A DNA stretch of 64,000 bases, from NCBI RefSeq assembly GCF_963675165.1, contig NC_087377.1, forward strand, positions 15,248,198-15,312,197. Reading direction: 5' to 3'. This document shows, piece by piece, positions 1 to 64,000 of the stretch. This stretch comes from Halichondria panicea (Eukaryota; Porifera; Demospongiae; Suberitida; Halichondriidae). The notes below the pieces were generated by a model that saw nothing but the letters and a program-made list of their open reading frames with translations, was not told the DNA's origin and did not search any database. The number at the start of each line of letters is the position of its first letter. The first letter of the stretch is position 1. The position numbers were made by a program, and so were the translations under genes.

Positions 1-588
1 TGGGAGGAGCCCAACAAACCACAACAACCATGAATGTCATTACGTGGGCGTACCGCACGAGTGTGGTGCTATGAATATAATTAACTACTGGGGGGGGGGT
101 TAGGGCACACAGGTACAGTACAGCAGAGGAAAAGGCTCGTGGAAAAGGCTCGTCCACATCAAAGGCTCGTGGGAGGAGCCCAACAAACCACAACAACCAT
201 GAATGTCATTACGTGGGCGTACCACACGCTAGTGGTGCTATGAATATCATTAACTACTGGGGGGGGGGGGGGTTAGGGCACATAGGTACAGTACAGCAGA
301 GGAAAAGGCTCGTCCACATCAAAGGCTCGTGGGAGGAGCCCAACAAACCACAACAACCATGAATGTCATTATGTGGGCGTACCGCACGCTAGTGGTGCTA
401 TGAATATAATTAACTACTGGGGGGGGTTAGGGCACATAGGTACAGTACAGCAGAGGAAAAGGCTCGTCCACATCAAAGGCTCGTGGGAGGAGCCCAACAA
501 ACCACAACAACCATGAATATCAATATGTGGGCGTAATGCACGCGTGTGGTGCTATGAATATCATTAACAACTGGGGGTTAGGGTACAG
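1..588. repeat. Minisatellite, about 4 units (left partial array)
   Basis: About four tandem repeats of roughly 155 bp. Each unit has two copies of an ATGAATRTCATTA motif, a G run, then TTAGGGCACATAGG, a GTACAGTACAGCAG stretch, and GGCTCGT repeats. It corresponds to the end of the complete arrays at 2722-4843 and 7923-10044. In the transposon unit it would lie in the intron of a transposase whose second exon is outside the window to the left. Confidence 0.9.
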
Positions 589-750
589 TACAGTACTGCA
601 GTCAAGGCGACGCCAAAAAGAGGCTCACACAATGTAGGAGGAGCCACAAAAGGCATGCACATGACGCCTCCGCCAAAAAGAGGCCACATATCGTTAGGGC
701 ATCACAATGCTGCCTCCCCAACCACTATTTAATGGTGCAATGACACAAAC

Positions 751-889
751 CTGAATCACTCTCCAGATCTGTCTCAAAATCGTCATCACTGGGCTCGTCA
801 TGGTCATAACAGACTTCCTGGTCCTCCTCAAGCTCTCTGACAGTGTGCTCAAGCTCGCTGACAGTGTCAAGGAGTCCAATCAGCTCCAT
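751..889 (-). CDS. Orphan first exon of a further piggyBac transposase copy (partial)
   Basis: This is identical to the first coding exon of the two complete transposase genes (5005-5143 and 10206-10344). It encodes 46 acidic residues beginning MELIGLLDTVSELEH and ends in a GT donor in phase 1. The exon that would follow it on the minus strand lies left of base 1, so only this exon is visible. Unlike the other two copies, it abuts the next unit's 3' block at base 912 directly and lacks the 943-bp segment just upstream of its ATG. Whether this copy is complete cannot be judged here. Confidence 0.65.
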
Positions 890-981
890 TTGGATTCAAA
901 AGTTTTGAAAAATAATTACAACAGAATTTACAACAGAGTGGGTTAGGGCCTCTCATATACAACTGAATTCTTTATCACAAT

Positions 982-987
982 TTTATT
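982..987 (-). promoter_or_regulatory. Polyadenylation signal of transposase copy 1
   Basis: On the minus strand AATAAA occurs about 90 bases after the TAA stop at 1078-1080, within GATTAATAAAATTG. This is the canonical hexamer at a usual 3' UTR distance. The identical site in copy 2 is at 6183-6188. Confidence 0.6.
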
Positions 988-1077
988 AATCATTGAAATA
1001 ATACCCCTTTCCTCCCCTCTCCAAGGCCAATTTAGACCAGGAGAGTACCATCTAACAAAAATCAGTCACACAGCACA

Positions 1078-4000
1078 TTAGCTAGCACATGTGTGTCCGA
1101 TAACAGAGTGTCCTTTGCATATTCTTATGCGACAGTGGGGACATGCCATTGCAGTGTGTTGCTGCTCTCTGCTAGGGATCTTCTCCCGAACACACACTTG
1201 ACAGCGCCCACGAGACACTCCGACACTATTTGCACTCACACGTGCGCCCTGTGATGGGGGGAAAACGATATTTAGACTGGCCAGACCTGAGGCACTGCTA
1301 CGAGTACGTGGCACACCCAATAGACTATGAATTAGTTCCAATCGAAACCCTTTCAAAGGCATGGCCTTTGAACCCACCCTGACACAGTTGTGCCTGTATA
1401 GAATGTATGCATTATTCACACTAACGTCAAGGAATTGAAAGAAAATCCTGAACCAATACCGCCGACACTTTCTATCGTACCCATAGGTTTTCCTCATACG
1501 CCCTGTATTGTCAACTCCTCCCATGTACATGTTATATGCAGGGAGACAGGGGGGGACACTCTGAGAGCGTAGGGTACCGTCTTTGTGCATTCGCATTACA
1601 GTGTGGGGCATATGGTCAGGGAACACATTTGTTGCAAAGGACACAACTCTACGGTCGTTAAACATAGAGTAAGAAATATCACCAACAGTCATGGACGTAT
1701 AGTCACCTTTGTCGAGTACCACATCCTTAAGACTTGCTGGGAAACCAGCAGCATTCTTCAAAATTGTGCCGACAGTAAACACATTTTGCTTAGCCAACTC
1801 TTCTATCAATGGACCGGACGTGTAAAAGTTGTCCATGTACACAACATGCTGATGACCATAAAAAGGAGTGAGTAAACGATGGACTACATTTTTCACAAGC
1901 CCTTTCACAGCTATCTTTTTCCCAGAGGAATCGGTGAGCTTACCACTGTATACATCAAACACACAGAGATACCCACAGCATGAACATGAGCAGCACCATA
2001 CCTTGAACCCCAGTTTAACAGGCTTCTTGGGCATATGAATTTTCCCGCTTTTACGACCCTTGTACTTTATCATCATCTCATCAACGGAAAGCTCCTGACT
2101 GGGATTATACCTCATGAAGTAGTTGGCTTTAAGAGTCTCTAAAACAGTTTTTAGCTTGCTAGTTACCTTACGTGCATCAGTGATGGACGTATTGTCCTCA
2201 CAGTGCAGATACCGCCATAAACTTTGGAACCTTTTGAGCGACATTACATTGCTCACACATTGTACACCTAAAAGGGGATCCTTGGACCAGTAGTCCGTAA
2301 TTTCAGGGAGCCTATGAATGCCCATCTCTAGTACAATCCCCAAAAACACCCACAATTCGGCACTGTTTGTAGCTGACCAACCCTTAGCACCACACTGCCT
2401 AGCGTACAGGTTGGTCTGTTCGGCTATGTACTCACACAAACTATCGGGCCAAAGTAACTTAACAAAATCTAGGCATGGAGTTACAGACGGATCAAGTTGA
2501 TCGACAGGACCGACCACACCGCCAAAGACGGGGTATCTTCCTGTGGACTTAGCTTTTTGGAGTCCATTGTCCCTCGCCAGCTTCCTCCGTTTGGGAGTCG
2601 GAGCCATGCCATCGACCATTTCGTCATCATCCTCCACTGCAGCATCTGCACGGAAACAAAGCATGAATATCATTAGAGTACCACAAGAGTGCTCGCCAGT
2701 GCAGGTGGGGGACAGGCTATGAATGTCATTATGTGGGCGTACCACACGCTAGTGGTGCTATGAATATCATTAACTACTGGGGGGGGTTAGGGCGCATAGG
2801 TACAGTACAGCAGAGGAAAAGGCTCGTCCACATCAAAGGCTCGTGGGAGGAGCCCAACAAACCACAACAACCATGAATGTCATTAGTGGGCGTACCACAC
2901 GCTAGTGGTGCTATGAATATCATTAACTACTGGGGGGGGGGGGGGGGTTAGGGCGCATAGGTACAGTACAGCAGAGGAAAAGGCTCGTCCCCATCAAAGG
3001 CTCGTGGGAGGATCCCAACAAACCACAACAACCATGAATGTCATTACGTGGGCGTACCGCACGCTAGTGGTGCTATGAATATCATTAACTACTGGGGGGG
3101 GGGGGGGTTAGGGCACATAGGTACAGTACAGCAGAGGAAAAGGCTCGTCCCCATCAAAGGCTCGTGGGAGGATCCCAACAAACCACAACAACCATGAATG
3201 TCATTATGTGGGCGTACCGCACGCTAGTGGTGCTATGAATATCATTAACTACTGGGGGGGGGGTTTAGGGCACATAGGTACAGTACAGCAGAGGAAAAGG
3301 CTCGTCCACATCAAAGGCTCGTGGGAGGAGCCCAACAAACCACAACAACCATGAATGTCATTACGTGGGCGTACCGCACGCTAGTGGTGCTATGAATATC
3401 ATTAACTACTGGGGGGGGGGGTTAGGGCACATAGGTACAGTACAGCAGAGGAAAAGGCTCGTCCCCATCAAAGGCTCGTGGGAGGAGCCCAACAAACCAC
3501 AACAACCATGAATGTCATTATGTGGGCGTACCGCACGCTAGTGGTGCTATGAATATCATTAACTACTGGGGGGGGGGGGGGGTTAGGGCACATAGGTACA
3601 GTACAGCAGAGGAAAAGGCTCGTCCACATCAAAGGCTCGTGGGAGGAGCCCAACAAACCACAACAACCATGAATGTCATTACGTGGGTGTACCACACGCT
3701 AGTGGTGCTATGAATATCATTAACAACTGGGGGGTGGGGTTAGGGCACATAGGTACAGTACAGCAGAGGAAAAGGCTCGTCCCCATCAAAGGCTCGTGGG
3801 AGGAGCCCAACAAACCACAACAACCATGAATGTCATTATGTGGGCGTACCACACGCTAGTGGTGCTATGAATATCATTAACTACTGGGGGGGGGGTTAGG
3901 GCACATAGGTACAGTACAGCAGAGGAAAAGGCTCGTCCCCATCAAAGGCTCGTGGGAGGAGCCCAACAAACCACAACAACCATGAATGTCATTACGTGGG

Positions 4001-5143
4001 CGTACCACACGCTAGTGGTGCTATGAATATCATTAACTACTGAGGGGGAGGGGGTTAGGGCACATAGGTACAGTACAGCAGAGGAAAAGGCTCGTCCCCA
4101 TCAAAGGCTCGTGGGAGGAGCCCAACAAACCACAACAACCATGAATGTCATTACGTGGGTGTACCACACGCTAGTGGTGCTATGAATATCATTAACTACT
4201 GGGGGGGGGGGGGGTTAGGGCACATAGGTACAGTACAGCAGAGGAAAAGGCTCGTGGGAGGAGCCCAACAAACCACAACAACCATGAATGTCATTACGTG
4301 GGCGTACCGCACGAGTGTGGTGCTATGAATATAATTAACTACTGGGGGGGGGGTTAGGGCACACAGGTACAGTACAGCAGAGGAAAAGGCTCGTGGAAAA
4401 GGCTCGTCCACATCAAAGGCTCGTGGGAGGAGCCCAACAAACCACAACAACCATGAATGTCATTACGTGGGCGTACCACACGCTAGTGGTGCTATGAATA
4501 TCATTAACTACTGGGGGGGGGGGGGGTTAGGGCACATAGGTACAGTACAGCAGAGGAAAAGGCTCGTCCACATCAAAGGCTCGTGGGAGGAGCCCAACAA
4601 ACCACAACAACCATGAATGTCATTATGTGGGCGTACCGCACGCTAGTGGTGCTATGAATATAATTAACTACTGGGGGGGGTTAGGGCACATAGGTACAGT
4701 ACAGCAGAGGAAAAGGCTCGTCCACATCAAAGGCTCGTGGGAGGAGCCCAACAAACCACAACAACCATGAATATCAATATGTGGGCGTAATGCACGCGTG
4801 TGGTGCTATGAATATCATTAACAACTGGGGGTTAGGGTACAGTACAGTACTGCAGTCAAGGCGACGCCAAAAAGAGGCTCACACAATGTAGGAGGAGCCA
4901 CAAAAGGCATGCACATGACGCCTCCGCCAAAAAGAGGCCACATATCGTTAGGGCATCACAATGCTGCCTCCCCAACCACTATTTAATGGTGCAATGACAC
5001 AAACCTGAATCACTCTCCAGATCTGTCTCAAAATCGTCATCACTGGGCTCGTCATGGTCATAACAGACTTCCTGGTCCTCCTCAAGCTCTCTGACAGTGT
5101 GCTCAAGCTCGCTGACAGTGTCAAGGAGTCCAATCAGCTCCAT
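1078..5143 (-). CDS. piggyBac-type transposase, copy 1 (two exons)
   Basis: The product is a DDE/DDD-family transposase (DDE_Tnp_1_7) that cuts and pastes elements at TTAA sites. Proposed exons on the minus strand are 5005-5143 (46 aa) and 1078-2645, giving 568 aa, close to the 594 aa of the moth piggyBac protein. The join is in frame: exon 1 ends in phase 1 before gtttgt, and exon 2 follows a cgtgcag acceptor, giving ...ESDS-D-AAVEDDDE. The catalytic aspartates are visible in SVDEMMIKYKGR, VVYMDNFYTSG and MGGVDNTGRMRK. A C-terminal Cys/His cluster (CQVC...CPHC...CKGH) matches the piggyBac cysteine-rich domain. A basic KRRK follows the acidic N-terminus. The second exon is also open upstream of its acceptor, but that extension is minisatellite sequence and probably intronic. 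No frame lesion is seen, so the enzyme could be active. Confidence 0.9.
2722..4843. repeat. Minisatellite, 14 units, inside the transposase intron
   Basis: Fourteen tandem repeats, spaced 144-169 bp apart when measured between successive GCTATGAATAT motifs. The main length variation is a G run of about 6 to 16 bases directly followed by TTAGGG. The array fills nearly all of the 2359-bp intron (2646-5004) between the two transposase exons. Short open frames on both strands come from the repeat itself and are not genes. On the G-rich plus strand each unit has several G tracts in a row, so G-quadruplex formation is plausible (inference). Confidence 0.95.
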
Positions 5144-5169
5144 TTGGATTCAAAAGTTTTGAAAAATAA

Positions 5170-6112
5170 CCCTTTCCTTGCCATTCGTGAAATCTGGAAC
5201 AGGAGCGTCTTTAGGTCGATCAATTAGTGTGGATCCGGCCTCACCACGCCTCCAAGTCATTCTATTAGTCTAGATCCGGCTAGCAATTCTAGCTGGGACT
5301 CCCAGTTCTAGCTCCTTTTGTTTAGCGTGTCAGAGACTGGGAGAAGATGATTGGCACTCCCTGGCTCCTTTGGATGTACAGCTGTCCAGATCCCTAGAAC
5401 ATACCCTCCATTCTGACGAGTTATCAGTGCATAGGGTGCTTACTAGATTCTTGCCAGCCAGTACAGTTCAAGCTACACACAGCACCGCTCAACTATTCTC
5501 TACCCCATTATCTAGCTAAATCTGGTCCAACTAGACAGCAGACACAGCTAGTTAATTCAGTAAAGCCAGGGGTAGCCCTACTTCTACGGTTGTTCAGTAC
5601 CCACGGTAACAATTCCTCTGGGCTGGGCTAACTAGTTGAGCCACGCCTCCCAATTCTCAAGGCTAGGTACATGTCTCTGTCTAGCTGCTTCTTCAGCTTC
5701 TTGCTCAGTTTTGTGGCTTAGAGAAAGGCCAGCTACTCAGGGGGAAGAGTCCAGATGAAAGTCTGGCAGCCAGGTGACGTCCAAACGGTCAGTTATTCTT
5801 TCCACCAACTTTTTAATCTAGTCTAGTCCTGCTTGCACTGCTACTACTACTGCTGCCTACTGCTGCTACTCTTCCTAGCTAGTCAAAGGTTTCTTTTTTT
5901 TTTTTTTTTTTTTTTTTATAACTACATATGCACAAAGAGACATCAAAGCTTACATCAAAGGACACAGATTTTTAGCCTACTTGACTGATAAGGCGGTTAC
6001 CTAGACTACAGTTTGTTTGTCAGGGAGGAGCTCACATACAACTTCATCTAATTCATCATAACGATTCCTTACCCATTGTTGTAATTTCTACAACAGATTG
6101 CCAAGGAAAGAG
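5170..6112. mobile_element. 943-bp non-coding segment with piggyBac-like termini (copy 1)
   Basis: The segment starts CCCTTTCCTTGCC and ends GGCAA-type sequence read in reverse (GCCAAGGAAAGAG), giving imperfect terminal inverted repeats of about 13 bp. It is flanked by ATAA on both sides (5166-5169 and 6113-6116). The equivalent junction at 905-920 lacks the segment and has one ATAA, so that site looks like an empty target. No open frame of note is seen. A T run of about 28 bases lies near 5891-5918, and a TGTTGTA/TACAACA palindrome lies near the right end. It sits 26 bases upstream of the transposase ATG, so it could instead be the promoter and terminus of the transposon. Confidence 0.6.
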
Positions 6113-6182
6113 ATAATTACAACAGAATTTACAACAGAGTGGGTTAGGGCCTCTCATATACAACTGAATTCTTTATCACAAT

Positions 6183-6188
6183 TTTATT
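6183..6188 (-). promoter_or_regulatory. Polyadenylation signal of transposase copy 2
   Basis: AATAAA on the minus strand about 90 bases downstream of the stop codon at 6279-6281, the exact counterpart of the site at 982-987. Confidence 0.6.
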
Positions 6189-6278
6189 AATCATTGAAAT
6201 AATACCCCTTTCCTCCCCTCTCCAAGGCCAATTTAGACCAGGAGAGTACCATCTAACAAAAATCAGTCACACAGCACA

Positions 6279-9200
6279 TTAGCTAGCACATGTGTGTCCG
6301 ATAACAGAGTGTCCTTTGCATATTCTTATGCGACAGTGGGGACATGCCATTGCAGTGTGTTGCTGCTCTCTGCTAGGGATCTTCTCCCGAACACACACTT
6401 GACAGCGCCCACGAGACACTCCGACACTATTTGCACTCACACGTGCGCCCTGTGATGGGGGGAAAACGATATTTAGACTGGCCAGACCTGAGGCACTGCT
6501 ACGAGTACGTGGCACACCCAATAGACTATGAATTAGTTCCAATCGAAACCCTTTCAAAGGCATGGCCTTTGAACCCACCCTGACACAGTTGTGCCTGTAT
6601 AGAATGTATGCATTATTCACACTAACGTCAAGGAATTGAAAGAAAATCCTGAACCAATACCGCCGACACTTTCTATCGTACCCATAGGTTTTCCTCATAC
6701 GCCCTGTATTGTCAACTCCTCCCATGTACATGTTATATGCAGGGAGACAGGGGGGGACACTCTGAGAGCGTAGGGTACCGTCTTTGTGCATTCGCATTAC
6801 AGTGTGGGGCATATGGTCAGGGAACACATTTGTTGCAAAGGACACAACTCTACGGTCGTTAAACATAGAGTAAGAAATATCACCAACAGTCATGGACGTA
6901 TAGTCACCTTTGTCGAGTACCACATCCTTAAGACTTGCTGGGAAACCAGCAGCATTCTTCAAAATTGTGCCGACAGTAAACACATTTTGCTTAGCCAACT
7001 CTTCTATCAATGGACCGGACGTGTAAAAGTTGTCCATGTACACAACATGCTGATGACCATAAAAAGGAGTGAGTAAACGATGGACTACATTTTTCACAAG
7101 CCCTTTCACAGCTATCTTTTTCCCAGAGGAATCGGTGAGCTTACCACTGTATACATCAAACACACAGAGATACCCACAGCATGAACATGAGCAGCACCAT
7201 ACCTTGAACCCCAGTTTAACAGGCTTCTTGGGCATATGAATTTTCCCGCTTTTACGACCCTTGTACTTTATCATCATCTCATCAACGGAAAGCTCCTGAC
7301 TGGGATTATACCTCATGAAGTAGTTGGCTTTAAGAGTCTCTAAAACAGTTTTTAGCTTGCTAGTTACCTTACGTGCATCAGTGATGGACGTATTGTCCTC
7401 ACAGTGCAGATACCGCCATAAACTTTGGAACCTTTTGAGCGACATTACATTGCTCACACATTGTACACCTAAAAGGGGATCCTTGGACCAGTAGTCCGTA
7501 ATTTCAGGGAGCCTATGAATGCCCATCTCTAGTACAATCCCCAAAAACACCCACAATTCGGCACTGTTTGTAGCTGACCAACCCTTAGCACCACACTGCC
7601 TAGCGTACAGGTTGGTCTGTTCGGCTATGTACTCACACAAACTATCGGGCCAAAGTAACTTAACAAAATCTAGGCATGGAGTTACAGACGGATCAAGTTG
7701 ATCGACAGGACCGACCACACCGCCAAAGACGGGGTATCTTCCTGTGGACTTAGCTTTTTGGAGTCCATTGTCCCTCGCCAGCTTCCTCCGTTTGGGAGTC
7801 GGAGCCATGCCATCGACCATTTCGTCATCATCCTCCACTGCAGCATCTGCACGGAAACAAAGCATGAATATCATTAGAGTACCACAAGAGTGCTCGCCAG
7901 TGCAGGTGGGGGACAGGCTATGAATGTCATTATGTGGGCGTACCACACGCTAGTGGTGCTATGAATATCATTAACTACTGGGGGGGGTTAGGGCGCATAG
8001 GTACAGTACAGCAGAGGAAAAGGCTCGTCCACATCAAAGGCTCGTGGGAGGAGCCCAACAAACCACAACAACCATGAATGTCATTAGTGGGCGTACCACA
8101 CGCTAGTGGTGCTATGAATATCATTAACTACTGGGGGGGGGGGGGGGGTTAGGGCGCATAGGTACAGTACAGCAGAGGAAAAGGCTCGTCCCCATCAAAG
8201 GCTCGTGGGAGGATCCCAACAAACCACAACAACCATGAATGTCATTACGTGGGCGTACCGCACGCTAGTGGTGCTATGAATATCATTAACTACTGGGGGG
8301 GGGGGGGGTTAGGGCACATAGGTACAGTACAGCAGAGGAAAAGGCTCGTCCCCATCAAAGGCTCGTGGGAGGATCCCAACAAACCACAACAACCATGAAT
8401 GTCATTATGTGGGCGTACCGCACGCTAGTGGTGCTATGAATATCATTAACTACTGGGGGGGGGGTTTAGGGCACATAGGTACAGTACAGCAGAGGAAAAG
8501 GCTCGTCCACATCAAAGGCTCGTGGGAGGAGCCCAACAAACCACAACAACCATGAATGTCATTACGTGGGCGTACCGCACGCTAGTGGTGCTATGAATAT
8601 CATTAACTACTGGGGGGGGGGGTTAGGGCACATAGGTACAGTACAGCAGAGGAAAAGGCTCGTCCCCATCAAAGGCTCGTGGGAGGAGCCCAACAAACCA
8701 CAACAACCATGAATGTCATTATGTGGGCGTACCGCACGCTAGTGGTGCTATGAATATCATTAACTACTGGGGGGGGGGGGGGGTTAGGGCACATAGGTAC
8801 AGTACAGCAGAGGAAAAGGCTCGTCCACATCAAAGGCTCGTGGGAGGAGCCCAACAAACCACAACAACCATGAATGTCATTACGTGGGTGTACCACACGC
8901 TAGTGGTGCTATGAATATCATTAACAACTGGGGGGTGGGGTTAGGGCACATAGGTACAGTACAGCAGAGGAAAAGGCTCGTCCCCATCAAAGGCTCGTGG
9001 GAGGAGCCCAACAAACCACAACAACCATGAATGTCATTATGTGGGCGTACCACACGCTAGTGGTGCTATGAATATCATTAACTACTGGGGGGGGGGTTAG
9101 GGCACATAGGTACAGTACAGCAGAGGAAAAGGCTCGTCCCCATCAAAGGCTCGTGGGAGGAGCCCAACAAACCACAACAACCATGAATGTCATTACGTGG

Positions 9201-10344
9201 GCGTACCACACGCTAGTGGTGCTATGAATATCATTAACTACTGAGGGGGAGGGGGTTAGGGCACATAGGTACAGTACAGCAGAGGAAAAGGCTCGTCCCC
9301 ATCAAAGGCTCGTGGGAGGAGCCCAACAAACCACAACAACCATGAATGTCATTACGTGGGTGTACCACACGCTAGTGGTGCTATGAATATCATTAACTAC
9401 TGGGGGGGGGGGGGGTTAGGGCACATAGGTACAGTACAGCAGAGGAAAAGGCTCGTGGGAGGAGCCCAACAAACCACAACAACCATGAATGTCATTACGT
9501 GGGCGTACCGCACGAGTGTGGTGCTATGAATATAATTAACTACTGGGGGGGGGGTTAGGGCACACAGGTACAGTACAGCAGAGGAAAAGGCTCGTGGAAA
9601 AGGCTCGTCCACATCAAAGGCTCGTGGGAGGAGCCCAACAAACCACAACAACCATGAATGTCATTACGTGGGCGTACCACACGCTAGTGGTGCTATGAAT
9701 ATCATTAACTACTGGGGGGGGGGGGGGTTAGGGCACATAGGTACAGTACAGCAGAGGAAAAGGCTCGTCCACATCAAAGGCTCGTGGGAGGAGCCCAACA
9801 AACCACAACAACCATGAATGTCATTATGTGGGCGTACCGCACGCTAGTGGTGCTATGAATATAATTAACTACTGGGGGGGGTTAGGGCACATAGGTACAG
9901 TACAGCAGAGGAAAAGGCTCGTCCACATCAAAGGCTCGTGGGAGGAGCCCAACAAACCACAACAACCATGAATATCAATATGTGGGCGTAATGCACGCGT
10001 GTGGTGCTATGAATATCATTAACAACTGGGGGTTAGGGTACAGTACAGTACTGCAGTCAAGGCGACGCCAAAAAGAGGCTCACACAATGTAGGAGGAGCC
10101 ACAAAAGGCATGCACATGACGCCTCCGCCAAAAAGAGGCCACATATCGTTAGGGCATCACAATGCTGCCTCCCCAACCACTATTTAATGGTGCAATGACA
10201 CAAACCTGAATCACTCTCCAGATCTGTCTCAAAATCGTCATCACTGGGCTCGTCATGGTCATAACAGACTTCCTGGTCCTCCTCAAGCTCTCTGACAGTG
10301 TGCTCAAGCTCGCTGACAGTGTCAAGGAGTCCAATCAGCTCCAT
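6279..10344 (-). CDS. piggyBac-type transposase, copy 2 (two exons)
   Basis: This is identical in sequence and arrangement to copy 1, shifted by 5201 bases. Exons on the minus strand are 10206-10344 and 6279-7846, giving a 568-aa protein with the same three catalytic aspartates and the same C-terminal Cys/His cluster. The intron 7847-10205 holds the second complete minisatellite. The 943-bp segment at 10371-11313 is directly upstream of the start codon, and beyond it comes single-copy flank beginning TTAA. The absence of any difference between the copies gives no sign of decay; it also means an assembly duplication cannot be excluded. Confidence 0.88.
7923..10044. repeat. Minisatellite, 14 units, inside transposase copy 2 intron
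   Basis: Second full copy of the roughly 157-bp tandem repeat with G run plus TTAGGG, matching 2722-4843 unit for unit. G-tract lengths appear the same in both arrays, which is unexpected for such slippery sequence unless the duplication is extremely recent or created during assembly. Confidence 0.95.
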
Positions 10345-10370
10345 TTGGATTCAAAAGTTTTGAAAAATAA

Positions 10371-11313
10371 CCCTTTCCTTGCCATTCGTGAAATCTGGAA
10401 CAGGAGCGTCTTTAGGTCGATCAATTAGTGTGGATCCGGCCTCACCACGCCTCCAAGTCATTCTATTAGTCTAGATCCGGCTAGCAATTCTAGCTGGGAC
10501 TCCCAGTTCTAGCTCCTTTTGTTTAGCGTGTCAGAGACTGGGAGAAGATGATTGGCACTCCCTGGCTCCTTTGGATGTACAGCTGTCCAGATCCCTAGAA
10601 CATACCCTCCATTCTGACGAGTTATCAGTGCATAGGGTGCTTACTAGATTCTTGCCAGCCAGTACAGTTCAAGCTACACACAGCACCGCTCAACTATTCT
10701 CTACCCCATTATCTAGCTAAATCTGGTCCAACTAGACAGCAGACACAGCTAGTTAATTCAGTAAAGCCAGGGGTAGCCCTACTTCTACGGTTGTTCAGTA
10801 CCCACGGTAACAATTCCTCTGGGCTGGGCTAACTAGTTGAGCCACGCCTCCCAATTCTCAAGGCTAGGTACATGTCTCTGTCTAGCTGCTTCTTCAGCTT
10901 CTTGCTCAGTTTTGTGGCTTAGAGAAAGGCCAGCTACTCAGGGGGAAGAGTCCAGATGAAAGTCTGGCAGCCAGGTGACGTCCAAACGGTCAGTTATTCT
11001 TTCCACCAACTTTTTAATCTAGTCTAGTCCTGCTTGCACTGCTACTACTACTGCTGCCTACTGCTGCTACTCTTCCTAGCTAGTCAAAGGTTTCTTTTTT
11101 TTTTTTTTTTTTTTTTTTATAACTACATATGCACAAAGAGACATCAAAGCTTACATCAAAGGACACAGATTTTTAGCCTACTTGACTGATAAGGCGGTTA
11201 CCTAGACTACAGTTTGTTTGTCAGGGAGGAGCTCACATACAACTTCATCTAATTCATCATAACGATTCCTTACCCATTGTTGTAATTTCTACAACAGATT
11301 GCCAAGGAAAGAG
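10371..11313. mobile_element. 943-bp segment with piggyBac-like termini (copy 2, array end)
   Basis: Same sequence as 5170-6112. Its left neighbour is again ATAA, but its right end GCCAAGGAAAGAG is followed at 11314 by TTAA and unrelated sequence. The tandem array therefore stops exactly at this segment's terminus, next to a canonical piggyBac target. Read from the right, the terminus is TTAACTCTTTCCTTGG, which looks like a piggyBac-type end. Confidence 0.6.
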
Positions 11314-12678
11314 TTAAGAGCCTGGAATTTTGATTGCTATTTGAACGCCCACTAACTACTTCCTGTATAGCTTCCGCAGTAAAATTGTGCTGAGCTGGCA
11401 CACCCTTTTACATTGAAGTCATTGTAAAATCAATGTGTTTTTGCAGCCTCTGCATTCTGCAATGCATGCGCTATTATTCTAAATAAAGGAAGTTTGTGAA
11501 ATATTGAAGTAAGAGCTACACAATGGTTTTTGTCCCAGAGAGTGTTTGTCAACTGTCAGTGAGCTAGCTGGTCTTGAAGATACCTACTATACACACAGTA
11601 AGTGCAGTAGTAGTAGATCTAAGAGGTAGTCTAATGCTCAAGGATGATGGAACATCTTATATACATAGTAGGCATCTGCAGAATTGTGTGCATGTGGAGG
11701 AGATGTTCCACCATCTTTAAGCATTAGTTTTTACCTCTTAGATCTACTACTACTGCACTATACTGCACTTACTGTGTGTATAGTAGGTATCTTCAAGACC
11801 AGCTAGCTAGCTCACTGACAGTTGACAAACACTCTAGCTCTCTGGGACAAAAACCATTGTGTAGCTCTTACTTCAATATTTCACAAACTTCCTTTATTTA
11901 GAATAATAGCGCATGCATTGCAGAATGCAGACGCTGCAAAAACACTAGCCTCGATTCCAGGCCGCTTTCAATTGAGAAAGACGGCCTGGTATACACTGTC
12001 TGCGCATGCGTCAGTTGCCCCAAGATTCTTGGGGATCGAGATATCTTAGTAAATTAGTCAGTATATTGTATATTTTACAATGATGTCATTGCACAAATCA
12101 CAGCAGTTTTAACACAGCTACTTACAACATTTACGACCTAGACTAGTGACTAGTTTGTTGTGATGGCTTCTACTTCTGTTCTGCTCTTGCTCAAGCTCTC
12201 TCCAGTGTTGAAAAGTCAGATTTTGTCTTCTTTTGTACTGTGGTAGAGTGGTAGGCGTTTTTCTGTCAGTACCGACCGGTTCTGGCAAATCTACTTGCTT
12301 CCAGACACTTGTTTGATGCCATCTCAGTAAGATCAGTGCTCCTCGTAGTATGAGCCTAGAGTTGTGATGGTGATTTCTCTCTCTTGACACTAAATAGTTT
12401 AATCAACCACGTGGGTGACCATAGTACAAAAGGTTAATTGATAAAATTTAATTACAAAGAGTTTTACTAACAAATTTACTATTGAATCCACCCACGTGCA
12501 AACAGTGTTTACCAGGCCCTCTGGTGAGAGGGGCTGGGATCGAGGCTACAAAAACACATTCATTTTACAATGACTTCAATGTAAAAGGGTGTGCCAGCTC
12601 AGCACACTTTTACTGCGGAAGCTATACAGGAAGTAGTTAGTGGGCGTTCAAATAGCAATCAAAATTCCAGGCTCTTAA
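11314..12678. mobile_element. Fold-back element flanked by TTAA
   Basis: The element begins TTAAGAGCCTGGAATTTTG and ends with the reverse complement of the same sequence, so TTAA is present at both outer edges (11314-11317 and 12675-12678). The arms are very long: 11318 to about 11690 pairs with about 11695-11947 plus 12547-12674. The whole would fold into one hairpin, interrupted by a separate 0.6-kb insertion at 11948-12546. No transposase frame is present. The TTAA duplication fits mobilisation by a piggyBac-family enzyme (inference). Confidence 0.8.
11948..12546 (-). mobile_element. Nested repeat element with terminal hairpins
   Basis: This element interrupts the right arm of the fold-back element. 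Its ends are inverted copies of TAGCCTCGATTCCAGGCC, and each end contains a small hairpin (CCAGGCC ... GGCCTGG). A diverged copy in the opposite orientation lies at about 45470-46196. A 90-codon minus-strand frame (12118-12390) overlaps the conserved interior, but the homologous region in the other copy is rearranged, so I do not call a gene. Superfamily not recognised. Confidence 0.7.
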
Positions 12679-12887
12679 ACTATTATATTTTAGGAATTAC
12701 ATTCAGCAAGATCAAAAGCGTTCTTATAGTCACATTTTCATAGTTCAAAGTTCAAGGCATAATTATTTTGGCCCGGTTAGAACCCAGAGGAGGTCCGACA
12801 TGCGTGCACGAATCACTACAAGTGCCAGTGTATTTGGCCTGGACATATGTCACGTAACCCCCCAATGACCACAATGCACTGAATTTA

Positions 12888-13020
12888 TACACTGTAAAAA
12901 AAAAAGTGCGGTGAGCACACTAAAACCGTCGCATATAGCACACTTTTTCAAAAAAGCGTGCTATATGCGACGGTTTTAGTGTGTCCACCGCACTTTTTTT
13001 CAATCATTTTTTACAGTGTA
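12888..13020. mobile_element. 133-bp palindromic MITE (TA-flanked)
   Basis: A near-perfect palindrome running TACACTGTAAAAA ... TTTTTACAGTGTA, with inner arms around GTGCGGTG and CCGTCGCATATAGCACAC. Outer TA dinucleotides fit a Tc1/mariner-type target duplication. It lies inside a second, larger inverted repeat (about 12775-12822 against 13016-13055) that contains CATGCGTGCACGAATCACT. Confidence 0.75.
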
Positions 13021-13223
13021 GTGATTCGTGCACGCATGTCAGACTTCTTAGAACCACCGTGCATGCATTTGTACAGTACTCCCTTGGGTTTGTACCAATA
13101 CACCAATACAATGGCGGATCCAGGGGGATCCCAATGTGCAATAGCCACTGCACTCTATACACAGCAAAAACACATCATGACTGTTATATGAGATGCATCA
13201 TCGTATTTTAGTGTTAAAATGAC

Positions 13224-13433
13224 TACCGTATAGCGTGTAATTTTCGTGGAGAAAAAATTCGTGGTTTTCGTGGTTGGAGGTCTAACCACGAATATTTTAC
13301 CCATGAATGAAGCGACCTTGCCTACCTTTATCTGCAAGTGCAAGCAGCAACCACGAAAATATTACCCACGAAATGTCTCAATATTGCTGAACCACGAATA
13401 TTTTGTCCCCCGAAAATTACCCGCTATACGGTA
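13224..13433. mobile_element. 210-bp MITE of the TACCGTATAGCG family
   Basis: Inverted termini TACCGTATAGCG and CGCTATACGGTA enclose several copies of motifs around TTTTCGTGG and CCACGAA. Relatives are seen at 19051-19260, about 23828-23995, 51377-51587, and a solo end near 56206-56234. It carries no gene; the overlapping short frames are incidental. Confidence 0.8.
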
Positions 13434-13529
13434 TGTCATTTGTACTTGAAATTTCAAAAGATTTGTTTCATTTATGTTAATTACTGTAACAAATGTGTTT
13501 TTACTGTGTAGACAGCCATGTTACAACTA

Positions 13530-14169
13530 TTATTTCGTACGGTTGGGTGGATGTAATCTTTGTTTATCTTCAGAACATCTCCTTCCACCGCCATCATTCG
13601 CCTGCATGTGTAAAAACGTTATAGGGACAGTTTCATATTTATACTGTGACGACTTCTGAAATTCGTGGAATGCAATAATGTCCGTTGATAATACGTTCGT
13701 AAAAACAAATGGTTTAATAACCAGTTTCCTAAATAGTCGGCTTCCAATGAGACCGACCGCACTAGCTCACTGAATTTCTTGATGGCATGCACTTAATACT
13801 CTATGACCACCAGGGACATTCGACTTATTACTAGTTATATCAATAATAGAATTAAGCTGTATATGGTATCGATTCTTCCGAATCCGGCACACTACTGATA
13901 GTGAGCATACTTGTGTTACATATTGCGTAGGCTTCAAACAGACTAGATTTACTATTAGATTCTATTACGGTACATTGTATGATCGAGTAGTTCAGGGTAA
14001 GCAAAATGTCAAAACAAGCGATACAGGGCCTATAGCTAGCTAGCTATGCTGGATCCATACAAACACTCAATTTCTGTTGGCCCTAGCTGTTAGACTAGTG
14101 ACACATGACAAGCATGCAGCTTACCTCAACTTGAGTTAACTCAATGTCTACGTCCTCAATAGTCGCCAT
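13530..14169 (-). CDS. Candidate very small two-exon gene (weak)
   Basis: On the minus strand an ATG at 14167-14169 opens MATIEDVDIELTQVE and reaches a good donor (GAG|gtaagc) in phase 0 at 14125. A possible acceptor (tttttacacatgcag) at 13602 continues in frame for 23 codons to a TAA at 13530-13532, for a 38-aa product. The upstream flank has some CG-rich sequence and a GGAAGTG (ETS-like) motif. I do not recognise the protein. The second exon could be wrong, or the real gene could continue past a weak GTACGA donor near 13539. It may also be chance. Confidence 0.25.
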
Positions 14170-14447
14170 GTGATTGAAAATTAGTTCAGCAAAGGCGCTT
14201 GTAGGACCAGAAAGCCAGAAATCGGAAAACGCGGAAGTGAAGGGTAAATGATGTACAGTACGAATCTGTCTTCAAGCTTGCATGCTGTATCCTTCTGTAA
14301 AAGCCGGTAAGCAGTAAGAATTCAACTAATATTTATATGGCACCTAGGGGGAGGTGGGGCTTGCCATGATAAAAGCGGTAACTGGCACTTGCTAACCAAT
14401 CCAAGCAAGTATTGCACATAATCATGTTTAGCTTAGTCGTAACTCTT

Positions 14448-15064
14448 AGTCTCGAATACCCGCCTCAACCTAAAAGCTTGAGTCTGGTCAAACTCACATT
14501 GTGGTTTGGTTCAAGTGTGTCCAGGAATTTCTTGGACATTTAATTGGCCACAAGTGGGTGTGGAACATGAATAAAATTATAGTCTACATGAATATCATTA
14601 TAGCTAACCGCCACAGCAGCATGGATTGTTACGAATTAGCCCCAGACATGCAGAAGGCGACGTAGGAAAATTCATGGAGAGAGTTGTAAGGATATGATAC
14701 TAGAACTCTCCAGACTAGCAACAGGACCTTTGGAACACCTTGTCGAAATTAACAGCCTAAATGCTCATTTATGTGAATGTGACCGTCGACCATGGCTTCA
14801 TGGCCCTCTAGCTCTGTGCAATGATGGCTTCAAGCTCAGTGTTTTTCTCGTAGGCTTTCAACTCCTAGCCTTAATTGATACACTGTCTGATATAGCCCTC
14901 TGTGTATGTTCTGTCCCTAACATGCAACATGCGGTGGCTTGTGGCTTTATCACTATGCTTGTGGGCGTGTAGTCCACTTGACTTTGCTGACTGTGCAGAA
15001 CAAAGTTCATATGTGAGTTGGACCAGACTCAAGCTTTTAGGTTGAGGCGGGTATTCGAGACTAG
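14448..15064. mobile_element. hAT-like non-autonomous element with 8-bp target duplication
   Basis: Long inverted termini begin AGTCTCGAATACCCGCCTC and extend about 60 bp. The insert is flanked by the direct repeat TAACTCTT at 14440-14447 and 15065-15072. An 8-bp duplication is typical of hAT elements. Its interior shares a GTCCAGGAATTTCTTGGAC motif and a CATGAATATCATTAT motif with an element inside 45660-45860. No transposase is present. Confidence 0.75.
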
Positions 15065-15072
15065 TAACTCTT

Positions 15073-15658
15073 GGGCATGCTGCACACTGCCATTCTGTTT
15101 TTTTTTTTACTGTAAATATGTATTGATATACTGTAAGAGCTTTTGCTTTGATGTGTTCAAACATTCCCAGCAAAACTCATGGCCTCTTCTTGCTGATTTG
15201 GTCTCCAGTGAAGTAACAACCCTTTCATTCAGAAATTAGGTGAGGTATACGTACTTATGTCTAGAGCGTTTATCTGATCTTATACTTTTCATATTAGAAT
15301 ATACAGCTGATGGACACACGACAGAGTTTTGCTGACATTCATTGTAGAGACTTTTCAAAGCACATACGACACAAAACTGGCCAATTTCATGACAATGCTC
15401 TGATTGAGTAAACGTGTACATTAATTTTATTTTAGTGTGCAGTCAGATGTTTGCTATTTCTCACCATCATTTGGATCACTAATTATTTTTCATAAACTAG
15501 AACACATGTATCACAGAGTTTGCTGTTCCCATGTTCTGCAGCCCTTCTGTAGAACTGGAAGCCATGATTAGTGATCATGAGGGCGGCCATAATATCAAAA
15601 CGGCTGACTCAGCAGTTGGAATCATTCCTGTCCTAGCCCCGCCCACTTTCTGGACAAA
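15073..15658 (+). promoter_or_regulatory. Upstream region of kanadaptin
   Basis: This 586-bp stretch between the hAT-like element and the kanadaptin start codon contains no gene that I can support. Near 15580-15600 there is GGGCGGCCATAAT, which resembles a YY1/initiator-type core, followed by TGACTCAGCA (AP-1-like). These sit 60-80 bases before the ATG and could mark the core promoter, but this rests only on short motifs. Confidence 0.3.
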
Positions 15659-17676
15659 ATGGAAGAAGCTAGTCGTAGTAGTAGTAGTAGTAGTAAGGTA
15701 GCAACAAGTCAGTTTAAAGTGCCAAGCATTTCCATACCAAGAAAGAAGAAGCCTCCTAAGCAAGAAGTCACCCCAGAGACGCCTTTAGATCCATCCAGGG
15801 ATGTTGAGAGCTCACAGGAGTTGACAGAGCAACCAAAACCAAACACCCTAACCACGATACCAAAGGACACAACAGGCGAGGAACAGAGTGAAGTAGTAGA
15901 AGATCAGCAAACATCAAAAGACGATGATCCTAGTAGACGAGCAAACGAAACGGCTACATCAGACAAACAGGCAGGGAATTTCCCTCCCGTCCCGTACATC
16001 GTACCACATTGGAGTGGCGCTCCCACTGAATCATACTTCCTGTCAGTCATCAAGAACGGAATAGTCATTGAAGAAATCTCCCTATCCGGCAAACCTTTCC
16101 TCGTTTTTGGTCGCCTCCTGTCTTGTGACGTACAATTGGAGCATCCCTCACTGTCACGCTACCATGCCATACTGCAATATCGACCCCCTGATGGTGAAAA
16201 TTCCGACGCTGAGCAATCAAGCGGATCAGCATTCACTGGAAATACAAGAGAGCCTGGTTACTATGTGTACGACCTTGGTAGTACACATGGTACATACGTG
16301 AACAAAAGCCAGATCAACCCTCGCTGCTACTGCAGGCTCAGAGTGGGGCAAATGGTGAAGTTTGGTGGAAGCTCGAGAATGTTTCTACTGGAGGTAAGTG
16401 TTTTAAGTAGAGCTATACGTGGTAGAATTTCACCTTTACTAGTATTGTTCCATAATTATGTGCTAATTAACTAGTGTAAGTACTTGTACGTTACTAATGG
16501 CCTGCTTAGAATACATGCAGCTGGACTTGTATGAATTACACGTTGTATAGCCAGTTAATGGTAATAATTTGATGATCTACATGCACGTACGTACTGTATA
16601 TAATTATACTAAGACCTAAATAGTAAATGCGTATTTTTAGCTTTGGTATGCAGATAGAGAAAACTCTACATACATGTTTTTTTCTTTTAGAGTGGGACCG
16701 GGGGTCAAGCTGATGTGGAGGCAAGTGCTGAGGAGGAGATTCAAGAGATTCTGGAACAGCGAGAGAAGGTAGAGAAGAAAAAGGCAGAGTCAGAGGCCGC
16801 CAGGGAGCGACAGGCCAAAGAGAGGGAGAGTATGGGTGCCATGTGGGGAATGTGTGAGTGACAGCAACCATTTTTCAAATTGTAGCAGCTAGTCTCTCCA
16901 TAACCTCAGTCCTTGTGATAGTTTACTCAGCCACCTTTTTTCCTTCTTTTTACCTCCACCTCCCTCACTTCCTCCCCCCCAGTACTGGAGGATGTCCCGG
17001 AAGAAACAGAGGAAGAGCATGAACTAGACCCGGAGAGGGAGGCCTACTATAGTGAGGACCCAAAGAAAGCTCTCTGGAAGTTCTTTGACAGAGAAGGACT
17101 CGAGTTGGAATACGAAACTGTAGAGGAAGGCCCACCCAGAGCCCGGGTGTTCACCGCCAAAATTAGGTGACTATCATGAATTGTTTCGTTCAATTTGCAA
17201 AATTACCTTATGTACAGTTATAGCAGTATCAATTCTGTATAGCTATACTGAACGTCACAGGTAAATATGCACATCTGTGGTTTCACTGTTTAGATCATTT
17301 TGCTGGTATTAAATCATAGCCTTAACCACTAGCAAACGTTGTTTTTCGTTTTGCGAATTCACATTTTTGCGATTTTACTCTCTTTCGCAGAAATTATTCC
17401 CGCAAAAATAATTATGTCAGTCCGGGTATAATTATGATATCGACTAATGCACACCTTAGGCAGCTGTAACTATTTTATTTACTATAATTATGACTTTTTT
17501 GATGTGATTGCATTTAACAGTTAGGGGTGACCCGGCCCTCCCCTATGTATGAAGCCAATATGGAATGGTTACATAATTATACAGAATTCACCGGACTGCA
17601 CTAGTGTAGCTCATTCCTTTTGTGGTATCGGGCTCATTGGCCTTGTCTGCCTGATTCTAAGCTCTCCCCCGGCCCT

Positions 17677-17720
<44 letters not shown>

Positions 17721-20700
17721 CACACCGTGACCCCTCCATACGCACACAGACTCCCGATAGACACAGCGACTGGAGAGAGCATCTATGCAGAGGCCAGTGT
17801 ACAGGGTAAAAAGAAGGATGCAGTGCTGCAGTGTGCCCTCAATGCCTGCAGGGTACTTGATGCTCACGATATGCTCAGGGAAAACAGTCAGAGTGAGTTG
17901 GTATATACTCCAGTCAAGCTCAGTATAATGTGTTACCTGACCTATATATTATAACAGGTCATACATCCTCTACAGGTTAATATGTGTTGTGTTAGCGGGC
18001 CATGGTTTTAATACAGCTATACTGTTAGTCTGCTCTGTTAAGGTTGATTGTTAAACTGACTCTTTCTTCGCTGTACAGTCAACTGGAGCACTAAAATATA
18101 TAATTTATGAAGTTCTTGGGATACCTTGATGCTTTGCCTTTGTGTACATTGTCTCCACACCCCCTATTCAGAGCGTAAGCGTCGTAAGCGTAACTGGGAG
18201 GAGCATGACTACTACGACAGCGATGAGGACACATTCCTGGACAGGACCGGAACAAGTGAGGTCCCAGTAATAATAGAGAGGTGCTGCATGATGTGTTAGG
18301 GAAGAATTTATTGTATAAACCGCATTTTAACTAGACTTGCAGTTATATAATTATTCGATGTATATATACGTACATGTACGTACATTAATTGTATGTATAC
18401 ATGCTGCTTAAACATTATTCAACAGGAAATTCTGCACTGCAAATCATACTAATTATCGTAGTACCACAGACTGTTGGCTGAAGTATGTAACTAACAATTA
18501 ATTTGATTTTGTACTCAATTAAAGTACATGCAGGTATACAATACTTTCTGTGTGTGTACGTACAGTTGAAGTGAAGAGAAAGCAACGTATGAAAAAAGCA
18601 GGAGTGTCACATGATACGACACAAACCTACCGCTCTTTGGTAAATACATTCATCCTAGTACATATACACACTCAATAGTCTTGATACCTCTCCGTAGCAA
18701 GAGCAACTCAAGTCCATTAAAAAAGAGATATCTGAAATTGAACAGAAACTGAAAAGAAATCAACAAGGTGTGTTAGTACGTATACTAAAACAATGTACTA
18801 AAAAACTATACTGTATAAAGTTGAATTTTTAATTTACAAGTCCCACAAATCAGTTTTTTTCAATTCAAGCTTTAATTTAGCAAGCTGATGGGAAGCACTC
18901 CTTTTTCTTAAACGCTCTGTATAATTACGTGCTTTGCGTTACTTTGATTATTAGGCTGCTAGATGTAAACAGGTTAGTACGTACTTATAACCTGGTTACG
19001 TTCCTTGGTTGTGCACATGACCACTTACTTATACCTATATTCACAAGTACGTACGTATAGCGTGAAATTTTCGAGGCACTTATATTTCGTTGAATGGCCT
19101 CTAAAAGCATTTCGTTGCACGAATGACTGCTTACCGGAAGCCACGCCCCCTTTAATCTATGCAGATAATTCTATACAAATTTTTGTGGACTTACTTTTCG
19201 TGTAGGATTGCTAACCCATCATAATAACCATAATCAGCGAAAATTTCACGCTATACGGTAATTAGATTCCATCATCCACTTGCATGTGCTATCCTTTTTT
19301 GAACTTATGCTTTGTATTTTTCATGCAGTCAGTGCTGGTGGTGGTGATGAGGACCTGGACCAGTTCATGAAAAGCGTCCGTCATCAGTTGGACCCATCAC
19401 AAAAGAGAGAGCTCAAACAGAAAGTACAATCTCTTAAAAAGGTACGAAACAAACAGTTACGTATGTATATACAGCGCATGTACATGTTGTACAAATAATA
19501 GTTTAAAATTAACCCGTTAAGTAAAGTGGATATTATTATTAATGGGGTATAAAATTACAACCTTAACGCCGTTAAGTTATATCCGAGCCAATACTATAGG
19601 AATGTATTTATGCTCTCATAGTTCAAGCACGTATAATTAACATTTTCAGTTATTACTAATGAAGCTGTTATTTTAGGAGGAGGAGAGAGTGAGCAAGTTG
19701 GCATCCATTGCTAGACCAGCTGAAATGCCAGCCAAAATAAGGTATAATATTATATACATGTACAGTACCCATCAATAAAAAGTTCCCGTTCCGTTTGCGT
19801 AAAACGCACCGCAAAAAAAAACCGCATAATGAACGCATTGTATTATGCAAAACGCTATCGTTTTCACGCATGCGCAGAAAAATTGCTGAGCAAGCAGATT
19901 CGTTAACTTGTGATCGTGCGTACAGTGTAGAAGTAGCTAGCTAGCTAGCTTGTGTACTACAGTATAGCTGATTGTCTAGCGCTTTAATCCTCTTAGTTAG
20001 CTTATAGATGCTATTTTGCAACAGTGCACCGTTTCCCCAGTTGTTCTCGGTCTCGCATCAGCCCCAAGACTAAGTTGCCCTCCATGCAAGTTATTTGTGA
20101 CCTGGAATGACCGTTTTTGAAGACCATCGTCTCTTCTCCAGTATGTCTGACTGCATGTCTGCATACTTTATAATAGCTAGCTAGCTCATTGTACTACAAA
20201 TCATACAGTATCATTGTGTAAGTAATTTCAATTTTTCATGATGACGTCACCGTTTTAATTTATAATGAGAAATTGATTGGTCGCGTTCTGCATCCAGTTT
20301 AACGCTACCGTTTATACGTGCGTTTTTAGAAACGGAACGGGAACTTTTTATTGATGTATACTGTATGTGCACACTATACATATTTTAATTTGTAGTTATA
20401 GTACTATATAATTTTGTGTTATGTATAAATATTATTCTGTCTATGACATTCATCATACTCAGTTTCACTCTTGTGTAGTTCTATCGACTGAGGAAACTAT
20501 TTAGACAGTTATAGATTATTTTGTGCGCATACAATAATTGTAAACATTTTTTTAAACTCTTTTTAGTGATGAAGCTATTGCCCAAACACCTGAGGCTATC
20601 ATAGCTTCAAAATCAAAAAGAGCGTTCATACCTCCTCCCAAGAAAGTACCTGCCAAGACGAGCAATAAACCCTCAAGTAAAGAAGACCTAGTCACAAGGG

Positions 20701-21666
20701 AATCGGCCAAAATGGAGGTCGACCCACCACCGCCACAGGCAGACCCCCCTCAGTCAAAATCAGACACCTCCGCAAAAATGGTGCCTATCAAGAAAAAAAA
20801 GAGGTTGCCCCCAGTGAACGAAACAACAAATCAATCTTCAGAGGTACGCATGAACTCTGTCACTCATGCACTTGTGGTATTGTATGGTGGCGTAACTAAA
20901 GTCTATTTGCGTTGAGTTCGACCCCGGAAGTTATGTGGTCAATTATGGCTTCATTTATGCTTTATGTTGTGGACAAGTATGCCTAGGACTTCTACCATGC
21001 ATGGAAATGCTTTTACTTTTAGCTGGTTGGAGCTTACCAGCACTACAGCATATAGATAGAAGCGCTTTTTAACAAGGAATCCAATGGTATAATTATAACG
21101 CTTTGAATTTCAGTAAAGTATGACAAAATTATGACTACTTTATGAAGGTCAAACTCAACACAAATAGGCTTGCAATGAGGCAGGAGGAGGCCTAGCTTTG
21201 CCTCCTGCACTATTGAATTTCAAGTGTCATGTGACTCACCTCACTCTGGCTTTTTAATAGCTTTGGCTAGCTAACTCTAGCTAGCTAACTCTAGCTAGCG
21301 AACTAGGCATATAGAATGAGCAGAAAACAGCTCTTTATCACTGTCTTGTTGATTAATTATTATACTGTACGACTGTATTGCAGTTGTATTACATGCCTTT
21401 TTCTCTTTCTCCGCTCTTGCAAATACACTATAGACATGCACATGCTTGCTTGGCTGTATACACACCCACCACACACACACACCCACCACACACACACACA
21501 TGCACAGCCTCAGTGGCCAAAAAACGATGAAGACTATAGCGACTGGATGCCCCCAGAGCGTAAGTGACATCACTTTCTTACTAATCATAATAAAAATTGT
21601 GCATGTTTTTATGCAGATCAAACTGGAGACGGAAAAACACATTTGAACGAAAAATTTGGCTACTAA
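15659..21666 (+). CDS. SLC4A1AP: Kanadaptin (FHA-domain protein), 12 exons
   Basis: Proposed exons: 15659-16393, 16691-16853, 16983-17166, 17750-17892, 18172-18255, 18566-18639, 18698-18767, 19329-19441, 19677-19741, 20567-20843, 21508-21559 and 21617-21666. They sum to 2010 nt, an intact 669-aa frame; the human protein is somewhat longer. An FHA domain (about residues 125-245) shows FGRLLSCD, LSRYHA and DLGSTHGTYVN, the phosphopeptide-binding signature. It is followed by an acidic coiled region, a dsRBD-like segment (GKKKDAVLQCALNACRVLD), the kanadaptin block WEEHDYYDSDEDTFLDRTG, and the conserved C-terminus GDGKTHLNEKFGY. Kanadaptin was first described as binding kidney anion exchanger 1 and is largely nuclear in later work; its precise role is uncertain. 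The start ATG (gacaaaATGG) is a good Kozak match. The gene converges with the Calx-beta gene downstream. Confidence 0.93.
17679..17719. repeat. CA microsatellite in kanadaptin intron 3
   Basis: About 20 CA dinucleotides immediately upstream of the exon 4 acceptor, so the repeat lies close to or within the pyrimidine/branch region of that 3' splice site. A similar CA/CCA-rich tract precedes exon 11 at about 21464-21500. Confidence 0.9.
19051..19260. mobile_element. TACCGTATAGCG-family MITE in kanadaptin intron 7
   Basis: Inverted termini CGTATAGCGTGAAATTTTCG and its complement ending CTATACGGTA. The interior contains GAGGCACTT and GGCCTCTAAAAGCAT motifs shared with the copy at about 23828-23995. 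It sits about 70 bases before the exon 8 acceptor. Confidence 0.75.
19770..20356. mobile_element. 587-bp inverted-repeat element in kanadaptin intron 9
   Basis: Starts CATCAATAAAAAGTTCCCG and ends with the reverse complement; the arms continue through CGTTCCGTTT and GTAAAACGCAC-like sequence. The interior has no open frame of interest. No clear target duplication could be assigned. Confidence 0.7.
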
Positions 21667-22143
21667 AATTTATTGTATACAATGCTCTGTATCTGGATTA
21701 TTATGTTTCACTTTCATTGTAAATATGTATATAGAGCATGCACGCCACTTGATTAGATGAAAACAACGGCTGGTCCATGTCCCCCAATTAATGTGTTTAA
21801 GTTACAATGACCAAGAACTGAGAATTATCTAGCCCGAAAAATATGAACATCTCGAGGATAAAATTAATAATTGAGAAGAGTCAAGAACACGCAATGCATG
21901 CATGACTGACAATTAATTGCTAATACATGACTGACAATTAATTGCTAATACATGACAGTTGCATGCATGGCATATCATAATGAGTTTGATACATTCACTA
22001 TAGCTACAAACGAAGAATAGTATGGGGATAAAAATAAAGACGGAACTAATTAAATTTTTTTGGTGTTATAATTATAACTGTTCAATCTAATGATAAAGCA
22101 TTAGCTATAGCTACGTACATGTATAATTATAGGAAATTGTTCT
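21667..22143. other. Convergent intergenic spacer (3' UTRs of both flanking genes)
   Basis: The 477 bases between the stop codons of kanadaptin (plus) and the giant Calx-beta gene (minus) must hold both 3' UTRs. A 24-base direct repeat (CATGACTGACAATTAATTGC...) occurs twice near 21902-21955. The part next to the Calx-beta stop resembles the sequence after the stop of the paralogue (about 55500-55617), for example GTTCAATCTAATGATAAAGC on the plus strand, so the 3' UTR was duplicated with the gene. No clear AATAAA was identified for either gene. Confidence 0.6.
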
Positions 22144-25100
22144 TTAGAGCTGGATGACAATGGATCGACCAATCAATCCCCTCCTACTACTCTCACATTG
22201 AGGCATGTTAGAGTCACTGATTTGTCGAGGTGTCACTGTGAAGGTGTGGGCACCACCTGGAGCTAGACCAGTGATCACAAATGGACTGGTGCCTGCATTG
22301 TGTGTGTGTATGTGTGTGTATAATTATGTGTGTGTGTGTGTGTGTTGGAGGGGTTGAAACCCCCCAAAAATTGTGAGAAACTGCCTTATCAGCTGACCGT
22401 AAAATCGGGTAAACTACCTCTCCTAGTTTCATTAAAATTAGTATTGCTTACAAATTGGTTGCAGGAATAATTCTTACTATAAATAATTAGCTGTCTACTG
22501 GTATAGGCTTCTTTATATTTAGACAACACAGAAAAAACAGACACAGACCACGAACAGAAAATAAAAGGCAAACAGAGCCCAGCCTTGAGAGCCGAGAATG
22601 ATGGGTTAAAGAGTCTTTCACGCGGTGCACCAACACTCCCCAATTCATCTGTTGCATCCAGAATCACATAAAACTAGCACACTATTCACTTGGGCCATGC
22701 TGAATATCAAATCCAAGATAAGTCCTGGCCTATAATTTATGTCTGTATTGATTTGAGGTATTAAATGCTGACATAATTATAGGACTTATCTTAGACACTT
22801 GATATTGGCTGCTGTAGTACTTCAACTTAGCTTACATGGCTGTGTACATTTTGTGTGTAAACTAAATCTGACCTTGGGGAGGCTTAATTTATAAGGTACA
22901 GGCTGTATTTGTCTGGACCAGGTTTTGTGGTGGTAGTAGCTGATAATGGCGAATAGAGAAGAGAGTATCGAACATAGGCACACTGCACATCAGATGTATG
23001 CGGAGAGTAACGTGAACTGATTTCCTGTATCTGTCATGGGCTTGGAATTTGCACACTGACCAATATTATTAATCCAAGTGTGGGTGATCTAATCTACTTT
23101 CTTGATAACTTACATCACCTACACTTGGATTGGTCAGTGTGCAAATTTCAAGCTTGTGACAGATACTGCAGGAAGTCACATTACTCTCCGCATACATCTG
23201 ATGTACAGCATGCCTACGTTCGATACTCTCTTCTCTATTATAATTATACTCTTGATAATGGGGATGGGTCTATGTGGTTATTCTATGTGGCAAGCACAAA
23301 ACAATCTAATTTTGGTTAGCACCAGGCATTAGTCAGCACCAGGCATTAGTCAAAATAGTAGTGCGTGCGTGCGTGCGTGCGTGCGTGTGTATGTGCGTAT
23401 GTGTGCGTGCGTGCGTGCGTGTGTATGTGTGTGGGGGTGTACTAAAATAATGGTGAGTATGTGCATGCGGAGGTGATGCACATACTCACCAGTGCAGGCA
23501 GGTTAAGGTTTATAATAAATTATTATGGTGAGGTAGTAATGTAGTTAACTCACAATCTGTAGACGTTCCATTGGGCAGACGACACGTGAATTCACTGACA
23601 TTGACTTCAGCAGTTGGTCCAGTTCCGGCCCACTCCACAGTCACGTCACCAGATATGGGGTCAACCTCGTACTGCTGGTCAGTGAATACCATACTACAAT
23701 GTGTGTTGTCTGCAGGAGAGTTGAAACATCAATTATAGAGGATCACAGTACATCATGATCATAAAAATTAATAGTATAGCTATACAAACATGCTCTAACA
23801 GTATCTGAGTACACTCATCCAAAAACATTTACCGTATTCGTGGGTTAGCAATCCTCCACGAAATATAATTTTATAGCTAACGAAGGATCGACACAACGTC
23901 ATTATTTTGATCAATAGAACTCGTGGAATTTTTATGCTTTTAGAGGCCATTCCATGAAATTTAAGTGCCTCAAAATCTTCACTGTAAGGGTATTTCGATA
24001 CTACATCTAGTTGATAAGATCTACATGGAAAGTACATGGAAAAATGCCTCAGAGGAGGTATGCTATGGGACTTAGCATAATTATACCTACAGTTTACATA
24101 GTTTCCCCATTGTCAAGTATAATTGTATTATAGTCAGGCCTCGAGGGCAAGCCGTCAGCCACTTGTAGTACCCTCGCTACGCTCGGGATACTTAATCAGT
24201 GCCTTTGGGCTTCTAGACACCATATAGACACCCTCAAAACAGTGTCTAACTAAATTTAATTATTCCATACAAAGTCTCTCCTGACTATAATGATACGCTG
24301 CATATAATGTTATTGCCACACCTATACGGAAAGTTCTTTCTTTAAGCCCTGGAACAATTTGACTGGGACAGTGTGGCATAGAAGTAAGAAGAAGCTTATT
24401 GATAGTCCTCCTGCTTGTGACTGACTCTTGGTACCATTGTCCAGTGAAGCTACCAGTAGAGGGAGAACCTGTGTGTGTGTGGGGAGGAGTAAATAGTATT
24501 GAACAGATAGAAAATCGTTCATATAGTCAACACGATATGGCGTTCTTATAGTATAATGCATGTGCAGTCTAGCTATATATAATTTACTCACAGTCAAACT
24601 CGGCTGTTCTCGCTGTGATTTGACACAAAACTTGAGCACACCCAGATATGGTGAAGTCCACAGTGAGGTTCCTACCAAAGATTTGTGGAGAGTCATTGAA
24701 AAGAAGCAACTCATCGACATCTGCAAAAAGTGTTATAACAATTTTCGAAAAAACTCTTTAAGAAATTCAATATGCATGGAGCCGAAAGTTTACCGTACCT
24801 TCATCGTCATAGATGATCACAGTATTAGGCAGGTCATCGACAATACGGCTCCTCTCAGCAGAGGAGGTGAGGTTCAGGTAGAAAGCTTCACAAGGCTCAA
24901 CAATGGTGTCACCCATTATAGGCACAGATCCACACTGCATTGTGTCAGCAGGAGATGGGTTGGGGAAACTGAAGGTCACTGTGGAAGTAATGTAGTCGGA
25001 TCCACCTGTTGGGAAGTATAAGAAAAATGATTGTGACACTGAGTGCAATGACACAGTAGAAGCTGCCGTAATATTGACTGCCACATAAAATACTGTAACA

Positions 25101-28100
25101 TGCAAAGAATGTATGCATGCACAACTCACTCCGAGCACTGAGATCGGATGTTTGCACAGTGGCAGTGACTTCTCTCTCAGTGTTCGTCTTTAGCTGCACA
25201 CACACCATGGCAGGACCCTCACTCTCACACACATTTTCCACCACCAACTGGAGTTCAACTATATATACGGGATCGAGGAAGGACAAGAATGGGTAAATAG
25301 GATAATTATATTGAAAGTTGAGAGAGAACAACCAAATGAACAATGTGGGTAGCCGTACAATTGGTATGATGGACAAGTAGGGTATGTAACACATTTTTGT
25401 CTAATGTAACATTTCAAGTGTATGGGTGGTATATAGGGGAGAGGATAAGTACACTCTGCACATCAACAGCTATATGAAAAAGAGAAGTGCATCTCATAGG
25501 TTGCATGGGATGAGTGTGTGGTATTCAAAACAAAATTGTCTGGCTAGTAATAATTCAAAACTATGATACAAACCTTCGTCATTGTCAAAAATGCTGACTG
25601 TGCTGACAGCACCAGTATTGACTTGAGGGTCAGAGGAGTCAAGAAGAACAGAGATGGTCTCATCATTTTCATAAATGGCATCTTGGATGGCGTTGAAGGA
25701 GATGCAGTAAGTGTCAGGGGAGGAGCTAAAGCTGAACAAAGTAGAAGCAGGGAAATCATGATCTGAAGCCGTGCTTGCAAAGTCTCCAGAGATGGACACA
25801 CTGATAGACACCTGTCGTTCCAGTTGACCAGTGATGTTGACACACACACTTCCACTGTCACCCTCATTTACTAACACTTCTGCCAGGGCAAACGTCACCA
25901 TGACAACTGGGCACAGGATAAAGAGATCGTTTATCGATGGAGATACAACATTAATGACAATACTTTGACTGAATGAAGGAACTTGTAAAAGCAATTAGTT
26001 ACACACCTATTATACATACATGTTTAGTTGGAATGCCAATTCTTTATTACAAAAAAGCAACTGTACGAGTTTATGTATAGGCCCGAGGGTTTGGCGCTGA
26101 TCCTAATAAACACACATATTACATAGTTTTGAGTCAAGGTATATGCAAAATCCAATTTGTGGACATCCTGAGACCCAATCATGTCCAGTGATGCCAACAC
26201 TATTAATTCCCCTTAATCCTCTAAATCCTGATTATTGTACTGGGAATTCCCAACCATATCTTTGGACCCTTTCCAGCATTGTCCACCATATGCAATCATA
26301 GGAATAGTTACCTCCTAAGACCTAAGTAAGCACATGCATACATACACCACAAGCCTATATATACAGCAGAATTTGAGTCTGGAATGCTGGCTTATACAGA
26401 GTTAGTTAGTAGCAGAAATACAGATTAAAACCTACCATTTGTCTCATCCTCCCTGATATCGACAAAAGCATTGTGAGTTCCATTGACAGACACACGAGCC
26501 GTGTCATTCAAATAGACAGTGAAGTTCTCAAACAACTCCTCCACTGCCTCATCATTGAGGATACTCACATTAAAGTAGACCACGTCTCCAACCCCCAGTC
26601 CACTCGGGAGAATCAACATCATACTCAAAATCTCCTCGTAGTCGAGGCCTGCAAATCAAATTAATATTCCGCCGGGTAACCTCTTCATAATTATAGTGGC
26701 CTCTATAATTATTATAAAAACTGAAGTCAGAGCCCCAATACTACACAGTTCGTTCTAACCAATACCCATGCAACGACATTCCTTGGCCGTGTATATGCCT
26801 CTATATAGAAATTCCACAATTATAGGCCCAATATGAGTATACATAATAATTATGCACGTACCTGGAGTAGCAGTACTAGCTTGTGTTGATATCAACACAC
26901 TCTGTTCCGACTCCAAACTGCCATCCAAAATCTCAACTCCAACAGTCAGATAGCCATCAATCTCGTTTACAGTGAAACTGGAACTAACAAGTCCAACTCC
27001 AAGCACTGGAGGGGGGGGAGGTTACAATAATGTCAAGTCTTATTAATTACACATTCTCATGCTGATTTTATGCAGCAAAAAATATTATTCACTTATAGTA
27101 ATTATATATTATTTCAACTCCCTAACCTTTGCTATTAAATGCAATCTCATGCATGCACTGGGTCAGGTATTAAATAGAGGACGACACATGACATGTAAAT
27201 TATTAAGGGTGCCCACACGATAGACATGTTTCGCTGTTGTGAAAATATTAGAGACCTAGGCAAAGATTCTAAAACTCCTTACTTTGACTGATTGCCAACT
27301 TCTGAGCAGTTATACACACCACTACACATAATAGCAACTGTATATCAGTGGCGGATCCAGAGGGGGTTCTTTGGGTTCAATTGAACCCCCCTTTGAGAAA
27401 GAAGTGAGTGGGAGGCTCAAGCAACTAATTAGAAAGTTGTTCCTTTCTTACTAGCTTTCACATGTACTTCTCACTTACCTTTAGTCCTTGTTAGTCCTGC
27501 GAAGCTTTGTCTGTGCAGTTTCAGTGACTATGAAGGCTAAAAACTCTCCAGCGTAGTGTATGCAGATTGCTTATGAAAAGTGATGACCTTTTTTTAGGAA
27601 AAAATTCGGTGTGTTAATGCGCATGCTCACTGTTTCGAAGAAGTTACGACCTTTTTTTAGGTAAAATATCAGTCCTTGACCCGCTCAGAGCCCTGGAACC
27701 CCCCTTTCAAGAATCCTAGATCCGCCACTGTATATCACTATAAGTTACATTAGACTGACCCTGACCCTGTATTATACACATGCAGGGAATGCAAAATGCA
27801 ATGTGTGAACATTTTAAGACGTACATTGTACGGTTTTACGTAAACACATATTCATGTACATTGAATGTACGTATATAAAAGTGCTGGCTATACAGAGAGG
27901 GGGTACAGAAAAATAACTCACCATCTGTCTCATCTTCTCTGATATCAACAACAGCATACTGAGTTCCAATGACGGACACACGAGCCGTGTCATTCAAGTG
28001 GATAGTGAAGTTTTCAAACATCTCTTCCACTGCCTCATTGTTGAAGATACTCACATTGAAGTAGACCACGTCTCCAACCCCCAGTCCACTCGAGAGACTC

Positions 28101-31100
28101 AAAAACTTATTTGAAAGCTCCTCATAGTCACGGCCTGCAAATCAAAGTAAAAGGCTGTAATATATAATTGCACTATTCATGGGTATTACCATAGAGATAT
28201 ACTAACCACACTAGGCAATATACGGTTAAACAGTAGCCTCAGCTCTATAGACGATGGCGGCATACGATATAATTTTAAACAGTAGCCTCATTTCTATAGA
28301 CCAAGGCCCATGCAATAGTGCCAACCACTCAATAGTTCAAACCTACGTACCTGGAGTAGCCGTACCAGCTGTTGTGAATATCAACACACTCTGTTCCGAC
28401 CCTAAACTGCTATCCAGAATCTCAACTCCAACTGTCAGATAGCCATTAGTTTCATTCATAGTGAAACTGGAATTAACGAGCCCGACTCCAAGGACTGGAA
28501 TGGGGGTAGGGGTAATTAAAGTTACAATTTATATCAAGTTATATATACACTCCAAAGTACGTTATTTGGACGCTGTAAATGGTGCCATACTCAGGTCAAC
28601 AGATAATATATAGTTATACGTATAAGCACCACACTGCATTGGGGCGGGGCATCCACAACAATTAATACAGGTTTTTCTACTGAGAGAATTGTAGATACAC
28701 CAGATACACCTACCGTCATCGTCTAAGATGGACACGGAAGCATTGTCAGGTGACAGGATGTTCACAGGGTCACTGGTGGACAGCTCCACATAAAAACGTT
28801 CAATGTCCTCCACTGCACTGTCTTCGAGGATCACAATGTCCACACATGACATGGAGTTCACTGGAGAACCAGCGGCAAAGCTCAGAGTGTAGTCCGTCAC
28901 TGAGGTATAGTCAGAGCCAGCTGTGGAAATACAACACCATGCATGCATGACAACCAACTCGAATGACTCGGACGAACACAAATCATGCTCCGAACAAAAT
29001 TGTGATGGTGAAACAGCAGTAGTAGAAGTACCTCTCTACAGTAGAGTGTTTGGCCTCCAAATTTATTCCCTCTATATAATATAGCTTATAGCATACATAA
29101 CCTTTCCAAAAGCGAATACACGCACCAGCAGCTGTTCCTATGGTGGTGTCAGTGGTAGTGATATTGACGGCCACTTCCCGGGCCAGCTCCCCTCCGAGCA
29201 GAACAGCACATACAGACACATTGCCATCACTCTCGGCCACATTATAAGCATCTAGGGCCAGACTCACGTTGGCATCTGAAGGATAGAGCGTGAAGACTGA
29301 TCTTATTACAATAATTTATACATACAATAAGCTCATTTCCATTACTTTAACATTGGATAGTGCATAAGCTAGAGCCTTAGTTATCTAAAGAATCAAAAAC
29401 GCAGTAGGTATTAACTCACAGTCATTGTCTGAGATGACCACAGTAGCGTTGGCTGGCATGAGAGTAACTCCAGGGTCTATACTGCTCAGTACCAGACTAA
29501 AGTACTCGTCAGTCTCCACGACATCATCGGCCAGAATGGTCACATTCACACACCGAGGTAGTGCTGCTGCTGCTCGCTTCCTTCTTCTTCCCCAGTGAAG
29601 ATGTGTAGATGCAGGTGCGAATACAACGTCCACACTTGTAATAGCTTCTTCAATTTCTACAAAATCTTGCTTTCCTACAAAAAGAGGTATACATTGAGTT
29701 AGAATTGGAGCTATATCTACACACCTACAATGTATATGCATGTACACCTACTTACCAATAGCTGATCCATCCTGATTTTCCAGAGTGATGACAACGTCTC
29801 TACCCACCTCTCCAGAGAAGAGCTCCACACACACCTCCAAAATGTAACCATCTCCACTGGCGTCCTCCTCAGGCACTGGGTACACACTCTGAGAGAATCC
29901 AAACCTCACCACTGGTAAGGGGAGAAGGGATAAGTTGAGAGGTTAAATAATTATAAAGCTAAAGCAATTCAAGATTTATTTACCAAAGTTGATACCTACG
30001 CTTTTGTCCAGGTAGTGATGTAGTACATGTATACATACAAGTGGGTGGGTTTCATGAACTCACTTCCGCTGTCAATGATGTAGATTCGTGAGATACTGTT
30101 GTTCAATTTCACTCTGTCATCTCGAGAGGCCATTACTACAGAGAAATGTTCAGAGGTCTCCAGCAAGTTGTCCATCTCTATGGAGATGTTGATACATTGC
30201 TCCCCAGCCTCGGTGAAGGTGAGAGTGATAGAACCCATTCCAGTATCAAACGAGAAGTCATCATCATCTGCATGCATGCACACAACGTAAAAGGAAAAAA
30301 ACATTTCCAGACTACACAGATAATTATTATTATTTTGCCTCAGGACATTGACTTGATAGCTATAGTACACAGATGTATATAACACAATACATGCATGCAG
30401 TGCTCCTTATTCATGAGTGTATAACTATACGTGTTATGTCATCCTCACTCACACTTTGCATCTCCAGGCACAGTGAAGACCATGGCATTGACACTGGTCT
30501 CCAGCTCTCCATACAGGGAGACACACACCTCAACCACTCCCACTGATTCTGCTATCATTTTCGATACTGGTTGCAGATCAAGTGTTACACCTAATAGAGG
30601 AAGTATAAGAAAATAAAGCAGCATAGATATAATGTTACGGCATAGTTTGGCCATGCACGTACCACAAGCTATTTATTTTCTCTTAGCCTATATTATACGT
30701 ATATAGTTGTAACATAATTATACTTAATCACGTACAGGTATATATAATAAAGCCATTTCAATCATTATAGCTGTGGACAGGAATAGTATTATTGACTCTG
30801 ACTATAATATACGACACACACACACACTGTACTACACAACTCACAGTCATCATCTAGTATTGAGATTAGTGTGGACTCTTGCTTGAACTCTACACACGAG
30901 TCGTTGGTGGTCAGAACAGCCATAAACTGCTCAGTCTGTTCGTAGATGGTGTCATTGGCGATATCGATGGTCACACACAAGTCCTGATGAGCGTTGTCTG
31001 GCGTAAAGGTTAGTTCGTAGGAGGAGCCATTGAAGTCTGCTGGAGATGAAGCTGTAGGGGTGGGGTGGTGGGGGGTTAGAGGTGAAGGCTGACTCTCCTT

Positions 31101-34100
31101 CTAACGATTGCTTATAGCAACTAGTCTATACTCAGGCAGTTTTCTCCCTGTGTTAATACTAGCTATCTAATAATGGTTGGTACAAACACATAAATTTCAT
31201 GCTATATACTTGTATACCGACTAACAACTTCCCTAAACACATACTCTATACTCTATTGTGTAACTAGTGAATACAATCTACAGACATGCATGTATACCAC
31301 TCACAAGTAGCCTCCGTAGCTAATGTGATGCTTGCATTTCTTTTGAGCACTCCATCGCAGATGTACACACACAATGTGACATTGCCAGCTGATTCCTCCA
31401 CTTTAAAAAACGGATCTCTGAAATCCACTAGCAGCTCTGAGATAAAACGAAGTTTTTATTAGTACATTCAATGCATATTGTTTAGCTGCCATTTCAAGAA
31501 TACTATACCAGCTTCACTTATATGACAACAATTGTAGAGTGTCTATATAGACTCACGATCATTGTCCAGTATGGTGACAGTAGTTTGGTTGTCTGGTCCG
31601 ATGTTAACACACTCCTCCTCTGTGGACAGAGAGACAGTGAACACTTCTTCTTTCTCCTCCACACACTCGTCATTGATGATGGCCACACTCACACACTGAG
31701 TGAGGCTGGGAGAGTCGTAGTGCCACACCAGGGTGACATTCAGTGGCACAAAGTCTTCTCCTTCTGCAGACAAAATTATGATCAGAGCAATAGCTTTAAA
31801 ACGTCAATCAAATTATGCTATCGCATTCAGGCTTGTCACTTGTGGAAGTGCACTCCATGACTATTTCTTATACCTGTTGCCGTGAGAGGTTGTGTTGTGA
31901 GTATTGCCGTAACGATGGTGTCCAGGGGCCTGTGGTTCAGCTGTACACACACCTCCACTGCTCCATCATATTCATCCACCATTCCACTAAGAGATGTCAG
32001 AAAGGCCACGATAACTGCATGGAAGGAAAATACATCAGGATAACATATTATAGTAGTGCCTACAGACGTAGTAACTTACTGTGGATTTATAGTTGCATTT
32101 ATTTGTTTTTACGCTGTTCATTTGGGGAAATCTCATAACACAATAAAATATTATTAAGGAATGTTTTTTTACTATGCAATGACAATGCGAAAGAAAAAGT
32201 GTAATTTTTTGCCTTAGTAAATTATCATCATCATGCATGAAACTAACCATCATTAGCAGTCTCAATGAACAGCGCCTGCCGCTCCCCAATCATCACGGCC
32301 GTCTCAGAGCTGTTCAGTCTGAGCAGAGAGAGTCTGTTGCCTTCCTTCACTGAGTCATCCACGTTGTCTACAGACATACACACACTCCCTGGCTCCACTG
32401 TGTTGGAGGCATTTGCACCGACTCCAATCAGATAAGACGGACCAGGAACTCCTAACCTCAGTTCACCTATAAGGAGAAAGAGTGAAGGAGGTTGTACTTT
32501 TGTGTTATTGAGCTTACAAGCCAGCATAAGCTGTTTTACATTCATTCTTGGACTATACAAACCCAGTCATGAAATAGTTTGCACTATATACAGACACGTT
32601 GTAATTAAAGAGTATACTTCTGTCTCACCTCTAAGCAATCCTCTGAGGTCCTCAAAGTCACTGCTCAATGAGAGCGACCGTTGCAGCTGTCTAGAGAAGA
32701 GAACACACACCGACTGTGAGGTCCCCTCGTCTAGACTGTATTCTGACCTCTCAAAACCCACCCCAACATCTGAGGGGTATAATATGGGACATGTATATAT
32801 ATACATGTATGGCATACATTTTCTATTGATAGTTACACACGTTAGTATACTTTAGGACCACTCGGTCAGAACATTTTAAGAGTTGGTAATAGCAGGAATG
32901 CACTCTTGGTAATTGTGATGGAAAGAATCGGCACTATAGTGGAGCAAATTAGAGCCAAGAACATGCTATTATTGGGGCCGAATGAGAGGGTTTGATAAGT
33001 AGTAGTTTCTTTGTAATGAACTCACAATCATTATCCTGAATAGTGACAATGAAGGAATCAGAAACAGTCAAAGTGTTGGCAGGGGACACACTTGACGGCA
33101 TAACATTGAAAGATTGGGAGTCCTCCACAATCTGATCGTCCACTATTCCAAACTGGAGTCCGTAGACACATACAGGTTGGTTTAGGACAGTCCCAGCAGG
33201 AATCGTCAATACAGTCTCGAAATATTCAAAGTCCTCGTTTAATACTGCATGATTGTGTGAAACAACAGCCTCAACAGGTGTAGAGCTACAAAATACATCC
33301 TTTAATACACTTTATATTCTGTTTTTACTCATAGCGGTTTCGAAAAAAAAACTGAAAATTAATGTCAAGCTGTTTTATGGCTCTAAGTAGCTATAAAAAT
33401 TATACCTGCCGTGTCTTGAAGGGGAGTCAAGGTGATGTCAATGTCACACTCTAGTGCACCTCCAGCTGGCAGAGAAGTGAGCACCACACACACACTGCTG
33501 TTGACAAAGTCAGACTCAGTCACTGTTACACTGCCGGGAGAGAAGGAGGCCATTGCAGCTGTGAGTGTGCATGTGGGTGTGGAGGGGAGATATTTTAATG
33601 GCCATAACCTAAAAAACTGAATAATAACCGAAAATCCAAAATGAAACACTGGTTAGGTACATGTATAATTATGATGAGTGGCAAAAACGATAACTATATA
33701 TGTATACGTAGGTTGACACAATCATTATTTCACAAATCTTACAGTCATTATCAACGATGATCACTGCCACAGAATCGGATCCAGATAGCTCCACTTGCGG
33801 CGTCACACCGGTTACAATGACAACAAACTCTTCCCTGCCCTCTACAAAGTTGTCATTGCTGATTGTCACATTCACACACTCTGAGTCCCCAAACAATGAA
33901 CTAGAGCCAAACTCAATCTGAAAGTCCACCGGAGGAGAGTAGTCCGTTCCATTGGTTGCTGTGCAGGAAGACATGTGTAATCACATGCATCAGTAGGAAT
34001 ATGGACACTAAGAGATCAGTACATTTTTGTAATTGGAACATTGCATTAATTACAGTGTTTACTGTAAACACAGATGGCATGTACAACTATCGGTAATGTA

Positions 34101-37100
34101 TAGTATCTCTATATAATTATACAATTAAATTGGCCTTCCAATAAAAATGCACACACACAATTAATCTCTGGTATTGTTGATCTTCTAATGGCCATGGGGT
34201 ACATAATGAACACACACAAACTATCTTATTGTTAGCCTTCTAATGAGGCTCAACAACAGCTTCGTTCTGAAGTTACCTGATTTGTTGTTCCCAGGTGCTG
34301 CAGACAGAGAGAGAATGATTGGACAATCCAGTCCACCCCCAGGCACATTAGAGATGGTGGCACACACACTCGCTACTTCATCAGACTCCATCACAATCAG
34401 CTGATCAGAGTCAAGGCTCACTGACGGAACTGTAATTGAAGGAGGGTTACAATACCAGCAGAGCTACGTAATATATAGTATTGAAATAGTCAAACAGTTG
34501 ACAAAATTTTCAACTATCTATTCTCGATCTCATCTCAGGTATAATTATACTATTAATTTTATGCACATGCACTGGCTAGATACATAATAGGCGTTATAGG
34601 CCTCCTCCGTGCTCTTAATTACAATACAGTGCTTCGCAATAATTATATATACATAAAAGTAATGTACCTATAGATGAATATTATGCATGTGCAATCAGTG
34701 ACATTGTGATGCCTGCATGAGAAGTAACAACATACCATCTTCCAGATTCTCCGTAATATAGATGGTAGCGGTATCATCCGCTGAGAAGACACAGCCAAGG
34801 CCCACATTACCCCCCATCACACTGAACCTCTGATCATCTCCCTCGTAAACAGTGTCATTCACTATAGCGATATCGAGACACTGAATGCAGCCATCACCCG
34901 TGAGTCCAGCCTCAAACACCACAGACGTGCCCAAAGGATCATAGTCATTATTAATACCTAAACACAATAAAGCAATTATATAAAATGTGTTATAATACTC
35001 AACAAAACTTACTTGTCTTGGTGCTGTCCATAAATTCAAAGTTGACTGCCAAGTCAGCAGCCAGACCCCCTGAGGGCAGACCAGTAATCCTGGCACACAC
35101 ACTCACAGAGCCAACATCCTCACTCACAGTGTAACTTAGCGACACAAAGCTCAGCTCACACATGTCAGCTGCAAGAGTAAACAAGTTAAAATTAAGGCAT
35201 GTTCATATTAGAATTTTACGGTTCTTACCATCAGTGTCGTCAATCTGAAGTTCAACACTCTGCGATGTGTCTCCAATGACGATAGAAGGAGTTACCGAAG
35301 AGACTGTGACGTTGAACAACTCGGAACTCTCTAAAATATCATCATCAATGAAATTTATCACAGCACAGCGAGTTGCCGTGGACCCAATTATCGAGGTCTC
35401 AAACACAATTTCAAATTCAAGGTCGTTAGGGTCGAAGTCTACTCCTTCAACAGCTGTGTGTATAGTATGCATTCAACAGATAGTATAGGACTTGGGGTAC
35501 TGGGATACCTTGATTCATAGCCCCAAGCATTGCCGTCAACTGCAGCACAATATCACACTCGAGTCCATTGCTAGGGATACCAGACAGAGTGGCACACACA
35601 TCAACTGAGTTGCCTTCACTTGCGGTGATGATAGCGCTGTCAAAGCTCCAAGTAGGTACTAATAGGGGGATAAAATTAATGGTAAATATATAATTATACG
35701 GAGTGGCTGATTGTGTGGGTAGTACGTGTGAGGAGATAATTAATACAGATGTGTGCCCATGCATTCAAGACTACCATAATTAAGTGCTATAAAAGCTATT
35801 CAGAACACACAATGTATTGTACAAGTCGTTTATATACGTGTGCGGCTATAATTATACATCCAAAAGGAACTGTAAGAAAAAGATATACAGCAGTGATTCA
35901 CAATCTACTACAGCAGCCCCTTTGCTTCTAAATCACATAATTATAGATACCTCCGAAACAGTGTCTAATAAGATGCTATTTAGTAAGCAATAACATTCAG
36001 CTATAATTATAATTATATACATGATAATTAATATGAACCCTGTATACTGACTTGTTGGATTCTCTATGCTATTAATTATTAAATTACTTACTGTCAGCTG
36101 CAGCTTGTTGGAAAGTGAGGTCTGCAGTGCATTCAGTACACATCACATATAGGGAGCTAATGTCAGAGATCATCACTTGCAACGTTTCAGTGTCTTCAAA
36201 CAGATTGTCCATCACTGCTGTGATGACTACTGGGTCAGATATGGCAAAGGGCGGGGTCAGTGAGGTGAATGTCACTTGGAATGGAACAGGGACATTGTAG
36301 TCACTAGCACCTGTGATGGTGAATTAAAATGTGATACTGGAAACTTCTGAATAAGTATTGTAGCTAAATTGTATCATTCCGAGGTGAAAGGTCAATTATT
36401 TCCCCTATTATACTGCATGCACTACTCACTAGTCTTCTCCTGATCGATGATTGTCAAGGTAACAGTGAGCGTGTTGTCTTGGAAACCGCCTAGTGGAATA
36501 CCCGTCAGGTTCAGAACCAGACTGACAGATAAGCCCTCGGTACTAGCGTAGCTTACAGCATCAAAACTAACCACAGCCCCTGAAAAAACACACAACTATA
36601 TAAATAGTATAATATTCATCATTAGATAAAGGCTCTTCAGTCCATGCTTTTTCCTTTAACAAACGCATCATTAGATAAGCCTTTCAAAGAACCCTCAATT
36701 GTGAAATTGGAAATTCTTAACTCAGCGTATGCATGAAAATACTAGTTGTTCAGTAGCAATCTGAGTAGTAATTGAGCCTAAAGCAATCAATGGTCACCCA
36801 CATTATATTTAGCTTACGTATAGCAGCCTATTATCATTATGCATAGTTACTTTCATTGTCCACAATGATGATGTCCATTGACCTGAAGTTACCAGTCGCT
36901 AACAAGAACACCTGAACATTTTCATTATCTGTATCGAGTATCATGTTATCCAGAATCTCAATCTGAGCTGGTGTAGAAAGAGTTCCTTCCAGTTCAGCCT
37001 GTGAGGTGATCTCTCCAGGGCTACCAAATGAGACTATTGATGGATTGTCCGCACGATAGTCAACATTCAAAGCTGCAAATTTAGTAGCACAATCAATTTA

Positions 37101-40100
37101 TGTGTACAAAATGCTGTACAAATACACATAGCACTTTTCTTTATAGTGTGTTTACTTGCTTCACTTGGACTCACAAGGAGTTCATACTCGATTAACCCCT
37201 CCAGTCCTCCGGCAGGTACGTCCGTGATTCTCAACGGATAGTAAACAAATTCGTCTACTCCCTCCACCACTGTGAGATCGCTTGATAAGAAGTTAAGCGT
37301 GGGAACTGCCAAGGAGATGATACATAATTATTTGTTAGTGTAGTTTTGCTTATAAAATACTGTAACAAATTATTTGAAGCAAGTCGAATTAAAGAAGGCT
37401 CAAAATTGCAAGAAGAGCTTGGAGTGAGGGCCGGGGGAAGATCGAGGAGAGAGTGTAAAGAACGCTAGGGGGGGACATTAGGTATTTCAATTTGGTCAAT
37501 TAAAGTTGGCAACAATTTGGTTACTGTATAAAAAAAGCTTGAGTTATTGCTTGTTGAAAAGTGTGACAGTCACATTACTCGTATAGTTACAGGCACAGAC
37601 TTTCCAGTACCATGGAATAATATGTACGATACTTACTATTTGTGTTGGTGATAACAATAACGGTTTCACTGACATCAACTCGAGCATTGACAGAAGATAA
37701 AATAGATGAGAATTGTTGATCACTTTCAATGATCTCATCTTCCAGCAGACTAACAGTTACACAATCCTCAGAACCACCAGCAGAATTGAGGAAAAAACTT
37801 CCCACTGGATCATAATCACTGGCATCTAACGAGCAAAAAACGTACAATACAGTGCTACAATTTACTTAGTATACCTAGTATCATCTCTCGTTGTCAAGTA
37901 ATTGTATTGTAGTCAAGCCTTGAGGGCAGGGTCTGAGCATGCACACTAGTATCGAAACGAGTTAGACACTGTTTTGGAGGTGTCTATGGGATTTAGAAGC
38001 ACTGATTTAGTATCCCGAGCGTACACAAGGGTACTACAGGTGGCTGAGGGCTTTTAATTCACATGGACACCTCCAAAACAGTGTCTAACTATTATACAGT
38101 GTTTACATAATTATTAAGACACTCATAAATTGATCATAGGAGGAGTAAACTAGCAATGAGTAAGACTCTCTCTCTCTCTCTCTGTCTCCTCTCTCCATTC
38201 ATACCTGCAGTGTCGGGGACTAGTTTAAAGCTGAGCTCAATGTCTGCAACGATGGTGCCTGGCGATGTGTCTGTCACAGAAGTACAAACAGTAACGTTGG
38301 TACCTTCATCTCCAGTGACAACGGCAGAGGACACACTTACGGTAGCATCTGAAGTGATCAAAATATTCAGCATGTCACTATCAAAATTATGACACACAAA
38401 TAAGCTAAGCCATAAGATATTCTGTCGATCCATGTGATTGATCTCACCATCAAAGTCGCTGATGGTGACAGTTGTATTGGCAGTGTCTCTACCAAGAGGA
38501 ACAATATAGTTAGAGTCAGTCGGTAGAGATATAACAAACGAGTGAAAACCTTCAAAGTCGGCATCGTCGTTAGTATCAATAGTCAAAGAAAATGTTGTGT
38601 TTTCAAAGGCAACGAAATTGATGATCAAATCCGAAGGGTTGAATGTGATATCACTAGTATCTGTATATAATTGTAATTGTAAGCTGGTCTAGTTTTTTTA
38701 GTGGCTTACTTGTTAATGGATCAACAGAGAAATCGACACTAAGTGTGAGAAAGAAGTTGCTTTGCAGCTCTCCTGTTAGTCCAGTGAGTCTTCCAGTGAC
38801 AGTGAGGCTACTGTTCTCAGCAACAATGTAGCTAGCTTGGTCGAATGTTACACCAACTGTCGATTGCTCTGAAAATAAAGAGAACAATTCTAACAGCATG
38901 TGTGACGATGTGTTGATGACAGTGGCATAGGCAGAGGGGGGCTGACAGGGCTAGAGCCCACCCTTTTGTGCTCCATCAACTCAGCTTGAATCACTGTGAT
39001 CTGTCAATATATTTTGCACTGCACTGCACTACTGCATGCATACAATTTAGTTACTAGAATGATGTCATTCAATAGAAATGTGGGCAGGGCCATCTTATGC
39101 ACATGCTGACTGCTGAGGAAAAAGTAAAGACCTTTTTTAAGGTAAATTTCATGTTATTCAGCGCCTGCCCTGCTCAACCGATTTGAGCCCTGCCCTTCCC
39201 AAAATCCTGGCTACGCCACTGCATGAAACTTACCATCATCAGTAATGGTGACCTGCAGCGGGTCTCCTGCGGTTATCCCTGAGGGGTCTGTTGACGCTAA
39301 ATCAACACTAAGAGTGAACCCATGCTCAAACTCCAAATCATCGTCATCCTTCACACACAGCTGTGCCTCCCTCTGCAGGTTGTCTGGGGTGCAAGGGTCA
39401 CACGGACCAAACGTAACCAGGAGGGGCCCAATGCTAAAATCAACACCTTCCTCTGAAAATTGCAGCATATTATAGGTCAAAAACTCTGAAAGTAACAATT
39501 CATACCAGAAACTGTGTTTGAAGGTGTCCCCTCAGCAACCAGTGTGACTCTGACCGCGTTAGGTAATTCTTGAATTTCTACTCCATTAATTCTCGACAGA
39601 TTTGCTTGATACAGAATGCTAGCTTGATCACTCTCTATAGTTTCCAGTAAAGAACTGTTGCTAAGGGTCACTTGGTAACTGGAGGCTGCAATTAAGAAAA
39701 TTCAATCGTATAAAAGCACGTATAAGCTGTCCTACTTGTGATTAGATTTGCAATAGATGAAGTGACGTCACCAGCACTGTTGCTAACTCGGACTGAATAG
39801 CCATTGACATCAGACAAGGCAACATTCCCGATCATCAAGGTTGCCAAGGTAGCACCCGATATATTATCGATCATGTCAGAAAGCTCTCCAGCTCCATTCA
39901 TCCACTGGTAAGTCAAACCAACACCTTCAGCAGTGACAGAGAATTGAACATTAGTCCCTTCAACAACTAAGAGGAGGTCACTGGGATCACTCGTGATTAT
40001 TGGGAGACTGGCTGCAAGTGGAAAACAATAATAAACAGACAGCTGCAATTAAAGCCTATAAGGCATACTATATGTATACATGGAACATGTATACAATACA

Positions 40101-43100
40101 ATCTGAAACAAGACACTTCATAATCAGCACGTTTAATGAAATATTTGTACTGGTCACAATGTTGTCGAACCTATCACGCATAATATATCTTTGCAGTTTT
40201 AATTTTCGGAAAATGCTTGAAAAGTAGACCATAAGTATTGTGTAGCTCGTTATTGTATGTACCATATTCGTTAAGAAATTGATTAATTACGTGAACATCC
40301 TGGAGCAGTACCACTCCAGACGTCGTTGGTATTAGAGCCGTCTCCCCCACACACCCTCAAAGCATCCCCACTAGTTAGAGTGTAAAAAGTGTCACAAGTG
40401 TGAGTGGCCTCAGTGTTAAATGGAAACGGTTCGGTGCCAACAGGGTTGTAGCTGATGACAGCATTGTCGATGGCTGCTAAAGACGAGCACTGGATAGCTG
40501 TAGAAGAAACAATTCGCATATAGTAATGTAACCGAGGGTGTGGCTAGATGTGGCTAGGTATGTGTGTATGTATTCCTTCTGTACCTAACCAACGGTTGAA
40601 CTGCTTTAATGTATAGCTTAAGTTGGATTTTGACCAATAGATATACAAAATAAAGCTTCGTCCTCAATTATTGTACTTACTCTGAAGGCTTTATATGAAG
40701 TTTGCCCTACACTAATGTGCTAGTTATTTGTTAGCTAAAACCATCAAAAAAGCTGCAAAGCTATAATTATGTATCAACCTCCTAGAAACACATGCAGTCT
40801 CAAACTGTTGTGAGTAGAGTGTTTCAAGCTGAACGTAACTAGAATGAGGATCGGACTGTTGTGTGTAAACAAGCTAATCATTAATTTTATATTTACACGT
40901 ACGTACTGACCAAAGAAACAGATGTTGAAGGTTTCCCCCCATAATTCTAACCAGCAAACGTTTCATGACATGCTTATACAGGCCCGTATCTAGGGGGTGG
41001 GTTTCAGTGGTTGCAACCCCCCCAAACACTCACAAAAACTAGCTCAACCTACACTTGTGTTGCTTGTGGCTAAATGAGCAATGTGGTTAACTTATACAAG
41101 CTGTGAACTATGAAGTATTAGTATCTGTTGACATGAGTACAAGTCCAGGACACACTAAGTAGTCAATACACAATAATTTTCCTTCCACACATACCATTCA
41201 CATGTATTATGTATACATGACAAGGCACCTAGCTGTAGTAGACAGTAGATTTGTAGGTATATACTTTGTGCACGTTTACTATGATGTCAATTTCAATTAA
41301 GGGGGCGTGGCCAACATTTGTAATGCACGCACTTTTGTTTTATAACCCCCCTATACATTTTTGGCTGGATATCCGCCCCTGTTATATTAGTATTCCCACA
41401 TCAACCACACGAAATGGCCATACATTATATCAGATGAATCGGTATAGGCAGTATGTCACCGCTTAAATGGTGACCATCCGTGTCTTTACAGATGAACAAA
41501 ATGAAGACAAATTCAAAACGTATTGCTCCATAAGCATGCATGCAAACACAGAAAAAGGGCATCTTAAGTCTTTTTCAAGTGAAATGTATACCCGGTACCT
41601 ATACTTGGCTCCTGCATGCATGGTCATAACATCTTGAAAGAAAACAAGTACCTACCTTCACAGATTAGAGCTAGTCCGTTAAAAGCACCAATAGGGCTGC
41701 TGCCATCTCCAGTGCAACTTAAGCTGTTACCAACCAAATAAAACCCAGTGTAACAGCTGTAGGTGGCTACCACATCAAAGGCATAGTTGTTGTTTTCATC
41801 AGCAGTAGAACTGTATATCACACACCCATTGGTAGTAGGAGGTAAGGGAGGACAGGTTATAGCTATATGATGGAGAAACAATCAGCATAATGGTCATGTA
41901 GTTAAATACTCAACCTATACGGTTACAGACGACTTCACCAGTTTCAGACAATGATCATTCAAGCAGTTACAGTCGTTAAACTGTCCCATGCTATTCAAGC
42001 AAAAAGAATTTTGATCACCTCTATACTAGTAAAGTGCTCAGACGGACTTTCCAAGTGCGGCTGATTCATGAGACTATTATCATTATACCCACTCTCTGAG
42101 TTTAGCGTATATATAATATGTAGACTATAGAGAAGGTCCACTGTCGATCGTTCTATGTGCATGATTGTACTGCTGTCTTTATTCTTTTCAGACCACTGAA
42201 AGACCTCTCTGCTAAGTAATTATATAGTGACAGGCAGTGCACAATAATTATACTATCGCCACCATTGTTTATTAATTGTCCTCTACTGGTAGAGTGTGAT
42301 CTATGGAAGGTTATTAGAGTCAAAACAAAGTGTGCACTCACGTTCACAAGTTGGAGGTAATCTATCAAAAGCACCAGTAGTCCTGTTGCCATCTCCAGTA
42401 CACGTCCTTGTTTGGTCACCAACCAGAGAAAACCCAGCGTCACAGTTGTAGGTAGCAACCGTATTAAAAGCATAGGTACTGTTTTCATCAGGTGAGGCTC
42501 CACCAAAGTCAATACTGCCGTTGTTCGGGAATAGCAGAGCGGGGCATGTTATGGCTGCATGGAATTTGGAGATGGGAAGGAGTTTTTAGATTCTCAAAAC
42601 AGAATTATACACTTACGTTCACAAGTTGGAGGTAATCTATCAAAAGCACCAGTAGTGCTGTTGCCATCTCCAGTACAGGTCCTTGTTTGGTCCAACCAGA
42701 GAAAACCCAGCGTCACAGTTGTAGGTAGCAACCGTATTAAAAGCATAGGTACTGTTTTCATCAGGTGAGGCTCCACCAAAGTCAATACTGCCGTTGTTCG
42801 GGAAGAGCAGAGCGGGGCATGTTATGGCTGGAAGAAGATTGAAGGGAGTTTTTAGATTAAAAGTATGCACTTACATTCACAAGTTGGAGGCAATCCATTA
42901 AAAGCACCAGTAGTGCTGTTGCCATCTCCAGTACACGTCCTTGCTTGGTCACCAGCCAAAGAAAATCCATTGTCACAGTTGTAGGTCGCAACCACATCCA
43001 GGGCATAGGTTCCATTTTTATCAGCAATAGAACTGTATATCACAGATCCATTAGTAGGAGCAGTCGATGGAGGGCAGGTTATAGCTATATGATGGAGAAA

Positions 43101-46100
43101 CAATCAGCATAATGGTCATGTAGTTAAATACTCAACCTACGATTACAGACGACTTCACCAGTTTCAGACAATGATTCATTAAATCCATTCAAGCAGTTAC
43201 AGTCGTTAAACTGTCCCATGCTATTCAAGCAAAAAGAATTTTGATCACCTCTATACTAGTAAAGTGCTCAGACGAACTTTCCAAGTGCGGCTGATTCATG
43301 AGACTATTATCATTATACCCACTTTCTGAGTTTAGCGTATATATAATATGTAGACTATAGAGAAGGTCCACTGTCGATCGTTCTATGTGCATGATTGTAC
43401 TGCTGTCTTTATTCTTTTCAGACCACTGAAAGACCTCTCTGCTAAGTAATTATATAGTGACATGCACAATAATTATACTATCGCCACCATTGTTTATTAA
43501 TTGTCCTCTACTGGTAGAGTGTGATCTATGGAAGGTTATTAGAGTCAAAACAAAGTGTGCACTCACGTTCACAAGTTGGAGACAATTTATTAAAAGCACC
43601 AGTAGTGCTATTACCATCTCCAGTACATGTCCTTGTATGGTTACCAACCAGAGAAAACCCAGCGTCACAGTTGTAGGTAGCAACCGCATCAAAAGCATAG
43701 GTACTGTTTTCATCAGGTGAGGCTACACCAAAGTCAATACTGCCATTGTTCGGGACGATCAGAGCGGGGCATGTTATGGCTGCATGGAATTTGGAGATGG
43801 GAAGGAGTTTTTAGATTTTCAAAACAGAATTATACACTTACGTTCACAAGTTGGAGGTAATCTATCAAAAGCACCAGTAGTGCTGTTGCCATCTCCAGTA
43901 CACGTCCTTGTTTGGTCACCAACCAGAGAAAACCCAGCGTCACAGTTGTAGGTAGCAACCGTATTAAAAGCATAGGTACTGTTTTCATCAGGTGAGGCTA
44001 CACCAAAGTCAATACTGCCATTGTTCGGGAATAGCAGAGCGGGGCATGTTATGGCTGCATGGAATTTGGAGATGGGAATGAGTCTTTAGATTCTCAAAAC
44101 AAAATTATACACTTACGTTCACAAGTTGGAGGTAATCTATCAAAAGCACCAGTAGTGCTGTTGCCATCTCCAGTACAGGTCCTTGTTTGGTCACCAACCA
44201 GAGAAAACCCAGCGTCACAGTTGTAGGTAGCAACCGTATTAAAAGCATAGGTACTGTTTTCATCAGGTGAGGCTCCACCAAAGTCAATACTGCCGTTGTT
44301 CGGGAAGAGCAGAGCGGGGCATGTTATGGCTGGAAGAAGATTGAAGGGAGTTTTTAGATTAAAAGTATGCACTTACATTCACAAGTTGGAGGCAATCCAT
44401 TAAAAGCACCAGTAGTGCTGTTGCCATCTCCAGTACACGTCCTTGCTTGGTCACCAGCCAAAGAAAATCCATTGTCACAGTTGTAGGTCGCAACCACATC
44501 CAGGGCATAGGTTCCATTTTTATCAGCAATAGAACTGTATATCACAGATCCATTAGTAGGAGCAGTCGATGGAGGGCAGGTTATAGCTATATGATGGAGA
44601 AACAATCAGCATAATGGTCATGTAGTTAAATACTCAACCTATACGGTTACAGACGACTTCACCAGTTTCAGACAATGATTCATTAAATCCATTCAAGCAG
44701 TTACAGTCGTTAAACTGTCCCATGCTATTCAAGCAAAAAGAATTTTGATCACCTCTATACTAGTAAAGTGCTCAGACGGACTTTCCAAGTGCGGCTGATT
44801 CATGAGACTATTATCATTATACCCACTCTCTGAGTTTAGCGTATATAATATGTAGACTATAGAGAAGGTCCAGTCGATCGTTCTATGTGCATGATTGTAC
44901 TGCTGTCTTTATTCTTTTCAAACCACTGAAAGACCTCTCTGCTAAGTAATTATATAGTGACAGGCAGTGCACAATAATTATATTATCGCCACCATTGTTT
45001 ATTAATTGTCCTCTACTGGTAGAGTGTGATCTATGGAAGGTTATTAGAGTCAAAATTCTTAGCTTTTGTCCCAGTATTTGTCCCGGTGTTTGTCCCAGTA
45101 AAATAATGTCCCGGCAAATGTCCCGGTAACGCCTATTTCCAGTGGGCGAGATGTTAGCATTATTATTCTATCATGGAATTCAAAAGTGCGAAAGGAAGAT
45201 TTACCTTCAAGTTACTCTATAAGTCTACCTATAATTATATATATAAGTTTGATGGAGAACTTTGCAATGTTGGATCTGCCTATAAGACAATCGATGTTCA
45301 GTTGTGCATAGCTATCGCCATATTTGTGACTTTGTGCCTGATCATAGGTACCATTTTCCGTGAAGCTGTGGCTTATGCCCTTTCTTGTGTTTGTCTAAAA
45401 AACCTCAGACTGCATGAAGCTAAAGCAAGAGGAGGCTCTCATACACCTCGACGATGGTCTGTGTATGCAAGTTAATGAACTAGCAATTGATTTAGTAAAT
45501 TTGTTAGTAAATTCTTTGTACAATTAACCTTTTGTACTATGGTCACCAACGGAGTCCAACCAACTGCCACGCAGTTGGTTGGACTCCACATACGAGTGAT
45601 CTTACTGAGATGGCATCAAACAAGCGTCTATAGAAGCGAGTAGACTTACAAGAGCCGGTTGGTACTAGCCGTTCCTTATCTGAAAGAACGCCTGGTCATG
45701 TTCCAATGTGCAACTTGTCTAATTGGTCCAGGAATTTCTTGGACCGATAATTGCTCGCATAAGGTGTATACCCATGAATATCATTATGATGCTGTAAACC
45801 GCTGACTCAGCTAGATGAGTTGCACATTGGAACTTGACCAGGCGTTCACGAACGGCTGCATGGTCTCGAGGCTAGGTCGGTACTGACAGAAAAACTCCCC
45901 CACTCTACCACACTACAAAAAAAGACGAAACCTGACTTTTCAACACTGGAGAGAGCGTGAGCAAGAGCAGAAGAGAAGTAGAAGCCATCACAAACAAAAC
46001 TAGTCACTATAGGCCGTAAATGTTGTAAGTATCTGTGTTACTTTTTTTAAAAACTGCTATATATGATTGTGCAATGACATCTTTGTATACTGACAAGATA

Positions 46101-49100
46101 TCTCGACTCCCAAGAATCTTAGGGGCAATTGACGCATGCGCAGACAGTGTATACCAGGCCGTCTTTTTCAATTGAGAGCGGCCTGGAATCGAGGCTACTA
46201 AATAGCTAGCTGCTTTAGCAGCTCTTTTCTGACTCAGTCTTGTAGCTAATAAAATGCTAGCGCTTTAGTGCAAGGCTAACTCATAATTATGTTGAATAGA
46301 AACTTTGTGCGAACAAATAATGCTATGAAAGATTTTGAAGAGACTGCAACAGCCTTCAATGTTAGTCAAACTAGCCATAACTCGAGAAAGAAGCTTTATT
46401 TTGCTAATCCACAAATCAAAATCCAAGAGAACGTGGCTAGAAGCCTATAGAAGCTGTTCGTTTTCGTCGCATTGAGCAGTTACAGCTGGAATAGACACAC
46501 ACACAGACACACACACACACACACACACAGTCGTATCCCTCATGCGGCTATGCCTCGAGGCATAATGAATCTTACGTACGTAGGCACACAGGAATCAGTT
46601 TAGACCATCTCCCTCCGACAAAACACTCTCGAGTCTCAGATCCGACCAGACTGAAACCAGGATTACAGGTATGAGTAGCCACTGTACCCGCATCATAATC
46701 AGGAGAAGAATCAGGACCATATGTAATAGCTCCGTTTGGAATGGTTTGCAGTGCTGGACATTCAGTGCTGGACATTCAGCTGTAGAGATAATGATTATGC
46801 ATGTGTTAGAGTTTAAATTGAATGCACGTGCAAAGATACCAACTCTAACTGACAACTACACACACAGCATTGTAAGTGTAACTATAAATTCTTGTCACAA
46901 AATTTAATGGTGCAATCTGACCACAAATGCCATCATGAAATTGATCACAAATCATAATAAGCATGCAGTAATGGGTATAATGAAAGCACCGCGGGTGCTG
47001 ATGCCTCGGTGGAGGTGCCAAAGCTACATACCATGCATATAGTGTTTTTAAACACATTAAATGCCACTGCATTTATAATTTTGATGAGCATTTTTGCATT
47101 TGCATGCAGAACTCAATCAGTGTGTAATATCGACACTGTTGTTGTTAAAAACGATCAATGCCAAAAGTTCAAGCCTAAGGCTGCATCTTGCAGCTCTCTT
47201 CTCACTGGTGCAGCTACCAATAGCTAGCGTTCTAGACTAGTGCAGAGCTAACTACTAAGTAGAGTACACTGTAAAAAGAGATGTGCCATTATAGCACGCG
47301 TGTAGCGTGTTACACATGTGCCAAACTGCTTAAAGTAAAGGTTTACCACTGCTAATAGATCTGCCACATGTAACTATACTATACAATTAAATAGCTCACC
47401 ATTTAAGCATCCGGCAGGCACAACTTCGTCTCCGTCCGCTTTAAATATCCAAACTCCAGGAGTCCCTACGTTGCTTGTAGTGTGAATGTTAGTGACTCGC
47501 GATGAAAATGAGTCAGGATGGCTAAAGAACCGAATTCCATCACCAGCATTCAGACCCACTTGACCGGGATTGTCCCACTGAATCCCTCCATCAACATACA
47601 AGAACATTACAAAAGTTGACTGACCATCAGTTGCCAAAACACATTGAAAAGTGCTTGTCTGCAGTATCGAAACAGAAGCATATTATTATAGCACAGGTAT
47701 AATTATTATTTCGAGGGTATAAACTTTCCCGTTTTTCATTGATTATAGACATGCGAACACAAATATGCATGTGCCAAAAAGCCGATAGTCAAATCCCCGA
47801 AAGTGAATACCCACAAAATAATTATACCTGCTGTACTGGTAACAAGAAAACTAACACTTACGTACCACATCAACTTCGCGCTCATGTCTCCCAACATGGT
47901 CCCATGTTGCAACAAGCAACCACGCTGGAGTGAATGGAAGTTGGTCTGGAAATGCTCTTTGAATGTCAGTTGCAGCTCTCCCTAGAGTTGTTGAATCAGT
48001 AGCAATGCGATACCATACTAGACCACTTAGAGAGTTTCGAGTATCTAAGTCAACCCAGTAGGGAGTGATAAGCTGAAGGTTATTTGCAAGAGGAAATGGG
48101 TCTGGTACATATGAACCAGAAGGATCAAAAAATGTGATGTGTCCATTTGTATTCACCTGCATGTGTTGTGAAGAACAAAAAGGTTATTCACTGCATGATA
48201 ATTCTTGTCAGAAATACTAATAATAGTATATGTATCTTAATCACTTACAAATTATGCTCCATATCAAAACCGCTAAGCCATTAGCTTCAATCCACACTGT
48301 GTATAAAGATGTACTTACATAAAGTTGGTTGTGAATTTGTCCATAGTACGGTAAACCGATGTTAGGTAGAGATACGACTGGGGATGAGTTGTCATCTCCT
48401 CTTGGTAGTGAACTATCTCCAGCAGTAGTTCCAAATGAATAGAAATCACTTTGTGGAAGGGCTACAACAGAAGTAGAAAAGTATCACCCAAAAAGCTGCA
48501 AAAAAACTCATCTTAGATTTAGTATTCATTTTCAGTATAGATATACTTTCACAAAACAGTCTAGTACAACCGTTTCAAAGGCTTGACAATTAGTCATTAT
48601 CATAATTATAATGTTTACCACAGGTGGGTGGATAGATAAACCAATACTAATTTTCAAAGAACAATCCATTTTCTCTTTCAATACCACAGGTGGGTGGATA
48701 GAGAAACCAATGACAGGCTAGGCGGTAACAATTCATTTTCAGTATAGATAATTATACTTTCAACAAAACAGTCTAGTACAACCGTTTCAAAGGCTTGACA
48801 ATTAGTCATTATCATAATGTTTACAGGTGGGTGGATAGATAAACCAATACTAATTTTCAAAGAACAATCCATTTTCTCTTTCAAAGGCTTCAATTAAGCC
48901 ATACTGTCATTATTATCATGTTGTTTGTACCGGGCCACAGCCGGGTGGATCAATGGACATGCAGGGTGCATGCATGTATCTACTTCAAAGATCTAGAACA
49001 ATCTGCATGAACAAGTACAGGGTTATTATTCGTATGGTGGAAGCAGCACCTAGATCTACATGTGTGAAATTAAAACTGCGCATTTTCTGGCACATTAGGT

Positions 49101-50851
49101 TCAATGTCACTATCCTGAGCTGTACAAAAACAGAATTTAAATGCGTAGTTCGTATGTAACTAACGTAAATGCATATCCTATGTCATGTGATTTTTAACCC
49201 AATGAAATGCGAGTATTGCCTCCGTGGAATTTGGATTACAGCCAATGGAATTTGGATACAGCCAATGAAATGAGCTATATACATCTACTCCTTCTTTATA
49301 ACTTCCAATATCACAAGTCTCGACATTCCAAGAGCACACGAAGTGCTGCAAGAGTCTCCAAACCTCTTTCTCCTCTTCCCCAACCTCTTTCTGAGAAAAG
49401 GTCTGGCCCCCAAACTATGTCAGTGTCTGTGTGTGTGTGTAGACTGCTACAGCTGCTCAAGGATAAATGAAGTGACAGTAAGAGTTTCTATAGGCATGTT
49501 CAGTGGCGCCGGTAGGAAGCAATTTATCAATGGGGGGGGGGCTCTCTAGTTTTGTGAATGGAAAAAAGTGCGGCTATATCTACATAGTGCAGCTTGATAA
49601 GTAATCTCTACTTTATAGCCTAGGGGGGGGGGCTCCAGCCCCTGGAGCCCCCCCATCTTTCCCCTTCCTACACCACTAATTTTTTCTTTTGTGAATTTGA
49701 AAAATTAATGCTTTGTTCGATACTAGTTTTGCTTACTTGGAATGCCATAGCAGCCTTTTCAGAAGAGTAATTAGCTCTGCACTAGAACACTAGCTATTGG
49801 TAGCTGCAAGAGTGAGAAGAGGGCTGCAAGGCTTATCTGATGCAGCCATGCATTCATTTTAACTGTTGGCATGGATCGTTTATAACAACAATCATGGCCA
49901 ATCATTATTCTAGTCTCATGAATCAGCCGCACTTGGAAAATCCGACTAGAAAAACATTTGGAATGTGAAAAATTGCTAGGATTGGCCGGGGGAACCACCA
50001 AAAAGCGTGGAAACAAGAAATCAGACGAGAGCATAACTCCAATCCCTTACAGCGTCATGAACATGTACAATACATTACATTTATATAGCATCACAATAAG
50101 GAATTATAAAGGAGATTGATGTATATAGACTGCATGTGTTCCAGATCCATCTATACCAGCTTCCATCCACTACATATACTACATGTCACTACGCATGGAT
50201 GGACTGTGTATACCTGTGCTCAATTAACACTGCATGTATTAGGAACATCAATTCATCACTGTGACAAAATTAATCATGATTATATGCCCGCATGCATGGA
50301 TGTATAATTATAATTATATATAATTATAGGGATCGGTCATCACCCCATGCACCTGTAAAAATTGCTTGGATTGGCCGGGAAAACATGGAAAACTACCAGT
50401 ATACATGTGAATGACGTTGTAACGGATTGGAGTTATGCTCTCGTCTGATTTCTTGTTTCCACGCTTTTTGGTGCTGGTTCCTCCGGCCAATCTTTAGGCT
50501 AGCAATTTTTCACATTGCAAATGTTTTTCTAGTCGGATACTCACAGGACTGGAGTGTATATCTGCTCATTTGAGCATTGTTCTGGTAGCTCAGAGGCATC
50601 AAGAGACTCTTCGTTTCTCAAGCAGCAAGGTTTACCTGAGTAGGGGGGCCTAGAATCAGAGAGGTCCAGCAGCCTGCTAACCTTCTTGAAACGTAATTTG
50701 AGGCATTTAATCATCCTGAAGTTGCCTTGCATGTCAGGCCTTGTGAAGCTTCCTATGTGCATCTTTTGTATATACACTCTGTGAATTTTCTATGTTCTCT
50801 TGTTCATTGCTGAACAAGAGAGTTCCAGTCCAAAGTTCTCACTAAACCATT

Positions 50852-50897
<46 letters not shown>

Positions 50898-52875
50898 CTC
50901 AATTATTGGTTTATTAAATATTTTTGCGGACCACAAAATACAATGAAAATTTGACGCATGCGCAGACAGCTATACAAATATTTTCCTGATAGACCGTTCT
51001 GTGGTTGTATTTAACTGTTTCTAGCTCTCTTATCCACTAGCGATCACTCAAGTTTACACTACTGAGTCTAACTAGCTCTAAGTCCGTTGTCTTTGTTGAC
51101 TTTCAACTCTATGTCAACTTTTCTTTCCCTGATGTGAAGCAAAGGACATTGCTTGACTTGGTGTTATGTATCTAAGGGCTATAGTCTCGCGAGCAACCGT
51201 CGAAGGGGGAACGACGTATTTCCCCCTTCGACGGCTGCTCGCGAAACTATCTAAGGGCCACATAGAATGGCTTCATGATATGGATAAACTTTACTGTTCA
51301 ACGAGTGTTGCACTGCGCTGTGCTATTGCCTCTCGCCATGTTATGCTTTCGCTCAAGAGTGTTATAGTAGGGAGAATACCGTATAGCGGGTAATTTTCGT
51401 GGGGTAAAATATTCGTTATTTTCGTGGGCAAGCTGACCTCCACGAAATGTTAACGTATAGGCGTGGCTTACCGTAACGTATGAATGCAGTGCAGGCAATG
51501 AGACTAAACGAAATTTATACTCACGAAAATCACCGTTTTCCAGATAAACGAATTTTTTACCCCACAAAAATTACCCGCTATACGATACTATTATACTCTA
51601 AGCACTTGCTATTAAAATTATGATAACTCAAAAGATTATCTTTAGAGAACATTGTTGCATCCAGAAACATTAGAGTGACTTACGTTCGCAGGTGAGGTCA
51701 AGTCCACTCCAGCTGCCAACACCAGAATCATCGGTACTGTTCATACAAGTTCTAGGGTTTTCACATGTGAAACCAAAACCGGCAGAGCAAGAGTGTGTAG
51801 CAACCGTTCCCGCGGGGTAAATAATTCGTGGTTGGTTGTAGTTCAGCATTCCGTTGAACATAAGTGGCTCGCAGTAATCTGCACAATTAGAGCAAGTGCA
51901 TGCATGTAAAGTCACATGCATATTCTAGACTATCATGCATGCGTGGTCACCTAGTAGGATCATGAACATTAATGGTGCATATGCATACAAAACAACTCGC
52001 AATTGTCATGCTGACAATTCGACCTGGCCTTGGCCTTGGCTCATGAAGTTCGGTTGGGCTTAATTTGCTGATGACTATAGCCTCAAATCTAGGCCAATTA
52101 CAATCGGCCTGGATTCAAGGCTAAGTTCCGACAGGCGCGTGTAGGGCCACCAAACACACACTAAACAGGAATAGCTAAGCAAATCCTATGATGTGGGCGG
52201 ATAATTATATTGGATTAGAGCTGCATCGCACCAGTCCTCCGGTAGTATAGCTAGTAAATCTAAAGCAAAACGTAGACATATATAGATGCCTTACTCTAGC
52301 ATAATTGGGAAAAGCCTAGTCCATACATGCAGACAATACATGAACATGCAGTACACATAGATAGAGATTTGAGGCTATAGTCATCAGCAAATTAAGCCCA
52401 ACCGAACTTCATGAGCCAAGGCCAAGGCCAGGTCGAATTGTCAGCACGACAATTGCGAGTTGTTTTCTTTTAGATTAAAATCCGTGAAACTATGGTGTGG
52501 CCTAACTACCAAACCGTTCCAAAAATCCCAACCACAGAATAATAGCACAGTCTGTGGTTACTACAGTTGTAGATCCTATAGTCTATGGCATTTGTTAGCA
52601 TAATATATAGTTTTTTCTTTGATCTCTGTACAAAAAAACTACAATTATTAGTCCATGCATGCATTAATGCATGAACATGAGTCAAAATTTTTTGCGAAAA
52701 CATGCACACACAATCGCACTGTCAATCCTATGTACAACCTATATATATATACTGGTTGTATACTAATAACAGCTTCAATTCATTCTATAAGTATATAGCG
52801 AGACTTACCACACAATATTTGAGGAATTTTGCACAACAGGAAAACTGCTGCAAGAACAAACAAGAAGTCCTTCAT
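22144..52875 (-). CDS. Giant secreted sushi-NIDO-Ig-Calx-beta protein, 57 exons
   Basis: I placed 57 minus-strand exons totalling about 10.8 kb of coding sequence (about 3590 aa). Order from the N-terminus: signal peptide, one sushi, a NIDO region, ten sushi, one Ig, nineteen Calx-beta repeats, then a C-terminal module ending ...IVIQL with no transmembrane helix, so the product is probably secreted. From exon 6 onward every exon starts and ends in phase 1, typical of exon-shuffled extracellular modules. Many NxT/S sites are present. Calx-beta repeats bind calcium and build long rods. Sponge aggregation factors and vertebrate FREM/ADGRV1 proteins use them, but I know no named family with this exact order. 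Exon 6 has a 14-bp tandem duplication and exon 12 a 2-bp deletion; both break the frame if included. Start chosen for its signal peptide. A collinear paralogue follows at 55618. Individual exon blocks are listed in separate entries. Confidence 0.85.
22952..23239. mobile_element. Fold-back repeat in intron 56
   Basis: Inverted arms of over 100 bp: AATAGAGAAGAGAGTATCGA on the left pairs with the sequence ending TCGATACTCTCTTCTCTATT on the right, continuing through TCCGCATACATCTGATGT and CCAATCCAAGTGT-like stretches. The rest of this 1.26-kb intron holds a TG-rich tract (22296-22345), a smaller inverted repeat (about 22705-22815) and a GTGC-type microsatellite at about 23360-23433. Confidence 0.75.
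23828..23995. mobile_element. Diverged TACCGTATAGCG-family MITE in intron 55
   Basis: Read on the minus strand it contains GAGGCACTTAAATTTC, GGCCTCTAAAAGCAT and GGATTGCTAACCCACGAA, the same order as in the copy at 19051-19260. The outer termini are degraded. It lies between exons 55 and 56 of the giant gene. Confidence 0.65.
24133..24260. repeat. Dispersed repeat (copy also at about 37912-38089)
   Basis: Shared motifs with 37912-38089: AGTC-x-x-GCCT-x-GAGGGCA at the start, a stretch with GTACCC/GGGATACT-like sequence, and AACAGTGTCTAACT at the end. In the second copy GTTAGACACTGTTTTGGAGG (37961 onward) is inverted at 38066-38089. A further short piece is near 35948-35970. No coding capacity. 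Confidence 0.55.
27346..27730. mobile_element. hAT-like MITE in intron 48
   Basis: Starts CAGTGGCGGATCCAGAGGGGG and ends CTAGATCCGCCACTG. TATAT directly flanks both ends (27341-27345 and 27731-27735), and the match can be extended to TATATCA if the terminus is drawn two bases further in. This terminal sequence is common among hAT-derived elements. Confidence 0.7.
38920..39221. mobile_element. 302-bp MITE with CAGTGGC termini in intron 18
   Basis: CAGTGGCATAGGCAGAGG at the left and CTGGCTACGCCACTG at the right, with a CTGACAGGGCTAGAGCCC palindrome near the left end. It resembles the element at 27346-27730 in its termini and in the AAGACCTTTTTTAAGGTAAA stretch inside. It lies just outside the exon 18 donor. 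Confidence 0.65.
39736..40011 (-). other. Exon 16: immunoglobulin domain
   Basis: 92 codons in phase 1-1: LPIITSDPSDLLLVVEGTNV, then LTYQWMNGAGEL and VNGYSVRVSNSAGDV. The Trp, the D-x-x-x-Y motif and the strand spacing are those of an I-set type Ig domain, although the usual Cys pair is replaced (F-S-V before the Trp, and V in the Y-x-V position). Confidence 0.8.
40498..41655. other. Intron 14, with an inverted-repeat element at 40979-41381
   Basis: This 1158-bp intron holds no exon I can support. At 40979-41381 an element starts CAGGCCCGTATCTAGGGGG and ends GGCTGGATATCCGCCCCTG, a degenerate inverted terminus of the hAT-like CAG...CTG type. The surrounding sequence is AT-rich and unremarkable. 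Confidence 0.55.
41925..45053. repeat. Segmental duplication of sushi exons with their intron
   Basis: An intron segment of about 420-430 bp (with CAGACGACTTCACCAGTTTC, and GTACTGCTGTCTTTATTC near its end) occurs three times: about 41925-42341, 43132-43566 and 44634-45053. The first two precede sushi exons on the plus strand, forming units of about 1.2 kb (three sushi exons) and 1.5 kb (four sushi exons). The third copy is broken at 45054 by inserted repeats. Exons within and between units are nearly identical. Confidence 0.85.
45054..46196. mobile_element. Composite repeat insertion in intron 6
   Basis: At 45054 the duplicated intron sequence switches to repeats of TGTCCC[AG]G, then a plus-strand open frame of 100 codons (45173-45475, with a hydrophobic stretch, not recognised and probably not a gene). 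From about 45470 to 46196 comes a copy of the element at 11948-12546 in the opposite orientation, ending GGCCTGGAATCGAGGCTA with its terminal hairpin. Inside it, 45660-45860 is a separate fold-back (GAACGCCTGGTCA ... TGACCAGGCGTTC), and 45549-45591 is a short hairpin around GAGTCCAACCAACTGC. Confidence 0.65.
46197..47399. other. Non-coding parts around sushi exon 6
   Basis: Outside exon 6 (46580-46779) I see no coding sequence. There is a CA microsatellite at about 46495-46528. Near 47266-47330 a GTACACTGTAAAAAG stretch is followed by an inverted GCACGCG/CGTGTAGCGTG motif, and it may be a fragment related to the palindromic MITE at 12888-13020. Confidence 0.45.
47400..48461 (-). other. Exons 3-5: NIDO-type region
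   Basis: Exons 48319-48461, 47866-48156 and 47400-47658 join in phases 0 and 0 and leave in phase 1. The peptide contains LPYYGQIHNQLYVNTNGHIT, then LITPYWVDLDT, WLLVATWDHVGRH and VMFLYVDGGIQW. This is the pattern of the NIDO domain of nidogen-like and mucin-4-like extracellular proteins (an NG-x-I-x-F strand, a P-x-W-x-D segment, and a late hydrophobic-aromatic strand). These are the only exons in the gene that do not follow the 1-1 phase rule at both ends. Confidence 0.75.
48490..48890. repeat. Direct duplication of about 190 bp in intron 2
   Basis: The sequence from ATTCATTTTCAGTATAGATA through CAAAACAGTCTAGTACAACC, GACAATTAGTCATTATCAT and GGTGGGTGGATAGATAAACC to CAATCCATTTTCTCTTTCA occurs at about 48524-48682 and again at about 48729-48882, with small indels. 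A third short piece with GGTGGGTGGATAGA is at 48685-48702. No gene is present. Confidence 0.75.
49501..49677. mobile_element. Short MITE with CAGTGGCG termini
   Basis: CAGTGGCGCCGGTAGGAAGC at the left, CCTTCCTACACCACT at the right, with a GGCTCCAGCCCCTGGAGCC palindrome inside. A close relative occurs at 62913-63063 in an intron of the paralogous gene, so this family was active around both genes. Confidence 0.65.
49941..50537. mobile_element. 597-bp fold-back element in intron 2
   Basis: Left arm TCCGACTAGAAAAACATTTG, then TTGCTAGGATTGGCCGG and GCGTGGAAACAAGAAATCAG. The right arm is the reverse complement ending TTTTTCTAGTCGGA. Arms are about 110-120 bp. The interior is AT-rich without open frames of note. 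Confidence 0.75.
50836..50903 (-). rRNA. Fragment of 18S ribosomal RNA gene (about 68 bp)
   Basis: The plus strand reads CTCACTAAACCATTCAATCG, then GTAGTAGCGACGGGCGGTGT and GTACAAAGGGCAGGGACGTA. This is the reverse complement of the highly conserved 3' region of eukaryotic 18S rRNA (the universal GACGGGCGGTGTGTACA primer site). The match stops abruptly on both sides, so it is an isolated rDNA scrap within intron 2 of the giant gene, not a functional rRNA gene. Confidence 0.85.
51180..51247. mobile_element. 68-bp perfect-type hairpin insertion
   Basis: Arms of about 29 bases (TCTCGCGAGCAACCGTCGAA against TTCGACGGCTGCTCGCGAAA, with a GGGGGAA/TTCCCCC core) and a loop of about 7. The direct repeat TATCTAAGGGC flanks it at 51169-51179 and 51248-51258, so it looks like a tiny inserted element with an 11-bp target duplication. 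Confidence 0.65.
51377..51587. mobile_element. TACCGTATAGCG-family MITE in intron 2
   Basis: TACCGTATAGCGGGTAATTT at the left, AAATTACCCGCTATACGATA at the right, 211 bp in all, the same size as the copy at 13224-13433. It lies about 100 bases from the exon 2 donor. Confidence 0.8.
51684..51878 (-). other. Exon 2: N-terminal sushi (CCP) domain
   Basis: 65 codons in phase 1-1, beginning DYCEPLMFNG and ending WSGLDLTCE. The spacing of cysteines, the central GTVATHSC and the Trp before the last Cys match the sushi/CCP fold. It is separated from the NIDO exons by a 3.2-kb intron full of repeats. Confidence 0.85.
51990..52466. mobile_element. Fold-back element of about 477 bp in intron 1
   Basis: Arms of about 95 bp: AACAACTCGCAATTGTC, CTGACAATTCGACCTGGCC, GCTCATGAAGTTCGGTTGGG on the left and the reverse complement on the right. 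In its interior, GGCCAATTACAATCGGCCTG followed by GGATTCAAGGCTA recalls the terminal hairpin of the element at 11948-12546. No gene is present. Confidence 0.75.
52809..52875 (-). other. Exon 1 of the giant Calx-beta gene: signal peptide
   Basis: The ATG at 52873-52875 opens MKDFLFVLAAVFLLCKIPQI, a short basic start followed by a hydrophobic core, as expected for an ER signal peptide. The exon is 67 nt and ends in phase 1 at a gtaagt donor. This matches the phase of the exon 2 acceptor at 51879-51880. Confidence 0.8.
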
Positions 52876-53425
52876 TTTGCAAAATGCAGTTTAATTTGTA
52901 AGGGGGGGAGAGCTGTAAACTGTATACTATGCACTCTGCAGTCTATCAAACATATGTTATAGTCATATTCCAGTATATATACTCAAATAGATGGCTATCT
53001 ATAGCTACAATTTTCAAGCATGTGCATGTGCAGTTGCTGTTTTATAGTATAATTTTATATATGGCTTTTGCAAGCTCCTGCACAACAGAGTAATGCAAAA
53101 GGGTCATGCAGTGCAGCCATATTATTAACTGCAATGAATGCCTAAGAGATCCCTCGTATGTATAGGACCGTAGACATAACTATAAATGGTCATCTCAATT
53201 AACAGCTATATAGTGCATGCATGCATGTCTATACTGATTGTATATATAGCCTGCTGTAAGAGAGTTATAATAATTATATGGAAATCAATATGTCTACCGA
53301 CCGGAGAGGAACTCTGCTTCGCGCCAGATTTGATTATTTTCCAGAATACAGAATATAGAGCACTCTGATGCTAAGACCTACTGTGCATGCATGGGTAGTC
53401 AGAACACTGTGTTGTGTGTACATGC
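52876..53425 (-). promoter_or_regulatory. Upstream region of the giant Calx-beta gene
   Basis: About 95-110 bases before the start codon, the minus strand has GAGTATATATACTGG (plus-strand 52970-52984), a possible TATA element. The rest of the interval is AT-rich with many short palindromes (GCATGCATGC, TATATATA), and I see no gene. Confidence 0.3.
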
Positions 53426-54768
53426 GTGCAGGGGGGCGCGGTATTAGAGGCAGTCTAGAGCATTTATGAACATGCATGATGCATAGCAACAGTATACTAT
53501 ATACATGCACTCACTGTGACATATATAAGAGGGAAAACAAAAATTATTTCAAATAAACAAACAATTATACAGTCAAAAGAATGGAACAAGATCTGATCAA
53601 TAAATATTTTTACCAATAAGCTCTGGCATACTTGCTCACAGCAACTGTTACCTGGTGCATGCTCACGACTATACAAGTCATGTTAGCCTCGATCCCAGGC
53701 CGAATTTTCGTTTTTATAACTGTTATAGGCGAACAACTAGCTATTAGTATAATATATAGGCTACTATATATTATACTATCGTCTAGCAGTCAGTATCCCG
53801 TTTATCATTATTGGTCGATTGGAATGGCTCTTAATTCCTGAAGCTTAGAAAACATTATTCTGAACAGAACAACAAGATAAAAAAAAACAGATGTGGAATG
53901 GCTCTTTCAACACTTCTGCATGGTTGCCATCCTGACCAGTGCATGACGTCAGGATCGATTCTACTGTCTCTTGATGCACTGTGAACACACAATCTTTGTC
54001 ATACCACCTGATGGCTTAGCAGGCATATCTAATGCAGTATTATAAGTCTTTCTGGAAGCTCTTGTTTAAGATCTTTGCTTACCAACTTTACCCAGATTTA
54101 TTAAGTTACTTAGATTTACTAACTCGTGTTTCATGTATAACTCTCTACTCATTTTTACCCAGTTAGAAAAGAAGAAAAAAAATACCGGCTAACGCAGGAT
54201 ATAATTATATGCTCAGTAAAACAACGACGTCACAACAAACGGAAGTGGATTGAAGGAAGTAGATATATAGAAAAAAAAGTTCGATTGAAGGTTTCTAACC
54301 CATCTGAGAAAGAGCTGATAGCTATACCCGTAGCCTGCTATGCTAACAAAAGACCCACAGCCTGCAACAGTGTGGATGACAATCGTACAGTGGCCGATAT
54401 AGGGGTCACCCGCCTCCGCTTGCCGCCAACTAATACCGCGATTTATATAACTACTCTCTGTGATTGCTTATCTCACAGACTACTGACTATGCCTTTGACA
54501 AAGGTTTGCTCCCACTGTTTGGCTACAGGCCATTTAAGACGATCAGTATATGCACTATTAACTGTGGACACCCCTTTCTTGTGAAACAATCAAAGCACAT
54601 TGCAAATTATTTACCTTTTCTACTCTAATACTTTTGAGCGAAAGCAAAAACATGGCGAGAGGCATTAGCAAGCAAGCGCACGCTTGCAACACTCGTTATA
54701 CTATATACTGTTGCTATGCATGCATGTCATAAATGCTCCAGACTGCCTCTAATATACCGCCCCCTGCA
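53426..54768. mobile_element. 1.34-kb inverted-repeat element between the two Calx-beta genes
   Basis: Termini of about 75 bp: CAGGGGGGCGCGGTATTAGA, GGCAGTCTAGAGCATTTATGA and GCATAGCAACAGTATACTAT on the left, inverted on the right ending CCGCCCCCTG. A plus-strand open frame of 99 codons (54285-54584) with a CSHCLATGH motif lies inside; I do not recognise it. Upstream of that frame, around 54220-54250, are ACGACGTCACAAC and CGGAAGTGG motifs. The 8-bp flanks (CATGCGTG and CATGTAGT) match only partly. Superfamily unknown; hAT or P-like are possible. Confidence 0.65.
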
Positions 54769-55617
54769 TGTAGTCTGACTGGCAATTCCTAGCCGCAGCA
54801 TACCTCGCTCGATTCACGTGCAGATTTCTGCAACAAGCCACTGACCTCGATTTTGGCCCCTTTTTCCACATTGGTATATAACCCAACCCACACATTCCCA
54901 GTGGGTTGTGAGCTGTTTTGATGACAAAAAATTTGTGTCTGGAACTGACAGTCGCAAAAGTACTCCAGGTAACAGTCACTGGGAACAAGTATGCTGGAGC
55001 TTATTGGTTGAAATTGATCGATACCCTTGTTCCATTCTGTTTGTTTATCTTCAAGATAATTGCTGGGTTTCGTATGAGCTTCCCAAAAATGTTGTCTTAA
55101 CTATTTACTCGCATACATTTCAATCTACCTCACTCGATTCATGTGCACATTTCTGCAATAAGCTTGCACCCATCTTTCTGATGGACGCAGTGCTGGGCAT
55201 GCGTTTATGACTCAAAATCGACTCCATGCAGTCAATGGCAGGTGAATGATTAAGTCTTATTACCTATTATTTCACAGTCAGTGCGTATAGTGTTCTGACT
55301 GGCCATGCACAACCACTATACTATTAGTACGTTATATGACTGTGCGGCTATAAATAATAGTTGTGTCTGTGACGTTGCTTAAGGCACTTGGACACATACA
55401 GACAGCCTTCTTTGACAAGACCCATCAAGCAGTTTAAAATAATACTGACAAAGCTATACCATAGTACAAGATAACAAGCATATGTGGATATTTGTATTTA
55501 CTACAAGAAAAAAATGTGTACTGGATTAAAATCGGAACTAATTAATGTTATAATTCTGCATGGTTAACTATAATTCTGTTCAATCTAATGATAAAGCATT
55601 ATTTAAGGAAATTGTTC
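54769..55617. other. Spacer with no supported gene
   Basis: Two related stretches with CTCGATTCA[CT]GTGCA[GC]ATTTCTGCAA (about 54810-54840 and 55133-55165) suggest an old repeat. A plus-strand frame at 54908-55210 lacks recognisable domains or good splice context. The last 100 bases resemble the 3' UTR of the giant gene and belong to the paralogue's 3' UTR. Confidence 0.45.
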
Positions 55618-58600
55618 TTAGAGTTGGATGGTAAGGACGGAACCAAATAATCCTCTCCTACTGGCACATTGAGGCAGGCTAGAATTACTGATTTGCCGAG
55701 GTGTTACTGAGAAGGTGTGGGAAACACCTTGAGCTAGACCAGTGATCACAAATGGACTGGTACCTGTATATGTGTGTGGGTGTGTGGGTTGGGGGTATAT
55801 ATTAAATGCAAGCGTGTGTGCAGGTGTGTGTGTGTGGGAGGTGATGCGTAATAAAATCAAGTCCTGAATGTTGCAAACTGCGCTGTGCTAACGCCTCTCC
55901 TTCTCTCAAAAAGTATTAGAGTATTATATATAGGAAGAGGTATTGTTTGTTACAATAAATGCTTACATTTGTAATTGTTGACAATGAATTCCATATAATT
56001 ATACATATAGAGGAGCTTAAATCGATCTGATGGCTTGATAAAGATATTTAAGGGAAGAAGCATGTATATCTCATTACTTTGATAAGTTTACTGGGAAGTG
56101 TCAGCGAATAATTAATAAACAGGTTGGATATGCAAAGAGGTCAAAGTTCGCAATGGCTGCTACTTCTGATAGTGCTACAAAAGATTCTGCATGTGCAACA
56201 GCCTTCACCCGCAAAAATTCCCCGCTATACGGTATTATGGTGAGGTAGTGCTATTTCAGTGGTATTTATATGCATGTACGTAGTTAAACTCACAATCTGT
56301 AGGTGTTCCATCGGACAGACGACACGTGAATTCACTGACATTGACTTCAGCAGTTGGTCCAGTTCCGGCCCACTCCACAGTCACGTCACCAGATACAGGG
56401 TCAACCTCGTACTGCTGGTCAGTGAATACCACACCACACTGTGGGAGATCTGCAGGAGTTTAAATAATAGAGAATTGCTTCATAATACATCATACTTATA
56501 TACAGGGCATTAACAGCTAATGCATTATACAATAGTCAGTGTATGTGTTCGGATATAGTAAGAGAATTCATAATTAATCAAAGTCTCTCTTGATTGATAA
56601 ATGCATGTACTATAACTATAAATTATGCATCAGATACCTATACGGAAACGTCTTTCTTCAAACCCTACAGGAACAACCTGACTGGGACAGCGTGGCACAG
56701 CAGTAAGAAGAAGCCTATTGATAGTCCTCCTGGTTGTGACTGACTCTTGGAACCATTGTCCAGTGAGGCTACCAGTAGGGGGAGAACCTGTGTGTGTGTG
56801 TGTGTGTGTGTGGAGAGGAGTAAAGAATTAAAGATATAGAAAATCGTTCATTATCAACACGGCACAGAATTGTTCATAGCCACACATAATTTATATACAG
56901 TATATATAGACTCTCGTCCGGTCACCCTTGGGACAGTGCAGCTTGGCCGGAATAGCGAGGTGGCTGCATGCATGTAGTTCAGAAAATAGCCGCGACTAAA
57001 ACATGACCTTACCTCGAATCTCATTACTCATTTTGCGGTTCTGTCTCGAGGATAACGAAGGATAATGAATGATTCTGCGCTCTATTTAATCTATTTAAGT
57101 AATCTACCAAACCATACCTAAAACTTTATATCCAAACCGAAACGTATATTGAAAACCTATAGTTTGGAACCAGCCATGCAGTAATGGCCAGTACGTATAC
57201 GGAATAGCGAGTGCACGGCCGCATTTCATGGTGAGTTTTGTAGTACATGTAGCTATAATTAGCAATCCGTGCCAAACCAAATGGCCGGTAAATCGAGGTG
57301 GCCGTATATACTTCAGAAAGCCGGAATAGCGAGAGTCGATAGCTAAAATAATACATGCATGCAGCCTATGTTTTCTTTCATGTATCTAGCTATATTATTA
57401 TAACACTCGATCAGTCGGCAAACACATACTATAAACCGTTATTATACTCACAGTCAACCTCGTCTACTCTTGCTATAACTTGACACAAAACTTGAGCACA
57501 CCCGGATATGGTGTAGTCCACACTGAGGCTCCTACCAAAGATTTGTGGAGAGTCGTTGAAGAGAAGCAACTCATCCACATCTGCAAGAAAAGTGCATACT
57601 ATAATAATAGCAAACTATTTCTTTAACAGTAAATAATTTGATAACCCAGGGAAATTTACTGTATACTGAACCGCACCTTCATCATCATAGATGATTACAG
57701 TATTAGGAAGGTCATCGTCGACAATACAGCTCCTCTCAGCAGAGGAGGTGAGGTTCAGGTAGAAAGCTTCACAAGGCTCAACATTGGTGTCATCCATTAT
57801 AGGTACAGATCCACACTGCATTGTGTCAGCAGGAGATGGGTTGGGGAAACTGAAGGTCACTGTGGAAGTAGTGTAGTCCAATCCACCTGTTGGGAAGTAG
57901 TGAATGCAATGACAGTATTAGCTGCCGTAATATTAACTGGCACATAAAATGCTCGGAAGTGTAAGATAATCATGAGTGCAATGACACAGTAGAATTAATA
58001 TAACATGCATGCATACATATGGAGAGTGTAAATTGACTGGTGTTGCAAGCAATCAATAATGCATGGTACAATTGTCCAGAAAGCAATACAGCACTCACTC
58101 TGAGTACTGAGATCAGACGGCTGCACACTGGCAGTGACTTCTCTCTCAGTGTCTGTCCTCAGCTGTACACACACCATGGCAGAACCGTCATTCTCACACA
58201 CCGTCTCATTGACTACCACCAACTGGAACTCAACTAATGGAGAAAGTGGAAAATAATGGGCAATTCAAAGAATGTAAAACAAAACAGCTACGATTACAAA
58301 TTTCCAGTCTCTATATATAAACCTGGGGAAGGACAAGACTGAAAATAGAAAAGAAAAAACACACCAAAATGGCAAATACTAAATGTAGCTAAAATATATA
58401 ATTATGAAGGTTAACTGGATGAATATAGGACTGCACACATTCCCTTAGTAAGTAATTCCGACTCTTCGTTTTAACAGCACAGCACTACGCATGCATCAGT
58501 GGGTGGCAATCAACATAATTATGTACTATACTTAAATTACCTTTATCATTGTCAAGAATGCTGACTGTGCTGACAGTACCAGTATTGACTTGAGGGTCAG

Positions 58601-61600
58601 AGGAGTCAACACGAACAGAGATGGTCTCATCATTTTCATAAATGGCATCTTGAGTGGTATTGAAGGAGATGCAGTAAGTATCAGGGGAGGAGCTAAAACT
58701 GAAAAAAGTAGAAGCCGGGAAATCATGGTCTGAACCCGTGCTTGCAGAGCCTCCAGAGATGGACACACTGATAGCCACCTGTCGTTCCAGTTGACCAGTG
58801 ATGTTGACACACACGCTGCTACTGTCACCTTCATTCACTAACACTTCAGCTTGGCCAAACGTTACCATGACCACTGGGCACAGGGATAGAAACATTGTTG
58901 TATTATTGACGTAACACAGTTTTTGACAAATATTGCAGACTTCTACACAAAGTTAATATTGGCATGCCAATTAACAGTATATTATTAAAAAGGTATTAAT
59001 CAAATTCGTGGAGTATCCGAACTTAAGCACAATCATAGTAATACACACTGGCTACAGAGGAAATTTGAACTTAGATATGCTGGCTACAGGGAAATTTAGT
59101 TAGACAAGAATCAACAGATTAAACTCACTATCTGCTTCATCCTCCTCAATATAAACAACAGCATAGCGAGTTCCAATGACGGACACACGAGCCGTGTCAT
59201 TCAAGTGGACAGTGAAGTTCTCAAACAACTCTTCCACTGCCTCATCGTTGAGGATGCTCACATTGAAGTAGACCACGTTTCCAACCCCCAGTCCAATAGG
59301 GAGAATCAACATCATACTCAAAAGCTCCTCATAGTCAAGGCCTGCAAATCAATGAAAAAGTAATTATTGCACTAATGAAAAGTAGCTTTAGAGTCTCTCA
59401 TTGGCCCTGCACACGGCTGAGCTGAGTGTCAGAACTAGCCCCACCCCCCTTCTGCAGCAACTCTATTGAGTCAGCAAACATATACATGGCAATAATTATG
59501 TTCTAACCCAGAGTACTAAAACGCCAAACCAGGCGGTGTACGGTTAGCTCATAAAACAGTGGCCTATAGACCAAACCACAAACAGAAGTTGTGTTCCAAC
59601 CACAATACTTTCAAGAACCACGTACCTGGAGTAGCAGTACCAGCTTGTGTTAATGTCAACACACTCTGTTCCAACTCCAAACTGCCATCCAAAATCTCAA
59701 CTCCAACTCTCAGATACACATTAGTCTCGTTTACAGTGAAACTGGAACTAATAAGTCCGACTCCAAGCACTGGAGGGGTGGGGAATTGAATTTACAAACT
59801 ATGATTGTATCAAGACTTATGAAGCTAGCATTTCCCCATGCTAAACGTTTATATGCAGTAAATCCTGTCCGTGGTGGTCAGTATGCAGATTTAAACTCAC
59901 CATCTGTCTCATCTTCCCTGATATCAACAACAGCATAGCGAGTTCCAATGACAGACACACGAGCCGTGTCATTCAAGTGGACAGTGAAGTTCTCAAACAT
60001 CTCTTCCACTGCCGCATCGTTGAGGATACTCACATTGAAGTAGACCACGTCTCCAACCCCTAGTCCACTCGGGAGAATCAACATCATACTCAAAATATCC
60101 TCATAGTCAAGGCCTGCAAATCAAGGTAAATGAAAATACTGTATAATTATTGGCAAGTGATTGGCATGTACGGGTATAAGCCCTTTATGTAGAGGTTTAT
60201 AGATTTATATTGCGTTCCAACCACAATACTTTAAAGAACCACGTACCTGGAGTAGCAGTACCAGCTTGTGTTGATATCAACACACTCTGTTCCAACTCTA
60301 AACTGCCATCCAGAATCTGAACTCCAACAGTCAGATAGCCATCAGTCTCATTCACAGTGAAACTGGAACTAATGAGCCCGACTCCAAGCACTGGAGGGAG
60401 AGGGGGAATTAAAGTTACAATCTATGACATAATAATATGACAACCCATTCCAAGCTTTTATATACAGTGAAAATATTGTATGTCTTGTATGGTGATCTCC
60501 AGATGACATAAACGGCAAGCTAAATTTGAGTTACAGTGTACGACCATGTACAATAGACAGGTTTCCCTAAACTGAGAGAAGTGCAGAGACCTACCATCAT
60601 CGTCTAAGATAGACACAGTAGCATTGTCAGGTGACAGGATGTTTACAGGGTCACTGGTGGACAGCTCCACATAAAAACGTTCAATGTCCTCCACTGCACT
60701 GTCTTCGAGGATCACAATGTCCACACATGACATGGAGTTCACTGGAGAACCAGCAGCAAAGCTCAGAGTGTAGTCCGTCACTGAGGTGTAGTCAGAACCA
60801 GCTGTGGAAATTACAGACAACCATCATGCATGTTCTGCACATTGGATCAATTTCCCAGAAGAACACAACATGCCAAACAAAATTGTGGGGGTAAAACAGT
60901 GGTGCATGGTGTTATATAATTAACACCTCTGAGCAATAATGCAGTTTTTTGGTTACCAAAATTAATGTGTTCACTCTAGCACACATGCACAAAACTTCTC
61001 ATAAAGCTAAAACGGGACATAACTTTGTGGACATACCAGTAGCTGTTCCTACGCTGTCAGTGGTAGTGATATTGACGGCCACTTCCCGGGCCAGCTCCCC
61101 TCCGAGCAGAACAGCACACACAGACACATTGCCATCACTCTCGGCCACGTTGTAAGCATCTAGGGCCAGACTCACGTTGGCATCTGGAAGTAACAGATTG
61201 GAAGAAGGCAGACACATTTTACAATATTCCACTGACTGGCAGTTTAATTAGTATAACTATAGCCATACACTTGTAGCTATAAAAGAGATGTGGTGGTATA
61301 GGTTTGCTATCCACTCAATCTTTAACAATAAAAAACGTACGTTGGAATACTCTAACACTGCATGGATACCGTGAGAACACAAAATGTATAAGGTAAACTC
61401 ACAGTCATTGTTTGAGATGACCACAGTAGCGTTGGCTGGCATGAGAGTAACTCCAGGGTCTACACTGCTCAGTACCAGATTAAAGTACTCGTCAGTCTCC
61501 ACCAAATCATCAGCCAGAATGCTCACATTCACACATAGCTCTGATCGAGGTAGTTCTCTCTTTCTTCTGCCTATTGCTGGTGGCAATGGTTCGAACACAA

Positions 61601-64000
61601 ACTCCAACCCTGACAAGACTTCCATCAGTTGAACATAGTCCTCTCCTCCTGTTTAGAAGAATGATACCATGGTTAGTCGTATTGATTTATGGATTTTGAG
61701 ATTGTCATTCAATATGAGGATTTTGCAATATTTGTCGAAAGCACAAGAATAGTACCGTGTATATACCGTGTATTATTATATAATATTATGTACTATTTAC
61801 CAATAGCTGATCCATCCTGACTCTCCACTCTGATGACAACCTCTCTGTCCAGCTCTCCAGAGAAGAGCTCTACACACACCTCCAAGATGTAACCCTCTCC
61901 AATGGCGTCCTCCTCAGGCACTGGGTACACACTCTGAGAGAACCCAAATCTCACCGCTGGTAAGGTGGAAACGGCGGGATAAATAAGTATTATATACTAT
62001 TTGGAGCAAAAAATGCTCAAGAATGTTTTAAGTACAAATTAAAGTTGATACTATACACATTCATTTAAGTTTAGTTTAGTTGTAGTTAGCTATATTATTA
62101 TACGTAAGTGATACTATAATTATTATTGTACTTACAGGTGCATGATTTATATTTACCAAAGTTGATATACGCTTTTGGATATTGATTCCAGGTAGCTATA
62201 ATTATGTTAGTGATGTAGTACATGTATACATACAAGTGGGTGGGTTGCATGAACTCACTTCCACTGTCAATGATGTAAATTTGTGAGATGCGGTTGTTCA
62301 ATTTCACTCTGTCATCTCGAGAGCCCATCACTACAGAGAAATGTTCGGAGGCCTCCAGCAAGTTGTCCATTGCTATGGAGATGTTAATACACTGCTCCTC
62401 GGATTCAGTGAAGGTGAGAACAATAGAACCCATTCCAGTTTCAAATGAGAAGTCATCATCATCTGCACACAATACATACAGTAAAAGTACAGACTCCACT
62501 TGGCTCAGGAAATTCTTGTAATTAACCAAGAGGTACAATAACACATGCAATAATTTCTCAGTTCTCTGTAGATGTATTCAACAGCCTATAAGGCATCCTC
62601 ATGCACCTGTTGCATCTCCAGACACAGTGAAGACCATGGCATTGACGCTGGTCTCCAGCTCTCCGGACAGAGAGACACACACCTCAATCACTCCTGCTGA
62701 TTCTGCTACCATTTCCGATTCTGGTTGCAGATCAAGAGTTACACCTGAGGGATAGAAGAAAAAAGCATGCAATAACCATCACTGTGAACAATCAAGATAT
62801 TTACAACAGCTTGAGGAGTATCAGACTTGCCTGCACATTCATGGGTATCAGCTAGTTAATATAGATAGGCAGTGGTTAGGTATAAGACTGCATGTATAGC
62901 TAGAGCCATTAGCAGTGGCGTAGGAAGGGGGGCTCCAGGGGCTGGAGCCCCCATCTTTCGAGGCTATATGACTTATCAAGCTGCACTATGTAGATATATC
63001 CATACTTTTTTCCATTTAAAAAACTAAATCCCCCCCATAGAGAAATTGCTTCCCACGTCACTGCATTAGTATATACAGTCATTATAATTATGCAGGGGAC
63101 AACACCACATACTATAGTATACTCTAGAGACTTGAATTATACATCAAACACTGTACTACACAACTCACAGTCATCATCTAAGCTGCACTATGTAGATATA
63201 TCCATACTTTTTCCATTTAAAAAACAAAATCCCCCCCCCATAGAGAAATTGCTTCCCACGTCACTGCATTAGTATATACAGTCATTATATGCAGGGGACA
63301 GCAACACGTACTATAATAATTATACTCTAGAGACTTGAATTATACATCAAACACTGTACTACACAACTCACAGTCATCATCTAGTATTGAGATTAGTGTG
63401 GACTCTTGCTTGAACTCTACACACGAGTCGTTGGTGGTCAGAACAGCCATAAACTGCTCAGTCTGTTCGTAGATATCATCATCGACGATATTGATGGTCA
63501 CACACATGTCCTGATCAGCATTGTCGGGCGTGAAAGTCAATTCGTAAGAGTCAGCACTAAAGTCCGCTGGAGTTGGAGAGGGTAGTGGCCCTAGTGGGGT
63601 GGGGGTGGAGGTTTAAAAAGTGGACCTTATAAAGTTGCAGTTTTTTTTAAACAACATTTTGCCTTGTCTCAAAAGTGACCTATTTTTACAGCTCTTTTAG
63701 GGCCAAAAATAGTTCACTACAAGTTATTATATTAGCTTACATGAGTACATAAACGATGATTTACCACATGCACAAAATACAGTACAGCACATGTGTCACT
63801 CACAAGTTAAAATATCCTCTGTAGTTAATGTGATGCTTGCATTTCTTTTGAGCACTCCATCGCAGATGTACACACACAAGGTGACGTTGCCGGCTGATTC
63901 CTCCACTTCCACAAATGGATCTCTGAAATCCACAAGCAACCCTACCGGAGACAAAAAAGCTGTCATAAGTACTTTCAATGGTAATTGAACTAGCTCTGTC
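55618..64000 (-). CDS. Second Calx-beta protein gene (paralogue), 3' part, 19 exons visible
   Basis: Exons from 3' to 5': 55618-55763 (stop 55618-55620), 56294-56449, 56638-56787, 57452-57580, 57677-57886, 58099-58233, 58541-58873, 59129-59341, 59626-59769, 59901-60113, 60247-60390, 60595-60801, 61037-61183, 61403-61648, 61801-61956, 62259-62462, 62607-62744, 63372-63590 and 63804-63941. They correspond one-to-one with exons 57 to 39 of the first gene, with phase 1 throughout, the same unsplit Calx-beta repeat (58541-58873) and the same two tandem Cys-less repeats (59129-60390). Eight Calx-beta repeats and the C-terminal FN3/Ig-like module are visible, with no frame lesion. The N-terminal half and start lie beyond base 64000, so whether it has sushi/NIDO/Ig modules is unknown. 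The product is probably secreted like its neighbour. Confidence 0.85.
56206..56234. repeat. Solo terminus of the TACCGTATAGCG MITE family
   Basis: CGCAAAAATTCCCCGCTATA followed by CGGTA, the right end of the family without a matching left end nearby. It lies in the intron before the penultimate exon of the paralogue, about 60 bases from that exon's donor. Confidence 0.5.
62913..63063. mobile_element. 151-bp MITE in an intron of the paralogue
   Basis: CAGTGGCGTAGGAAGGGGGG at the left, GCTTCCCACGTCACTG at the right, with GGCTCCAGGGGCTGGAGCC inside. It is the inverted-orientation relative of 49501-49677; both contain GGAAGCAATTT-like subterminal sequence. Confidence 0.65.
62980..63383. repeat. 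Tandem duplication of about 200 bp that copies a splice donor
   Basis: 62980-63180 and 63181-63383 are tandem copies starting AGCTGCACTATGTAGATATA and ending ACTCACAGTCATCATCTA. The right copy ends within a true exon (63372-63590), so the left copy carries a duplicated donor plus about a dozen bases of exon without the rest. Part of the MITE at 62913-63063 is included in the duplication. Confidence 0.8.

Follow-up and report, generated by a model that had tools for sequence, protein, structure and literature searches.

The window analysed here is a 64,000-nucleotide stretch of the Halichondria panicea genome (131 Mb in 39 contigs) that corresponds to C1:15248198-15312197, and positions given without a contig refer to it. 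Its minus strand carries a single open frame that runs from an ATG and signal peptide at 52875 to a stop at 22144 and comprises 56 exons and 10,551 nt, encoding 3,516 residues with no internal stops. The predicted protein consists of a signal peptide, one sushi domain, a NIDO domain, nine further sushi domains, an Ig domain, 19 Calx-beta units and a 193-residue C-terminal module. The gene and its neighbour are made up of the following features.

52809-52875, minus strand: exon 1, signal peptide MKDFLFVLAAVFLLCKIPQILC with a phase-1 donor; top candidate in secretory-first-exon scans
51684-51878, minus strand: exon 2, sushi 1 (exon chain and Pfam)
48461-48319, 48156-47866 and 47658-47400, minus strand: exons 3-5, NIDO, a symmetric phase 1-1 cassette (Pfam NIDO, 1.1e-49)
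47355-49154, minus strand: segment homologous in pieces, introns included, to C11:2931586-2935561 (blastn and alignment)
46580-46779, minus strand: exon 6, sushi 2, with the model acceptor at 46753 (splice scores and sequence)
41656-44586, minus strand: exons 7-13, seven intact sushi domains, starting at 44586, 44329, 44054, 43779, 43084, 42554 and 41862 (exon chain and Pfam)
42617-42827, minus strand: sushi exon frameshifted by a 2-nt deletion, outside the model
40291-40497, minus strand: exon 14, last sushi (exon chain and Pfam)
39736-40011, minus strand: exon 15, Ig, I-set-like (23.3 bits against a cut-off of 23.7)
24799-39685, minus strand: exons 16-52, 19 Calx-beta units (Pfam; largely collinear with paralogs)
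29420-29674, minus strand: exon 43, furin-like motif RRRKR within Calx-beta 14; a similar motif occurs in paralogs U1 and P1
24720-24592, 24468-24322, 23709-23554 and 22292-22144, minus strand: exons 53-56, C-terminal module of 193 residues and stop
55618-63941, minus strand: 3′ part of the upstream tandem paralog U1, with Calx-beta units and the same C-terminal module (model and matches)

Elsewhere in the window, region 1-10900 holds two copies of a transposase open frame, presumably of PiggyBac type, that lie 5,201 bp apart and are each accompanied by a 157-bp minisatellite; the copy at 1078-2748 (minus strand) matches Pfam DDE_Tnp_1_7 at 8.8e-69. A 288-residue open frame at 15608-16474 (plus strand) contains an FHA domain (1e-16). 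No Rfam element in the window scores above its gathering threshold.

Exons were located by combining coding statistics with splice-site weights, the latter learnt from 62 exons that include those of the window gene itself, and the chain was then completed by hand. Specifically, exon 1, the acceptors of NIDO and sushi 2, and several C-terminal splice sites and last exons were set from the sequence; the automatic chain begins at 51861, within exon 2. An initial exon model proved too permissive and was set aside; later models contained some small exons with neither a domain nor a paralog, and these were removed by hand. With coding statistics trained on U1, the minus strand yields a single gene of 9,060 nt in which 49 out of 51 exons start in phase 1, while the plus strand yields only a 384-nt scrap and all 20 dinucleotide shuffles are free of any gene. 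In the completed chain, every exon after the first starts in phase 1, save exons 4 and 5 within NIDO (phase 0). Two further candidates were rejected: an additional sushi exon at 46485, which has an in-frame stop, and a partial exon near 44740, present in three copies within the sushi block, which is phase-incompatible.

The original prediction had joined 57 exons with phase continuity at every step. Fifty-six of these do join openly, but the 57th, the sushi exon at 42827-42617, is shifted out of frame by its 2-nt deletion. The ten sushi domains counted after NIDO are accordingly nine in frame and one frameshifted, and another of them carries a 14-nt tandem duplication. Phase continuity extends through the body of the gene but encounters three problems in the head, namely a weak NIDO acceptor, the 14-nt duplication and the 2-nt deletion.

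Pfam searches with pieces of the chain match Sushi (2.1e-59, nine stretches), NIDO (1.1e-49, covering profile positions 1-185 of 186 and hence a full-length match) and Calx-beta (1.1e-34 in five stretches and 6.9e-121 in ten, each stretch significant by itself). Such a profile search had been proposed as a check, and it bears out sushi, NIDO and Calx-beta but leaves the Ig marginal, the I-set score of 23.3 bits falling slightly below the cut-off of 23.7. The orthologous Ig of another paralog, P2, exceeds the cut-off for Ig_3 and, by its score, also that for I-set. A weak cEGF match lies inside the sushi block, which was built by nested duplications (41650-45055) and includes one 1.26-kb (1,260 bp) tandem pair that is 97.2% identical. 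No Pfam match to AMOP, VWD, C8-3, FN3 or CSPG repeats is present in the protein. PDB sequence searches with NIDO and with one Calx-beta exon return nothing at E 0.01.

The figure of 19 Calx-beta units is an exon-pair count, made up of 17 pairs, unit 18 as a single exon and unit 19 as 129 + 207 nt. When these units are aligned, four acidic columns are occupied in 18, 18, 17 and 19 of the 19, and three further columns in 11, 15 and 14; two cysteine columns are occupied in 13 and 12 units, both jointly in 12. The protein as a whole carries 489 acidic and 110 basic residues, 69 N-glycosylation sequons and an RGD at residue 108, within NIDO. The RRRKR motif in Calx-beta 14 suggests possible cleavage into two chains. 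Elsewhere in the genome, a Calx-beta match at C6:2382998-2383231 lies within a 10,065-codon open frame.

No membrane segment follows the signal peptide (maximum 19-residue hydropathy 1.65), and the proposal that sushi and Calx-beta domains occur together in one secreted gene product with no membrane anchor holds. The protein does not end in Calx-beta units as had been supposed, because a conserved C-terminal module of 193 residues follows them. This module matches no Pfam family above its cut-off, with Kre9_KNH only sub-threshold, and has a single PDB match at E 2.1. It resembles the tail of a NIDO-Calx-beta gene on C2 (E 1e-6), and its match to the tail of the C11 relative discussed below comprises only 18 aligned residues (E 0.021). 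The C2 gene, at C2:266-281 kb (C2:266001-286000), has a NIDO-EGF-Calx-beta order with a similar tail, and includes a near-identical run of single-exon Calx-beta units with a spacing of ~406 bp.

The second half of the C-terminal module recurs at 19 genomic places, 17 on C1 and two on C4 (one partial); a match on C12 with E 0.185 was excluded from this count. The places on C1 form clusters near 7.77-7.97, 15.27-15.42 and 16.21-16.38 Mb, with a single place at 10.64 Mb. Judged by these matches, the window gene is a member of a clustered family of very long, predicted secreted Calx-beta proteins. The modelled exons of U1 and of plus-strand P1, whose 5′ ends are provisional, encode Calx-beta units and the C-terminal module and show no match to the window sushi, NIDO or Ig. 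Similarity across the family is patchy: exons 30-37 of the window gene are nearest to P2 (79-98% identity), exons 42-49 resemble U1 and P1 much more closely than they do P2, and for exons 20-29 the other copies offer a poor match (54% at best) or none.

Paralogs also bear on whether the sushi and Calx-beta blocks belong together. P2 (C1:15403900-15419435, plus strand) carries sushi, Ig, Calx-beta and the same C-terminal module, and across the joint its exon sizes equal those of the window gene (276, 180 and 219 nt) at 73-86% identity. A third copy, at C1:16330155-16331503, retains the joint with identities of 68% in the last sushi, 84% in the Ig, and 81% and 92% in Calx-beta. The Ig-Calx-beta joint alone occurs at at least ten places in the genome, seven of them within one tandem array. 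This array (C1:16258307-16287428) holds at least seven tandem Ig-Calx-beta copies, of which alternate copies repeat at 9,448 bp; no sushi exon match was found at E 1e-6 in the array unit at C1:16250001-16260000.

The exon model points the same way. In runs with coding statistics trained on the window gene itself, a gene cost of zero introduces no break between 43219 and 24007, an interval that spans sushi, Ig and Calx-beta, although breaks do appear within the sushi block (43497-43219) and in the C-terminal exons (24007); under the same setting P2 stays whole from 15405322 to 15417026 and loses its ends. At a gene cost of -6, the head is severed at 47255-44723. When the sequence is scanned for first exons that encode a signal peptide and end in a phase-1 donor, 52875 ranks first, with weaker candidates at 52384, 42761, 41562/41541, 30558, 25901 and 23950 (two of the last three within Calx-beta exons). 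The candidate at 41562/41541 has a hydropathy of 2.74 and a poor donor (1.8), and because it lies upstream of the last sushi, its use would still leave sushi with Calx-beta. A division into two genes between the sushi and Calx-beta blocks, which the original prediction had named as its refutation, is contradicted by the paralog joints and the exon model, with which the start scans agree. On this comparative evidence we regard it as nearly certain that the sushi-to-Calx-beta joint lies within one gene.

The same paralogs limit how unusual the domain order is. The order is real as one frame, but it had been called novel, and this stands only in part: the sushi-Ig-Calx-beta portion is kept in two paralogs and is therefore shared, and NIDO and Calx-beta also occur together at two C2 loci. 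The special feature of the window gene is probably a recent capture of NIDO rather than the domain order as such. No published description of the full order was found in the open literature searched (one open library only); Calx-beta, NIDO and sushi appear in a figure legend on Halichondria pattern-recognition receptors (PMC8242945). At C9:5620481-5658884, Calx-beta matches lie amid many same-strand sushi matches, possibly representing another sushi-Calx-beta gene.

The weak points of the model lie in the head. The NIDO acceptor at 48461 scores 3.35, and an out-of-frame rival 34 nt upstream scores 6.12 and leads to a stop after 16 residues. In sushi 2, the 14-nt tandem duplication puts the strong acceptor at 46779 (7.32) out of frame, with a stop after 61 residues, and the in-frame acceptor at 46753 is weak (1.55) and entails loss of the first cysteine. 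Exons 5 and 7 are phase-compatible, so that the frame is kept by skipping exon 6 or by using 46753; the frame is also preserved if the frameshifted sushi at 42827-42617 is skipped. These lesions may be assembly errors, alleles or decay.

If the strong acceptor at 46779 were used, the locus would yield two products. The 14-nt duplication would truncate the first to a short secreted protein of sushi and NIDO (52875 to ~46600), and the sushi-Ig-Calx-beta part downstream would be a gene of its own. A 2-kb gap between exons 6 and 7, the division of the model within 47255-44723 at the gene cost of -6, and the possible secretory start at 41562/41541 all favour such an arrangement. However, scanning the 2-kb gap revealed no first exon that combines a signal peptide with a phase-1 donor, and the frame survives by either route past exon 6, so we consider two products unlikely. 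Continuity of the transcript through NIDO is instead the reading we adopt, and in our judgement the NIDO part is likely to belong to the same transcript as the body.

The nearest relative of the window NIDO lies at C11:2933341-2935504. By blastn, window positions 49154-47355 match C11:2931586-2935561 piecewise, with stretches of 1 kb and 1.1 kb exclusive to C11. The three NIDO exons are 93.7, 93.5 and 95.0% identical to C11 in DNA and the first intron 86%, and homology covers the introns and ~0.7 kb of upstream flank before it stops. The C11 gene encodes NIDO, VWD (9e-15), a MUC4-like C8-3 (C8-3_MUC4) and EGF, along with an AMOP-like stretch identified by eye alone. MUC4 shares this NIDO-AMOP-VWD-type order. 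Mesh is likewise described with the same domain order as the C11 gene (PMC4964579), and this agreement makes C11 the likely source.

Both borders of the cassette, the start of exon 3 and the end of exon 5, are in phase 1 in the model, as in a class 1-1 shuffling module, which is described as a domain with phase 1 introns on both sides (PMC8001218). Of the 110 NIDO matches at E 0.001 (126 of 126 candidates scored), none lies near any of the 19 family places other than the window gene, in a search where a missing match does not prove absence. From these comparisons we infer that the window gene probably acquired its NIDO recently, as a whole phase 1-1 cassette; how recently and in which direction it was copied are part of this inference. 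The dS between NIDO and C11 is 0.041, compared with 0.285, 0.129 and 0.239 for body blocks against P2 and 0.208 against U1; single body exons W30, W32 and W35 have dS values against P2 (0.026-0.038) as low as that of NIDO, so the low NIDO value alone is no proof of later arrival.

The cassette may also carry a signature of selection. Over 693 coding nt it differs from C11 at 41 positions and has no indels, whereas the noncoding portion, which is partly poorly aligned, shows 60 mismatches and seven indels in 439 aligned nt. This indel contrast gives P = 0.004 on the assumption that only the window copy is unconstrained, and P ~0.05 when one of the seven, a 9-nt indel at the exon 5 end that the C11 model places in coding sequence, is counted as coding. 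The absence of indels from coding nucleotides indicates that the NIDO reading frame is probably maintained. The dN/dS of NIDO is 1.68, against 0.36-0.44 in body blocks and up to 2.17 in single body exons; the NIDO-body difference in synonymous and nonsynonymous counts is significant (Fisher p = 0.006 and 0.004), and the excess of dN over dS in NIDO alone is not (p = 0.19). The pattern would fit relaxed or diversifying selection.

These same values could also reflect a decaying head, in which the NIDO insertion and the damaged sushi domains have no function or are skipped, leaving the sushi-Ig-Calx-beta body as the sole working part. The high dN/dS of NIDO relative to the body and the two frame lesions are what such decay would produce. 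Yet NIDO is free of stops and has 0 indels where 5.5 would be expected if it were free to change (a contrast that weakens when the 9-nt gap is counted), its excess of dN is not significant by itself, and body exons W46, W48, W54 and W55 also exceed a dN/dS of 1 against U1. We therefore give decay of the head a low probability.

Similarly improbable in our view is an old NIDO present in both genes and only recently homogenised by gene conversion. The homologous tract is short, its exons are more alike than its flanks, and single Calx-beta exons have very low dS to P2 where their neighbours do not, so that sequence exchange among copies may be frequent here. Against conversion, the other 18 family places have no nearby NIDO match, and homology spans the introns and the ~0.7 kb of upstream flank before ending. 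In the reading we favour, the intron separating sushi 1 from sushi 2 would have received a copy of a whole phase 1-1 exon cassette, together with its introns, from the MUC4/Mesh-like C11 gene. Because the likely source gene and its introns still align, the capture step is directly open to study.

Calcium binding is expected of Calx-beta domains whose acidic positions are conserved, and the usual ligands of sushi, Ig and NIDO domains are proteins or glycans. The most likely arrangement is that the 19 Calx-beta units bind calcium and make up a rod that is stiff, acidic and glycosylated, with the sushi-Ig part and, in this copy, NIDO acting as a binding head and the C-terminal module as a candidate for assembly or anchoring. 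Its site of action would be extracellular, where the protein would mediate calcium-dependent adhesion between cells or of cells to matrix; differences among the heads of paralogs could provide specificity. The original suggestion of an extracellular rod with a head, serving adhesion or matrix assembly, is thus plausible by domain analogy, and the evidence together points to a secreted protein whose head changes and which would take part in calcium-dependent adhesion or in assembling the matrix. Taken as a whole, the account of one gene in a secreted, calcium-binding adhesion or matrix-rod family, with a NIDO head recently copied from C11, seems to us somewhat better than an even proposition.

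Shuffling of phase 1-1 modules is held to underlie much of the animal extracellular toolkit (PMC8001218). A bolder and rather doubtful extension is that the family keeps capturing cassettes and exchanging them between paralogs, thereby fitting its common calcium-stiffened rod with new recognition heads, such that individuals or species differ in their heads and the newest head is under diversifying selection. If true, an adhesion and self-recognition repertoire would be arising from exon shuffling still in progress. Provided the gene is transcribed as modelled, the capture has placed a domain known from junction or mucin proteins on a long adhesion rod, which would allow a test of whether recognition changes when heads are exchanged.

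Several known systems share parts of this architecture. SNED1 is a secreted matrix protein in which NIDO occurs with sushi, and FRAS1/FREM are secreted matrix proteins carrying Calx-beta. The window protein resembles SNED1 in its NIDO and sushi domains but differs in having no FN3 match and 19 Calx-beta units; it shares Calx-beta with FRAS1/FREM but has many more, with no CSPG-repeat match. NIDO is also shared with MUC4, Mesh and SUSD2 (NIDO-AMOP-VWD, with sushi as well in Mesh), and the apparent C11 source gene is of this type. In contrast, the window NIDO precedes the sushi domains and is joined to a Calx-beta rod, with no AMOP, VWD or C8-3 match and no transmembrane helix. Long extracellular Calx-beta arrays are likewise found in the adhesion GPCR ADGRV1/VLGR1, whereas the window protein has no C-terminal 7TM, no GAIN/GPS (Pfam) and no hydrophobic helix. 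A NIDO-Calx-beta-7TM gene at C2:5.234-5.246 Mb (C2:5234001-5254000; 7tm_2, 1.6e-4) is reminiscent of an ADGRV1-like GPCR with a NIDO head.

The sponge aggregation factors, reportedly treated by Grice et al. in 2017 (MAFp3/MAFp4, AqAF), are like the window gene in being very long and secreted, with many Calx-beta domains and clustered paralogs. They carry a Wreath domain and, in some groups, VWD. At E <= 1e-5, VWD is absent from the window and the family clusters, with 15 matches elsewhere (46 of 46 candidates scored). In Oscarella, five aggregation-factor candidates are described as falling in expression on dissociation and four as rising on reaggregation (PMC8380372). Compared with these factors, the window gene has no VWD match in the gene or its clusters and adds a head of sushi, Ig and NIDO domains.
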